Of a stretch of 40,879 nucleotides of DNA, positions 1 through 40,879 are shown in pieces. A program made the position numbers and the translations under genes. This DNA is from a virus. Numbering within the stretch: the first letter of the stretch is position 1; each line of letters starts with the position of its first letter. Location of the stretch: positions 1 to 40,879 of IMG/VR virus record IMGVR_UViG_3300029985_000077, one strand, 5' to 3'. A model generated the notes under the pieces. It saw only the letters and a program-made list of their open reading frames with translations, had not been told where the DNA came from and did no database searches.

Positions 1-2648
1 TAATTAGGTAAAAGTCTATTACCAGAACCATTTATATTTTCGACATGATGGATGACGCCAGAGGGTTTTTTAAATTGAGTAGGTAGCAAACTAAAATTAG
101 CATTTCCAGTCAAAGGCCAATAATTAAAGCCATCAAAATAAACCAAAGTAATATTATGATTAGATGTATCTTTCCCTACTATAGAATTCCCAGTAGAGGC
201 TAGTATGTTTGCCGGTGTCCAGTTTTGTTCATAGCCCCATGTCCCAGTTTGTATTTTAAAGCCAGAAAATCGAACTGGATTGGCACCCAGTCCCGTCGCT
301 ATTTGAAAATTATAACTTTTACCAGTAATGTTATATTGAAGAGAAAGGTTGCCTGTAATATCAGAGATATTTAACGGGAAATCAGATGTTCCAGCTCCAG
401 AAAAATAAATTAAATTTGAATTTCCTGTATATTGATATAAGTCAGTAGTGACGGCATTAGTTCCAGTTAAAGCAAACCCAGTATAGATTATATCACTAAT
501 TATCTGATAATTACCGGTTATGAAATAATCAAAGGGGTCAGACATATTACCATAACCATTAAGATAATATTGCATTCCAGTAATTCTCAAACCTAGTCCA
601 GAACCTTTGACTGGCCAGTATAAAAGATTAGAATCCCCTGTCGGATTAGGATAAGTTCCGACCCCATAACTACCACTAAAACCAGAAAACCCAGTGGTAT
701 ACCAAGGAGTATTATCAATTAGGCAAGTATCATATTCTCTCCCCAAAAAGTTCCAGCCGGTAATAATTCCATATACAGCACCCCAACCAGTTCCGCCGTT
801 ACAGTTTTCCATTCCTGTCACGCCTTGATTTAAAATCTCCCCAGTAAATAGATATCCAGAACCGCCAGCTTGAAGTTCGGGATGATTAATATCTAACCCA
901 GAAGCAGTGGTCGGGGTAATCGCAACACCGGGACCCATAAAACCGTATACATTATACAGGTTATTAATCGAACTTGGAGCTAAACCATTAGCCCCAGTAA
1001 TATCAAATCTCACTTGCGAGACACCGCTACCCCTGTCGGTCAGGCAAATATCTGGAATCAACCTATAATGAGGCGTATCCGCCGCCCTGCCCGAATTATT
1101 AAAGAAAAGAAAATCAACATAAGGTTGGAAAGTTAAGCTACCTATTGTTCCCACTGCGGAAAGATATCCTAATACTAGAGAACCGTATCTGCTATTAGTA
1201 CCAGCGCTTTGGATTGGAGAGAAGAGAGCGGACTTGGTGACTTTTTTATTTCTAATACCAACGCCACCAACCCCAGTTAAGGTAGAACCCGTTGGCGGTA
1301 ATCTTTTGAGATAGGTTGAGTAAACCGCTCTTTGGCCGTAATTTGCGTAACTAGAATTGATTCCTAAACTTCCCGGCGTTGCGAACGCTACTGGCTCTTG
1401 AGAGGTAATCGGAGAAACATATCCTTGCACTTGGTAAGTAAAAGCCGATGGAGAAATCGGGCTATCATTAATATAGTCTTGAATAGAAAGTAAATTCTGC
1501 AATCGGATATTAGAAGGAATCGTCACCGACGTTACAGTCGAAGGCCCATTTGATTGAGACCCGCCATTAGATAATCCCGAATAATACCACGCCACAGGAT
1601 TAGCGGGCCAAGAATTTTCCACCGTGCTATAAACACTTAAATCCCCGCCGACACTTGAAACAAATTCTGTATAATTGGCCATTACTCCGGGGGTATTATA
1701 CGCACCAGATTCGCTAATGCCCGTCGAACCATATGGACTTACTGCAAATTCAGAAATATCGGGAGATAGATAAAAATACAAGTTGGGACATTGAGAATAC
1801 ATCGGTTCCGCTTGGTCTCCCCACGCTGGAATGATACATGCCCCTAAAGAATCAACAATTTGAACCCCCGGATAAATTTGACTATAAATACCACTCAAAT
1901 TACTCCAGCCGCTTAAAAGTCCTAATTCAGAACCATTGGTTCCAATAGCCGCATTGCCAGTATTAAAGTAGCCGTTAGAATCCCCCTGAACACCAGAAAA
2001 ATAAGTATAAGTTTGATAATTATTGAAATTTAAGCTCAGTTGATAAGTTATAGTTGCGGTAAATCCAGATGGAATAGTTACCGTTCTATCTACCAAACTA
2101 AATGCTTGATTTCCTGTTATGTTTGCCCCGCTGCTTGGAGACACCATGAAGCCGTTGATGGTCAAAGCCTGTCCGAGAACTGCTCCGTTTTCATTAGCGC
2201 CGGTAGGAATCGTCCACCCACGATATAGATTAATTCCTTGATTAGTAAACTTAGTCCCGCAAGTAGAAGAAAAAGACCCCGCGAAAGTTGAATTATGCTG
2301 ACCGCCGATTTCGTATCCTTCCCAGCCTATATACTGTCCAGTATGTTGGTAATATCCGGTCGCGTTTGGTTGTTGAGCGTTGCCAGTGAATGTCGGGTCA
2401 TAAACTTGAAATGATTGAATGGGAGAATTTGTTCCCGTGTTTTGTTGTCTCAAAGAGCTGTAAACCCAAGCAGAACCACCTAGCGAAAGGAACATGAAAC
2501 AGTTCGCGAATGAATAAATAAAAGGATAGTTAAGACCTGCGTTGGTGATGTCGTTACTAAACCAAGGAGTTTCCTCAACTACCTTGCCCCCACTTTTAAG
2601 TTGGACTTGGTAACTGCCTTTGATTCCACAATTGATGCTTGAATTCAT
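1..2648 (-). CDS. Large tail/fibre-like virion protein, C-terminus outside window
   Basis: The minus-strand frame is open from an ATG at 2648 to the window edge, giving about 882 residues without a stop; the C-terminus is missing. The start is preceded by AAGAAGGC, a plausible SD. The protein is rich in Gly, Ser, Thr, Asn and aromatic residues, is poor in charged residues, and has very frequent TG, SG and NG turns (for example YFSG, GFSG, YNITG, LLSGW), like long beta-rich phage adhesion or baseplate proteins. It lies 18 bp downstream of the 248-aa beta-repeat gene and continues the late operon. The function is inferred from composition and context; no specific family was recognised. Confidence 0.75.
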   Translation of the reverse strand, partial: MNSSINCGIKGSYQVQLKSGGKVVEETPWFSNDITNAGLNYPFIYSFANCFMFLSLGGSAWVYSSLRQQNTGTNSPIQSFQVYDPTFTGNAQQPNATGYYQHTGQYIGWEGYEIGGQHNSTFAGSFSSTCGTKFTNQGINLYRGWTIPTGANENGAVLGQALTINGFMVSPSSGANITGNQAFSLVDRTVTIPSGFTATITYQLSLNFNNYQTYTYFSGVQGDSNGYFNTGNAAIGTNGSELGLLSGWSNLSGIYSQIYPGVQIVDSLGACIIPAWGDQAEPMYSQCPNLYFYLSPDISEFAVSPYGSTGISESGAYNTPGVMANYTEFVSSVGGDLSVYSTVENSWPANPVAWYYSGLSNGGSQSNGPSTVTSVTIPSNIRLQNLLSIQDYINDSPISPSAFTYQVQGYVSPITSQEPVAFATPGSLGINSSYANYGQRAVYSTYLKRLPPTGSTLTGVGGVGIRNKKVTKSALFSPIQSAGTNSRYGSLVLGYLSAVGTIGSLTFQPYVDFLFFNNSGRAADTPHYRLIPDICLTDRGSGVSQVRFDITGANGLAPSSINNLYNVYGFMGPGVAITPTTASGLDINHPELQAGGSGYLFTGEILNQGVTGMENCNGGTGWGAVYGIITGWNFLGREYDTCLIDNTPWYTTGFSGFSGSYGVGTYPNPTGDSNLLYWPVKGSGLGLRITGMQYYLNGYGNMSDPFDYFITGNYQIISDIIYTGFALTGTNAVTTDLYQYTGNSNLIYFSGAGTSDFPLNISDITGNLSLQYNITGKSYNFQIATGLGANPVRFSGFKIQTGTWGYEQNWTPANILASTGNSIVGKDTSNHNITLVYFDGFNYWPLTGNANFSLLPTQFKKPSGVIHHVENINGSGNRLLPN

Positions 2649-2666
2649 TGCCTTCTTTTAATTACA

Positions 2667-3413
2667 CTATGCCCCGCGAGTGCTGATAAATGATGCAAAA
2701 CCATATTTTATATTGGCCGAATTTATAAAGCCGGTACTCGTAACGGTTACATTATTATACGTCGCCATCCCATAAAACCCATATGAAATATTCGCAGTAT
2801 CTTGATTTGTGGGTATAAAAGTTCCACTAAATGTAATATTCAAAGTGGGATTAGAGTAGTCCGCGTCAGAAACTGTGCCGGAAATAGTATAACCAATGTC
2901 ACTTATGTTTGGCTGGTCATTCAGGGACTGCCCAGAAAACACTAAGAATGGAAGCCCAAAATCTGGATGTTGGTCTGTAATAACGCCGCTTAGGACAATG
3001 TAATTAACCGGAGAGTCTTGGGGAGCGCCGCTTATTAATCCAGAAAATACAACATACGAATTCTGAAATCCTGAATCCATTGGATTAAATGTACCCGATA
3101 TTGTTGTGGAGGAATGAGAATTTTCGGAATCTCCCTGTAACTGCCCAGAAAAAACCTCATTAACCGAAGCGAACCTTAGTCCGACATATGAATCACTGAA
3201 TAATTTTAATTGGAATGCACCGCCGACGCCCTCGACAATTTCTATTGGAACAGAAGTCCCAGCGTACGGGAAAGGCCAGTTGAAGTCCGCTATGTTTCCA
3301 GATTCGCCAACACCCTCTACGATTGAAGTGACATCGTAAGTCCCCGGTGCGGGAGTAACTCCGGTATTAGGACTTTGGAAAAAATTGTAGAGATTAAAAG
3401 TGCCGAAGGACAT
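2667..3413 (-). CDS. Beta-repeat virion protein with repeated FSG/LSG motifs
   Basis: 248 aa. A short hydrophobic motif of the type V-x-FSG, YVVFSG, IVLSG, LVFSG or ITFSG recurs along the chain at roughly 15-25 residue intervals, which suggests a repetitive beta-solenoid or fibre-like fold. Its ATG overlaps the portal stop codon (TAATG) and is preceded by a full AAGGAGG SD inside the last portal codons, so the two are probably translationally coupled. It sits between the portal and the open-ended structural gene. Role inferred: tail or capsid decoration or fibre protein. Family not recognised. Confidence 0.75.
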   Translation of the reverse strand: MSFGTFNLYNFFQSPNTGVTPAPGTYDVTSIVEGVGESGNIADFNWPFPYAGTSVPIEIVEGVGGAFQLKLFSDSYVGLRFASVNEVFSGQLQGDSENSHSSTTISGTFNPMDSGFQNSYVVFSGLISGAPQDSPVNYIVLSGVITDQHPDFGLPFLVFSGQSLNDQPNISDIGYTISGTVSDADYSNPTLNITFSGTFIPTNQDTANISYGFYGMATYNNVTVTSTGFINSANIKYGFASFISTRGA

Positions 3414-5569
3414 TACGCCTCCTTCGGTTCTTCTGGAACTTCAGTTGCTCTGCTTGAATAGAATAACGCGCCGAGATAGCCGTCAACTTGGTGAGCATAA
3501 GCCATATCCAATACCGCCGAAACCCTCTCCAAGTTTTTATCCATTGGTTCATTACAATAATCTTTAACAGAAGACTGCCACTTATCGCTCTCTTCATTAC
3601 TCATAATCGTAGTAAGGATTCCAGAAGCAACGGAGTTTTGCAAATTGGTGAGTTTTTTGACTTTGTGTTTTTTCTTAAGGAATGCAATGATGTCTTTTTC
3701 AGTTTCCTGAGCGATTACCATGTTGTCTTTAATCTTAGGAAGACTAATTTTTATATCGGCGCTGCCTTTAGAACCCATCGGCGTAATCTTTTTAGTAGCC
3801 TGAGGAATTCCACTAGTTCCCTGTGGGCGTCCAGTTTGTCCGGGCGCGGCAGTTCCGGGTTTTGCTCCGGGTACAGGTGGCGGTGGGACTAGGGGAACAT
3901 AGAGGCCGTTTTTACGTTGAGTTTTGTAAGCTTCTTGCGCCGGTTCCATTGTGTCGCTCTCAGGGAGTCTATTGTTTTGTATCGCTTCTACGCACTGTTC
4001 GGGAGTAATAAGACCAAGCGTGGCCATTTGTGTATAAATCTTAGCGTAGGAAACGTCGTCTTTGAATTGGTTAGAATCGTAGTATGGCGTTGGGTACGAC
4101 TTGAAATTCAATGATTTTGCTATTCTTTTAATCTCAGGAATTAAAAAGTTATTTAAAAATGACTGTTTTGCCTGTTCAAGCCTCTTAACAAATACTTCGA
4201 CTTTCTTTTGTTGATTGGCGAACTTTTCGCCCCCAAGGAACACGTTATTAAGACCGATATTAATGTCGCGGTCAATAACTTCATACTTCGCTGGGTCAAG
4301 CAAGTCAGCAATTTGAGGAATAACAAATGAGGCTTTTGTGGTATAATCTGCAACCAAAACTCTACCAACTGATTCATTCTTAAAAATTTTAGTTAAAGTT
4401 TCTAGATGTTTTTGATTAATGCCGCCTTTTTCTGGTTCGTTTCCAGCGGTCACTAACAATACAATCTGCTGCATTGTCCTGCAAATCGCCATATCGATTC
4501 TACGCATTTCAATCTTGGCATTAATGTCTTCCAAAACGGGATAACCCATTGGTACTGCAAAAGGTTCGTAGTCTTGTTTTTTGTAGAATACTATCTTGAC
4601 TTTTTTCGTGTCAAGGGGAATGTAAACGCTACGGACACCCGCGCGAATTTGGTCTTGGGTAAATTTCGGCAGAGTATTAAACACCTCAATATCCTCTTCG
4701 GTTTGTAAATTACGCAAACGAGATACTTCGTACTCGGTTAGAATTTTGTAATAGATACCATATGAGAAGTTCGCCGTTCCCAACATATTAATATCGGCAG
4801 GATTGAGAATAATATATCTCGCGGGCATTTTCATTGGCTCTACCTCCAACTTAACTGGGCCGTCTTGTAGAAGAGGATTATTGTCAATGTCGTCCTTACT
4901 TTTAGGGTAGCCAGTGGGATAACCCATATGATTTTCTGGAGCGCCCATTGGTTGATTTTGGTCCATTACTGGATTGCCAACTGAAGTTTTAGATGCTAGA
5001 CTTGTTATAATTTTTTTAACGTCTCCGGGTTCAACCGATGCATCAAATCTATAAATAAATACGTTACCGCTACGATAATATTCTCGATAAAATTTATCCT
5101 GTAGGTCCCAAATATTAATCTTATTGAAGAGGGCCTCAAAGAATTTACGTGACTGCATATTACCACCCGCGTAAAGAATATCGTCAATTGAGAACTCGGT
5201 CATTAAGTCAATGATATTACGGAAGAGAGCGAAGTTCCAATAGCATTTTTGGCACAAAATAACAGCATCCCTAATATCAACCCCCGAACTACCGTTGTCG
5301 TATATGGCATTTGAGTTACGAAATGGAACCAACCCGTCGCTAATATTCTTATAACGGTCTGTTCTTAAAACGCTACCCGCGCGGTCTCTGCGCCCACCAG
5401 AACTTCCGCCCCCGCCGTTGCCATCATCTTCAGAAGCCATTGAAAAACCCTCTGGCATAAAAGACTTTTTACCCAACTTCTTAACAGGAGGGTTCTTGAG
5501 CGAAGACTTGTTACCGACGGCTCCAATCATTTGGATTGCGGGGAGTTCCTTTTTAGTCTTTTTAGCCAT
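3413..5569 (-). CDS. Phage portal protein
   Basis: 718 aa. The N-terminal 70 residues are basic and Gly-rich. From about residue 100 there is a portal-like core (FALFRNIIDLMTEF, then FYREYYRSGNVFIYRF near 160-175), a long alpha/beta region and a helical segment (EVFVKRLEQAKQSFLNNFL). A proline-rich linker follows (about 560-590), then a C-terminal helical tail. Portals form the dodecameric ring at the capsid vertex through which DNA is packaged by TerL. The position downstream of TerL in the same operon supports the call; the collagen-like gene between them is unusual. The ATG at 5569 lies 4 nt after the predicted transcription start of the motif at 5580-5597, so its mRNA may be nearly leaderless. 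Confidence 0.85.
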   Translation of the reverse strand: MAKKTKKELPAIQMIGAVGNKSSLKNPPVKKLGKKSFMPEGFSMASEDDGNGGGGSSGGRRDRAGSVLRTDRYKNISDGLVPFRNSNAIYDNGSSGVDIRDAVILCQKCYWNFALFRNIIDLMTEFSIDDILYAGGNMQSRKFFEALFNKINIWDLQDKFYREYYRSGNVFIYRFDASVEPGDVKKIITSLASKTSVGNPVMDQNQPMGAPENHMGYPTGYPKSKDDIDNNPLLQDGPVKLEVEPMKMPARYIILNPADINMLGTANFSYGIYYKILTEYEVSRLRNLQTEEDIEVFNTLPKFTQDQIRAGVRSVYIPLDTKKVKIVFYKKQDYEPFAVPMGYPVLEDINAKIEMRRIDMAICRTMQQIVLLVTAGNEPEKGGINQKHLETLTKIFKNESVGRVLVADYTTKASFVIPQIADLLDPAKYEVIDRDINIGLNNVFLGGEKFANQQKKVEVFVKRLEQAKQSFLNNFLIPEIKRIAKSLNFKSYPTPYYDSNQFKDDVSYAKIYTQMATLGLITPEQCVEAIQNNRLPESDTMEPAQEAYKTQRKNGLYVPLVPPPPVPGAKPGTAAPGQTGRPQGTSGIPQATKKITPMGSKGSADIKISLPKIKDNMVIAQETEKDIIAFLKKKHKVKKLTNLQNSVASGILTTIMSNEESDKWQSSVKDYCNEPMDKNLERVSAVLDMAYAHQVDGYLGALFYSSRATEVPEEPKEA

Positions 5570-5579
5570 AATTCTAGGT

Positions 5580-5597
5580 ATTATAAGTAAATTACAC
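5580..5597 (-). promoter_or_regulatory. Candidate phage late promoter (GTGTAATTT-ACT-TATAAT)
   Basis: On the minus strand GTGTAATTT (5597-5589) is followed after 3 nt by TATAAT (5585-5580), 10 nt before the portal ATG. The same layout occurs at 13833-13850 (GTGTAATTT-TTG-TATAAT) and, with CATATT as the -10, at 8120-8137. No TTGACA is present, so this may be an extended -10 or a motif for the phage sigma-like factor. Confidence 0.5.
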
Positions 5598-5676
5598 TAA
5601 AAGTGTGACTAATTCTCACGGGGCAGATAAAAATTATATTGGAAACCATGAAAAAGGCAATAGGATTTTAAACATA

Positions 5677-8106
5677 TCACCTATATGTATTACTGTAGGT
5701 CCCATAGATAGCAGGACTTCCGAATTCATCGGGGAACCTCAGCAGAGTAAATAAAAAAGCCTCTCCGTCATCTGGGCGGCTGTATGTATTGGACGGCCAT
5801 TTAATTTGATTAGTATAATTATTTACTCCGCTGTTTAGGCTTTGAAAATAAAAAAGGGCCGGTTCTTCATTTCCGAACGGTATTCCCGAATTTCTAATTT
5901 TCACTATTACCGCTTTTCCAGTGGTCCAATAATTATAGTCAAAGTCAATTAATACGCTACTACCTCCATAATATTGCGTTCCATCCCCAGTTATCAACAA
6001 ATTAAACACATCTAAACCTGATGGCTCAAAAGTGAAACTCATTCCTGAATTTCCGACATAGACCCCGTTTCTCATTACCGAAGGTTGTCCAGAAGGTCCC
6101 TGTGGTCCGATAGGTCCGACTGGTCCAGTTGCCCCACTGACTAAATTCGCTCCTAGATTAACCGTAGCATTCCCATAATTGTAATATAGAAAGTAATTCC
6201 CGCTAACCGTACTATTAATTATTCCAGTCCCTCCGCTAGTCACGTTAAAATTTAAAACACCAGTTGAATTATATGAATTGATGAGACCATAGAAATAACT
6301 TCCCGTAATACTATTAGACGCTACGATAATACTTTGCTGCGGCGTATAAGCGTAGCCCGATAAACTAGGATTGCTAATTTGAACTGTTTGTCCAACTTGA
6401 AATATTGCACCCGTACCGCTAAAATTCACGTTGTTTACCAAAATTCCAGTGTTGTTATAACTGACTGAAAAACTAGAACTATACTTATCCGCGAATCCTG
6501 TTGCTCCACTTGGACCAATACCACCTTGTTGAGCTATTAACTGCCAAGGACCGCTGGGTGGTGCTATTCCAGAAATAGAAGACCCGCTTTTATTAATATA
6601 GCTTGAACCGCTTAGTACTAGAGTGGTATTAGTAGGATAAACTCCAGTCGTTGTATAATTTCCCGCGAAATAATTAATCAATGACCCTTGTAATCCACTC
6701 GGTCCTTGCAATCCAGAAGGTCCGCCGCTAGGTAACGCTATCCAAGGCCCCAGAGAGCCGTCGGAATAGACAAATTGAATTTGATAACTATTAGCTCCTA
6801 CCTGTTGCTGATTGTAAGACGAAACACTTAATCCTATCGAACCTTGCTCACCTTGAGGACCTAAATTACCTTGGGGACCAACTGGACCAAGATTACCTTG
6901 TGGGCCTTGTGGTCCGACGGGACCTATTCCAGAAGAAATATTAACGCTACCTACCACGAAAGCATATCCCGTAGACGGAGTTGTTAATACAGCATCTTGA
7001 GAACTATCTACGCCGATAGTGTAGACCATAAATCCATAGTTATAAGTTCCAAATGCCGTGAATTCTGTAGTGAAAGAAATATTAGTTCTATAAACATTGT
7101 TAATTAAGGAACTTCCATAAACCTGAGTATTGGTAGCCTCTAATGTCCCAAAAATGTTATATGAGTCATTCGCGGTAGAATAAAATCCAGTAGGAGTGCT
7201 ACTAGGAAAAAATACCAAACGCCAATATCCAGTACCATTCGCGGGGTCTTCATAATATGGCATTGACGTTCCGGGGTTAGGAACGTTATTAATCTGCCCC
7301 GAAAATATCCCACTCAAAAATTGGTAATCGGCGGTAGAAATTATGTGAGTGTTAAGACCGCTACAGTCCATTGTATATGCCATCCCTTGCATTAACGAAA
7401 TCGGCGGGAAATATCCAGTAGAATAATAAGGGTTAATATCCACTTGGGATGGAAAATTAACTTGCGAAAGCGAATCCGTTAAATCCCCCGATTGGAAATA
7501 AAGGCTGATAGAACCCGGAGGTCCTGCTGGCCCCGCCGGTAAAATTAACGGCGCACCCGTTCCTTGAAAATGATTAAATTGCGGAAATATTCGATAACCG
7601 CTCTGAAAAAATCCAGTAAGTCCAACCCCACTAGCTCCACTAAACGGCGGGAAGTAAAAGCCGGTTGTGGTGTTATTAGAAAGCTGAAAGTAGATGTTAC
7701 TATTAGACGTATTATAGTAAATACCAGTTACGCTAGTCCCAGTAAGACCAGTTGGTCCTAAAGCGCCACTCGGTCCCGCAACACCGCTTGGGCCTTGTAT
7801 AAAGATGTAATTTCCGCTTGAACTAATCTGAAAACTCCCGACATCAATGTAGGCTGCGCCGCCAGAAGTATAAGCGTTGAAAAATGTGCTTCCGAAATTG
7901 ATGCCCGAACCAGAAGGAACATTTAATTGTTCGGTGTAGATTTTTGAATAGGGATTTTGAGGTGAGCCGAGATTATAGATTCCACTTCCCGAAGGGATTA
8001 TAGTTCCAGTGGTAGACGCCTCTGGAAAACCGGCGATGATACCAGAAATATATCCGCTCAATTCTGGCTGATTTAACTGCTTAAGACGTATAGAACTATC
8101 AAACAT
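5677..8106 (-). CDS. Collagen-like tail fibre protein
   Basis: 809 aa with several blocks of collagen-type Gly-X-Y triplets: GPSGALGPTGLTG near residue 110, a longer block beginning GPVGPQGPQGNLGPVGPQG near 400, GPSGLQGPSGLQGS near 465 and GPVGPIGPQGPSGQ near 665. Between them are beta-rich segments full of SG/TG turns, like the proteins at 1-2648 and 2667-3413. The N-terminus (MFDSSIRLKQLNQPELSGYI) resembles a virion attachment segment. Collagen triplets are common in trimeric phage fibres. The ATG has an AAGGA SD 4 nt upstream and the candidate late promoter at 8120-8137. It sits, unusually, between TerL and portal. Confidence 0.8.
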   Translation of the reverse strand: MFDSSIRLKQLNQPELSGYISGIIAGFPEASTTGTIIPSGSGIYNLGSPQNPYSKIYTEQLNVPSGSGINFGSTFFNAYTSGGAAYIDVGSFQISSSGNYIFIQGPSGVAGPSGALGPTGLTGTSVTGIYYNTSNSNIYFQLSNNTTTGFYFPPFSGASGVGLTGFFQSGYRIFPQFNHFQGTGAPLILPAGPAGPPGSISLYFQSGDLTDSLSQVNFPSQVDINPYYSTGYFPPISLMQGMAYTMDCSGLNTHIISTADYQFLSGIFSGQINNVPNPGTSMPYYEDPANGTGYWRLVFFPSSTPTGFYSTANDSYNIFGTLEATNTQVYGSSLINNVYRTNISFTTEFTAFGTYNYGFMVYTIGVDSSQDAVLTTPSTGYAFVVGSVNISSGIGPVGPQGPQGNLGPVGPQGNLGPQGEQGSIGLSVSSYNQQQVGANSYQIQFVYSDGSLGPWIALPSGGPSGLQGPSGLQGSLINYFAGNYTTTGVYPTNTTLVLSGSSYINKSGSSISGIAPPSGPWQLIAQQGGIGPSGATGFADKYSSSFSVSYNNTGILVNNVNFSGTGAIFQVGQTVQISNPSLSGYAYTPQQSIIVASNSITGSYFYGLINSYNSTGVLNFNVTSGGTGIINSTVSGNYFLYYNYGNATVNLGANLVSGATGPVGPIGPQGPSGQPSVMRNGVYVGNSGMSFTFEPSGLDVFNLLITGDGTQYYGGSSVLIDFDYNYWTTGKAVIVKIRNSGIPFGNEEPALFYFQSLNSGVNNYTNQIKWPSNTYSRPDDGEAFLFTLLRFPDEFGSPAIYGTYSNTYR

Positions 8107-8119
8107 ATTTCCTTAATCC

Positions 8120-8137
8120 AATATGCTTTAATTACAC
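8120..8137 (-). promoter_or_regulatory. Candidate late promoter upstream of fibre gene
   Basis: GTGTAATTA (8137-8129), 3 nt, then CATATT (8125-8120) on the minus strand. The motif starts at the TAG stop of TerL. Same arrangement as at 5580-5597 and 13833-13850. A related TAGTGTAATTA, without a clear -10, also begins at the stop codon of the 248-aa gene just before the 2648 start. Confidence 0.45.
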
Positions 8138-9981
8138 TAGACAAGAACTGGGGTGAAGCCTGAGTTGTCTTCGGGTGGGACATTCAAAATATCACTGTAT
8201 TGCTTCAAGGCCCATGTGACCAATAAAAGCGCAGTATATGAATCTCGACGCATTCTTGAACTTGTTTGGTCTCTTCTAAAGATTTGGGGTAGGTCAAAAC
8301 TTTGAGTCCCTTTGGAGGTTGATTTTACCTCAATAGAACTACATTCATATCGCGTTTGTTTAATAAGCGTCTCTTGAAGGTCAATAAAGTCGGTTAAATT
8401 TTCTTCTCCAACCCAATCCAAATTAACATTCGCTGACACAGCCTTATCAAAGGCGTTACCATCAGCTTTGATAGAGGAACCAAACCAAATTTTCTTGTAA
8501 TCAATACACCCTTGTAAATGTTCGTTACCTTTTCTGATAAAGTCAGTAGTAAAATATTGAGTAAATACAATTTTATTAATCTGTCTGTTATAACCACGTC
8601 TGGCAAGTTTTAATTGTTGTTCAAGTTCTGCTCCGTCTTTTTCGGCATAAAATTCAAATATCTTAAATTCAATTCCATCTTTTCTAAAGAGTTCGTTCTC
8701 GTTTACGGCGTCTAAAAACTGATATCCAGCATAGTCAATAATTATCATCACTATATCAAAATTCTTCCAAAGATAATATAGATACTTAATATGGTCTTTT
8801 AAGTCTTTTCCCGATTTGGCGTAGTTATGGACTACGGTCCCGCTTATTTTACCCTCATTCATCTTTTCTTCATCAACCTCCATTAGACACATAGCAAAAT
8901 TATCAGCAGTTTCAGAATTAGAGAAGTTAGGGTCAATAGATAAAATATACTTTTTATTCTTTTCACCTTTCAGCGTAAGAGTAGGAGATTCACAATCTGG
9001 AATCGTACAGGCTAGCATCTTATTCATTGAAAAATAACTGTCCGAGCCATCAATGAAGGTCGCCATGTACTCTCTTTTAAATGTCGCCGAATTAGCTTCG
9101 TTACCCTGTGCTAATTCGATAATAGCTTTATCCATCCTATGTTCTGGTATCGCATTCCAAGCCATTTGAGCTACAAAATACTTAGCTTTATTAACCGGCA
9201 TATCAGCACTATAGATTTGTTTAGCAAACTCATCGTACTTTTTATATAGATATTCGCAAGTAAAACTAGCAGAAGATAATCCTATAAATTTGGCGGTATT
9301 GGGGAATTGTATTCTATCTTTTTCGGTAATAACTCCTTTTCTTATTAACTCATCTTCTCTTTCTCGTATAATTTGTCTTTCTGTTAAATTTTGGGGGACT
9401 ACCAAGAACGGCATTAGGACCTTCTCAACTGTTTCTTCCGGCATAAGCAATAACTCATCTATAACAAGAACATTTGCCCTGTAACCACGGACCTTATCGC
9501 CACTAAGAGGAATAGAAATAATACTACCGCCGTTTATCTCTAACTTGAACTCGTCATTTCTTCTCGCCATCGTTCCTAATGCCTGATATAAGAGCTGGGC
9601 GTGTCTACCATCACTAATTTCGATAATTTTATTGAATATAAATCTTGACGTTCTAAAAGTCGGGCCACACACCAAGACATGACTATTAGGATGGAATATA
9701 CATTGCAAAACACAAAATACAGCAGAAATAAAAGTTTTTCCTGCGCCACGAGAGAGAATACATAAGGAATAATTACTCTGTAACATTGCCTTAAGCATGA
9801 TAATCTGGTCCGGGTCGAGAATAATCCCCGTCAGGACTTTAACTGTAAAACCCAGATTACGATACAAAAATTTAATTAAAGTAATTCTAGCCTCTTTATC
9901 ATTAAGCTCCCCTTTCAGAGTTTTGAGATAAATATTAATATCCTCGACTGGTTTCTGATATTTTAAAGGAGAATAAATCAT
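8137..9981 (-). CDS. Terminase large subunit (TerL), ATPase-nuclease
   Basis: 614 aa. TerL drives ATP-dependent DNA packaging into the prohead through the portal and cuts the concatemer. Visible motifs are Walker A SRGAGKTF (about 77-84), Walker B VLVIDE (about 171-176), a coupling motif region (GLSSAS), and an RNase H-like nuclease domain with acidic residues in LSIDPNF (about 347) and MIIIDYAGYQ (about 413). Length fits the family. Its start overlaps the stop of the upstream HNH gene (ATGA), so the two are cotranscribed. HNH genes adjacent to terminases are common in phages. Confidence 0.93.
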   Translation of the reverse strand: MIYSPLKYQKPVEDINIYLKTLKGELNDKEARITLIKFLYRNLGFTVKVLTGIILDPDQIIMLKAMLQSNYSLCILSRGAGKTFISAVFCVLQCIFHPNSHVLVCGPTFRTSRFIFNKIIEISDGRHAQLLYQALGTMARRNDEFKLEINGGSIISIPLSGDKVRGYRANVLVIDELLLMPEETVEKVLMPFLVVPQNLTERQIIREREDELIRKGVITEKDRIQFPNTAKFIGLSSASFTCEYLYKKYDEFAKQIYSADMPVNKAKYFVAQMAWNAIPEHRMDKAIIELAQGNEANSATFKREYMATFIDGSDSYFSMNKMLACTIPDCESPTLTLKGEKNKKYILSIDPNFSNSETADNFAMCLMEVDEEKMNEGKISGTVVHNYAKSGKDLKDHIKYLYYLWKNFDIVMIIIDYAGYQFLDAVNENELFRKDGIEFKIFEFYAEKDGAELEQQLKLARRGYNRQINKIVFTQYFTTDFIRKGNEHLQGCIDYKKIWFGSSIKADGNAFDKAVSANVNLDWVGEENLTDFIDLQETLIKQTRYECSSIEVKSTSKGTQSFDLPQIFRRDQTSSRMRRDSYTALLLVTWALKQYSDILNVPPEDNSGFTPVLV

Positions 9982-10931
9982 AGTATTTTATTACCTTTGT
10001 TTATGTTACCCTCTCTAGTAAAATCTCCATGTTTTCTTGCGATTTTAGTTGTCGCCCAAAGAGGTTGTTGATTTTTATAATTGAGTGCTATTTTTTGTTG
10101 TTCTATATCGGTAAAATCAAAATTAGATAGAGGTATAATGTGGTCCACATGCCACCCATAATGTCCATAATTCTTCCAAGACATATCTTGAGTCCATTGA
10201 GACTTTATATGATTTAGGAATTCTTCTATGGAGCAGCCCAAATATTCGGCACTGTGTAGGCTTTTTGATTCGCCTTTTATGACTTTATTAATTCTTTGAC
10301 GAAAATTTTCTTGTAACCTAAAGTTTATATCGTTGTTTCGTCTATCCTTCCAATATTGTCTATGATAAGCCCTATGCTTTTCGTAGTTGTTCTTAATCCA
10401 TTTATCTTTGGTCGCATCGCGCTTTTTTCTATTTTTTTGATAGTCTAGTTTTTTTCTTATTTTTAGTTTATCTCGATTTCTGATGCGACCCTGTTTTTCT
10501 TGTTCGCGAATTTTAACGATATTCTTTTTTCTTTTGAGTCTTTGGGTTTTGTTTAGCTTTTCTTTATTTTTTATGCGATAAACTCTACACGCCCCCAACA
10601 TTTCTTTTTTATGTTCTTTATAATATTTAGCGCAACGAAGTTTATGCTCATCTTTATGAGATAATCTATATGCTTTCATCTTAGCCTTAGCCTTTGTTTT
10701 ATTATTGTGATAATATTCACGAGACTTTTCTTTCATCCCTTCTTTATCTGCAAGATAGCGTTCTTTTCGTTTCGACTTGATTTCCGAGGTATGGGTCTTA
10801 ACGTATTCTTTTGATTTAATAGATGTGCATGGTTTACATATTCCACCGAAGCCATCTTTATTACGTTTATCTTTGTAAAATAAAAAGTATGATAGTTCCT
10901 GATGACAAACATTACATTTTTTAGTATTCAT
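9978..10931 (-). CDS. HNH endonuclease with zinc-finger N-terminus
   Basis: 317 aa. The N-terminus has a treble-clef zinc motif (CNVCHQE ... CKPC). A long Lys/Arg-rich helical region (residues about 40-210) probably binds DNA. The C-terminus is a homing-type HNH domain: LGCSIEEFLNHI, MSWKNYGHYGWHVDHIIPLS (H and D of WHVDH intact), then NYKNQQPLW. It overlaps both neighbours by 4 bp (ATGA junctions with TerL downstream and the ERCC4-type nuclease upstream), so it is embedded in the packaging operon. It may be a homing endonuclease or a packaging cofactor like terminase-associated HNH proteins. Confidence 0.85.
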   Translation of the reverse strand: MNTKKCNVCHQELSYFLFYKDKRNKDGFGGICKPCTSIKSKEYVKTHTSEIKSKRKERYLADKEGMKEKSREYYHNNKTKAKAKMKAYRLSHKDEHKLRCAKYYKEHKKEMLGACRVYRIKNKEKLNKTQRLKRKKNIVKIREQEKQGRIRNRDKLKIRKKLDYQKNRKKRDATKDKWIKNNYEKHRAYHRQYWKDRRNNDINFRLQENFRQRINKVIKGESKSLHSAEYLGCSIEEFLNHIKSQWTQDMSWKNYGHYGWHVDHIIPLSNFDFTDIEQQKIALNYKNQQPLWATTKIARKHGDFTREGNINKGNKIL

Positions 10932-11848
10932 AGATTAATTATATCATACTCTTTCTGTAAATCAAGGTTTTTTATCTGTTCTCCGGCTGAAAATATCTTC
11001 TGAATAACCCTACTTGCCTCATCTCGACCATTAACAAATAAAAATTGAATATTTAAATAATTATATAATAATTCTCGCATATTACGGGCTAAAAATTCAA
11101 TGGAAGCCCTTATTTTACTTCTGACTTGTCGCTGTGTCGGAAAATTTTCAAGTTCTTCATAAGTTCCCTCAATCAAAATAACCAAATAAGAATCCGCCTC
11201 TTTTGCTCGAATAATTTCTCGTTCGAACCTCTTAAATCCCCCAGTCATAGAACTCCAAAAATCAGCTATACTTTTACGCTCAATACGTACACTTGACCCT
11301 ACTAATCTATAGTCGCCGAAATTCATTCCCTTGGTTCTGGTCTGATTATCAAACTCCAGCGGCTTCTGTTCGCGGGTGTCTTGGAATATAACTTTTTTGG
11401 AAATATCAATAAATAAACTTTCATTCAATTTACCTTGAGTAAATCGTTGTTTTAACCCGACCTCTTCGCAAATTTTTCCATAACTACCAATGTGTTTCTC
11501 TATGTAAACTAATCCGGGCAACATTAAAGTGCGGAGTTCGGCTTGTGTCGGAGCGTAAGTCAAATTTTTCTTTGTCTTTCTTTGTTTCAAAAAGTTCACG
11601 ATATAAGCTCTAGCGGTTTCCGGCGGGACTAATTTAAGCCACTTTTTGAAGTTGGTTTTTGAGTTAAATTCGGTATTAAAATAGTAGTCTTTATTTTTAT
11701 AGAGGATAATAGAGCTATCATATCTATCGTAGCGCGGCTCATATTTTTGAAAATATTCACATTGAGTAATTTTGTGTGACTTTAGATGCTTATTAAACAA
11801 TAAGTCATTTTCAAGTACGTTAGAACAAACTTTACAAATTATAGGCAT
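10928..11848 (-). CDS. ERCC4/XPF-type nuclease with C2H2-like zinc finger
   Basis: 306 aa. N-terminal zinc motif (CKVCSNVL...FNKHLKSH). A middle region (about 60-150) resembles homing-endonuclease DNA-binding modules (TQAELRTLMLPGL, GSYGKICEEVGLKQRF). The C-terminal half has the ERCC4 nuclease signature: DTREQKP (157-163), GDYRLVG (from 178) and IERKSIADF (about 188-196), the ...GDY...ERKxxxD catalytic core of XPF/MUS81 structure-specific nucleases. Substrate inferred to be branched or flapped DNA, for example before packaging. Overlaps the HNH gene by 4 bp and lies 2 bp after the upstream stop (TAATTATG). Confidence 0.8.
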   Translation of the reverse strand: MPIICKVCSNVLENDLLFNKHLKSHKITQCEYFQKYEPRYDRYDSSIILYKNKDYYFNTEFNSKTNFKKWLKLVPPETARAYIVNFLKQRKTKKNLTYAPTQAELRTLMLPGLVYIEKHIGSYGKICEEVGLKQRFTQGKLNESLFIDISKKVIFQDTREQKPLEFDNQTRTKGMNFGDYRLVGSSVRIERKSIADFWSSMTGGFKRFEREIIRAKEADSYLVILIEGTYEELENFPTQRQVRSKIRASIEFLARNMRELLYNYLNIQFLFVNGRDEASRVIQKIFSAGEQIKNLDLQKEYDIINL

Positions 11849-11850
11849 AA

Positions 11851-12975
11851 TTATTCAAGTAAAATACTATCCCTATCTACCCCGAGTATTCTACAGCGCA
11901 GTTCATCCATGCTCATCAAATGGTCGAACTCTTTAGCGACCGCCTTTTGCTCTAACTCTCCTAAATGTAATAGTCTCGCTCTTTGTTCCTCATCCCTCCA
12001 TAAAGTAACCAAATTAAGTATACTTGCATTTTCTTTGATTTGCTTGCTTAAGCGGGTACTTCTCTTCTCCTTCAAATCCTCAAGGAGTTTTTGTTGTCTC
12101 TTTAAACACTGGTCATATTCAGTCCCCGCCTTGCCTATTGCTTCTACTAGCCCCATCGACACTTTAATAGTTTCCGAGTCTGTTACTCCGCTAGAATCCG
12201 CCAACCTATCCTCTAAAATATTCTTACGCGCGGATGTTTTAATACCCTGTACAAATTGATTAGAGAGTTCAATATATTGGTCGACTTCTTCCTGTGTTAA
12301 ATCGGGCTTGTCATAAGTATAACGAATAAAATTATCTTCGAAAGATTTCCTATCGTCTTGTTTATCGAAACTATTAATCTGTCTAATGAAGCGGTAGGTG
12401 TGGAGATAATTAATTAATGTCTCTAACCCCTTTTTCTGCTGAGAGGTAAGTTTCTCTTTATCTAGGGCAAAATTTACGTATTGATTTACGCGGCGGAATA
12501 CCCTATCCAAACTATTCGGCGGCTCATAGTCCCCATCTGGGATTTCCTTGTTTTGTTCCTCCTTATAGACAATCTTCGTGTCGAGGGTTTTGATAAATGC
12601 GTTTACTACCCGCGCTTCGGCAGATAGACTTGTCAGTGATGGATTATTAAATGCAAGCCTTGCGAGTTCTACCGCCGTTTGCGTGGAGACGTTATTAACT
12701 ATCAATTGTTGCTGTTCATCGGTGAGAGTTATCTTGTCGGTTTTCTTGGAATACTCATCCGCAGTTTGGGGCTTGATATTAAATCGCGCGAGAGTTTTTT
12801 TAACTGCTTTTCCGAGAGGTCCACGGCCATCAAGATTTTTCCCTTCTATATCAGGCATAGTTTTCGCAAGTTCTTGAGTAAGAGCTTTAATACTCGGCGG
12901 ATTCGCGGGGTCTTTATTCCAAAAATCTAGCAGCAATTTTTCCTGCTCTGGGGTTAAAATTATTTCTTCTTGCAT
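11851..12975 (-). CDS. Helical protein, possible terminase small subunit
   Basis: 374 aa, largely helical, charged, no cysteines except near the C-terminus. The N-terminal ~70 residues (LTPEQEKLLLDFWN, PSIKALTQELAKTMP, GRGPLGKAVKKTLARFNI) read like helix-turn-helix elements that probe DNA. The second half is coiled-coil-like (LKRQQKLLEDLKEKRSTRLSKQI). The position upstream of TerL and a DNA-binding-like N-terminus plus oligomerising helices would fit a small terminase, but this is inference; no family was recognised. Overlaps the zinc-ribbon gene upstream by 16 bp. Confidence 0.7.
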   Translation of the reverse strand: MQEEIILTPEQEKLLLDFWNKDPANPPSIKALTQELAKTMPDIEGKNLDGRGPLGKAVKKTLARFNIKPQTADEYSKKTDKITLTDEQQQLIVNNVSTQTAVELARLAFNNPSLTSLSAEARVVNAFIKTLDTKIVYKEEQNKEIPDGDYEPPNSLDRVFRRVNQYVNFALDKEKLTSQQKKGLETLINYLHTYRFIRQINSFDKQDDRKSFEDNFIRYTYDKPDLTQEEVDQYIELSNQFVQGIKTSARKNILEDRLADSSGVTDSETIKVSMGLVEAIGKAGTEYDQCLKRQQKLLEDLKEKRSTRLSKQIKENASILNLVTLWRDEEQRARLLHLGELEQKAVAKEFDHLMSMDELRCRILGVDRDSILLE

Positions 12976-13115
12976 ATAACGGTTTTAAACTTGGCGTTGT
13001 GTTTCTTACACCCGCAACAGAATGTATCCCAACAGTAAGGCAGTCTAAACTTAGATAATTGCTTATGTCCGCACTCTATGCAAACGTATACTTTATCAAT
13101 GTAATCCAGTTTCAT
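12960..13115 (-). CDS. Small zinc-ribbon protein
   Basis: 51 aa. Four main zinc ligands are CIECGHK (N-terminal) and CCGCKKH (C-terminal). The ATG lies inside the last codons of the sigma-like gene (20-bp overlap) and the C-terminus overlaps the 374-aa gene by 16 bp, so it is part of the same translationally coupled operon. Possible role in transcription or nucleic-acid binding; specific function unknown. Confidence 0.7.
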   Translation of the reverse strand: MKLDYIDKVYVCIECGHKQLSKFRLPYCWDTFCCGCKKHNAKFKTVICKKK

Positions 13116-13773
13116 TTAAGAACTCGCGGGCTTTTTCAATGATGGTTTTCTGTATAAGGAAGAGATTTTTATACCCCGGAACTCTGCCCAATTCATTCGT
13201 GGTGAAACCGATTTCCTTGGCAACTGCAGATTCCTCTTTGTGGTCAATATAGAGGCCGCTATAAACCGTAAATTCGATGGGCTTTAAAGTGGTCTTCATC
13301 GCCTCATGGAACTTGGGTTCGTCGGCGGGATTATATTCAGAGTAGTCTTGCATTTCGTGGACTTCGTTGGTATGATTTTCTATTGAAAGAGGGAGTTTAA
13401 TAAAAGAAGCTGATTGTTTTGTTGTTTGCCAATGGGCGTAGAGAGGACAAGCGTCACACTGAGTTTTGTAAATCTTGCAACCATCAGAGTCAATCGCCGC
13501 GTGACAACGGAGACATGGGCGGGCATAGTTGGTGTAGTGGTTGCGGACTAGATTTTTAATTTGGTTAGTAATTAGAGTAGAGAGCCAAGGTTTTAGTGGT
13601 TTAGATTGATTGTATTGATTCCACTTTTTATGAATGTGAATTATGATGATGGATGATATATCATTCCAATCCATCCAGTTGATACTATTCAGCGTCCATT
13701 TTCCTCGATGTTTCTGTACTTCGGTTCGTATCACTTCATAATTTTCTTCAAAAGAAGACTGTGGTTTTTTCAT
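13096..13773 (-). CDS. Phage sigma-70-like RNA polymerase factor
   Basis: 225 aa. Residues about 30-85 match sigma region 2 (WMDWNDISSIIIIHIHKKW, then PWLSTLITNQIKNLVRNHY). A zinc-binding insertion follows with Cys87, Cys90, Cys99, Cys106 and Cys109 (CLRC...CDAC). Residues about 160-220 form a region-4-like helix-turn-helix (ESAVAKEIGFTTNELGRVPG). Such factors redirect host RNA polymerase to phage promoters. It heads the packaging/structural operon, fitting a late regulator. Its own start has TATTAT 5 nt upstream but no clear -35. Candidate target motif: GTGTAATTW-N3-TATAAT. Confidence 0.75.
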   Translation of the reverse strand: MKKPQSSFEENYEVIRTEVQKHRGKWTLNSINWMDWNDISSIIIIHIHKKWNQYNQSKPLKPWLSTLITNQIKNLVRNHYTNYARPCLRCHAAIDSDGCKIYKTQCDACPLYAHWQTTKQSASFIKLPLSIENHTNEVHEMQDYSEYNPADEPKFHEAMKTTLKPIEFTVYSGLYIDHKEESAVAKEIGFTTNELGRVPGYKNLFLIQKTIIEKAREFLNETGLH

Positions 13774-13821
13774 TGTTTATAATAGTAAAATCAATTAGAA
13801 TTATAAAATAATTAAATTAAT

Positions 13822-13850
13822 TTGAGTAAAAGGTGTAATTTTTGTATAAT
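13822..13850 (+). promoter_or_regulatory. Promoter of 13856 gene (TTGAGT-N17-TATAAT, with GTGTAATTT)
   Basis: TTGAGT at 13822-13827, 17-nt spacer, TATAAT at 13845-13850, only 5 nt before the ATG. The spacer carries GTGTAATTT at 13833-13841 with the same 3-nt gap to TATAAT as the portal promoter. It may be read by host sigma-70, the phage factor or both. Confidence 0.6.
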
Positions 13851-13855
13851 ATCCT

Positions 13856-14380
13856 ATGAGTAATCTAGTCCAGCAATTCTGTCATAACTGCGGAGTCAAA
13901 TTAAATGTGGGGCAAAAATTCTGCGGTCAGTGTGGCTGTTCACAAGCTTCACTTTCAGAGAAACCTCCGACAGAACAAGCCCAAGCCAAACAACCCATTA
14001 GAAATAATGCTCAATTTACACCCCGACAAGTTCGCGGCGGGGATGATGATTATATTGATGACGAAAATGCAACCTGTCTCGCTGACTTGGGGATTAGTTC
14101 TGCGATTGGTGCTATGGACGCCGAAATCAAAGGCTTCGAACTCGTTCGCGGGGAGAAAGTGCAAGGTTTAATTCAAGAGGGAACAAAAATGGTTGAAAGC
14201 GTAGTTGGTTCCGCGCCGAAAAGCAAGAAAAAACAAGCCCAATATTCCGACGCCGCGTGGCAGAGTCTTAAGCCTCAAAATAACCGACCGGGCGGGGTTA
14301 CTGATACTCAAACCGCGCTCAAAATTTTTCAAGAAGAGTCATCTCCCTCCAGAAAACCAATCGAAGTCGGCGGGGAGTAA
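13856..14380 (+). CDS. Zinc-ribbon protein of unknown function
   Basis: 174 aa. N-terminal zinc ribbon (CHNCGVKL ... CGQCGC), then an apparently disordered Gln/Pro/Lys-rich linker and a central acidic segment (GGDDDYIDDENATCLADLG). Divergent from the sigma-like gene across an 82-bp AT-rich gap. The TATAAT ends 5 nt before the ATG, so the transcript is leaderless or nearly so. Function unknown. Confidence 0.75.
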   Translation: MSNLVQQFCHNCGVKLNVGQKFCGQCGCSQASLSEKPPTEQAQAKQPIRNNAQFTPRQVRGGDDDYIDDENATCLADLGISSAIGAMDAEIKGFELVRGEKVQGLIQEGTKMVESVVGSAPKSKKKQAQYSDAAWQSLKPQNNRPGGVTDTQTALKIFQEESSPSRKPIEVGGE

Positions 14381-14383
14381 ATT

Positions 14384-14827
14384 ATGCCAGTCCTTTTTCA
14401 ATCTCTATCACAAGAGGTCAAGGTGGACTTTTTTGTCAAGTGTCAAGAATTGATGCTGAAATATCACCCCGTTTCCAACTTTATTATCCGTGAAAATACC
14501 CTAGGCGCGGCGTTGGACGCATTCCAACAGAACGTGGAAAATTACAAGGGCTATATTCACTTTGACGATAATATCTGTATCCTATGGAATAAGATATTTG
14601 TATCCGATTTCACAAACGTTAATCTCGTGGTAACGGAAAATGCCTACAAGGAACCTAATCTGAATTTTAATTCAGTGAGTATTGATTTTAGTGTTTTCCG
14701 CCAGATGCAAGACTGCTTAAAATTCATAAAAGAAAATTATACCCCCGAAATTAAGTATATTCTCTTTATTCGTGAGGGGACGCCAAAACTTTATGAGGCA
14801 GACAAGCTGATTGGACATCTCAAGTGA
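14384..14827 (+). CDS. Unknown protein, coupled to the zinc-ribbon gene
   Basis: 147 aa, mixed alpha/beta, no motif recognised (N-terminus MPVLFQSLSQEVKVDFFVKC). Starts 3 nt after the stop of the upstream gene (TAAATTATG), so probably translated from the same mRNA. The 3' end abuts the convergent frameshifted HNH gene (recoverable end at 14833). Confidence 0.7.
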   Translation: MPVLFQSLSQEVKVDFFVKCQELMLKYHPVSNFIIRENTLGAALDAFQQNVENYKGYIHFDDNICILWNKIFVSDFTNVNLVVTENAYKEPNLNFNSVSIDFSVFRQMQDCLKFIKENYTPEIKYILFIREGTPKLYEADKLIGHLK

Positions 14828-14896
14828 TAGCTTTAATTATTTTGATTGTCTGTCGCAACAAGTAGGAATAGAGTTTCAGTATTTCCTTTTCGTAAA

Positions 14897-15406
14897 TTAT
14901 CTTGCCACCATAATGGCTGTAAATTGGTATAATGATTTATTTTTTTTTATTTCTTCTGGATTATTTAAATCAAACTTACTAATAGGTTTGATGTGGTCCA
15001 CGTGCCAGCCGTAAAATGCGTGATTTTCCCAAGTCATTCCTTCCTTAAATTTAGATTCAAGATGTATTTTCAATTCCGACGGCGAACACCCAATCGTTTT
15101 GGATATTAAAAACGAAACTGGGGATTTTAATATATCTTTGATTCTTCTTCTCAGTGTCGTTGCTATCTTACCCGCAGGAGATTTTATATACTTTGCACGA
15201 TATTTTTTTATTTTGTCTTTATTATTGATATTCCAATTCTTCATGGCCGCCATAATTAATTGTTTATTGGGGTGTTTGTGATATCTTTCGTTGCTCTTTA
15301 TACTGGCACATATCTTACAACTACGCTGTCTCCACTTCTTTTTAGACGTTAAGTAAAAATCTTCTATTGGTTTATCTTGTTTACAAATATTACATATTCT
15401 TGTCAT
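14897..15406 (-). CDS. HNH endonuclease, C-terminus lost by frameshift at A9
   Basis: 169 aa as read. Zinc-finger N-terminus (CNICKQ ... CKIC) and HNH core GMTWENHAFYGWHVDHIKPI are intact. After FDLNNPEEIKK the frame runs out as NKSLYQFTAIMVAR and stops. A shift of one base in the coding-strand run of nine A (about 14938-14946) restores the family C-terminus, NHYTNLQPLWWQDNLRKGNT, and continues to a TAA at 14833-14835. With A8 the gene would be an intact 190-aa HNH protein. It is a decayed gene, a slippage-decoded gene or a sequencing error. Upstream TATAAT lies 4 nt before the ATG, without -35. Confidence 0.75.
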   Translation of the reverse strand: MTRICNICKQDKPIEDFYLTSKKKWRQRSCKICASIKSNERYHKHPNKQLIMAAMKNWNINNKDKIKKYRAKYIKSPAGKIATTLRRRIKDILKSPVSFLISKTIGCSPSELKIHLESKFKEGMTWENHAFYGWHVDHIKPISKFDLNNPEEIKKNKSLYQFTAIMVAR

Positions 15407-15411
15407 ATTTA

Positions 15412-15681
15412 TTATATTGATTTATTAGACTTTCTTACGTAAAAATGCTTACAAATCTAAAACCCTCCGGCCAATTTTTACCTTAATCATCCTTAGAGAG
15501 ATAGAAGAGCATATAGGAAAATACAATTTTTTTATCTTTACTTAAATTTGGTTAATTTGTCTTATTTTGAGACACTTTACTTTCAAAGATTTTTAGGCTC
15601 GTCCATTTTTTGACCTGAATGATTTGATTTATACAACCTATTGACACAAAAAATAAGATACCACTATTAGTAGTATGATAT
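15412..15681. other. AT-rich intergenic region between HNH genes
   Basis: About 270 bp with no supportable ORF. It contains poly-T/A tracts and one TTGACA (near 15652) not followed by a -10 at usual spacing. No clear hairpin terminator seen. Confidence 0.4.
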
Positions 15682-16275
15682 TCAAATAATCTTGGGTAAT
15701 TTTAAAAGTCGAGAATTGGTTTTATTTTTTCTTTGTTTTTCAAATCTGTTGGCTTTGTAATCGGGGGTGAGATTAGTATAATGGTTAATTTTAACAACCT
15801 CGGCGGGATTATGCAGGTCAAATTCAATAATCGCTTTTATTCTTACAACCTCCCATAGCTTACCGTAGTTTTCCCAAGTCATATCCGGTAACCATAAGGA
15901 TTCGATGTAGGCCTTGAATTCGGCGGGCTTCAATTGGACTTTGCTGATGAGACCTGTTTTACGTTTTAATCGTTTAGTTAAAGAACCAGATAGTCTGGCC
16001 CAAGGATTATTTTGAGAATATTGTTTTTGTTGTGATTTCATGTGTGGTCGATTTTTAGACTGCCATGCTTTTACTTGTTTGACGCATTTCTCTTTGTAAT
16101 TTTGGTCTTGGGCGTATTTTACTTTGCGTTTGTCTTGGATACATTTTTGACAATAAGACGTTAATCCGTCTTTAGTGTTAGATTGATTTCTAAACTCTTG
16201 ATAAGGCTTCTCTATAAGACAAGAGGTGCAGGTCTTAAATAAGACTATTTCTTTAATTTGTTGTTTTTTACTCAT
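15682..16275 (-). CDS. Degenerate HNH endonuclease-like protein
   Basis: 197 aa from the ATG at 16275 (a GTG at 16284 is possible). N-terminal zinc motif (CTSCLIEK ... CQKC) and the LKPAEFKAYIESLWLPDMTWENYG region are family-like. Where relatives read WHVDHIKPIS this protein reads WEVVRIKAII, so the His, Asp and His of the core are replaced. NHYTNLTPDY replaces NHYTNLQPLW. Predicted inactive or repurposed for DNA binding only. The start overlaps the stop of the upstream HNH gene by 8 nt (ATGAGTAA). Confidence 0.7.
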   Translation of the reverse strand: MSKKQQIKEIVLFKTCTSCLIEKPYQEFRNQSNTKDGLTSYCQKCIQDKRKVKYAQDQNYKEKCVKQVKAWQSKNRPHMKSQQKQYSQNNPWARLSGSLTKRLKRKTGLISKVQLKPAEFKAYIESLWLPDMTWENYGKLWEVVRIKAIIEFDLHNPAEVVKINHYTNLTPDYKANRFEKQRKNKTNSRLLKLPKII

Positions 16276-16795
16276 ATTTATCACCTTTTCTACCGTTATC
16301 TTCTGCCCACATTGGTTGTAGATTAGTATAGTGATTTACAAGTTTTAAATCTTCTAATTTAGACAAATCAAATCTACTCATGGGCTTAATATGGTCAACA
16401 TTCCATTCATCGTTTCCAGAACCGTAATTTTGCCAAGTCATTCCCTCTTTAAACTGTGGTTCAAGATGCTGTTTAAGGAATAAATTGGTACATCCTGTTA
16501 ATTTTGACTTACTGATGTTGAATTTAGGTTGATTTGTTGTTTTTAATATCTTTCTTACCCGATTACGTAAGTTTTGCTTCAATCTTAATATTGGAGACCG
16601 CTTTAGTTTAGCTCTGTCCCATTCTCGTTGCCGCAAAAAGGAATGTATTTGACTAAGGGTTTTAATGCTTAAGACTAGATTACATCCTTCACATTCATCG
16701 TGTTTCCAATAAATCCAATGAGGGAATTTAATGATTTTATTATGTTTCTTTTTACTACACTCACCGCATTCTTTAAATAACAATAACTGTTCCAT
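16268..16795 (-). CDS. HNH endonuclease
   Basis: 175 aa. Two Cys pairs near the N-terminus (CGEC, CEGC), LTGCTNLFLKQHLEPQF and the HNH core MTWQNYGSGNDEWNVDHIKP, then NHYTNLQPMWAEDN. The DH pair is intact; the first His of WHVDH is Asn. TATAAT ends 5 nt before the ATG within TAGTGTATAAT, similar to the late-promoter motif. Likely homing endonuclease; no obvious intron or target gene adjoins it. Confidence 0.8.
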   Translation of the reverse strand: MEQLLLFKECGECSKKKHNKIIKFPHWIYWKHDECEGCNLVLSIKTLSQIHSFLRQREWDRAKLKRSPILRLKQNLRNRVRKILKTTNQPKFNISKSKLTGCTNLFLKQHLEPQFKEGMTWQNYGSGNDEWNVDHIKPMSRFDLSKLEDLKLVNHYTNLQPMWAEDNGRKGDKYE

Positions 16796-17036
16796 ACCAT
16801 ATTATACACTAGGTATGACCAATTAATGAAAATACTTTGAAAAATATTTAGCCCCGGCGGATTTTTAACCTCGTGGTTTATTAGTTTGGCTCAATGTTTA
16901 TGGGGAGAATGAAGACCCCCACCCAGCGGTTTTATACGCGATTTTGAGCAAAAATTTCTTTCAAAAAAGGGTGATACGGCTTGGCTTTGTCAAGTAAATA
17001 ATGAAAATAAATCTTCATAAAAAACACGATTTTCTC

Positions 17037-17064
17037 TTGACGCCTGCCCTGTATGAATTATCTT
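17037..17064 (+). promoter_or_regulatory. Promoter of the small-gene operon 17103-18820
   Basis: TTGACG at 17037-17042, 16-nt spacer, TATCTT at 17059-17064. Predicted start near 17071 gives a ~32-nt leader without SD. Confidence 0.5.
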
Positions 17065-17102
17065 TAGGGCGTAACGATTAACAATTTAACACTGAAAACA
17101 AT

Positions 17103-17267
17103 ATGACAAAAAACTTTAACATGCCGGATGGTTACAACATAACGCCCATTAAACCGCGCCAAAAAATGCACGACCATAACGACGATTGCAACGCGCAAAT
17201 GGCGGAACAGCAAACCGCGCAGCGTGAACAAAACGAACATGACAACGATAACACTGTCCAAGAATAA
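17103..17267 (+). CDS. Small hydrophilic protein, first of SD-less operon
   Basis: 54 aa, Asn/Gln/His-rich (starts MTKNFNMPDGYNITP). No family recognised. First gene after the promoter at 17037-17064. The leader lacks an SD. Confidence 0.6.
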   Translation: MTKNFNMPDGYNITPIKPRQKMHDHNDDCNAQMAEQQTAQREQNEHDNDNTVQE

Positions 17268-17303
17268 GACACCAACACCTAACCCATTAACATCCAGCCA
17301 CTT

Positions 17304-17618
17304 ATGAGAACAAACAACCCCGAACAATTCAACATCAAAATCATTCCGGCGAACATGGATTTAATCCGCGAACAGCAAGCCGACGCCCGCGCCGAATTGC
17401 AACACGCCGTTGAAACAGCTGCCAAGACCGGCAAAATATCAAACGTACAGCTCGCCGACGTTGACAGCCGCGACTATCCCGATTTTTGCGACGCGTACAT
17501 TGAAAGCGCAGACATCGACGAACGCGCCATGACGGACGACGAGCTTGAGATTTTGAACGAGCTGGACTTTCGCGCCGATTATGTTCAGAAGCACGCCTTT
17601 GAATCACTTTGCAACTAA
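17304..17618 (+). CDS. Unknown small acidic protein
   Basis: 104 aa, acidic helical protein ending in FRADYVQKHAFESLCN. No family recognised. Separated from the previous gene by a 36-nt A/C-rich linker without SD, ending CCACTTATG. Same operon as its neighbours. Confidence 0.7.
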   Translation: MRTNNPEQFNIKIIPANMDLIREQQADARAELQHAVETAAKTGKISNVQLADVDSRDYPDFCDAYIESADIDERAMTDDELEILNELDFRADYVQKHAFESLCN

Positions 17619-17658
17619 CCGCACCCAACCACCACAAAACCAACAACTAACGAAAACT

Positions 17659-17967
17659 ATGAATCAATTCCAATCAATAGACGCCCAAGACGCAATCAGC
17701 CGCCTAGCACAAGCCACGACGGAAGAAACGACGCCGGAAGCTATGCAGGACGCGCCCGCACCCAGTATCAATCACGCCAAGCTAACCGCGCACAACCTAC
17801 GCCAGCCGATAAACAACCGCATTGACGCAACCGAACTTGCGGAAAAACTATCAATCGCCCGCATACGCGGAAACCTTGCCGGACTACTCGCAACCATTCA
17901 CGCCGAGATTGCGCCGCCGATTGACGCGCTCGACATCATAGAACAACACGAACAGCCCGCCAACTAG
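17659..17967 (+). CDS. Unknown small protein
   Basis: 102 aa from the ATG at 17659 (the frame is open upstream to 17581, but 17659 follows the usual A/C-rich linker). Acidic and Ala/Gln-rich N-terminus, helical C-terminus (IARIRGNLAGLLATIHAEI). Function unknown. Confidence 0.65.
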   Translation: MNQFQSIDAQDAISRLAQATTEETTPEAMQDAPAPSINHAKLTAHNLRQPINNRIDATELAEKLSIARIRGNLAGLLATIHAEIAPPIDALDIIEQHEQPAN

Positions 17968-17998
17968 CCGCACACAACCGCCACAAAATTAACCACTT

Positions 17999-18190
17999 AT
18001 GCAAACACGCAAACACTTTCAGCAAATCGCGGACGTTATCGCCCGCATTGAAAACAAACACGAACGCGGCCTAATGGCCGAGCTTAACGCCGCCAAACTA
18101 GCCAAGCAAAACACAGACTTTGACCCCGCAAAGTTTTTCACCGCTTGCGGATTGCCGAACTTCAAACCGCTTTGGGATTGCACCAAGTAA
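17999..18190 (+). CDS. Unknown small protein
   Basis: 63 aa, helical and basic in its first half, ending in DFDPAKFFTACGLPNFKPLW. Preceded by an A/C-rich linker containing one G and ending CCACTTATG. Function unknown. Confidence 0.65.
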   Translation: MQTRKHFQQIADVIARIENKHERGLMAELNAAKLAKQNTDFDPAKFFTACGLPNFKPLWDCTK

Positions 18191-18221
18191 CCGCAACCAA
18201 CCACCACAACAACAACCACTT

Positions 18222-18395
18222 ATGAATAAAGACGCTTTACTAACAACAATCAAACATTTTCGCTGGCTTGCAAACTTCCATCGCCGAATGGACACGCCAG
18301 ACAAGGCGAAAGCCTACCGACACGCCGCAAGACATCTTGCGAAAATGGCTCGCATATATCACCCGCGCCAAGTAACCGCCGCCAAACCCCTATAA
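18222..18395 (+). CDS. Unknown small basic protein
   Basis: 57 aa from the ATG at 18222, chosen because it directly follows the AACCACTTATG linker; an upstream in-frame extension overlaps the previous gene. Helical, Lys/Arg/His-rich (KAKAYRHAARHLAKMARIY). Possible nucleic-acid binding; not recognised. Confidence 0.65.
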   Translation: MNKDALLTTIKHFRWLANFHRRMDTPDKAKAYRHAARHLAKMARIYHPRQVTAAKPL

Positions 18396-18406
18396 ATGAG
18401 GCACTT

Positions 18407-18604
18407 ATGAAAAACAACTACTATCTAAAACAAATCAATCCACGGGTTGACGCTTGGCAAATCATAGACCGCCGGACGAATCGCCCAGTCTATGACAACG
18501 AGCGCGACGGCAAAGATGCGCCGCTTGTTTTCCGCGACTACGACGCAGCTTGTGAATATCGCAACCAGTTAAACGAAAACGAACCCGCGCACCACGACTA
18601 CTAG
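18407..18604 (+). CDS. Unknown small protein
   Basis: 65 aa, mixed (IIDRRTNRPVYDNERDGKDA; YDAACEYRNQLNE). It resembles short phage/plasmid proteins with a W-x-I-x-D-x-x-T-N-x-P-V motif, but no named family is assigned. Linker of only 11 nt, ending GCACTTATG. Confidence 0.7.
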   Translation: MKNNYYLKQINPRVDAWQIIDRRTNRPVYDNERDGKDAPLVFRDYDAACEYRNQLNENEPAHHDY

Positions 18605-18635
18605 CCGCACACAAACCCTTGAAATTGAACACCTT

Positions 18636-18734
18636 ATGAAAATAAACCGCAAACTCCGCAAAGCAGTCCGCGCTTTTATCCGCCAGAAAACACACGCGAA
18701 CTGGAAAATACTCCAAGCCCTAGCCGCGAACTAG
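18636..18734 (+). CDS. 32-aa basic peptide
   Basis: 32 aa, strongly basic (KINRKLRKAVRAFIRQKTHA). Preceded by the standard linker ending ACACCTTATG, which supports it being translated. Function unknown. Confidence 0.5.
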   Translation: MKINRKLRKAVRAFIRQKTHANWKILQALAAN

Positions 18735-18748
18735 CCGCGCATAACATG

Positions 18749-18820
18749 ATGAAAACCAACAACTTACAAATCTGTCCCGAAACGGGACACTTTAACGATA
18801 ACGCTGGGAGGCGCGTGTAA
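18749..18820 (+). CDS. Possible 23-aa peptide (doubtful)
   Basis: 23 aa from the second of two adjacent ATGs, ending at a TAA inside the first hairpin. Part of its sequence (CTTTAACGATAACG) is repeated at about 18861, which argues that the DNA may be a structural or regulatory element rather than coding. Confidence 0.25.
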   Translation: MKTNNLQICPETGHFNDNAGRRV

Positions 18821-18842
18821 CCCGTTGAGTCAGAGCAGGTTA
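18816..18842. repeat. Single hairpin of the GTAACC...GGTTAC family
   Basis: GTAACC and GGTTAC arms around a 15-nt loop at the end of the small-gene operon. First and most diverged member of the intergenic hairpin family. Confidence 0.5.
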
Positions 18843-18912
18843 CGAAAACCCCGGCTTTAACGATAACGTCAGGCGGCGGAATCGGGCGAAACTGGCGTGA
18901 GCGCGGATTTTA

Positions 18913-19032
18913 CTATTTGACCCTATTTGAGAAAACTTGGGAAAACTTGCGCTATTTACGACTATTTGAGAAAAGTGGCGAAAAGTTGGGTAAAACACTA
19001 TTTAGCCCTATTTAAGAAAAGTTGCGAAAAAG
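18913..19032 (+). repeat. Three imperfect tandem repeats (CTATTT..ATTTGAGAAAA)
   Basis: Three ~40-bp copies begin at 18913, about 18952 and about 18998, each CTATTT-N4-6-ATTTRAGAAAA followed by a G/A-rich arm (GTTGCGAAAA). A further related copy is at 27680-27702. The layout is iteron-like and directly upstream of the first leaderless promoter. It may be a replication or repressor-binding site; unproven. Confidence 0.5.
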
Positions 19033-19069
19033 TCTTGACAAATCAATCAAAATAAACTATATTTAAGCC

Positions 19070-19243
19070 ATGAAAAAATTTAAGATTGGGGACCGAGTAA
19101 TTGCACCAGTGGGAATCAAAGATACAATCAAAGGTGTCGTTGTGGACTTGGAGGAAGGTTTTAACGTCGTTTGGATAAAATTTGACGATGACGGCGGAAT
19201 TGCTGACTTTTATGCTTCACAATTAACCCTTGACATTCTCTAA
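19070..19243 (+). CDS. Small KOW/SH3-like protein, leaderless
   Basis: 57 aa (MKKFKIGDRVIAPVGIKDT...), a short beta-barrel-like sequence with the FKIGDRVxxP start typical of KOW/hypothetical phage proteins. Promoter TTGACA 19035-19040, 17-nt spacer, TATATT 19058-19063, then 6 nt to the ATG, so the predicted transcript starts at the A of ATG. Its TAA lies in the spacer of the next promoter. Confidence 0.75.
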   Translation: MKKFKIGDRVIAPVGIKDTIKGVVVDLEEGFNVVWIKFDDDGGIADFYASQLTLDIL

Positions 19244-19264
19244 TCTTTCAACTATACTTCGCGC

Positions 19265-19429
19265 ATGAATGAAAAGCCCCACATAATCACCGTCGGCAAG
19301 TTGCCGAAAACCAAAGTGAGTTTGCCGGACAAGGACGGCGATGTTCGCTTGGAATTTGACAGCGAAACCAGCCTTTGTTACTTGTCGAAAGCTGATGTCG
19401 AAGCGATTTTGGCGCGATTTAATCCTTGA
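19265..19429 (+). CDS. Unknown small protein, leaderless
   Basis: 54 aa (MNEKPHIITVGKLPKTKVSL...), beta-strand-rich then a short helix (SKADVEAILARF). Promoter TTGACA 19230-19235, 17 nt, TATACT 19253-19258, 6 nt to ATG. Its TGA is the TGA inside the next TTGACA. Function unknown. Confidence 0.75.
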   Translation: MNEKPHIITVGKLPKTKVSLPDKDGDVRLEFDSETSLCYLSKADVEAILARFNP

Positions 19430-19459
19430 CATTCCCGCGAAATCTGCTAATCTTACTTT

Positions 19460-19633
19460 ATGCAAAAATATAACACCTTCGACAAATGGATGGACGCGGT
19501 TGACCGCGTGATTGAAAACAGCATCGGTTTATCATCGGCGGATTTGCCGGACATTTGCTATCGGGATTTGTATGATGACGGTGCAACACCAGCGAGTGCC
19601 GCGCGGGAAGCAATCAAAGGAGTGATGGAATAA
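19460..19633 (+). CDS. Small conserved phage protein, DLPD..YRD.YDDG type (DUF5419-like)
   Basis: 57 aa. The pattern FDKWMDAVDR ... SSADLPDICYRDLYDDG ... AAREAIK matches a widespread short family found in phages and bacteria (I believe DUF5419; number not checked). Promoter TTGACA 19426-19431, 16 nt, TAATCT 19448-19453, 6 nt to ATG: leaderless. Coupled to the next gene (TAATATG). Confidence 0.75.
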   Translation: MQKYNTFDKWMDAVDRVIENSIGLSSADLPDICYRDLYDDGATPASAAREAIKGVME

Positions 19634-19634
19634 T

Positions 19635-19808
19635 ATGATAACAATCCAGTCACCTATTGAAATCAAAACCGAACTCGGCACTCTCATTATTCAGGTTGAC
19701 CAACTCAACGGCAGGGTGACAATCCACACTTTTCAAACCAACGGCAAAAAAGTTTATCGCTTAAGCACGAGCGCCCGTGATGGAGTCTTGCATCAATCAG
19801 ATTCATAA
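19635..19808 (+). CDS. Unknown small protein, coupled to previous gene
   Basis: 57 aa, beta-rich (IKTELGTLIIQVDQLNGRVT). Starts 1 nt after the previous stop, so it depends on the upstream leaderless transcript. Its stop codon begins the hairpin pair at 19806. Confidence 0.65.
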   Translation: MITIQSPIEIKTELGTLIIQVDQLNGRVTIHTFQTNGKKVYRLSTSARDGVLHQSDS

Positions 19809-19871
19809 CCCCTTGATATTCAACGACTTCCGCGCCGGACCCCGCAAACCCTTGCAAATCAACGGCTTACA
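19806..19871. repeat. Paired intergenic hairpin repeat, copy 2
   Basis: Two imperfect dyads (CCCCTTGATATTCAACGACT and CCCTTGCAAATCAACGG) joined by a CGCGCCGGAC linker. Downstream, on the minus strand, a promoter (TTGACT 19909-19904, 17 nt, TATAGG 19886-19881) would start an RNA near 19874 reading through both dyads. Confidence 0.6.
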
Positions 19872-19880
19872 ACGATGTTT

Positions 19881-19909
19881 CCTATAGCAGAGAATATAGC
19901 AAAAGTCAA
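19881..19909 (-). promoter_or_regulatory. Divergent promoter into hairpin copy 2
   Basis: Minus strand TTGACT-N17-TATAGG; predicted start about 19874, directly at the paired hairpins. Confidence 0.55.
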
Positions 19910-19976
19910 GGAAAAAATACTCCAAAACGACGATTTATTCTCTTGACTCTATCCGCAATTCTGCTACTCTATTCGC

Positions 19977-20540
19977 ATGAAAGATTACGAACTCGCAAAC
20001 CAGAAAGCCAAAGAGCTTTTTGAAACCCTAAATTTAACCGTGTCCATCTCCGTGCCTTTGGGTGACGTGCAAGGGGATTGGCCGCATATTCTTTTCCATT
20101 TGATATTTTCAGGGCGGCAAAATTCGCCGTTGTCTTTGGAGTATCGTTTAGGCGTGGGTCATGTGGATTGGAAAATCAAAACGCCAAGCTCTTTTGTTCA
20201 TCACTTATCCGCCGACCAAGAGAACGTTGTTTATGCCGTCCAGCGCAATTCTAGCGTGTCATTCAAAAACAAACAACTTCACGCCAGCACCGCCGCGCAA
20301 CTTGCGAAAAATCAAAAGGTCACGCCGAAGTCTTACGAAGTTTTGGCGTCTTATTGCCGTGATGCCTTGGCCGCGCATGATGAAAGTTTTGAAAATTGGG
20401 CTGCAAATTTCGACTATGACGCCGATAGTATCAAAGCGAAAAACATTTACGACCATTGCGGCGGACTGTATCACAAGCTCGCCGCGTTAATCGGCGCGGA
20501 TAACGTGCAAAAGTTTAACGACCTAGCAAACGAGTTTTGA
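19977..20540 (+). CDS. Phage protein of unknown function, leaderless
   Basis: 187 aa. The C-terminal part SYCRDALAAHDESFENWAANFDYDADSIKAKNIYDHC resembles a conserved phage family with the pattern SFE.W...F.YD.DS.KA..IY..C. N-terminal half LANQKAKELFETLNL; middle WKIKTPSSFVHHLS. Promoter TTGACT 19943-19948, 16 nt, TACTCT 19965-19970, 6 nt to ATG. Confidence 0.8.
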   Translation: MKDYELANQKAKELFETLNLTVSISVPLGDVQGDWPHILFHLIFSGRQNSPLSLEYRLGVGHVDWKIKTPSSFVHHLSADQENVVYAVQRNSSVSFKNKQLHASTAAQLAKNQKVTPKSYEVLASYCRDALAAHDESFENWAANFDYDADSIKAKNIYDHCGGLYHKLAALIGADNVQKFNDLANEF

Positions 20541-20547
20541 ACGGTTA

Positions 20548-20611
20548 GCGTAACCTCTTGATTACCAAGGGTTTACGCGCCCGAGCCTGTAACGTGTTGA
20601 TATTCAATGAC
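20548..20611. repeat. Paired intergenic hairpin repeat, copy 3
   Basis: GTAACCTCTTG/CAAGGGTTTAC hairpin, linker CGCGCCCGAGCC, then GTAACGTGTTGATATTCAAT-type dyad. The divergent minus-strand promoter here looks decayed: TTGACA (20649-20644) and TATAGG (20631-20626) are only 12 nt apart, as if 5 bp were lost relative to copy 7. Confidence 0.6.
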
Positions 20612-20710
20612 TTACAACATCGCGGCCTATAATCCCCGCGCCTTGTCAAGTAAATAATGAATAAAAATAAAATCCCTTGACTATTGGCGGGAATAGTATA
20701 GACTTATCGA

Positions 20711-20848
20711 ATGATTACTTATGGCGCTGACATTATTCGGGCAATCGTCGCAAGACTGATGGCTCAAAACATTCCCCCAACTGACACCGCGATTGTCAAC
20801 GAATTGCGCTCTATGGGGTGGACTGAAATTGAGCAACTTTTATCTTGA
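20711..20848 (+). CDS. 45-aa unknown protein, leaderless
   Basis: Helical 45 aa (DIIRAIVARLMAQNIPPTDT; VNELRSMGWTEIEQLLS). Promoter TTGACT 20677-20682, 16 nt, TAGACT 20699-20704, 6 nt to ATG. Its TGA lies in the next TTGACT. Confidence 0.65.
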   Translation: MITYGADIIRAIVARLMAQNIPPTDTAIVNELRSMGWTEIEQLLS

Positions 20849-20879
20849 CTTTTCCCTTTCACCCTGCTATTCTTTAACC

Positions 20880-21056
20880 ATGAAAAAGATTTACACCGCC
20901 AAAACGCCGAACTTCACAATGCACTTTCCCGCGCCGTCCGCGCGTGACAGTTTGGATGATGCGATGCGTTTTGCTCATGCAATGGTTGCCCGCAAAGTCC
21001 CCGTGACAATTTTCTGCAATGGCGACATTGTTTGGACGCAGCAAATTTTCTCTTGA
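20880..21056 (+). CDS. 58-aa unknown protein, leaderless
   Basis: MKKIYTAKTPNFTMHFPAPS..., ending VTIFCNGDIVWTQQIFS. The frame is open upstream, but TTGACT 20845-20850, 17 nt, TATTCT 20868-20873 and 6 nt to this ATG fix the start. Stop TGA is part of the next TTGACA. Confidence 0.7.
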   Translation: MKKIYTAKTPNFTMHFPAPSARDSLDDAMRFAHAMVARKVPVTIFCNGDIVWTQQIFS

Positions 21057-21087
21057 CAGTCAACCCCAACTCTGCTAATATACAACC

Positions 21088-21306
21088 ATGAAAAATGAAT
21101 GTGCAAAAACTCGTCCGGTTTCCAACCCTTACGAAGTCTGGCGAACGCTGGATGGAAGCTGGACGTGGAAAGTCTTGAAGAAATGGCAAGTGGACGACAA
21201 TAAGCCGTTCGCAAGATGGTTTTGCAGCGTAACCTCACCGTTTTGCACGGAAATGGGCGACGTTTATGTTTCGGAAATTAAATCGGCAGCGGTGAAAGTT
21301 TCGTAA
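21088..21306 (+). CDS. 72-aa phage protein (NPYEVWRT.DGSWTW.VLKK), leaderless
   Basis: Contains NPYEVWRTLDGSWTWKVLKK, a pattern I associate with small conserved phage proteins of unknown function. Two Cys in the second half. Promoter TTGACA 21053-21058, 17 nt, TAATAT 21076-21081, 6 nt to ATG. Confidence 0.75.
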   Translation: MKNECAKTRPVSNPYEVWRTLDGSWTWKVLKKWQVDDNKPFARWFCSVTSPFCTEMGDVYVSEIKSAAVKVS

Positions 21307-21309
21307 ATC

Positions 21310-21386
21310 AAATCCGCGTAAGTTGTTTAACCACAACGGCTTACGCGCCCCGGCGCATAACCGCTTGATATTCAACGAGTTAGCAA
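21310..21386. repeat. Paired intergenic hairpin repeat, copy 4
   Basis: CGTAAGTTGTTT/ACAACGGCTTACG dyad, CGCCCCGGCGC linker, ATAACCGCTTGATATTCAAC-type dyad. No divergent promoter seen for this copy. Confidence 0.55.
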
Positions 21387-21438
21387 AATGTTAAAATAGT
21401 TCTTGACAAAATTTCCAACTCTGATATTGTATTCGCAT

Positions 21439-21654
21439 ATGAGTAACCAATTCACGAATCTGCCGAGCGAGTCTGAAATCACGCCACTGACGCAAATGTC
21501 AACACCGGATTTTACAACCGAGTTCGCGGAAGACGCCTATCTTGATGCGTCATGGGAAGACCGTCACGAACTCGACTATTCCGGCGCGGGCAGCGGCGAA
21601 GACGATTTGCAGGATTACAACGACCGCGAAGCCGACGATTATCTCAACGAATAA
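21439..21654 (+). CDS. 71-aa acidic protein, near-leaderless
   Basis: Very acidic C-terminus (ELDYSGAGSGEDDLQDYN, EADDYLNE), resembling small acidic phage proteins. Promoter TTGACA 21403-21408, 16 nt, TATTGT 21425-21430, 8 nt to ATG (2-nt leader). The start at 21439 is preferred over an in-frame TTG within the -35. Confidence 0.7.
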   Translation: MSNQFTNLPSESEITPLTQMSTPDFTTEFAEDAYLDASWEDRHELDYSGAGSGEDDLQDYNDREADDYLNE

Positions 21655-21659
21655 TTGCC

Positions 21660-21735
21660 AGCGTAACCCGTTGATTACCAATGGGTTGCGCGGGGGGAGC
21701 CTGTAAGTCCTTGAAATACAACATGTTATGCGATT
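21660..21735. repeat. Paired intergenic hairpin repeat, copy 5
   Basis: GTAACCCGTTGATTACCAATGGGTTGCGC hairpin then TGTAAGTCCTTGAAATAC-type dyad. Confidence 0.55.
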
Positions 21736-21740
21736 TTGCT

Positions 21741-21769
21741 CCTATACCACAAACGCGGGAGAATGTCAA
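21741..21769 (-). promoter_or_regulatory. Divergent promoter into hairpin copy 5
   Basis: Minus strand TTGACA 21769-21764, 17 nt, TATAGG 21746-21741; start about 21734. Confidence 0.55.
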
Positions 21770-21802
21770 GAAGTTTTTAGCGTAAATAGTGAGGTTTTTC
21801 CC

Positions 21803-21990
21803 TTGCGTATTCGCGGCAATCTGCTAATATATCTTTGTTGTTAGCGATTCTAGTAGGAACGAACGATTAGTTGACAATTATCTGATGAAAAGAAAGCGGG
21901 GACACGAGTTCGAGCATGGGATTACCCGTAATGCGTTTCAGCAATCCGTAGGCGCGGTGATATAAAACGATAATACGCCATGTTTTTTAT
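21803..21990 (+). ncRNA. Candidate structured RNA with own promoter
   Basis: Promoter TTGCGT 21803-21808, 16 nt, TAATAT 21825-21830. Unlike its neighbours there is no ATG at the predicted start (about 21837) and no ORF. The transcript could fold GCATGGG...CCCGTAATGC near 21914 and ends near GGCG...CGCC followed by T6 (about 21981), a weak terminator. Not matched to a known RNA. Confidence 0.4.
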
Positions 21991-21991
21991 C

Positions 21992-22181
21992 TTGACAATA
22001 GTTGAGAAATAGTGTAAAGTTTTAAGAGTGTTAGGTTACTGGAATAAGTCCCTTTGACCTCCGGTAAAAATCCGGCGTAGGCGGCACGATACGTCCACCA
22101 AATTTTAGAATCTTGTCTGTGAATCGGGGTTGCTAGTCCGCGCTTGCGCGAAACGCACAACGGAGTAACAGACTAGAATTT
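21992..22181 (+). ncRNA. Structured leader/RNA upstream of tRNA
   Basis: Promoter TTGACA 21992-21997, 17 nt, TAAAGT 22015-22020, start about 22027. The ~155 nt before the tRNA has no ORF, contains a CCGG-TAAAAAT-CCGG hairpin, a CCACCA at 22095-22100 and GTCTGT/ACAGAC arms (22115-22120 with 22167-22172). I could not fold it as a tRNA. It may be a separate RNA or a tRNA precursor. Confidence 0.4.
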
Positions 22182-22257
22182 TACGGGTTGGAGAAGTGGT
22201 TATCTCGTTGCGCTCATAACGCAAAGTTCGGTCGTTCGATTCGGCCACCCGTTACCA
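22182..22257 (+). tRNA. tRNA-Met (CAT), initiator-like
   Basis: Cloverleaf by hand: acceptor TACGGGT/ACCCGTT (first pair T-T mismatch), D stem GAGA/TCTC with loop AGTGGTTA, anticodon stem TTGCG/CGCAA with loop CTCATAA (anticodon CAT at 22215-22217), variable loop AGTTC, T stem GGTCG/CGGCC with loop TTCGATT, discriminator A and encoded CCA at 22255-22257. An unpaired 1:72 position and an A11:U24 pair are hallmarks of bacterial initiator tRNA. The GGG/CCC anticodon-stem signature is not exact (GCG/CGC). A tRNA-Ile2 (lysidine CAU) is the alternative. Confidence 0.8.
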
Positions 22258-22271
22258 ATTTAACGCGCCGA

Positions 22272-22316
22272 CCGTAATGTTGTGACTTGTTTGGCCAAAC
22301 TTCACAAAGATAACGG
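22272..22316. repeat. Long imperfect hairpin after the tRNA
   Basis: CCGTAAtgTTGTGA...TTTGG / CCAAA...TCACAA...TAACGG around a TTTGGCCAAA centre. Could terminate or process the tRNA transcript; lacks a T-run. Confidence 0.5.
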
Positions 22317-22369
22317 TTGTTATAAATAAGGGGACGAAAGTTCGCTGGCGCGGCCAATCTCATATCCCC

Positions 22370-22430
22370 TTGATTATCAACCACTTGCCCGCCGGAGCGC
22401 ATAAACCCTTTAGAATCAACGACTTACGAA
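22370..22430. repeat. Paired intergenic hairpin repeat, copy 6
   Basis: CCCTTGATTATCAACCACTT and AACCCTTTAGAATCAACGAC dyads joined by CCGCCGGAGCGC. Confidence 0.6.
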
Positions 22431-22437
22431 GTTTTCA

Positions 22438-22466
22438 TCCTTACCATAATCTTATCCCCTTGTCAA
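22438..22466 (-). promoter_or_regulatory. Divergent promoter into hairpin copy 6
   Basis: Minus strand TTGACA 22466-22461, 17 nt, TAAGGA 22443-22438; start about 22431. Confidence 0.55.
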
Positions 22467-22531
22467 GATAATAAATAACAATAACTTAAAAAACTCCTTT
22501 ACTCTTTCCCCGGTTCTGCTAGTGTTTCCTC

Positions 22532-22885
22532 ATGGCATTATATCATAGCCAACTGGGTTTGCCGAAAGCGGCGGAATACTTTTTCGGGCGCAAGTATCGC
22601 CTAACATATTCCCACCATGCAAAACTTTCGTGCATCAATGACAGGTATGGGATAATTTCAAAGCCGCCGTTTGTTGTCGAAGTCACACGCGCCAACATTA
22701 TTGAAGTTGAAACCAATCCCGCCGGTTTAATAATCAAAATCGTTATTAGAATTGGTTATGATTCGCGGTTTGATATTGCGATTGCTTTGCTCCCTGATTT
22801 TGACGTGGCGACCGTGAAAAGTTGCTGGCTTAATGAGCGAAATGATATTCATTTTACCCTTGACAAAAACAAATATCTTTGCTAG
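22532..22885 (+). CDS. DUF4258-like phage protein, leaderless
   Basis: 117 aa. LTYSHHAKLSCINDRYG near the N-terminus, then ANIIEVETNPAGLIIKIVIRIGYD and a C-terminal WLNERNDIHFTLDKNKY. This order (Y-S-x-H-A...RYG, IIEVE, YD, WLN.ND.H.TLD...Y) matches a common phage protein with a small RelE/DUF4258-like fold; activity unknown. Promoter TTTACT 22498-22503, 16 nt, TAGTGT 22520-22525, 6 nt to ATG. Its TAG stop is the first half of the next -10. Confidence 0.75.
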   Translation: MALYHSQLGLPKAAEYFFGRKYRLTYSHHAKLSCINDRYGIISKPPFVVEVTRANIIEVETNPAGLIIKIVIRIGYDSRFDIAIALLPDFDVATVKSCWLNERNDIHFTLDKNKYLC

Positions 22886-22895
22886 TCTTTCTTAT

Positions 22896-23264
22896 ATGAA
22901 AAAACTCATCCTTGCAACTAAACAAAATTTTGAATTGTCCAGTGGTAGAACGCCGCAATATCTGGCGTGGCATAAACTTTTCAAGCGTGAATTTACCGCG
23001 TTTTTGAAATCAATCGGCGTGACCGATATTAAAGTTTCCAAGCCTAACCATTTTGACGCCAGCGGGTTTTTCAAATTGTCTGACGGGCGGATATTTTATT
23101 TTTCAATCAGCGATTTGCGCTGGTTCAAAGATACAATGCTCGTTCGCACGGCAAAAGATTTTTCTGATTATACCGGCGGCCAGAATCACAATATCACGCT
23201 GGACAATGACCAAGATTTTATTAAAGAACTCCTAGCGGTTTTTATCTTGACAAACAACAATTAA
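22896..23264 (+). CDS. Phage protein (LVRTAKDF.DYTGG..N), near-leaderless
   Basis: 122 aa. C-terminal ISDLRW....MLVRTAKDFSDYTGGQNHN is a pattern seen in conserved phage proteins of unknown function. N-terminus basic. Promoter TTGACA 22860-22865, 17 nt, TAGTCT 22883-22888, 7 nt to ATG. Confidence 0.75.
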   Translation: MKKLILATKQNFELSSGRTPQYLAWHKLFKREFTAFLKSIGVTDIKVSKPNHFDASGFFKLSDGRIFYFSISDLRWFKDTMLVRTAKDFSDYTGGQNHNITLDNDQDFIKELLAVFILTNNN

Positions 23265-23283
23265 CCTGTTACATTATCCACAC

Positions 23284-23448
23284 ATGAAAACAATACTTAC
23301 TTACAAACTCAACGGCACAACCTACCGCCACACTTTCACCGGCCAAGTTTCTTATGGCACGGTTGAGCGTTACTTAATCATGGAAAAGCACGTTGGACTT
23401 TCCAAGATACCGGCGGCGATTGTCAACATCGAAAACCTGCGCGATTAA
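23284..23448 (+). CDS. 54-aa unknown protein, near-leaderless
   Basis: MKTILTYKLNGTTYRHTFTG..., beta-rich then VERYLIMEKHVG. TTGACA 23247-23252, 17 nt, TACATT 23270-23275, 8 nt to ATG. Function unknown. Confidence 0.65.
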   Translation: MKTILTYKLNGTTYRHTFTGQVSYGTVERYLIMEKHVGLSKIPAAIVNIENLRD

Positions 23449-23452
23449 CACC

Positions 23453-23521
23453 ATGAAAATCTGCATCTACTTTGACTCCAACGGCCTGACGCGCATTAAA
23501 TGGTTTTTCCGGCGGAAATAA
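23453..23521 (+). CDS. 22-aa basic peptide
   Basis: MKICIYFDSNGLTRIKWFFR...; starts 4 nt after the previous stop and ends directly before hairpin copy 7. Coding status uncertain. Confidence 0.35.
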   Translation: MKICIYFDSNGLTRIKWFFRRK

Positions 23522-23597
23522 TTCCGGCGTAAGCCCCTCATAATCAGGGGTTTACGCGCCCGAGCCGCTAACTCGTTGAATATCAACAACTTACGAC
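23522..23597. repeat. Paired intergenic hairpin repeat, copy 7
   Basis: CGTAAGCCCCT-CATAATC-AGGGGTTTACG, one of the most perfect stems of the set, then GCTAACTCGTTGAATATCAA-type dyad. Confidence 0.65.
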
Positions 23598-23604
23598 GGC
23601 GCAA

Positions 23605-23633
23605 TCCATACCATAATCCCGCGCCTTTGTCAA
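23605..23633 (-). promoter_or_regulatory. Divergent promoter into hairpin copy 7
   Basis: Minus strand TTGACA 23633-23628, 17 nt, TATGGA 23610-23605; start about 23598. Confidence 0.55.
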
Positions 23634-23666
23634 GCTAATAATAACACAAGGCGGCGATTTATTCCC

Positions 23667-23694
23667 TTGACTCTCGCGGGCAATCTGGTATCTT
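23667..23694 (+). promoter_or_regulatory. Promoter with AGTTAAAC leader
   Basis: TTGACT 23667-23672, 16 nt, TATCTT 23689-23694; the predicted start is the A of AGTTAAAC at 23701, giving a 32-nt A/C-rich leader without SD. Confidence 0.6.
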
Positions 23695-23732
23695 GTCAAC
23701 AGTTAAACGTCAACCATAACAATATCGCCAAC

Positions 23733-24176
23733 ATGAAAACATTTACTACCGTCTATAAAGTCACCACCAAAGCGTGTCAGTCCTGCCTTATGACTTATCC
23801 CCTCACGCCGATTGAAATCAAAAATTTTCTTGGCTTGTCATATTCGACGCAAACGTGGACAATTCCAAATATCCGTTTGGCCGGTTCGGGTATTTTTGTC
23901 TGCAAAACACGCGAGCAAGCCAACCGCTTTGTCAGAAACAACTCTGAAATTCTCGGCAATGATTATATCGTTTGGGAAGCAATCGCCATGAATGTTCGCC
24001 GCCAATACAAGTTTATCCCGCTCGGTAGAACGCGCACGGTTGAACACCTCGTCAAGTTTTGGAATGAAAAACTTTGGGATTTTCTTCGCAGCATCGGCGT
24101 GAAAGTGTTAAATTGCCGCCGGAAAGATTACTTTGTGGCCGATGCCGTTAAACTCATCAAGCAAGTCGAATTGTAA
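23733..24176 (+). CDS. Unknown phage protein with AGTTAAAC leader
   Basis: 147 aa. Two Cys near the start (CQSC), KTREQANRFVRNN in the middle and FWNEKLWDFLRSIGVKVL near the end. No family recognised. Translated from an SD-less A/C-rich leader rather than leaderless. Confidence 0.75.
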   Translation: MKTFTTVYKVTTKACQSCLMTYPLTPIEIKNFLGLSYSTQTWTIPNIRLAGSGIFVCKTREQANRFVRNNSEILGNDYIVWEAIAMNVRRQYKFIPLGRTRTVEHLVKFWNEKLWDFLRSIGVKVLNCRRKDYFVADAVKLIKQVEL

Positions 24177-24179
24177 CGT

Positions 24180-24259
24180 TCGCAAGACTTCCGTAAGTGT
24201 TTGATAATCAAGCACTTGCGGGGTCCGGCGTGTAACTCCCTGCAATTCAACGACTTACG
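24180..24259. repeat. Paired intergenic hairpin repeat, copy 8
   Basis: CCGTAAGTGTTTGATAATCAAGCACTTGCGG hairpin, GGTCCGGCGTG linker, TAACTCCCTGCAATTCAA-type dyad. Confidence 0.65.
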
Positions 24260-24288
24260 CACATAACAGAAAACGCGTGAGATGTCAA
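24260..24288 (-). promoter_or_regulatory. Divergent promoter into hairpin copy 8
   Basis: Minus strand TTGACA 24288-24283, 17 nt, TATGTG 24265-24260; start about 24253, slightly inside the first dyad. Confidence 0.5.
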
Positions 24289-24357
24289 GAGAAAAACGTC
24301 GCAGAACCGCTATTTATTGGCTTGACTATTTACGGCAATCTGATATAGTTTTCGCAT

Positions 24358-24606
24358 ATGAAATTAAAACAACTCGCGCCAAATCAAACCGAAGTAACCA
24401 TTGATGGAATGGACATCCTTTTTTCTTATCAAACACCCGTTGCGGCTGTTAGTCGCGGTCTCCTAGGCGGTATTGCCTATATCACAGGGAAGAAATGGAG
24501 CCGCACGACTTCAAAACATATCAATCAATGGCTCGCCAGCAAAAAGTATTCTACACAAAAACTTGAACCGCAAATTTTCTTTGATAATCTGGCGGAAAAG
24601 GCTTGA
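24358..24606 (+). CDS. Small conserved phage protein (DUF8033-like), near-leaderless
   Basis: 82 aa. KQLAPNQTEVTIDGMDILFSYQTPVAA, KKWSRTTSKHINQWL and PQIFFDNLAEKA match a recurrent phage family (pattern K.L.PN.TE...G..ILFSY.TPVA...KKWS.TTS.HINKWL); I believe DUF8033, unchecked. Promoter TTGACT 24322-24327, 16 nt, TATAGT 24344-24349, 8 nt to ATG. TGA lies in the next TTGACA. Confidence 0.8.
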   Translation: MKLKQLAPNQTEVTIDGMDILFSYQTPVAAVSRGLLGGIAYITGKKWSRTTSKHINQWLASKKYSTQKLEPQIFFDNLAEKA

Positions 24607-24631
24607 CAACCGCCGCGCAATCTGTTAATCT
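24603..24631 (+). promoter_or_regulatory. Promoter with AGTTAAAC leader for 24695 gene
   Basis: TTGACA 24603-24608, 17 nt, TAATCT 24626-24631; AGTTAAAC box at 24642-24649 in a ~55-nt leader made almost only of A and C. Confidence 0.55.
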
Positions 24632-24694
24632 ATTCCCTGTCAGTTAAACAAAAACAAACAAAAAAAACAGTCCCAAAAAAATACAAAAACAGTT

Positions 24695-25048
24695 ATGTTC
24701 ACACTCCTCATCGCCCTCCTCATCCTCGCCATTATCGGCGCGTTCAAAACTGGTTTCATTGCCCCTACTTACAAGGTGCTTTACAACCCGATTGACTCGC
24801 GCAATTCAAACCGGCCAATTCAAACATATACCATCGTCGGCAATCCGCGCAACCGCGCTTGGAAATCAACGGCGGGCAATACGTTGTTCACCGCGCTATC
24901 CGCGCACAATCACGAAAAGTTTATCGCGTTCCGTTCTGAACGAGTTTTGAGCGTGAACTTCGCGGGCTTTACAGTCCTGACGCCCAAAGCCCGGAAATAT
25001 GTTAAGTCAACTTGGCGCAACTCCGGCCATGTTGCCGCCGCCGCGTAA
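24695..25048 (+). CDS. Membrane-anchored phage protein
   Basis: 117 aa. N-terminal hydrophobic helix (FTLLIALLILAIIGAF), then a soluble domain (TYKVLYNPIDSRNSNRPIQT ... FRSERVLSVNFAGFTVL). Domain order resembles small WYL-like or membrane-tethered phage proteins but I do not assign a family. Followed by a terminator at 25069-25100. Confidence 0.7.
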   Translation: MFTLLIALLILAIIGAFKTGFIAPTYKVLYNPIDSRNSNRPIQTYTIVGNPRNRAWKSTAGNTLFTALSAHNHEKFIAFRSERVLSVNFAGFTVLTPKARKYVKSTWRNSGHVAAAA

Positions 25049-25068
25049 TCTCCGCAGCATCTCACCTC

Positions 25069-25100
25069 ACGCCGTGCTTAACTGCGCGGCGTTTTTCTTT
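25069..25100 (+). terminator. Rho-independent terminator
   Basis: ACGCCG / CGGCGT stem around a 12-nt loop followed by TTTTTCTTTT, 20 nt after the membrane-protein stop. Confidence 0.75.
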
Positions 25101-25111
25101 TGTGGTAACAC

Positions 25112-25183
25112 TTTCATAAGTCGTTTAGTTTCAACGGGTTACGCGCCGGAGCCTATAAACCCTTTAGAATCAAAGGGTTATGA
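25112..25183. repeat. Paired intergenic hairpin repeat, copy 9
   Basis: CATAAGTCGTTTAGTTTCAACGGGTTACG and AACCCTTTAGAATCAAAGGGTT dyads joined by CGCGCCGGAGCC. The second is nearly perfect. Confidence 0.65.
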
Positions 25184-25191
25184 AGATTCCA

Positions 25192-25220
25192 TCCTTACTA
25201 TATCATAGAAGGTTTGTCAA
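25192..25220 (-). promoter_or_regulatory. Divergent promoter into hairpin copy 9
   Basis: Minus strand TTGACA 25220-25215, 17 nt, TAAGGA 25197-25192; start about 25185. Confidence 0.55.
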
Positions 25221-25286
25221 GATAATAATTGATAATTGAATGAAATAATGGTTTGACATTTAGCGCGGGTATGATATTCTATTGGA

Positions 25287-25559
25287 ATGAATGAAGCATT
25301 AGTGAAAACTCGCAAACTGACAATTGAACAGCGTTTGGGAGATTTGCGCTCTTGGCTCGTTAATCGACGCTGTGAATCAAAAGACGATGCAATTCGCGTA
25401 AAAAAAGATTTGGCGGAATACATTTTAATCACAAACTTTTCCGTGATTATCAAAGGCAAGGTTGAATATGTGGATATTAAACCGCTTGGCCTCGGCGTTT
25501 ATCGTATCAAAACCAATATGCAAAATCAAACCCGCATGATTGGTAAAAATTGTGCTTGA
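25287..25559 (+). CDS. 90-aa unknown protein, leaderless
   Basis: Helical N-terminal half (LTIEQRLGDLRSWLVNRR), beta C-terminal half (VEYVDIKPLGLGVYRIKTN). Promoter TTGACA 25253-25258, 16 nt, TATTCT 25275-25280, 6 nt to ATG. Its TGA is within the next TTGACA. Function unknown. Confidence 0.75.
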   Translation: MNEALVKTRKLTIEQRLGDLRSWLVNRRCESKDDAIRVKKDLAEYILITNFSVIIKGKVEYVDIKPLGLGVYRIKTNMQNQTRMIGKNCA

Positions 25560-25590
25560 CATTGTAGCCTGAATGTGGTAATCTTTTGAT

Positions 25591-25767
25591 ATGGAAATCA
25601 AACTCATCAACTGGCCAACATCAACCGGAAAAGTCTGGCTAGTTTGGTCTGGCAGTCACGGATACTATCCCATCGCCGAATTGCCGACAACCGATATTCA
25701 TTCTGACTTGGCGCAAAAGGCGTTGGCCGATGAAATTGCTAAAGAAAAACCATTTTCCCCGCTGTGA
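25591..25767 (+). CDS. 58-aa unknown protein, leaderless
   Basis: MEIKLINWPTSTGKVWLVWS..., Trp-rich beta start. Promoter TTGACA 25556-25561, 17 nt, TAATCT 25579-25584, 6 nt to ATG. Ends in a GTGA overlap with the next gene. Confidence 0.7.
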   Translation: MEIKLINWPTSTGKVWLVWSGSHGYYPIAELPTTDIHSDLAQKALADEIAKEKPFSPL

Positions 25768-25937
25768 AATCTCAACTCCAAGCAATCAAATCAATCCGCA
25801 AAACGTGGGGTTTTAATCCCGTCCGCGTCGTGCCGGACAAAACAAAGTTAAGCGACCGCCAAAAACAAAAGCGGCTTGCGGCTGTTGAAGCAACTCATGG
25901 AATCTGGAAAAACCTGCCGGAATCTTTCGAGGATTAA
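25764..25937 (+). CDS. 57-aa basic protein, GTG start
   Basis: GTG start overlapping the previous stop (GTGA). KSQLQAIKSIRKTWGFNPVR then LSDRQKQKRLAAVEATHGIW. Basic, helical. Translation coupled to the leaderless gene upstream. Function unknown. Confidence 0.6.
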   Translation: MKSQLQAIKSIRKTWGFNPVRVVPDKTKLSDRQKQKRLAAVEATHGIWKNLPESFED

Positions 25938-26006
25938 CATAACCCATTGATATTCAGGAACTTACAGGCTCCGGCGCGTAACCCCCTCATAATCAAGCAC
26001 TTACCC
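25938..26006. repeat. Paired intergenic hairpin repeat, copy 10
   Basis: ATAACCCATTGATATTCAGG and GTAACCCCCTCATAATCAAG dyads with GGCTCCGGCGC linker. No divergent promoter recognised. Confidence 0.5.
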
Positions 26007-26190
26007 ACGCATTACTCGCGCACTACCCGCGCGGTGATGACATTAGAAACTCTTATTACCATTATTAGGGAAAAGTTGAGCAATTATTGTGCCATATTAC
26101 GCGCATATTACGAAAGTTGCGAAAAAATTAGTCCAAAATAAGTTCAAAATTTCCTTTACATTGGCCGCGTAGTCTGATATTCTCTAGGGA

Positions 26191-26886
26191 ATGAAATTAC
26201 TATCTGTTGGAAATGACGCCAAAACTGTCAAAGGTGAAAAACTCGGTTACTTAACGGGTATTCAATACCTTGCCCCCGCAATGGCAAGCGGCGTAAATAC
26301 CTGCCCAAATGCTTCCGAAGGGTGCAAAGCGGTGTGTCTTTTTACGGCTGGTTTCGGCGGAATTTACAAGGCTGTAAATGAAGGACGTATCAATCGCACA
26401 AAACTTTTCTTCTCTAATCGCGCCGAATATGGGAAGCAATTAGTTAAAGAAATTTCCGCGCTCATTAAACGCGGTGCAAAAGCGAAAATGAAAGTCGCGT
26501 GCAGATTAAATGGGACAAGCGATTTAGCATGGGAAAGCATCAAATTTGACGGTAAAAATATCATGGAAATTTTTCCAGATATTCAATTTTACGATTACAC
26601 AAAATCATCCGCCCGCGCCTTGCGTCATGCTAACGGCGAATTGCCTGCAAATTATCATCTAACCTTTTCCCGTTCGGAATCAAATCAGGCCGATGTTGAA
26701 AAGGTTTTGGCTGCTGGCGGAAATGTCGCGGTAGTTTTCCGCGAAAGTTTGCAAGCTGAATATCTTGGAAAGCAAATTGTAAATGGCGACGAAAGTGATT
26801 TACGTTTTAACGACCCGCGCAACGTCGTCGTCGGTTTGAAACAAAAGGGCAAAGCGAAAACTGATGCAAGCGGTTTCGTCATCTGA
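26191..26886 (+). CDS. GP88/DUF7227-like phage protein
   Basis: 231 aa. MKLLSVGNDAKTVKGEKLGY, NTCPNASEGCKAVCLFTAG (three Cys) and RTKLFFSNRAEYGKQLVKEI, then CRLNGTSDLAWE, FPDIQFYDYTKSSARAL and a C-terminal FNDPRNVVVGLKQKGKAK. I recognise this as a widespread phage family (GP88-like / DUF7227), of unknown activity. The Cys cluster and TIM-barrel-like strand order suggest a metal- or nucleotide-handling enzyme, but that is inference. Promoter TTTACA 26155-26160, 17 nt, TATTCT 26178-26183, 7 nt to ATG. Confidence 0.8.
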   Translation: MKLLSVGNDAKTVKGEKLGYLTGIQYLAPAMASGVNTCPNASEGCKAVCLFTAGFGGIYKAVNEGRINRTKLFFSNRAEYGKQLVKEISALIKRGAKAKMKVACRLNGTSDLAWESIKFDGKNIMEIFPDIQFYDYTKSSARALRHANGELPANYHLTFSRSESNQADVEKVLAAGGNVAVVFRESLQAEYLGKQIVNGDESDLRFNDPRNVVVGLKQKGKAKTDASGFVI

Positions 26887-26902
26887 CCGATTAGCAAAAC
26901 TT

Positions 26903-26962
26903 ATGGAAATCTGCCTTTTTATCGCGGCGATTCTTTACTGTGTCAAGACAAAAATCAAATAA
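26903..26962 (+). CDS. Possible 19-aa membrane peptide
   Basis: Hydrophobic MEICLFIAAILYCVKTKIK preceded by an AAAACTTATG linker like those of the 17-18 kb operon, and followed 1 nt later by the next gene. Confidence 0.35.
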   Translation: MEICLFIAAILYCVKTKIK

Positions 26963-26963
26963 A

Positions 26964-27209
26964 ATGACCAAATCAAAATACATAATTTTCGAAAAAAGGG
27001 ATATTGAGATGGCGGTTGTTTTCAGTCCATTGTTGCAGCATAGTGAAGTTAAAGTTGAATACGGCATACCAGTTTCGGCTGGTTTTTGCAGCATTGGCAG
27101 GGAAGAAAATGCCGCCTATCAAACTTGGGGGAACTCCGTTTCATTAAAACTCGAATCTCGCCCGCAAGATGCGGAAATTCTCAATCGGTATCTTGAATAT
27201 GATTGCTAA
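26964..27209 (+). CDS. Small conserved phage protein (SAGFC..G, SRP.DAEIL)
   Basis: 81 aa from the ATG at 26964, which begins 1 nt after the TAA of the 19-aa peptide. YIIFEKRDIEMAVVFSPLLQH, VSAGFCSIG and SRPQDAEILNRYL match a recurrent phage family of unknown function. Confidence 0.75.
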   Translation: MTKSKYIIFEKRDIEMAVVFSPLLQHSEVKVEYGIPVSAGFCSIGREENAAYQTWGNSVSLKLESRPQDAEILNRYLEYDC

Positions 27210-27272
27210 CCCGTTGCAATTCAACGACTTCCGCGCCGGAGCGTGTAACCCTTTGATAATGAGGGAGTTATA
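27207..27272. repeat. Paired intergenic hairpin repeat, copy 11
   Basis: TAACCCGTTGCAATTCAACG and GTAACCCTTTGATAATGAGG dyads joined by CGCGCCGGAGCG. Confidence 0.5.
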
Positions 27273-27320
27273 AGAGAAGTTTTTACTTGACAATTGATAA
27301 TTTTCTGGCATACTTAACGC

Positions 27321-27554
27321 ATGAATGTAATGACTTACGATAAACCTAAAACGACCGGCAACTATTGGCTTCAAAATTACAATCCGACAACTGGTTTGCC
27401 TGATTGCAGTCCTGAAATTGTCACTGTCGTTTTCGATTACTCTTTCCGGCGTAAAAAGGTTACGCGCGTGATTGCGAAATTCTGGCAATGCAATCTTGAC
27501 GACGTGATTAACGCAAAATGGAGTGACGAAATAGTCCCGCCGAAATTTTCGTAA
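27321..27554 (+). CDS. 77-aa unknown protein, leaderless
   Basis: MNVMTYDKPKTTGNYWLQNY..., ending VINAKWSDEIVPPKFS. Resembles small phage proteins with a G-x-Y-W N-terminal segment. Promoter TTGACA 27287-27292, 16 nt, CATACT 27309-27314, 6 nt to ATG. Confidence 0.75.
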   Translation: MNVMTYDKPKTTGNYWLQNYNPTTGLPDCSPEIVTVVFDYSFRRKKVTRVIAKFWQCNLDDVINAKWSDEIVPPKFS

Positions 27555-27632
27555 CACGAATCTTGTAACCTGTTGTAATACAGCGGGTTACAGGCTCCGA
27601 CACCTAAACCCCTCATGCTCAACGACTTACAG
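27555..27632. repeat. Paired intergenic hairpin repeat, copy 12
   Basis: TTGTAACCTGTTGTAATACAGCGGGTTACAG hairpin (good stem), GCTCCGACACC linker, AAACCCCTCATGCTCAAC-type dyad. Confidence 0.6.
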
Positions 27633-27679
27633 AAGTGATGATTAGAGAACATTATGCTTGACATAAACCGGGCTAATCA

Positions 27680-27702
27680 CCTATTTAGCCCTATTTTGGA
27701 AA
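27680..27702 (+). repeat. Dispersed copy of the CTATTT iteron
   Basis: CTATTTAGCCCTATTTTGGAA matches the third iteron near 18998 closely and again lies just upstream of a leaderless promoter. Confidence 0.45.
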
Positions 27703-27745
27703 GATTTGGCTTGACATTATTTGGCGGGTATGATAGTATTTCGGC

Positions 27746-27883
27746 ATGAATGGAACAATTACGTTTTACAGTCTTGAACAACTCGCGGAGTTTCTTAAAC
27801 ACTTCACCGGCGCGACCTCGACTTTTGAAATTAAAGAAGATAATTCCCGCCGATGGATTTTGACTTTTCTTGGTGGATTTTAA
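27746..27883 (+). CDS. 45-aa unknown protein, leaderless
   Basis: MNGTITFYSLEQLAEFLKHF..., ending RRWILTFLGGF. Promoter TTGACA 27711-27716, 17 nt, TAGTAT 27734-27739, 6 nt to ATG. Confidence 0.65.
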   Translation: MNGTITFYSLEQLAEFLKHFTGATSTFEIKEDNSRRWILTFLGGF

Positions 27884-27918
27884 TTGACAACCGCTAACAA
27901 ATCTGCTATATTACTCAC

Positions 27919-28272
27919 ATGAAAATTACTATTGAAATACCCAATGAAATGGTTGAAAAAATCGTCCGTGGAATCATGGACAACTTTCCCGAAGCGAGCA
28001 ATGGAAGCTCGTTAATATGCACAAGTTTCAAGTATTCAACTTTGGGCTTTATCTTTTCCGATGGCGAAGATAATAAGGAATATCTGCTTAATAAGGATAT
28101 TCTGCTCAAAACTTTTCCCCTGATATTTACCGACAAGTGGCCGAAGGGATGCACCAAACCGCCGATTTCCGCGAATTGGGAAGAGTGGGAAGAATGGCTA
28201 GGTCAGGCTGACGCGATGGATTTTGACGCCTTTGTCCAGTTGGCAATTTTCGGCGAAGTAATTTACGGATAA
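27919..28272 (+). CDS. Phage protein (DFDAFVQLAIFGEVIYG), leaderless
   Basis: 117 aa. Starts KITIEIPNEMVEKIVRGIMD and ends ADAMDFDAFVQLAIFGEVIYG, a start and end pattern shared by conserved phage proteins of unknown function. Promoter TTGACA 27884-27889, 17 nt, TATATT 27907-27912, 6 nt to ATG. Confidence 0.78.
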   Translation: MKITIEIPNEMVEKIVRGIMDNFPEASNGSSLICTSFKYSTLGFIFSDGEDNKEYLLNKDILLKTFPLIFTDKWPKGCTKPPISANWEEWEEWLGQADAMDFDAFVQLAIFGEVIYG

Positions 28273-28310
28273 TCCTTAACAAACCTGTTTAACTCTGCTA
28301 TTCTATCAGC

Positions 28311-28496
28311 ATGAAAGTTATCGAATTTTACATCCGCGAAGTCTATGGCAAAAAACTCGGCTACATCAAAGACAAGGCCGACGCCGCACTTGTCCAACGT
28401 CTCACTGGCAAAATAACAGTGGACGCCGAAACGCGGGAAGTGATTAAAGACTTGTCCGGCGGGATGATACAATTTCAACAGGTGATGTTTGAATGA
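28311..28496 (+). CDS. 61-aa unknown protein, leaderless
   Basis: Alpha/beta, MKVIEFYIREVYGKKLGYIK.... The pattern resembles small phage proteins of unknown function. Promoter TTAACA 28276-28281, 17 nt, TATTCT 28299-28304, 6 nt to ATG. Overlaps the next gene by ATGA. Confidence 0.72.
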   Translation: MKVIEFYIREVYGKKLGYIKDKADAALVQRLTGKITVDAETREVIKDLSGGMIQFQQVMFE

Positions 28497-28831
28497 AAAA
28501 ATTACTCATAGCAACAATTCTATTCGCGGCAATCCACGTTACCGCCGCGCCGATTGATTTTGAACATCTCGCGGACTGTATCAAAGTTCACGAGAACTCT
28601 CTAAAATACCCCTACGGATGCGAATACCGCGTTAATGGCGTAATTCATGGCTGGCCTGATGCGATAGCACGGCAAAAATGTATCGCGCTTTGTAAAAAAG
28701 AGTATGCAAAATGGGACGGTAGCGGCGATTACTTTCAATTCCTGAATAAAGTATATGCCAAGGATTCCCGATGGTTTTTAGACGTGGAAAAACTTTACAA
28801 TCAGGTTCCGAAAGTTGTAAATTCCTCATAA
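28493..28831 (+). CDS. Secreted lysozyme/transglycosylase-like protein
   Basis: 112 aa. Signal peptide MKKLLIATILFAAIHVTAA (cleavage after AA). The mature part has HENSLKYPYG (candidate catalytic Glu), ARQKCIALCKKEYAKW and FLNKVYAKDSRWFLDVEKLY. This order (ENS..YPYG, AR..C...., W, F..FL...Y....W...V..LY) matches small secreted phage proteins I regard as lysozyme/SLT-like, so it may be the endolysin or a cell-wall hydrolase. Two Cys could form a disulfide. Coupled by ATGA to the gene upstream. Assignment moderate. Confidence 0.6.
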   Translation: MKKLLIATILFAAIHVTAAPIDFEHLADCIKVHENSLKYPYGCEYRVNGVIHGWPDAIARQKCIALCKKEYAKWDGSGDYFQFLNKVYAKDSRWFLDVEKLYNQVPKVVNSS

Positions 28832-28886
28832 TCAACCACTTACAGGCTCCGGCACGTAACCCCTTGATAATCAACGACTTACATCA
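28828..28886. repeat. Paired intergenic hairpin repeat, copy 13
   Basis: TCATAATCAACCACTTACAG and GTAACCCCTTGATAATCAACGACTTAC dyads with GGCTCCGGCAC linker; last copy, at the end of the plus block. Confidence 0.55.
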
Positions 28887-28903
28887 ATCCTAATTTGGGC
28901 AAC

Positions 28904-28933
28904 AAAAACCCCCGCCGAAGCAGGGGTTTATTT
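28904..28933. terminator. Bidirectional terminator between convergent blocks
   Basis: AAACCCC...GGGGTTT stem with A-run before and T-rich stretch after (ACCCCCGCCGAAGCAGGGGT). Placed where the plus block (to 28831) meets the minus block (from 28950). Confidence 0.75.
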
Positions 28934-28949
28934 GAGTTATTTGGGAGTA

Positions 28950-29399
28950 TTATTTGGAACTTTCCGGCGCGGCAAAGGCGTATTTATAACATTCGTCCTT
29001 AAAATCGTCATCGGGATTTTCAGCAGTTATCGTGCCAAACTGGTATTCCTCGGTATTCCCGCCGATTGAACGGAAACTTTCGGTAGCAATGGAATTGTAT
29101 TGCTGTTCGGCCAATTCTTGGGCGCGTTGATTAACGGTAGTGTCTCCCTTTTTTGCGGTATCAGCGAGACGAAAGACGTTACGGAAAAATAAATAACGCT
29201 TCAACTTCGCGGCGGTTGTCCAGACGGCAATCGTAGCGTCGGCCACAAAATTCGGCTTGTCATCTTCGCTGCGTGACCCCACGGCTCCAAAGTTCAGAAG
29301 GTCGAGATAATCACCATACGCCTCTTGCTCATTCGCGCCAGAAATGAAGCACAAGACGCTAGTTCCGTAATTTTGTATTGTCCAGTTTTTAATTTTCAT
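28950..29399 (-). CDS. Unknown phage protein, leaderless
   Basis: 149 aa (WTIQNYGTSVLCFISGANEQ..., C-terminus DDDFKDECYKYAFAAPESSK), helical and acidic. No family recognised. Promoter (minus) TTGACA 29433-29428, 16 nt, TATACT 29411-29406, 6 nt to ATG. Confidence 0.75.
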   Translation of the reverse strand: MKIKNWTIQNYGTSVLCFISGANEQEAYGDYLDLLNFGAVGSRSEDDKPNFVADATIAVWTTAAKLKRYLFFRNVFRLADTAKKGDTTVNQRAQELAEQQYNSIATESFRSIGGNTEEYQFGTITAENPDDDFKDECYKYAFAAPESSK

Positions 29400-29495
29400 A
29401 CGAGTAGTATAGCAGGGTTAATGAGAATGTCAAGATAAAAAGACAGGGTTGAGTGTTCTTTTAGCGGACTCGCACCGTTCGCCCCGTCCAAATTT

Positions 29496-29756
29496 TCAGC
29501 GGACGCCGTAGAAGATTTCACGCTGGCGTGACAAAGGCATTTCGTCAGACTCCGCGCAGACCTTCGGGAACTTGCTTGGCTTGCCGTTGATGGTTTTGGG
29601 TTTGTATTCGCCAGTGTGAACCGCCGCAATCCGGCGAGGAGCAAAAGCCCCATGCTCATTATTGTGGTAGCCGTGGGTTGGCACTTGTTCCGCAAAACCG
29701 TCTGCGCCCTTGCGAGTCAGCTTTGCCCGAATCTGCTTTTGGTTTTTGTTTGCCAT
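29496..29756 (-). CDS. Unknown basic protein with AGTTAAAC leader
   Basis: 86 aa, basic N-terminus (ANKNQKQIRAKLTRKGADGF), His-rich GYHNNEHGAF. Promoter (minus) TTGACT, 17 nt, TACATT, 6 nt, then AGTTAAAC and an A/C-rich leader of 29 nt. No SD. Confidence 0.7.
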   Translation of the reverse strand: MANKNQKQIRAKLTRKGADGFAEQVPTHGYHNNEHGAFAPRRIAAVHTGEYKPKTINGKPSKFPKVCAESDEMPLSRQREIFYGVR

Positions 29757-29821
29757 AATTTTTTGTGTTTGTTTGTTGTTTAACTGCCGACAATGTATCA
29801 GAGTGAGAAAGCAAAGTCAAG
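29757..29821 (-). promoter_or_regulatory. Promoter and AGTTAAAC leader of 29756 gene
   Basis: TTGACT (29821-29816), 17-nt spacer, TACATT, 6 nt, predicted start at the A of AGTTAAAC. Same box as at 23701, 24642, and upstream of 31732 and 38251. Confidence 0.6.
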
Positions 29822-29840
29822 TAAAAATAATCAAAATCAT

Positions 29841-30056
29841 TTAATCAAATCCCATGCTGCGATGTTTTGCCACATTGCGTGGATAGACACTAGCCTCGGT
29901 TGTAGTTTGTTTTCCAGTGGGTTTATATGATACCCTAACCTGTTTGTCCGAGAATGAAACGATTGTCCCGATTACAAGCCCCTTATAGACTGGTGGATTA
30001 AAGGCTACTTCGTCGCCAACAAAAAGCTCCATATTAAAAATGTCGTATTTGCTCAT
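29841..30056 (-). CDS. 71-aa KOW/SH3-like protein, leaderless
   Basis: LFVGDEVAFNPPVYKGLVIGTIVSF and KQVRVSYKP are small beta-barrel (KOW/SH3-like) features. Promoter (minus) TTGACT 30091-30086, 17 nt, TAGTAT 30068-30063, 6 nt to ATG. Possible nucleic-acid or protein binding. Confidence 0.75.
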   Translation of the reverse strand: MSKYDIFNMELFVGDEVAFNPPVYKGLVIGTIVSFSDKQVRVSYKPTGKQTTTEASVYPRNVAKHRSMGFD

Positions 30057-30098
30057 ATAAGAATACTATCAGAGAGTCCTATTAAAGTCAAGTAAAAT

Positions 30099-30266
30099 TT
30101 ACTTCTTTAATTTACTCTTCTTCTCGGCGTAAGCAATTGCTTTTTCGAGTGCGGCTTCCATAGCGGGGACACCATATTCCGGCCATTGTTCAACAGGATA
30201 TTCGCTGGTGATGACTTGGATGGCTTTGTTTAATTGAGTGCCAAGTTCGGCAATGAGTTTTTCCAT
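30099..30266 (-). CDS. 55-aa unknown protein, leaderless
   Basis: MEKLIAELGTQLNKAIQVIT..., helical, Lys-rich tail. Promoter (minus) TTGACT 30301-30296, 17 nt, TAGGAT 30078-like hexamer at 30278-30273, 6 nt to ATG. Stop lies 7 bp before the next -35. Confidence 0.68.
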   Translation of the reverse strand: MEKLIAELGTQLNKAIQVITSEYPVEQWPEYGVPAMEAALEKAIAYAEKKSKLKK

Positions 30267-30312
30267 ATTCAAATCCTATCAAATAAATCAATCAAAGTCA
30301 AGTAAATTTTCT

Positions 30313-30477
30313 TAATTCTTTACTCCATTTATCTCATGGCATCCCTCATCAATTCGATTCACCCAAAATTGAAAGCCCTTTGGAATGGTGGCGAAGTAAC
30401 GCACACGAAAGTTTTTAATTGCACGGTTTGCGCTGCTGCGATAACCGTATTGTTTGCCGAGGATGTTTTTATTCATA
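30313..30477 (-). CDS. 54-aa unknown basic protein, leaderless
   Basis: MNKNILGKQYGYRSSANRAI..., basic with aromatic residues. Promoter (minus) TTGACT 30512-30507, 17 nt, TATCTT 30489-30484, 6 nt to ATG. Confidence 0.68.
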
Positions 30478-30520
30478 AAGATAAGATACCAAACGAATCA
30501 ATTAAAGTCAAGTAAAATAA

Positions 30521-30709
30521 TCAAATCTTTTCAATTATTATGCTATCCACGTCATCAAATAGCCATCTGTCATCTCCAATGGCGCAGATTTTAATGCGGT
30601 GTCCTTCGGCTTCGTAAGTTTGCTCCCAACCGTCTTTACCTACATTGCATTCGTTAATGAAGATTGCTTTATCGTCTTGAATCAGGTTGTATGCGTGTTG
30701 TTTTGTCAT
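30521..30709 (-). CDS. 62-aa unknown acidic protein, leaderless
   Basis: MTKQHAYNLIQDDKAIFINE..., C-terminus DDRWLFDDVDSIIIEKI. Start at the ATG 30709 (6 nt after TAGGAT 30721-30716; TTGACT 30744-30739, 17-nt spacer) rather than an upstream in-frame TTG. Confidence 0.7.
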   Translation of the reverse strand: MTKQHAYNLIQDDKAIFINECNVGKDGWEQTYEAEGHRIKICAIGDDRWLFDDVDSIIIEKI

Positions 30710-30740
30710 ATTCAAATCCTACCAAACTAACCAATCAAAG

Positions 30741-30890
30741 TCAAGACTTATTTTCAGAAATGTTCACGCGTTCGGTCAGCGCAATTATCTTGTCATACGC
30801 CTCTCTGCGAAGGTTACTACCTTCCATGGGACGACCATATTTCTCGTCGTAGTCGAAAATTGCCTGAATCAGTTGGTTGATTTCGTTCAT
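30741..30890 (-). CDS. 49-aa unknown protein, leaderless
   Basis: MNEINQLIQAIFDYDEKYGR..., helical. Promoter (minus) TTGACT 30925-30920, 17 nt, TAGTCT 30902-30897, 6 nt to ATG. Its TGA is inside the next TTGACT (30744-30739). Confidence 0.65.
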   Translation of the reverse strand: MNEINQLIQAIFDYDEKYGRPMEGSNLRREAYDKIIALTERVNISENKS

Positions 30891-30933
30891 ATTTAGAGAC
30901 TACCAAATAAATCAATTAAAGTCAAGCTAAATT

Positions 30934-31137
30934 TCAATCAATCGCCTGACTATATCCGCTGCGATAGCCCTCTTCGTAGCCTTCGCCCCATCCAACGGAT
31001 TTTGCATTATCTTGAATTTCCTTTATTTGCTTGGCGAACTTCTTATTTCCGATGCAGGAGTGCAACTTGAAGTGAATCGCCCACTGGTCGGGCGTTTTGA
31101 GTATTTCGGCGGGCATAGAAAAATGATGCTTTTTCAC
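30934..31137 (-). CDS. 67-aa unknown protein
   Basis: GTG start at 31137 (ATG at 31116 possible). AIHFKLHSCIGNKKFAKQIK and a Gly/Tyr-rich C-terminus (GWGEGYEEGYRSGYSQAID). Lies 31 nt after the 187-aa gene, probably the same transcript; a TATGCT hexamer 6 nt before the GTG has no -35. Function unknown. Confidence 0.6.
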   Translation of the reverse strand: MKKHHFSMPAEILKTPDQWAIHFKLHSCIGNKKFAKQIKEIQDNAKSVGWGEGYEEGYRSGYSQAID

Positions 31138-31168
31138 CGATAAAGCATAACGGGATTACATTCTTAAA

Positions 31169-31732
31169 TTACTCGGTGATTATTTTACCACCGACGATTT
31201 TGCATTTCGAGAACCGGCGAAACTCACCATTCTGCAAGCCGTCAATATAATCTTCGGTTTCTTGAATGACTTCAATCGTGCGCCACTTCGGTTCCTCGCC
31301 GCTGCTCCTGCCCTTGTCATACACGAAGGACACGGTTTTAATCACGGTCGGGATTATTTCGTCATACAACGGAAACACCCGCGTTTCACTTGTGGTTATA
31401 CCGATAAGAGAAACTTTGCCCGCGCGTTCGCCGTTCGTCGGCGTGATATAACGCACCAAGTAATTGTATTCCTCGTTATCATTATGACCGCAAATATAAA
31501 CCCCGCCGATTCCCGTCTTGAAGTGTGCGACCAACTGCGCGGCCAAGCAACTCATACCATTCGCGGTTTTGGTGTTGTCGCCCAAACCGTAGCCGTTTGT
31601 AACCCTGAAATCCTTCAAAAACTCCGCGAGTTCTTTACCGATGCCAGAGTAATACCCGTCACATCGCCGGTAGAATGAAAGAATGGGTTTATCTTGCTCG
31701 TCACGAATTGTTGTTTTAGCATGTGTGGACAT
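31169..31732 (-). CDS. Conserved phage protein (SFYRRCDGYYSGIG), unknown function
   Basis: 187 aa. TIRDEQDKPILSFYRRCDGY, ANGMSCLAAQLVAHFKTGIGG and YICGHNDNEEYNYLVRYI match a widespread phage/bacterial family whose hallmark is FYRHxDGYxxGxG. Function unknown. Promoter (minus) TTGACA 31790-31785, 17 nt, TAGATT, 6 nt to an AGTTAAAT box, then a 23-nt A/C-rich leader without SD. Confidence 0.8.
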   Translation of the reverse strand: MSTHAKTTIRDEQDKPILSFYRRCDGYYSGIGKELAEFLKDFRVTNGYGLGDNTKTANGMSCLAAQLVAHFKTGIGGVYICGHNDNEEYNYLVRYITPTNGERAGKVSLIGITTSETRVFPLYDEIIPTVIKTVSFVYDKGRSSGEEPKWRTIEVIQETEDYIDGLQNGEFRRFSKCKIVGGKIITE

Positions 31733-31790
31733 AATTTTGTGTGTGTTATTTAACTGCTATCAATCTAACAGATTTTTCGGCGCGTGTCAA
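31733..31790 (-). promoter_or_regulatory. Promoter and AGTTAAAT leader of 31732 gene
   Basis: TTGACA-N17-TAGATT-N6-AGTTAAATAACACACAC; the predicted start is the A of AGTTAAAT. Confidence 0.6.
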
Positions 31791-31796
31791 GTAATT

Positions 31797-31972
31797 TCAG
31801 TTAAAAAACCATCCAAATGTGTGCCTGATTACTGTCTCTGTGACCTGATGCAAGATAAGCCACTTAATCCATGCTAACGGTGTAAAAAAGAAGTCCACGA
31901 TAGACCAAAAAATACTCCCGTGAATGGTATCATCGCGGTGAGGACACAGAATATGGTGTAGAGTATTTTCAT
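31797..31972 (-). pseudogene. Small membrane protein split by a -1 frameshift at T6
   Basis: From the ATG at 31972 the frame reads MKILYTIFCVLTAMIPFTGV and stops after 32 aa. The -1 frame continues from a run of six T as FWSIVDFFFTPLAWIKWLIL and stays open to a TGA at 31797, giving a natural-looking two-helix membrane protein of about 58 aa. Preceded by an A/C-rich leader (CACCTAACCCATTA...ACTTATG) closely similar to the one before 17304. Could be decayed, programmed slippage or a sequence error. Confidence 0.4.
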
Positions 31973-32048
31973 AAGTTGTTTATTTGTAATGGGTTAGGTG
32001 CGGGGCATCTATCTGTTTTTGTAGTTCTTTGCTTGCACTATTTTATTT

Positions 32049-32363
32049 TCATAACCCAGACTCCTTCATTGCGGTTGCGCGGGTGGCGTAGGATGCTGAT
32101 AAATACCCTCTTGCCCATCCATATGGGTATTTATTTGATAGTGTCAAATCAAACAATTTTGGGCGATATTTGTCGGACTGCTCATCCGTCATCTTCTCCT
32201 CAACCCATAGAGCAATTTGTTGCCATTCGGTTTCGAGGACAGGACGACATGTTGGATATGGGTTTTCTGGTATATCTTTACACCAGAGCATTGTGTGAGT
32301 AAGTGTTATTTTCTCCGGCAACTGTTCCGCGAGATAGATTTTGGCTTCTTGGTTTGTTAGCAT
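32049..32363 (-). CDS. 104-aa unknown protein, third gene of leaderless operon
   Basis: Start at the ATG 32363, which follows the upstream stop by 4 nt (TAATTATATG). Helical with WQQIALWVEEKMTDEQSDKY and KYPYGWARGYLSASYATRA. Function unknown. Confidence 0.68.
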   Translation of the reverse strand: MLTNQEAKIYLAEQLPEKITLTHTMLWCKDIPENPYPTCRPVLETEWQQIALWVEEKMTDEQSDKYRPKLFDLTLSNKYPYGWARGYLSASYATRATAMKESGL

Positions 32364-32367
32364 ATAA

Positions 32368-32583
32368 TTAGTCCTGCTGATACTTAAATGAATCCGGCGA
32401 GTTGTAAGCAAAGGCGGGATTGTTAAAGTTGTTTTTGGCTTCGGTTAGAACCGTCTCGTGAAACCAGACAGTCAGCGGGGACAAATCATCCCCCGCAACG
32501 ATGGATTGGTCTGCGCCGTTAAGCGTTTCCCAAAGACGCTGCCAAGACTGTTTGTGGATTTTGAGGAAGTGAAGTGAGCGCAT
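32368..32583 (-). CDS. 71-aa unknown protein, second gene of leaderless operon
   Basis: MRSLHFLKIHKQSWQRLWET..., LTVWFHETVLTEAKNNFNNP. Starts 2 nt after the previous stop (TAATTATG). Function unknown. Confidence 0.65.
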   Translation of the reverse strand: MRSLHFLKIHKQSWQRLWETLNGADQSIVAGDDLSPLTVWFHETVLTEAKNNFNNPAFAYNSPDSFKYQQD

Positions 32584-32585
32584 AA

Positions 32586-32756
32586 TTAGTCAGCAGTTGG
32601 GATGATGTGACCGTCGAAAACAAACCAGACATCAGAACCAAATTCTTTTGCCAGTGTTTTCCCTAGGTTGTCGGTTATAACATGGCGAAACCTTGTTATG
32701 GTCTGGCCGCGATTATAGCCTACTTGTTCGGGGTAAATGACTGTGTATTTTTTCAT
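32586..32756 (-). CDS. 56-aa unknown protein, near-leaderless
   Basis: MKKYTVIYPEQVGYNRGQTI..., ending DVWFVFDGHIIPTAD. Promoter (minus) TTGACA 32792-32787, 17 nt, TATTAT 32769-32764, 7 nt to ATG. Head of a three-gene coupled unit. Confidence 0.68.
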   Translation of the reverse strand: MKKYTVIYPEQVGYNRGQTITRFRHVITDNLGKTLAKEFGSDVWFVFDGHIIPTAD

Positions 32757-32799
32757 TGGTTAAATAATATCAGAGTTTGCGGTTGGTGTCAAGGAGATT

Positions 32800-33048
32800 T
32801 TAGAGTTCGGTAATGTTGACTTTCGCGGCAGACTCTTCAACCTGACCCGCGATTGATTGCGTGAGTTCCCCCACCGTGCCAGTGACGAGATTTTCAAACC
32901 CAAATAAAGCCGCCTGTTTTCGAGATAGCAGGAACTTCATGTTGTCGTCGTTAAATTTGGCTTTCAATTGTCCAAGAGTGACAGGAACGAACGAAAAGCT
33001 ACCCTTCGTGCGACCCGAACCGACCCGACGAACTTTGGTGTGTTTCAT
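32800..33048 (-). CDS. 82-aa basic protein, leaderless
   Basis: Basic N-terminus KHTKVRRVGSGRTKGSFSFV followed by VTLGQLKAKFNDDNMKFLLS, which resembles small DNA-binding or regulatory phage proteins; no family assigned. Promoter (minus) TTGACA 33083-33078, 17 nt, TATTAT 33060-33055, 6 nt to ATG. Located directly downstream of the RuvB-like gene. Confidence 0.7.
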   Translation of the reverse strand: MKHTKVRRVGSGRTKGSFSFVPVTLGQLKAKFNDDNMKFLLSRKQAALFGFENLVTGTVGELTQSIAGQVEESAAKVNITEL

Positions 33049-33089
33049 AGTTAAATAATATATTAAATTTCAGTTAATGTCAAGTAAAA

Positions 33090-34076
33090 TTATGCAGGAC
33101 AAGCATCAAGATTTTTCAGATACTCCAAGCCCCTCGGTGTAATCATGCGCCCTTTTCCGGCCTGAATATCCATGAGCGAATTTTTTTGTAAGACGCTTTC
33201 ATAATCAGCCTGTAGTGCAGTTCGAGAAAGTCCGGTTTTGGCCGCGAGATTGGTCAAACTCGACCCCTCTAAACGCTCCTGCAAAAAACGGAGAATCGAA
33301 ATCTCAATGGGAGAAAGACCCAAAGGTTTGATGGACAGAATGTTTTTCAAATCTTCCCACGATTTACGCCCGAAAGTTTTCTCGCGACAAAGATATGTCT
33401 TGACATCGTTAGTTAATTTGATTGCATTTCTCGCGTTACCACGAACCACTTTCGACATTTCTTCCAACACTCCTTCAATGAAAGAAACTTCCGGCGCGGA
33501 CTTTTGAATAATCTTTGCGAGGTCGTCATAGGTATAGGCGCACAGGTCAATTCGTGTTAGGCGGTCGAGCAGCGGAGCAAAAATCTGTTCCGATTCAGTT
33601 GTAGCGAAGATGAAGGTCTGCCGAGCAAAGTCAATATCAATCGCATACTCGTCATAGACGAAAGTATTTTTGTTGGTGACGTTAGGATTGAGCATGGTTA
33701 GTAAACTCATCGTCACGTCGTTTTTGAGTTCGCTGGCCTCGTCAATAAAAACCGTCACGTCTTTATCCACCACATGATTGATAAGCACAGAGTTGACGAA
33801 TTGACGAATTGATTTAATGGTGCTGGCGTTAATCTCCAAAAAGGTTTTCTTCTTGGGGGTGACGCCATCCTCTTTCATTAGCGGCTTGCCATCTTCGCCA
33901 TAAGCCAAAAGTTGTTTGGCCGTTTCGCGGGCAATGAGGCTTTTCCCATTCCCCTTCGCAGCGGCGAAAAGGAGATTAGGCATGATACGGGTTTGGTGGT
34001 AGGCGTTGATATAGAAGCCCAACTTTTTCTTGGCTTCATCCTGACCCACGACTGACTCGAATAGGTTTTTTGTCAT
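33090..34076 (-). CDS. RuvB-like AAA+ ATPase
   Basis: 328 aa. Order of motifs as in RuvB: FESVVGQDEAKKKLG, Walker A AKGNGKS (40-46), Walker B VFIDEAS (109-115), sensor 1 FATTE (~152), DRLTRIDL, sensor 2 RGNARNA (~212) and a C-terminal winged helix (GLSRTALQADYESVLQ, TPRGLEYL). RuvB drives Holliday-junction branch migration with RuvA; no RuvA or RuvC gene is visible here. Could act in phage recombination or in replication as a clamp/helicase loader. Leaderless: TTGACT 34111-34106, 17 nt, TATTCT 34088-34083, 6 nt to ATG. Confidence 0.85.
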   Translation of the reverse strand: MTKNLFESVVGQDEAKKKLGFYINAYHQTRIMPNLLFAAAKGNGKSLIARETAKQLLAYGEDGKPLMKEDGVTPKKKTFLEINASTIKSIRQFVNSVLINHVVDKDVTVFIDEASELKNDVTMSLLTMLNPNVTNKNTFVYDEYAIDIDFARQTFIFATTESEQIFAPLLDRLTRIDLCAYTYDDLAKIIQKSAPEVSFIEGVLEEMSKVVRGNARNAIKLTNDVKTYLCREKTFGRKSWEDLKNILSIKPLGLSPIEISILRFLQERLEGSSLTNLAAKTGLSRTALQADYESVLQKNSLMDIQAGKGRMITPRGLEYLKNLDACPA

Positions 34077-34134
34077 GTGAAGAGAATATCAGTTTGCTCG
34101 GTTGAAGTCAAGTAAATTTTAATAAATAATTTAA

Positions 34135-34323
34135 TTAAATTTCCCCTATGGTGTGATTCTCGGCTGCGTCATAGACTCTGCGTTTGTCCCGCGTTCCGTC
34201 TTGGATACGGATAAGATACTCCTTGAGTTTGGTTGCCCTCTTGGGATTAGAAGCGGCCCGTTTAGCGACATGGATAGGATGATTCCATTCAAGAGGGATT
34301 TTGGATTCGTATGTAATTTTCAT
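34135..34323 (-). CDS. 62-aa unknown basic protein, leaderless
   Basis: MKITYESKIPLEWNHPIHVA..., Arg/Lys-rich helix (RAASNPKRATKLKEYLIRI). Promoter (minus) TTGACT 34358-34353, 17 nt, TAGAGT 34335-34330, 6 nt to ATG. Confidence 0.7.
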   Translation of the reverse strand: MKITYESKIPLEWNHPIHVAKRAASNPKRATKLKEYLIRIQDGTRDKRRVYDAAENHTIGEI

Positions 34324-34369
34324 CTTCTAACTCTACTATAACCCTCAAACCAAGTCAAGACAATTTTAA

Positions 34370-34621
34370 TTAAATTATTTTAATTTTATCAAACGCCTCT
34401 TCTGCCTGTTTCGCCACCTCTCTCACGAAGTCACGCACGATTGGGTCGCGCATTTCCCTGCCGCGTATTATTTTAGTGGGTTTGATTCGATTTTCCTCGA
34501 TGTGGGTTTGGACATTTTTATTTAATTTTTTAAATAATTTGCTCCAGTAGAAGGCGTAGAACTCAGCTAAAGTTTGGGGTTGCTTATTTGGGTCAGATGC
34601 AGGAATTTTTGGGGTATCCAT
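34370..34621 (-). CDS. 83-aa unknown protein
   Basis: Helical, with IKPTKIIRGREMRDPIVRDF. Starts 43 nt after the upstream gene; no consensus promoter, so probably cotranscribed with it. Function unknown. Confidence 0.65.
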   Translation of the reverse strand: MDTPKIPASDPNKQPQTLAEFYAFYWSKLFKKLNKNVQTHIEENRIKPTKIIRGREMRDPIVRDFVREVAKQAEEAFDKIKII

Positions 34622-34664
34622 AAAGTTACTAAAATTGACTTAAATTAACTTATTTAGCTTATAT

Positions 34665-34901
34665 TTAAGCCGAAATCACTGGAAATTCGCTCAATTCCGC
34701 CGAAATTTTGGCATCATTTGCGGCTTTGAGAAGAGCCTTATTTACCGCAGCATCATTTAGCTTTCGAGTATTGCGGCGTCCGAATGTCCCGCGCTCAGAC
34801 TTGCGGAACATCGTTGAAGTATGTTGGGCGCGGCGGTGTAAAACGTGAGCAAATTTGTCTGCTATAGTTTTGGCGGCGGAATCAATGTTTGTTTCGTCCA
34901 T
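34665..34901 (-). CDS. 78-aa basic protein behind a long structured leader
   Basis: ATG at 34901 (MDETNIDSAAKTIADKF...); a GTG at 34955 would add 18 residues. Basic helical middle (HRRAQHTSTMFRKSERGTFG). The only promoter found lies at 35222-35194, so the leader is about 230-290 nt and full of hairpins. Confidence 0.62.
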   Translation of the reverse strand: MDETNIDSAAKTIADKFAHVLHRRAQHTSTMFRKSERGTFGRRNTRKLNDAAVNKALLKAANDAKISAELSEFPVISA

Positions 34902-34955
34902 AAAATTGCAGGGGATTTTTTCAGGCTGTTCCCCGAACAGGTTTGTCAACCTCAC

Positions 34956-35222
34956 GCCACGACGCTAGTTGCATGATTTATGGTAAAGTCCCGTGAGACT
35001 TTTCGCCGAGTCAGGCTATCGGCTACCAAGTTCCGTAATCAGACATACATCCGATTACCTTGTATTTTAATGGGACGAGTAACGTTCCTCCCAAACCATG
35101 ATTGTAGCAAACGTTATGCTATATCTCGTTTCTACTGTATCCCGATAACCTCCACGGACACATAGTTCCGCTTCAACAGTCAATCACAAACTTATATTAA
35201 CAGGGTTTTCAATTTTTGTCAA
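34956..35222 (-). ncRNA. Candidate structured RNA or long 5' leader
   Basis: Minus-strand promoter TTGACA 35222-35217, 17 nt, TAATAT 35199-35194; start about 35187. No ORF for ~230 nt. Hairpins include GTAATC...GATTAC, AAAGTC-TCACGG-GACTTT and CCGA...TCGG. It could be a riboswitch-like leader for the 34901 gene or an independent RNA. Confidence 0.45.
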
Positions 35223-35257
35223 GATTATTTTTGCAGGCTGCTTAAACGTGTGTAATC

Positions 35258-36109
35258 ATGGATATGAGAGAAATTTATGATATAATCACGAAGCGGACAT
35301 TCACAATTCAAGATGGAGGAATCCGTGCATGGTGTCGGTCAATAAAAACGAAGCATAGAACCAATAGAGAAATAGATAGGGGGCTACATATTTTAGGAAG
35401 ATATATTTCGCCCAATAATAAAGATAAAATTTTTACCTTGATTGATTTTGACACGGCGCAAGAATATGATTGTATTTGTAATACTACCCTTGAGTATTAC
35501 TTCAATAAAAAAATGACCATGAACGAAATCAAATATGTTTTTGAACTCAAACGCAAAAGACAAAATCTGGCCTCTATTCTAGGGAGAGTATTCTATCTAA
35601 AGGGTAGTCCACCCAAGAAAACCCCTTTTAAAGCTATGAAAAATATGTCCCCGCAATATAAAAGTAATTTTATTCAACAAAAATATAAAACTAAATTACA
35701 ATCAAAAATTTATCACGCTCTTTTAAGCAGAATTAATTACTCAATAAAAAATAAAACAAAATCATCCAAAGAATTAACTGGTTGTAATGTAAGTTTTCTG
35801 ATGGGATATTTGGAAAAACAGTTCGCCAAAGAAATGACGTGGAGTAATTATGGTAATGGTGGATGGCATATAGACCACATAAAACCTTGTGATTTATTCA
35901 ATTTAGAAGATGAAAAGCAAAAAATGGAGTGTTTCCATTATTCCAACCTTCAACCACTTTGGTCAACAACCAAAATAGCAATGCAACATGGCCAAGATGA
36001 AACCTATATTGGAAACCTAGATAAAAACGCTAAAAATATTAAAGGCGGGGTTGCCTTGCCTGTTGTCGTTGTAGCCGAAGAAACTGTTTCCACAGAAGAA
36101 CTCCTATAG
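35258..36109 (+). CDS. HNH endonuclease, inserted against the local strand
   Basis: 283 aa. Long basic N-terminus, then LTGCNVSFLMGYLEKQF, MTWSNYGNGGWHIDHIKP (HNH core intact) and CFHYSNLQPLWSTTKIAM, close to the 9978-10931 HNH C-terminus. It is the only plus-strand gene in the 28.9-40.9 kb block. Its last ~25 residues (ALPVVVVAEETVSTEELL) are read antisense through the end of the peptidase gene, suggesting recent insertion. No SD before the ATG. Confidence 0.82.
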   Translation: MDMREIYDIITKRTFTIQDGGIRAWCRSIKTKHRTNREIDRGLHILGRYISPNNKDKIFTLIDFDTAQEYDCICNTTLEYYFNKKMTMNEIKYVFELKRKRQNLASILGRVFYLKGSPPKKTPFKAMKNMSPQYKSNFIQQKYKTKLQSKIYHALLSRINYSIKNKTKSSKELTGCNVSFLMGYLEKQFAKEMTWSNYGNGGWHIDHIKPCDLFNLEDEKQKMECFHYSNLQPLWSTTKIAMQHGQDETYIGNLDKNAKNIKGGVALPVVVVAEETVSTEELL

Positions 36110-36335
36110 TTTTTTCTAATTTAACTATTTGTTTTTCGTTGAGACTCGGCAGTGTGACGTGACAGCACTCGTGAAAAATAGTGAGCCACAGTTCACGCGG
36201 GGATTGTGATGGGTCTATAACTATTTTATGTTCCTCGTCAAACGCTAAACCCACAACTCCATCCGCCGATAAATCTTTAAAATATACGCGCGGAGCATCT
36301 TTGATTACTACCCTTGAATGAATGTGGCGCGGCAT
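36039..36335 (-). CDS. HExxH metallopeptidase-like protein
   Basis: 98 aa from ATG 36335. LWLTIFHECCHVTLPSLNE contains HECCH, an HExxH zinc motif, with a helix following (IVKLEKTIGVLLWK). Similar in size and motif position to ImmA/IrrE-type or small phage zincin proteins. Substrate unknown. The C-terminal 24 residues overlap the convergent HNH gene, so the original C-terminus may have been altered. Lies 19 nt after the 41-aa gene upstream. Confidence 0.7.
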   Translation of the reverse strand: MPRHIHSRVVIKDAPRVYFKDLSADGVVGLAFDEEHKIVIDPSQSPRELWLTIFHECCHVTLPSLNEKQIVKLEKTIGVLLWKQFLRLQRQQARQPRL

Positions 36336-36354
36336 CCATTCCAATTACACAAAC

Positions 36355-36480
36355 TTAATTAAAATCCTCTCCCCTGTATTCATCATTCACATCTTTCCCT
36401 GTAATCCAATAGCGGAGGTTCAGACAGAAGATTGCCACTAGAGCAAAGACAAACCAAAGAGATAATTTAAGAAAATTCAC
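36355..36480 (-). CDS. 41-aa membrane protein, GTG start
   Basis: NFLKLSLWFVFALVAIFCLN then a short polar tail (YWITGKDVNDEYRGEDFN). One transmembrane helix. The GTG start overlaps the previous stop (GTGA). Confidence 0.6.
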   Translation of the reverse strand: MNFLKLSLWFVFALVAIFCLNLRYWITGKDVNDEYRGEDFN

Positions 36481-36683
36481 AAATTATATCCAATCATTCC
36501 ATTAAGCCCTTTACTCATATCGCATTTTGAGCCATTCAAAGAGAACACCTCAACGTGAGGGTATTGCTCGTGTAATAGCCACCACAATTCCCAAATCGAT
36601 TCCCTTGACCCAATATATTCGGAGCGAATATTAGCATCGTATTTGTTCTTGCTTGTTGTTCTGTGCCAAGTTAATCTAAACAT
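36477..36683 (-). CDS. 68-aa unknown protein, leaderless
   Basis: MFRLTWHRTTSKNKYDANIR..., LWWLLHEQYPHVEVFSLNG. Promoter (minus) TTGACT 36718-36713, 17 nt, TATTAT 36695-36690, 6 nt to ATG. Resembles small phage proteins with W-x-L-x-x-x-x-P-x-V; unknown. Confidence 0.7.
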   Translation of the reverse strand: MFRLTWHRTTSKNKYDANIRSEYIGSRESIWELWWLLHEQYPHVEVFSLNGSKCDMSKGLNGMIGYNL

Positions 36684-36740
36684 AATTTAATAATAGCAGA
36701 GTGTTCGGGGGAAGTCAAGGAGATTTTAATTAAAATTCAT

Positions 36741-36956
36741 TTAATTTCTCCCACTACAATTTGGGCAGATGGCGCGGCCACTCGGCGTATAGTTCACCCG
36801 CGTTTTGCATTTGGGGCAGACTCCTACCGCCAGAAACGCCATTCGTTTAAACTGGTAATACTTGTATTGAATCAGCACCCATGCGCTATGCGGGCAGATA
36901 ATCCAGCTGATACATAGGGCAATGACGGCAATTAGTAGATTTTGAAGGAAGTTCAT
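36741..36956 (-). CDS. Membrane protein with C-terminal zinc ribbon
   Basis: 71 aa. N-terminal transmembrane helix (FLQNLLIAVIALCISWII) and C-terminal CPKCKTRVNYTPSGRAICPNC zinc ribbon. Start overlaps the stop of the upstream membrane gene (ATGA). Function unknown. Confidence 0.72.
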   Translation of the reverse strand: MNFLQNLLIAVIALCISWIICPHSAWVLIQYKYYQFKRMAFLAVGVCPKCKTRVNYTPSGRAICPNCSGRN

Positions 36957-37168
36957 TTCACGGAATTAGTTATCCACTCAAATTGTGTCACGCCTGTTTG
37001 GGGATTTACAGTATAGTGGGCGACGTTGGCTTTAATAGCCTCGTTTTGTATAATACCACTGCCACAATAAGCCCCAATCGTAAAAAATGCACAAACAAAT
37101 GCAAAAAATACAAAATAAATTATGCTTGAATCTCCTTTGTTTCTTGACTTTGATTGGTTGATTTTCAT
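36953..37168 (-). CDS. Small membrane protein (AHYTVNPQTGVTQFEW)
   Basis: 71 aa. Basic N-terminus, one transmembrane helix (YFVFFAFVCAFFTIGAYCG), then AIKANVAHYTVNPQTGVTQF, a tail common in phage membrane proteins of unknown role. Unlike most genes here it has an SD (GAAAGGA, about 8 nt before ATG). Confidence 0.75.
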   Translation of the reverse strand: MKINQSKSRNKGDSSIIYFVFFAFVCAFFTIGAYCGSGIIQNEAIKANVAHYTVNPQTGVTQFEWITNSVK

Positions 37169-37194
37169 ATTTTTATTCCTTTCTATTCGTTAAA

Positions 37195-37211
37195 CAAAGC
37201 TATTAGCTTTG
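37195..37211 (-). terminator. Perfect 7-bp hairpin, likely terminator
   Basis: CAAAGCT-AAT-AGCTTTG read on the minus strand, followed by TTTAAC, 65 nt after the Ala-rich gene. Confidence 0.5.
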
Positions 37212-37275
37212 CAGGGGTTTGTTTCACTATGTGATTGTTATTATATTTTACCTCACGGCGTTCGGTGGTGCTTAT

Positions 37276-37830
37276 TCAATTAGTGAATGGGTTAGGAACA
37301 ATCTTACGGATTTGGTTCGCTTGCCATTTTCTTTCTGATAACCGAGCAGCAGCATCAGCAGCAGCATAAGCATCAGCATAAGCAGCAGCATCAGTAGCAT
37401 CAGCAGCAGCATAAGCAGCAGCATAAGCAGCAGCATAAGCATCAGCATAAGCAGCAGCATCAGTAGCATCAGCAGCAGCATAAGCAGCAGCATAAGCAGC
37501 ATCAGCAGCAGCATAAGCAGCCTTCCTATTCTCTTCAGAGGGCTCTTTCAACCATTTTTTCGCAGCATTGATTGCATTACGAGGAGCTTTGTTATTTGGA
37601 TACTTCTTTTCGTAAATTGAAATAACATGCTCTGCACAAGTAATTGCAATTTTAACTGATTGAGGCTTAGATAAATTTTTCGTTCTACGCAAGAGCCAAA
37701 TCAACCAGTCACCACGTTCACAGGTATCATAAATCTTTGCGAAGTCAAAATTGCATGAACGGGCGAATACTAATCCATCTGAACAAGGAGATTCATCTAA
37801 GAGCCATTTTTCGTTAAATTTTGTTTTCAT
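37276..37830 (-). CDS. Ala-rich repeat protein, immunity-like (Imm5-like)
   Basis: 184 aa. N-terminal ~100 residues are globular (CSDGLVFARSCNFDFAKIYD, DWLIWLLRR, AITCAEHVISIYEKKYPNN), then about 60 residues of AYAAADAAY-type repeats, then RLSERKWQANQIRKIV. The pattern matches phage/bacterial proteins annotated as putative immunity (Imm5-like) proteins; real function unknown. A 69-bp (23-aa) unit is duplicated. Starts 1 nt after the upstream stop (TAATATG). Confidence 0.7.
   Translation of the reverse strand: MKTKFNEKWLLDESPCSDGLVFARSCNFDFAKIYDTCERGDWLIWLLRRTKNLSKPQSVKIAITCAEHVISIYEKKYPNNKAPRNAINAAKKWLKEPSEENRKAAYAAADAAYAAAYAAADATDAAAYADAYAAAYAAAYAAADATDAAAYADAYAAADAAARLSERKWQANQIRKIVPNPFTN
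37340..37520. repeat. Triplet-based tandem repeat (GCAGCAGCATAAGCA units)
   Basis: Low-complexity coding repeat of CAGCAGCATAAG units with a 69-bp higher-order period (TCAGTAGCAT at 37391 and 37460). Encodes the Ala-rich tract of the 184-aa protein; likely to vary in copy number. Confidence 0.75.
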
Positions 37831-37831
37831 A

Positions 37832-38251
37832 TTATTCGAGAATACCGCAGGGTTTAAAAGTCTTTCCGAAGTCGGTGGAGTATTCCATTTCTTCTAAAGC
37901 TCGCGCGGGAGTATAGGACGCGTTGGACGGGCTATTAATTGTAGAGTCGTAAATTTTCCCATATTTAAATCCCAAGATTACCGCCGTACTAGAACACAAA
38001 TAAGTAGAAACGCCTCTCTCGTCTTTAAAACGAATCACCGCGCCGATGGGAACTTCCGACGCCTTCCACGCCCGCAGTTTGGGCTTCGGCGGGAAGCGAA
38101 ATTCATATTTTTCAATATTCTCCAAATTAGCCCTGAAAATATACTTAGCTCGCTGCCATTCTCGCTGCCATTGCCCATATTGGAGACGACATTCGACCAC
38201 TTCGCCGCGATTGTGGGCTTCGTAGAAGGGGAGGATTTCTGTTAGTATCAT
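37832..38251 (-). CDS. Phage protein of unknown function with AGTTAAAA leader
   Basis: 139 aa. VECRLQYGQWQREWQRAKYI, KLRAWKASEVPIGAVIRFKD and a C-terminal YSTDFGKTFKPCGILE. Resembles phage proteins with W...EVP.GA/IR.K pattern. Promoter (minus) TTGACA 38313-38308, 17 nt, TAATAT 38290-38285, start at the AGTTAAAA box, then an A/C-rich leader. Confidence 0.72.
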   Translation of the reverse strand: MILTEILPFYEAHNRGEVVECRLQYGQWQREWQRAKYIFRANLENIEKYEFRFPPKPKLRAWKASEVPIGAVIRFKDERGVSTYLCSSTAVILGFKYGKIYDSTINSPSNASYTPARALEEMEYSTDFGKTFKPCGILE

Positions 38252-38313
38252 AGATTTTATTGGTTGTGTTGTTTTAACTGACTAATATTAACGGATTTTT
38301 CTGCTTGTGTCAA

Positions 38314-38608
38314 GTGAAATCCATAATCAGGCGCGGTTTATGACACCGTATCGGGTTAGGAAAATTCTCTCCCGCCGAAATGCGTATATGGAAATTTTCG
38401 GATGATGAGCGGGGCGTTACTTCCGCGCTGGTTAGTTGTGCGACATAGCAGTTTACAGAGATTTTCGTTGACACCTTGCGGCGAACTAACTAAATAGTAT
38501 ATCTATGATGAACAACTCATCGCATTGAGTCATAGATTTCCTCTTACCTTGACATTCTCGGCCATCACCATCCACAAATACTATACCAAATTACTCAAAT
38601 AAAGTCAA
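38314..38608 (-). ncRNA. Candidate multi-hairpin RNA (~260 nt)
   Basis: Promoter TTGACT 38608-38603, 17 nt, TATAGT 38585-38580; start about 38573. No ORF. Perfect arms seen in order: ATCTATGA/TCATAGAT (with ACTCA/TGAGT nearby), GTTAGTT/AACTAAC, AGCGcGG/CCcCGCT and GAAAATT/AATTTTC. Ends at the next promoter without clear terminator. Not a recognised RNA class. Confidence 0.5.
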
Positions 38609-38609
38609 G

Positions 38610-38791
38610 AAAAAAACACACGGTATTCGGCTTATTTCCCCAATTTATTAGATTGGGCGGAATAGTAGGCGCAATGGTTTTTAAAGTGGGTGCGCCACAA
38701 ATCTACCCTCCCCGAACTGTGAGCCACTCTGCATTAGACCTTTCGGCTACCGTGTATAAAGATATTACCCCCAAAATTCTAAAATAGTCAA
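38610..38791 (-). ncRNA. Candidate ncRNA with paired ends, promoter and terminator
   Basis: Promoter TTGACT 38791-38786, 18 nt, TAATAT 38767-38762; predicted start 38755 begins ACACGGTA. The 3' end TACCGTGT pairs perfectly with it and is followed by T7, so the molecule closes on itself and terminates. Internal CCCAAT/ATTGGG and GTG-GCG-CAC hairpins. About 145 nt, no ORF. The closed-ended layout recalls 6S-like or phage regulatory RNAs; identity unknown. Confidence 0.6.
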
Positions 38792-38801
38792 GACAATTTA
38801 C

Positions 38802-39062
38802 TCAAATTAAATCATCTTCAACTATTGGCGGTAATTCATTTTTCTTCTCTTCTTTTGCTTGGTTGGCGGGGATAAGGTCGGCGGCGGTCTTATTTGGCTT
38901 GCCCCGTTTTCGATTCTTCCAATGGTCGCGCTTGGTCAATTCAGCTTTAATTACCTTTGCTACGGGGTTCCTATCCCAGAAGTTGCGGTCTGTTATTTCA
39001 TTAGCGTGGATATTAAACCACTCGTCAATTGCTTTGGCTATCAGTTTTGATTGTTCGTTCAT
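38802..39062 (-). CDS. 86-aa unknown basic protein
   Basis: EQSKLIAKAIDEWFNIHANE, KVIKAELTKRDHWKNRKRGK and an acidic tail (LPPIVEDDLI). The promoter at 39410-39382 gives a ~310-nt leader; no SD at the ATG. Function unknown. Confidence 0.68.
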   Translation of the reverse strand: MNEQSKLIAKAIDEWFNIHANEITDRNFWDRNPVAKVIKAELTKRDHWKNRKRGKPNKTAADLIPANQAKEEKKNELPPIVEDDLI

Positions 39063-39074
39063 GTCATTACTTAC

Positions 39075-39410
39075 ACTTAAATTTTGTGTATTTAGCGAAA
39101 TTTAATTAATTTTATTGATTTCTATTAACTCCAGCCCAGAAGCATCTGAAAACACCCATTTTGTGAATCAGGTTCGCTAGTCCCCAAACCAAGAAATGGT
39201 CATTAAATTAAATATTATAATTTTAATTAATTTTGTGTGTATTAAGCGAATTTGGAAATATAATCAGGCGGACAGGGTGATGGATTGCCCACCAGAGTCC
39301 TAACTTTAACTGACGTTTTGACTCGTTTTACCCCGCCCGCCACCTAACCCGGCTGGTAGGCTGAGAGCCTTTGACCCTCTAACTTTACCACCTTTTTCCA
39401 CCAAAGTCAA
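39075..39410 (-). ncRNA. Long leader or RNA upstream of 39062 gene
   Basis: Promoter TTGACT 39410-39405, 17 nt, TAAAGT 39387-39382; start about 39375. Early part has AGGCT-CTC-AGCCT and GAGTC...GACTC hairpins; later part has two copies of a TTCGCTWAATACACA box (near 39100 and 39242). No long ORF. Confidence 0.4.
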
Positions 39411-39541
39411 GAACAAAATACTAGGAGAAAACACACCCAATTCTAATTAAATAATTTTAATTAATTTCTTTTAATTGTCTTGTGTTTATTGGAGTTTTCT
39501 GCGAATTATCACCACCATCGCCACGAAAAATAGTAGAGGAA

Positions 39542-39715
39542 TCATAGGGAGAAAACAGAAGAGTGATTATTTGGAATTATTTTAAATAAATTTGCAAGAC
39601 AGACCAAAAAATTCAAATAAATCAAAAAATTCAAATAAATCAAATCCAAGCAATTCAACTCCAAAGAATAAAGTGTTATTCTCCCTTGTTTGTCTATGTG
39701 ATGTAAGTCACTCAT
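39542..39715 (-). CDS. 57-aa hydrophobic protein, near-leaderless
   Basis: Start at ATG 39715, 7 nt after TAAACT (39728-39723) with TTGCTT 39751-39746. MSDLHHIDKQGRITLYSLEL..., with an internal duplicated IYLNFL-IYLNFL from a 20-bp DNA direct repeat. Possibly membrane-associated. Coding status moderately supported by the promoter. Confidence 0.5.
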   Translation of the reverse strand: MSDLHHIDKQGRITLYSLELNCLDLIYLNFLIYLNFLVCLANLFKIIPNNHSSVFSL

Positions 39716-39952
39716 TGGTAAGAGTTTAGCAGAGTTTTCGGGAAAAAGCAAGAAATTAAAAAAAGCTAATAAAATCAAGCCTTTCATGGGGTTATTTGTC
39801 TTAAAAACTACTCTAAAACACCCTCTTTCTGGTAGCCTCCACGCTTGCGTTTTAAGCCGCCGAAGTCCGCTGGCCGGACGAAATCACGGGGAAGGGATTA
39901 GGATGGCTGTAATGCCCGCCACGCGCGAAAGCCGATACCTGATGAAACAACC

Positions 39953-40117
39953 CTAGAAGAACCAAATAGAGACCCTAAAATAACCAAAATTAACTCCAAT
40001 GAGACAAATTAGGATACTTTTTCCCAATTTTACGGAGTAATAACATAAAGACATTAATGCCGAAAACAGTAAGACAATAATCGTTATGACTGCTGTGAAT
40101 TTTAATAGGTGTTTCAT
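39953..40117 (-). CDS. 54-aa membrane protein
   Basis: MKHLLKFTAVITIIVLLFSA..., two hydrophobic helices separated by SVKLGKS. Starts 6 nt after the upstream stop, so cotranscribed. Function unknown (holin-like size, no further evidence). Confidence 0.6.
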   Translation of the reverse strand: MKHLLKFTAVITIIVLLFSALMSLCYYSVKLGKSILICLIGVNFGYFRVSIWFF

Positions 40118-40123
40118 TAATCC

Positions 40124-40504
40124 CTATGCCTTTCTTGCTTGGTTGATTGCGGAGAGGAGTGTTTTACCTTCGTTAACCGCCCAGTCCAATAAAATACCTT
40201 TATCCATACACATTACAAATGCATCGTTTTCAGGTTTCTCCAACCAATCCAACGCATCGGCTTTTTCTTTAAGTTCCTTTAATGTTAAGACAAGTTGATA
40301 AAGCACATCTATCGGAGTGTCTAGTCCTTTTGAGTGACTATCACACTTGATTAGTGTTTCGAGTTCACTGTATTGTTCGGCTTTTTGGATTAGGAGGACA
40401 ATTTCTTCTGCTGCTAAATTTGCGTCGTAAATATATTGAACAGATTGAGTCCGTTTAATCAACTCTCTCGCCTTTTGTTCTGCTTGGGTGATGGTTATTT
40501 TCAT
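40124..40504 (-). CDS. 126-aa helical unknown protein
   Basis: MKITITQAEQKARELIKRTQ..., coiled-coil-like middle (QLVLTLKELKEKADALDWLE) and a WAVNEGKTLLSAINQARKA end. No motif recognised. Starts 4 nt after the stop of the frameshifted gene (TAATTTTATG). Confidence 0.72.
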   Translation of the reverse strand: MKITITQAEQKARELIKRTQSVQYIYDANLAAEEIVLLIQKAEQYSELETLIKCDSHSKGLDTPIDVLYQLVLTLKELKEKADALDWLEKPENDAFVMCMDKGILLDWAVNEGKTLLSAINQARKA

Positions 40505-40508
40505 AAAA

Positions 40509-40668
40509 TTATTTTAATTTATTAAATTCCTTAATTGATTCTTCAATTCCCTCTTCTATTGTGTGCGAATTAAAAAGAGAAGTATAACCATGACGCAGCC
40601 TATCCTTTGCTAAATCCGCCCATTTTGCAAGTTTTTCGCCAGCAGATTGCGAAGCGGGCGGCGGTCAT
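40509..40668 (-). pseudogene. Small phage gene with +1 frameshift near its start
   Basis: A perfect leaderless promoter (TTGACA 40703-40698, 17 nt, TAGTAT 40680-40675, 6 nt) points to ATG 40668, but that frame stops after 22 codons. The +1 frame reads PPPASQSAGEKLAKWADLAK and on to HTIEEGIEESIKEFNKLK, ending TAA 40509, a natural-looking small phage protein. The 160-nt length is one base over a multiple of three. Mutation, recoding or sequence error. Confidence 0.5.
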
Positions 40669-40699
40669 AATTAAATACTAGCAGAATTTTAAGTGAGTG

Positions 40700-40873
40700 T
40701 CAAGGATTTATGGGGCGTAAATTTGCCAAAGCTGCCTCAACTTGATTTTTATCAAAAGTAAAATTACCCACTTTAATTGTTTCCGCTTGGATTGTTTGAG
40801 GGGTGGGTTTAATAATCACTAATTTCCCAAAAGCGACAGACCCTTTGATGATTTTCTCACAACGAATTTCCAT
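40700..40873 (-). CDS. 57-aa unknown protein, probably leaderless
   Basis: MEIRCEKIIKGSVAFGKLVI..., ending VEAALANLRPINP; resembles small phage proteins with KGSVAFGKLVIIKP. Only 6 nt lie upstream in the window, the right length for the -10 gap. Its TGA is inside the next TTGACA (40703-40698). Confidence 0.68.
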   Translation of the reverse strand: MEIRCEKIIKGSVAFGKLVIIKPTPQTIQAETIKVGNFTFDKNQVEAALANLRPINP

Positions 40874-40879
40874 TTCAGT

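Follow-up and report, generated by a model that had tools for sequence, protein, structure and literature searches.

Our analysis of a 40,879-base virus record (IMG/VR IMGVR_UViG_3300029985_000077, positions 1-40,879; hereafter the window) revealed a tRNA gene at 22182-22257 whose product, judged from its sequence, very probably belongs to the initiator class. The best explanation overall is that the phage encodes an initiator-class tRNA, a reading to which we assign a probability of about two in three; its most likely use, though less probable than not, would be as a spare initiator. The tRNA combines a natural anticodon stem like that of the laboratory tRNAfMet variant M1 with a phage-type D-stem, and is new within a known, mostly unlabelled set of phage initiator-type tRNAs. 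Its features are as follows.

22182-22257, plus strand: gene for an initiator-type tRNA with anticodon CAU and encoded CCA (22255-22257) (ARAGORN, Rfam, initiator score)
22182, plus strand: U1 facing U72 (22253), acceptor end open (direct reading, fold)
22191-22206, plus strand: D-arm GAGA/UCUC with A11:U24 (22192:22205) and A13:U22 (22194:22203)
22208-22224, plus strand: anticodon arm UUGCG-CUCAUAA-CGCAA with C30:G40 (22211:22221), anticodon at 22215-22217

ARAGORN found a single tRNA in the window, tRNA-Met(cat) at 22182-22257 on the plus strand, and a local Rfam search matched RF00005 over 22182-22254 (52.7 bits, E 2.8e-10). The tRNA was picked up neither by the whole-window Rfam search, which uses the gathering threshold and fast filters, nor by a record-wide RF00005 search; because the local search recovers it, we discounted both misses as a filter effect. 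By standard numbering the tRNA reads UACGGGU-UG-GAGA-AGUGGUUA-UCUC-G-UUGCG-CUCAUAA-CGCAA-AGUUC-GGUCG-UUCGAUU-CGGCC-ACCCGUU-A-CCA, and the cloverleaf is the minimum-free-energy fold of 22182-22257. All stems are fully paired with the sole exception of U1·U72, so that the unpaired 1:72 position proposed in an earlier note on this DNA is borne out by direct reading and by the fold. Base -1 (22181) is likewise U, and a 5′ end longer by one base would therefore also be unpaired with U72; no plausible 5′ end pairs with position 72, whereas such pairing would, according to the earlier note, have spoken against an initiator. The D-stem consists of G10 A11 G12 A13 and U22 C23 U24 C25, with the A11:U24 pair where it had been claimed (A22192:U22205). 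The three G:C pairs described for the anticodon stem are also present, in an order other than GGG/CCC: 29:41 is G:C, 30:40 is C:G and 31:39 is G:C (GCG/CGC). The acceptor stem contains A2:U71, C3:G70 and G4:C69 and is followed by A73 and the encoded CCA; the tRNA also carries U7:A66, U28:A42 and U46. The description in the earlier note proved accurate wherever we compared it, but A2:U71, A13:U22 and U46 are not mentioned there.

To assign the isotype, we used a home-made classifier (position-by-position log-odds score, leave-one-out) based on 88 distinct CAU tRNAs of three bacterial phyla (some 40 genomes), which were gathered by a pattern blind to the D-arm and the acceptor stem and grouped by 11:24 (R11:Y24, initiators; Y11:R24, elongators and Ile2). 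The window tRNA scored +41.5, with true initiators at 46.2 or above and elongators and Ile2 tRNAs at -18.4 or below, in agreement with the initiator-like identity that had been suggested from the letters; a clear preference for elongator Met or Ile2, which the earlier note had named as evidence to the contrary, was not seen. Since the groups were labelled by 11:24, the score without positions 1, 72, 11 and 24 matters, and here the tRNA, at +23.3, still fell near the initiators (minimum 28.3) and far from the elongators (maximum -0.8). When the D-stem was left out too, it scored +13.0, between the lowest true initiator (18.0) and the highest elongator (11.2), and the separation was no longer clear. 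It is identical to the best viral initiator-type tRNA at 60/73 positions, to the best bacterial initiator at 56/73 and to the best elongator at 50/73. Among the bacterial R11:Y24 CAU tRNAs, 1:72 is mismatched in 30/31, and the U1·U72 of the window tRNA occurs in 4/31, which makes it a natural initiator mismatch. The anticodon stem is GGG/CCC in 29 of these 31 and AGG/CCU in the other 2, so the strict GGG/CCC order is not universal in initiators.

Compared with the bacterial initiator tRNAfMet, the phage tRNA shares the unpaired 1:72, A11:U24, C3:G70, G4:C69, the loop CUCAUAA, A73 and CCA. It differs in having A2:U71 instead of G2:C71, the D-stem GAGA/UCUC instead of GAGC/GCUC, the anticodon stem GCG/CGC instead of GGG/CCC, U46, and a D-loop shorter than that of E. 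coli. G2:C71, which is replaced here, is present in 31/31 bacterial initiators and in 118/133 viral initiator-type tRNAs. Formylation is determined by G2:C71, C3:G70, A11:U24 and the 1:72 mismatch (PMC7949028); among the helper pairs, the window tRNA has C3:G70, and its 2:71 pair is A:U. Initiator tRNAs of all domains have been described as conserving G:C pairs at three successive positions of the anticodon stem (PMC4611024, PMC7949028), and their special loop structure involves G29:C41, G31:C39, C32, A37 and A38 (PMC4611024), all of which are kept in the window tRNA. The exchange of G30:C40 for C30:G40 has been made in E. coli as tRNAfMet M1, which is reported to lower translation about 20-fold in vivo, to loosen the A-minor interactions made by A1339 and G1338 of the 16S rRNA and to lose discrimination against CUG, with its grip partly restored by IF2 (PMC11497404). 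The 29-31/39-41 triplet of the phage tRNA, GCG/CGC, is identical to that of M1. However, M1 was constructed from the E. coli tRNA, has C1·A72 and is otherwise wild type, whereas the phage tRNA occurs in nature and has many further sequence differences.

Initiator-type tRNAs are present in well over 130 viral contigs, and numerous phages in culture, among them phiCbK, Aeromonas 65 and D3, have one as well. Pattern scans of IMG/VR found initiator-type CAU tRNAs in at least 118-120 contigs; a narrower scan, limited to 9-nt D-loops and thereby excluding the type of the window tRNA itself, found 34. Because A11:U24 and the loop CUCAUAA were required by the scan patterns, these two are not independent features of the viral sample; no constraint was placed on 1:72, on pairs 29-31 or on position 13. 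Among 133 distinct viral R11:Y24 tRNAs, 1:72 is open in 100, the GAGA D-stem (A13:U22) occurs in 45, compared with 0/31 distinct bacterial initiators, and GGG/CCC is found in only 29, including 3 of the 45 with GAGA; these proportions are approximate, since some IMG/VR contigs whose tRNA has a GGG/CCC or AGG/CCU stem may derive from the host, where it borders a prophage. The window tRNA, with A11:U24, A13:U22 and the loop CUCAUAA, fits this GAGA/UCUC class. In bacteria the GAGA pattern was found in 7/1191 genomes (0/398 Bacillota, 6/395 Bacteroidota, 1/398 Pseudomonadota). All six Bacteroidota matches have host-type GGG stems, and the Pseudomonadota match lies on a 5.6-kb MAG contig with an RNA ligase (PF09414, PHA02142 OB-fold) and four tRNAs, which looks like phage DNA inside the MAG. 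Another contig of the same MAG carries a terminase related to that of the window. A complete scan for initiator-type tRNAs with C30:G40 yielded 52 viral contigs; 43 distinct sequences were parsed, including the window tRNA, of which 14 are GCG/CGC. The same search of 398 Pseudomonadota genomes gave no match.

A composed consensus probe of the class matched 232 annotated phage records; in most of these the match covers 80% of the probe or more. Not all matches are initiator-type, as the PfAn1 tRNA has an elongator D-stem; those which are include Caulobacter phages phiCbK and CcrSC, Prevotella phage Lak-B1 and Aeromonas phage AP1, and an earlier search had identified Aeromonas phage 65 and Pseudomonas phage D3. 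Almost all phage initiator-type tRNAs are annotated as tRNA-Met; that of CcrSC is noted as "tRNA-fMet". The tRNAs of 65, D3, phiCbK, CcrSC and Lak-B1 resemble the window tRNA in their A11:U24 D-stem and initiator-like acceptor end, and those of 65 and D3 also in the GAGA/UCUC D-arm and short D-loop; the phage 65 tRNA is 74% identical to it over 97%. Unlike the window tRNA, the cultured-phage initiator-type tRNAs that we examined keep G30:C40 and are without GCG/CGC. The D3 tRNA (L124:1497-1572) has C33 and the loop CCCATAA, at a position where U33 is near-universal. In 62/96 viral loci of at least 8 kb the initiator-type tRNA is the sole tRNA, so it is unlikely to be carried along merely as part of a large tRNA cluster.

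Judging from these features, the tRNA is probably used in initiation. From established biology, the CAU anticodon would direct charging by MetRS, and the host formyltransferase would formylate the tRNA, perhaps less well owing to A2:U71. It would then enter the P site and start phage and host proteins. Because its anticodon stem has C30:G40 as in M1, a weaker P-site grip and weaker start-codon discrimination would be expected, and by analogy with the approximately 20-fold drop of M1 it could be a poor initiator. Its most likely use would be as a spare initiator during infection, at a time when the initiator tRNA of the host runs short or comes under attack. Known attackers of initiator tRNA are VapC, which cuts the anticodon arm, and AtaT, which acetylates Met-tRNAfMet (PMC7180214); enzymes of both types are candidates here, and the stem changes may reduce recognition by them. 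Depletion of tRNAs as a defence, with phage tRNAs as the counter, is an established proposal (PMC10264068). The nuclease-evading tRNAs of that study are likewise phage-encoded with anticodon-arm changes relative to their hosts; however, the published evasion model rests on changes in the anticodon loop (PMC10264068), whereas those of the window tRNA lie in the stem. Its loop is unchanged from the host type, which we counted against an evasion role, and the spare or nuclease-resistant role is a tentative suggestion. We consider it rather unlikely that phages have repeatedly evolved initiator tRNAs which keep the formylation and P-site features on rewritten stems, as natural equivalents of M1, and which thus escape attackers and relax start-codon selection for phage messages.

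Two other readings concern the nature of the tRNA itself. The tRNA could be an elongator, either Met or lysidine-modified Ile2, that has initiator-like features by coincidence, as phage CAU tRNAs can be of either kind and E. coli elongator tRNAMet also has C30:G40 as the central pair of its anticodon stem (PMC11497404). However, among Y11:R24 CAU tRNAs 1:72 is paired in 56/56 bacterial cases and open in 0/15 viral ones, and the window tRNA has R11:Y24 together with an open 1:72 and an initiator score; since the traits of elongator Met and Ile2 tRNAs (a pyrimidine at 11 facing a purine at 24, a paired 1:72) are absent from it, we regard this explanation as very improbable. Alternatively, the gene might be a decoy or inert carry-over, that is, a host-derived initiator tRNA diverging under weak constraint and without benefit for initiation. 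The departures A2:U71, C30:G40, U28:A42, U7:A66 and U46 would fit such a history, as would the absence of the tRNA from every relative examined, by which it was either gained recently or is often lost. Decay of this kind nevertheless seems unlikely for a molecule in which everything in the stems pairs except the functional 1:72 mismatch, each stem departure is a compensated pair and CCA is retained. Moreover, similar stem changes occur in many unrelated viral contigs with the 1:72 mismatch mostly kept.

The earlier note had also proposed that a phage-supplied initiator could favour the leaderless genes of the phage, in which case the tRNA would be kept since extra initiator helps its own leaderless mRNAs. 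The relevant promoters are located as follows.

19070-40668, both strands: leaderless-type promoters of many genes
19977, 21088, 25287 and 27919, plus strand: examples of leaderless-type promoters
29399, 33048 and 34076, minus strand: further examples

The first part of this proposal held: among 41 promoters in the window with the form TTGAC(A/T)-15..18-TAnnnT, 23 have an ATG exactly 6 nt past the -10 box, a spacing which places the predicted transcription start at the A of the ATG. The typical form is TTGAC(A/T), about 17 nt, an extended -10 box (often TCTGcTAnnnT), 6 nt and ATG. Binned by ATG spacing, 28 promoters fall at 4-8 nt and 0-6 in each other 5-nt bin, and 26 leaderless-type starts open frames of at least 40 codons. 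A link to the tRNA is biochemically plausible, because raised fMet-tRNA increases leaderless translation strongly and canonical translation only mildly (PMC9031893). In addition, the three G:C pairs are important for the transition from 30S to 70S (PMC7949028), a step bypassed when 70S ribosomes initiate on leaderless mRNAs, so that a C30:G40 tRNA may be less handicapped there. On the other hand, M1 needs IF2 for the partial rescue of its grip (PMC11497404), and factor-poor 70S initiation would be without IF2. Comparison did not support the link either. The nearest relative, IMGVR_UViG_3300023184_009677 (65.7 kb), is related in its late genes (35-67%) and also in its early genes (67% for the clamp loader), and its promoters show the leaderless spacing too, 17 of them at exactly 6 nt; yet it contains no CAU tRNA in its 65.7 kb, its sole tRNA being Arg(tct) (L351:10980-11056). 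The initiator-type pattern was found in 0/27 terminase-relative records, most of which are fragments, and in 154 contigs with initiator-type tRNAs the leaderless spacing was hardly, if at all, more frequent than control spacings (2 and 19 against control means of about 2.3 and 12.5). Service to leaderless mRNAs is thus an improbable reason for keeping the tRNA, and we prefer the spare initiator.

Viral initiator-type tRNAs often break the rule of three G:C pairs yet keep the other initiator features, and natural sequences such as this C30:G40 tRNA allow tests of what the three pairs do. Such tRNAs may also enable an infecting phage to maintain initiation or to bias it. It has been stated that phages, in the cases examined, generally avoid encoding tRNA-fMet (PMC10264068). 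In contrast, initiator-type tRNAs are common in phages in our data, and because most such genes bear the label tRNA-Met alone, the generality of this avoidance is in question.

The gene lies in the following upstream context.

21992-22020, plus strand: candidate promoter TTGACA-17-TAAAGT (consensus match alone), some 160 nt before the tRNA gene
22021-22181, plus strand: non-coding leader from the candidate promoter to the tRNA

The leader matches only itself across the comparison loci, and the 281 nt around the tRNA show no folding advantage over shuffled sequences (z 0.09). A conserved structured leader, which had neither a relative nor a fold signal, was dropped as a candidate. The exact 37-nt core of the tRNA has no copy in IMG/VR, and a blastn search of phages with the region around the tRNA gave no match.

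Genes in the window include those for a terminase, a collagen-like tail fibre, an ERCC4 nuclease, a clamp-loader-like ATPase and a GP88-type protein. Relatives of the terminase in named genomes comprise only two MAG contigs (about 50% identity) and, further away, distant Bacillus and Clostridium phages (about 25%). Formyltransferase, deformylase, RNA ligase and integrase are absent from the family matches of the window proteins tested. Further features of the window are listed here.

9978-10931, 14897-15406, 15682-16284 and 16268-16795, minus strand: HNH-type proteins (by eye)
35258-36109, plus strand: HNH-type protein (by eye)
13096-13773, minus strand: weak sigma-70 region 2 match (E 2.8e-4, below the Pfam cut-off)
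19819, 19858, 22415, 23582, 24246, 27220, 27618, 28831 and 28870, plus strand: dispersed repeat ATCAACGACTTACG
24192 and 21662, minus strand: dispersed repeat ATCAACGACTTACG

The five HNH-type proteins look paralogous by eye, with paired cysteines and W-x-VDH motifs; the two that were searched gave no Pfam match. One of the genes (9978-10931) stands between the terminase and ERCC4 genes and looks like an insertion, because these two are neighbours in the relative L005. A possible role for the product of 13096-13773, conserved at 60% in L005, is that of a phage sigma factor acting on late genes. The dispersed repeat around ATCAACGACTTACG is present in 11 copies with at most 2 mismatches, compared with about 0.08 per strand in shuffles, and related copies occur in another locus (L255:17205-17262).

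Follow-up and report, generated by a model that had tools for sequence, protein, structure and literature searches.

Thermus phage P23-45 is known for leaderless mRNA initiation. Leaderless initiation (reviewed in PMC9031893) is the majority class, with the ATG at the predicted +1, in the window, i.e. the whole 40,879-nt stretch of viral DNA analysed here. Unlike such mRNAs, five genes of the window form a leadered exception, in which an AGTTAAA box near the predicted +1 is followed by an A/C-rich leader. Cluster K mycobacteriophages carry a 13-bp element, SAS (GGGATAGGAGCCC), immediately upstream of gene starts (PMC3203893), a short asymmetric repeat that precedes many phage genes and is frequently retained at homologues in different subclusters, features which the AGTTAAA box recalls. 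Unlike SAS, the box is tied to the -10 hexamer and lies 22–53 nt from the ATG rather than immediately before it, and, by reading, GGGATAGGAGCCC is absent from the five leaders. The mRNAs of yifK and dppA have ACA-type translation enhancers (PMC3879156), which likewise are A/C-rich, contain ACA motifs and lie upstream of the start codon; they work beside a Shine-Dalgarno (SD) sequence, whereas the phage leaders have none. Phage AR9 also has predicted motifs in its 5' UTRs (PMC5312081); unlike the present phage, AR9 has its own multisubunit polymerases and UTRs of 26–491 nt. No description of an AGTTAAA box combined with an A/C-rich leader was found in open-licence papers.

Promoter classes and the AGTTAAA box

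A search rule blind to downstream sequence, TTGAC-N-GN-TANNNT, finds 31 promoters in the window. At 23 of them an ATG lies 4–9 nt past the -10 hexamer, mostly at an offset of 6 nt, and these genes are predicted to be leaderless, with the start codon at or adjoining +1; five carry AGTTAAA within the first 18 nt, the box falling at about +1, and the remaining three have neither a box nor a convincing gene. When an ORF of at least 25 codons is required at the ATG, the tally becomes 21 leaderless, five leadered and five without an ORF. Nearly all messages of this phage seem to fall into two kinds: those that open with the start codon and those that open with AGTTAAA and a stretch rich in A and C. 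The box is dispensable for transcription itself, since the three promoters without a gene also lack it.

The first-pass annotation had drawn attention to five promoters with AGTTAAA near the predicted +1, and this association is borne out. The window contains 21 copies of AGTTAAA, against 12.2 expected, and five of these, on both strands, sit 5–10 nt past a -10 hexamer (Table 1). The binomial probability of at least five boxes among 31 promoters is about 4e-8, and no 7-mer was shared more than four times in any of 2000 random site sets. All five promoter-linked boxes read CAGTTAAA, of which there are 13 copies in all. The ATG follows the box at 23, 28, 29, 32 or 53 nt, placing these genes outside the leaderless class. 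Across 18 collected box leaders, the box begins 5–10 nt past the -10 hexamer (mode 6, s.d. 1.6, in a range limited by the search rules), a near-fixed distance of the kind expected of an initially transcribed element, and it lies 22–53 nt from the ATG (s.d. 6.7); the preceding base is C in 13 of the 18. Since it is locked to the -10 hexamer at the offset of the leaderless ATG, the box probably comprises the first bases of the transcript. The box of gene 24695 is rather far from its -10 hexamer for a start at the box A, which counts against the two-module reading given below.

Table 1. Coordinates of the box genes with their promoters and leaders, and of the A/C-rich stretches at 17–18.7 kb
Feature	Position	Strand	Details
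Promoter of gene 23733	23667..23694	+	TTGACT-N16-TATCTT
AGTTAAA box of gene 23733	23701..23707	+	6 nt past -10
Leader of gene 23733	23708..23732	+	A/C-rich, SD-less; A+C 0.76
Gene 23733	23733..24176	+	147 aa; no family match
Promoter of gene 24695	24603..24631	+	TTGACA-N17-TAATCT
AGTTAAA box of gene 24695	24642..24648	+	10 nt past -10
Leader of gene 24695	24649..24694	+	A/C-rich, SD-less; A+C 0.87
Gene 24695	24695..25048	+	117 aa; hydrophobic N-terminus
Promoter of gene 29756	29792..29820	-	TTGACT-N17-TACATT
AGTTAAA box of gene 29756	29779..29785	-	6 nt past -10
Leader of gene 29756	29757..29778	-	A/C-rich, SD-less; A+C 0.91
Gene 29756	29496..29756	-	86 aa; no family match
Promoter of gene 31732	31762..31790	-	TTGACA-N17-TAGATT
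AGTTAAA box of gene 31732	31749..31755	-	6 nt past -10
Leader of gene 31732	31733..31748	-	A/C-rich, SD-less; A+C 0.81
Gene 31732	31169..31732	-	187 aa
Promoter of gene 38251	38285..38313	-	TTGACA-N17-TAATAT
AGTTAAA box of gene 38251	38273..38279	-	5 nt past -10
Leader of gene 38251	38252..38272	-	A/C-rich, SD-less; A+C 0.86
Gene 38251	37832..38251	-	139 aa; no significant family match
Sixth leadered promoter	17037..17064	+	TTGACG-N16-TATCTT; no extended TG
Leader of sixth promoter	17065..17102	+	A/C-rich; box variant GCGTAACGA, no exact AGTTAAA
Operon with A/C-rich spacers	17268..18635	+	G-poor, SD-less spacers between stop and following ATG
Operon spacer	17268-17303	+	A/C; by reading
Operon spacer	17619-17658	+	A+C 0.90
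Operon spacer	17968-17998	+	A+C 0.81
Operon spacer	18191-18221	+	A+C 0.90
Sixth operon spacer	18396-18406	+	11 nt; not A/C-rich
Operon spacer	18605-18635	+	A+C 0.72

The A/C-rich leaders

The chance of the A+C content found past the box in a single leader ranges from 0.0003 to 0.03, being weakest for genes 23733 and 31732. The leaders had been described as made almost only of A and C; they are indeed A/C-rich, but the wording slightly overstates it, since T accounts for 9–19% and G for 0–8%. Part of this composition is explained by the A/C bias of the coding strands of the phage; the first 41 nt of eight leaderless genes have an A+C of 0.59–0.73. The reported lack of an SD was confirmed in all five leaders, with anti-SD duplex energies of +1.9 to +3.4 kcal/mol. 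Secondary structure around the start is likewise missing: the predicted minimum free energy (MFE) is 0.0 for every leader, and the stability of the -30 to +30 region is below that of 90–99% of random windows in all five cases. An Rfam search of the window gave no match.

Within one operon, at 17.1–18.7 kb, the A/C stretch also recurs between genes, where neither box nor promoter accompanies it; no listed promoter pair falls within the spacers there (Table 1). Box and stretch are separable in this respect, and because of this recurrence the stretch is probably a region for SD-independent ribosome loading.

A sixth A/C-leadered promoter, at 17037 on the plus strand, had been overlooked in the first-pass annotation.

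Conservation in related phages

The box with its A/C leader is also found in related uncultivated phages, ahead of orthologues with 31–53% protein identity, namely, those of rIIA, rIIB, a DUF932 gene and gene 24695. That distant relatives keep the element before some of the same genes points to a genuine signal in mRNA synthesis or translation, and the motif search in related phages thereby lends support to the proposal of a defined 5' element used on both strands. The expectation that orthologues would carry the box holds for several genes and fails elsewhere. Three of four phages have the element at rIIB (G038, G024 and G002), the gene being leaderless in G037, where the class is not kept; at rIIA it is present in G037, G038 and G002, again three of four, G024 having AGTAAAA instead. 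For the DUF932 gene, AGTTAAA is present in G002 and CGTTAAG in G010, and the element is lacking in G006. Both box and A/C leader precede the G024 orthologue of gene 24695 (42% identity), and the G038 homologue of gene 31732 (37% identity) has an A/C leader with the variant CGGTAAG; GGTAAG and AGTAAAA are variants seen at some leadered orthologues. Neither is the class kept for a 110-aa gene of G354, whose homologue is leaderless. The rIIA/rIIB genes examined in three isolated phages lie within operons; an annotated ribosome binding site is present in one case. Of 50 directional comparisons of orthologues with both starts typed, 45 keep the leaderless start (a further 24 lack a recognised promoter and one lies at an edge). 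Among promoters of the window and its relatives, G354 included, the box type [AC]GTTA[AG][AG] accompanies 14 of 24 A/C-rich leaders (A+C at least 0.66) and one of 15 less A/C-rich ones; the other ten A/C-rich leaders lack it, some having GTAAG-like variants.

An SD motif precedes 8–20% of the ORFs in the window, G038, G002, G035, G006 and G024, 27% in G010 and 26% in G354, versus 66–76% in two SD phages. Such mostly leaderless, SD-poor phages point to hosts in which the start of translation is little studied. Eight related phage records contain no gene with an S1 domain. Protein scans found no relative with 31169-31732, and G002 as the sole relative with 33090-34076. Isolated phages with homologues of TerL, Gp88, rIIA or rIIB are all distant and indicate no host. 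Patescibacteria gained no support as hosts: dense leaderless promoters were not seen (29 of 145 genomes had 1–3 matches), and TerL matches were weak (2 of 286). Many of the 180 TerL relatives have few leaderless promoters or none; the two-class scheme therefore does not hold across that group.

Two proposed modules and competing readings

We favour, at about even confidence, a reading in which box and A/C leader are two modules that together would form a second mRNA class of this phage group. The single element originally proposed is better divided in this way, the box being tied to the -10 hexamer and the A/C stretch recurring alone. As the first module, (C)AGTTAAA would mark the transcript start, as part of the promoter or as the RNA 5' end: a host-type sigma-70 RNA polymerase would read TTGAC-N17-TGN-TANNNT and start at the box A, producing 5'-AGUUAAAC. 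Genes with a leader would use the box, its place being taken by the ATG in leaderless ones. The second module, the G-poor A/C stretch after the box or alone between cistrons, would be an unstructured region for SD-independent 30S loading, similar to those at which S1 or ACA-type enhancers are presumed to act, with S1 itself a putative participant. This split makes the ribosome-loading question addressable part by part, and the conserved SD-free leader provides a natural sequence set for asking how the bacterial ribosome loads without an SD. A bolder and doubtful extension is a two-word code at +1, in which 5'-AUG would lead to leaderless, 70S-type initiation and 5'-AGUUAAA with the A/C stretch to leadered, SD-free 30S initiation, so that the initial bases selected by the promoter would fix how, and how strongly, gene sets such as rIIA/rIIB are translated.

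It is possible, and we put it forward tentatively, that the box acts purely in transcription, as an initially transcribed region affecting start-site choice or promoter escape, the A/C leader being incidental to an A-rich sense strand and to structure avoidance. The anchoring to the -10 hexamer and not to the ATG fits such a role, as does the enrichment of AGTTA[AG] past promoters of other phages, many of them SD-leadered. With the selected matches removed, AGTTAA follows 31 of 187 non-leaderless promoters (1.2 expected; the control hexamer AATTGA follows 1, with 1.1 expected), but these contigs were picked for having one such site, and control contigs also show recurrence of their own hexamer (4 versus 0.48). 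AGTTA(A/G) follows promoters of SD-using phages too, so the box is not confined to SD-less translation; a strictly SD-less role was rejected, and with it the suggested specificity for S1 or SD-less initiation. Against a transcription-level role stands the lack of the box at all three promoters without genes. Moreover, AGTTAA is no general rule, because it is absent (0 of 57) from contigs chosen by a control pattern, and it is missing from every promoter found in the 50 kb covered for each of Melnitz, HTVC008M, S-PM2 and SPO1. Among 39 stretches given by one search, an A/C-rich, SD-less leader with an ATG occurs only in L091/L107 (one sequence), L092 and L094, the remainder having an SD, another leader or no gene; a further search gave at least 119 stretches versus 63 for the reversed control. 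A scan of a genome collection for the promoter, CAGTTAAA and an A/C leader returned 17 matches over many phyla, several with an SD or no gene, which were treated as chance.

We consider it unlikely that the box is an operator, recognised at +1 by a phage or host DNA-binding protein that co-regulates a gene subset including rIIA and rIIB. A fixed heptamer at a near-fixed distance from the -10 hexamer, before a partly conserved subset of genes, would suit an operator, and an inverted copy lies at 31798-31805, upstream of the minus-strand promoter at 31790; however, neither a palindrome nor a second site is seen at the other four promoters, and the same hexamer in phages of other kinds would require a shared regulator. 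Less probable still is an action in RNA, with 5'-AGUUAAA as a terminal tag that shields the mRNA or is the target of a protein or small RNA: the box stands on leadered mRNAs with and without an SD, is missing from promoters without genes and is predicted to be single-stranded, as the leader MFE values imply, but no partner was found and the sequence data do not separate a tag from a DNA-level element. Chance or composition, i.e. a heptamer rich in A lying within A-rich leaders, or duplication of a single promoter, is a negligible prospect and was rejected in its pure form, for although AGTTAAA is common in the AT-rich window (21 sites), its promoter association (P about 4e-8), promoter spacers that differ from site to site and conservation at orthologues in phages of 31–53% protein identity all speak against it.

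Promoter classes and leaders in the window

Promoters were called by a rule that ignores downstream sequence (TTGAC, spacer of 16–18, G two bases before TANNNT), which returned 31 in the window. An ATG lies 4–9 nt past the -10 in 23 of these, AGTTAAA (the box) lies within 18 nt in five, and three have neither at those distances; with an ORF required, the split is 21 leaderless (ATG at the predicted +1), five leadered and five without an ORF. The five box promoters, those of genes 23733(+), 24695(+), 29756(-), 31732(-) and 38251(-), are the same five, two on the plus and three on the minus strand, that the first-pass annotation had proposed to share a defined 5' element (P = 4e-8 for five boxes by chance). 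The A/C-rich leader without a Shine-Dalgarno (SD) site that it described is likewise confirmed: A+C past the box is 0.76–0.91, and neither an SD nor a stable structure was found in the five leaders. The box rule is not absolute, since a sixth promoter with an A/C leader, 17037(+), has GCGTAACGA where the box would be.

Few ORFs of this group have an SD motif upstream: 8–20% in the window and in five relatives, and 26–27% in relatives G010 and G354, compared with 66–76% in Melnitz and SPO1; the share is 28% in the cyanophage S-PM2 and 48% in HTVC008M. Many leaderless promoters, together with leadered genes, are present in the related viral records G002, G006, G010, G024, G035, G038, G354 and the short G037. 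With its TTGAC and TANNNT elements and leaderless genes, the promoter pattern may be reminiscent of Actinobacteria. TerL comparison of this 40,879-base IMG/VR virus record found no close isolated phage.

Besides the strong gene-less promoter ahead of the candidate RNA at 39262-39381(-), two others that lack a convincing gene, 38791(-) and 35222(-), precede RNA whose folding is no better than that of shuffles or only slightly so. Minus-strand promoter-like sites at 24288, 23633, 22466, 21769 and 19909 are repeated non-coding sequence adjoining genes, with hairpin-like CGTAAGTCGTTGAAT... units, possibly gene-end or ncRNA repeats.

Features of the window
Feature	Position	Strand	Remark
TerL	8137-9981	-	180 relatives in viral contigs, best 68% identity
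Intercistronic spacer	17268-17303		A/C-rich by reading
Intercistronic spacers	17619-17658, 17968-17998, 18191-18221, 18605-18635		A/C-rich, SD-less, between small genes
tRNA-Met (CAT) gene	22182-22257	+	most genes of this phage are leaderless
Ala/Asp-rich repeat protein	37276-37830	-	matches Imm5-like immunity families
Candidate structured non-coding RNA	39262-39381	-	after strong gene-less promoter; -52.4 kcal/mol, z -5.1, far more stable than shuffles

Box and A/C stretch as two probable modules

Across 18 collected leaders, the box lies 5–10 nt (mode 6) from the -10 and 22–53 nt from the ATG, a comparison of spread that is only indicative because the search rules bounded both distances. As the ATG of the window's leaderless genes is mostly 6 nt from the -10, the A of the box is probably the +1, gene 24695 (10 nt) excepted. 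The A/C stretch also occurs without box or SD, in four spacers (A+C 0.72–0.90) of an operon at 17.1–18.7 kb. A fifth resembles them, whereas a sixth, 11 nt long, is not A/C-rich. The four are near-repeats (stop, CCGCA.CAACC..CCACAAAA..AACCACTT, ATG), possibly duplicated cassettes.

In our reading, the box is the element at which the transcript starts, and the A/C stretch lets ribosomes load independently of an SD: transcription would start at the A of the box and the 30S subunit would load on the A/C stretch, perhaps with S1. A search of eight phage records turned up no S1-domain gene. Alternatively, the box may be a purely transcriptional element, an operator or an RNA 5' tag.

Our literature search found no paper on such an element. 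The Start-Associated Sequences of Cluster K mycobacteriophages are akin to the box as a general idea, although their sequence and their position are not the same (PMC3203893), ACA enhancers resemble the A/C stretch yet act alongside an SD (PMC3879156), and UTR motifs without an explained role occur in phage AR9 (PMC5312081).

The box in relatives and other viruses

Among promoters that we counted from the window and its relatives, with G354 added separately, [AC]GTTA[AG][AG] is found in 14 of 24 with A/C-rich leaders (five of the 14 in the window), is lacking in the other 10, and occurs in 1 of 15 less A/C-rich leaders. The proposed defined element holds in part at orthologues (rIIA/rIIB named from PHROGs, DUF932 from Pfam). 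The box is kept before 24695 and its G024 orthologue (42% identity), before rIIB in G038, G024 and G002 (36–53%), before rIIA in G037, G038 and G002 (31–33%) and, as a box-type element, before the DUF932 genes of G010 and G002 (39.5%). However, G024 rIIA and the G038 homologue of 31732 (37%) have the variants AGTAAAA and CGGTAAG, G037 rIIB is leaderless, and no box was seen at the G006 DUF932 homologue (27%). Three isolated phages carry rIIA or rIIB within an operon, one of them with an annotated ribosome binding site.

A wider viral scan found at least 119 stretches with the box versus 63 for a reversed-box control; many of the matches listed have SD leaders and belong to other phages. Once selected hits are removed, the box-scan contigs contain 187 non-leaderless promoters, of which 31 are followed by the hexamer AGTTAA (1.2 expected), a sample that is not representative because the contigs were picked for already containing one such site; in contigs chosen by the control pattern the count is 0 of 57. 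Thus the start hexamer recurs in some lineages, not all, and is independent of SD-less translation. Another viral record, G356 (stretches L381–L383), repeats a leader motif unlike the box, ACAATACAAAATTAAT, in most cases ahead of SD-like sequence.
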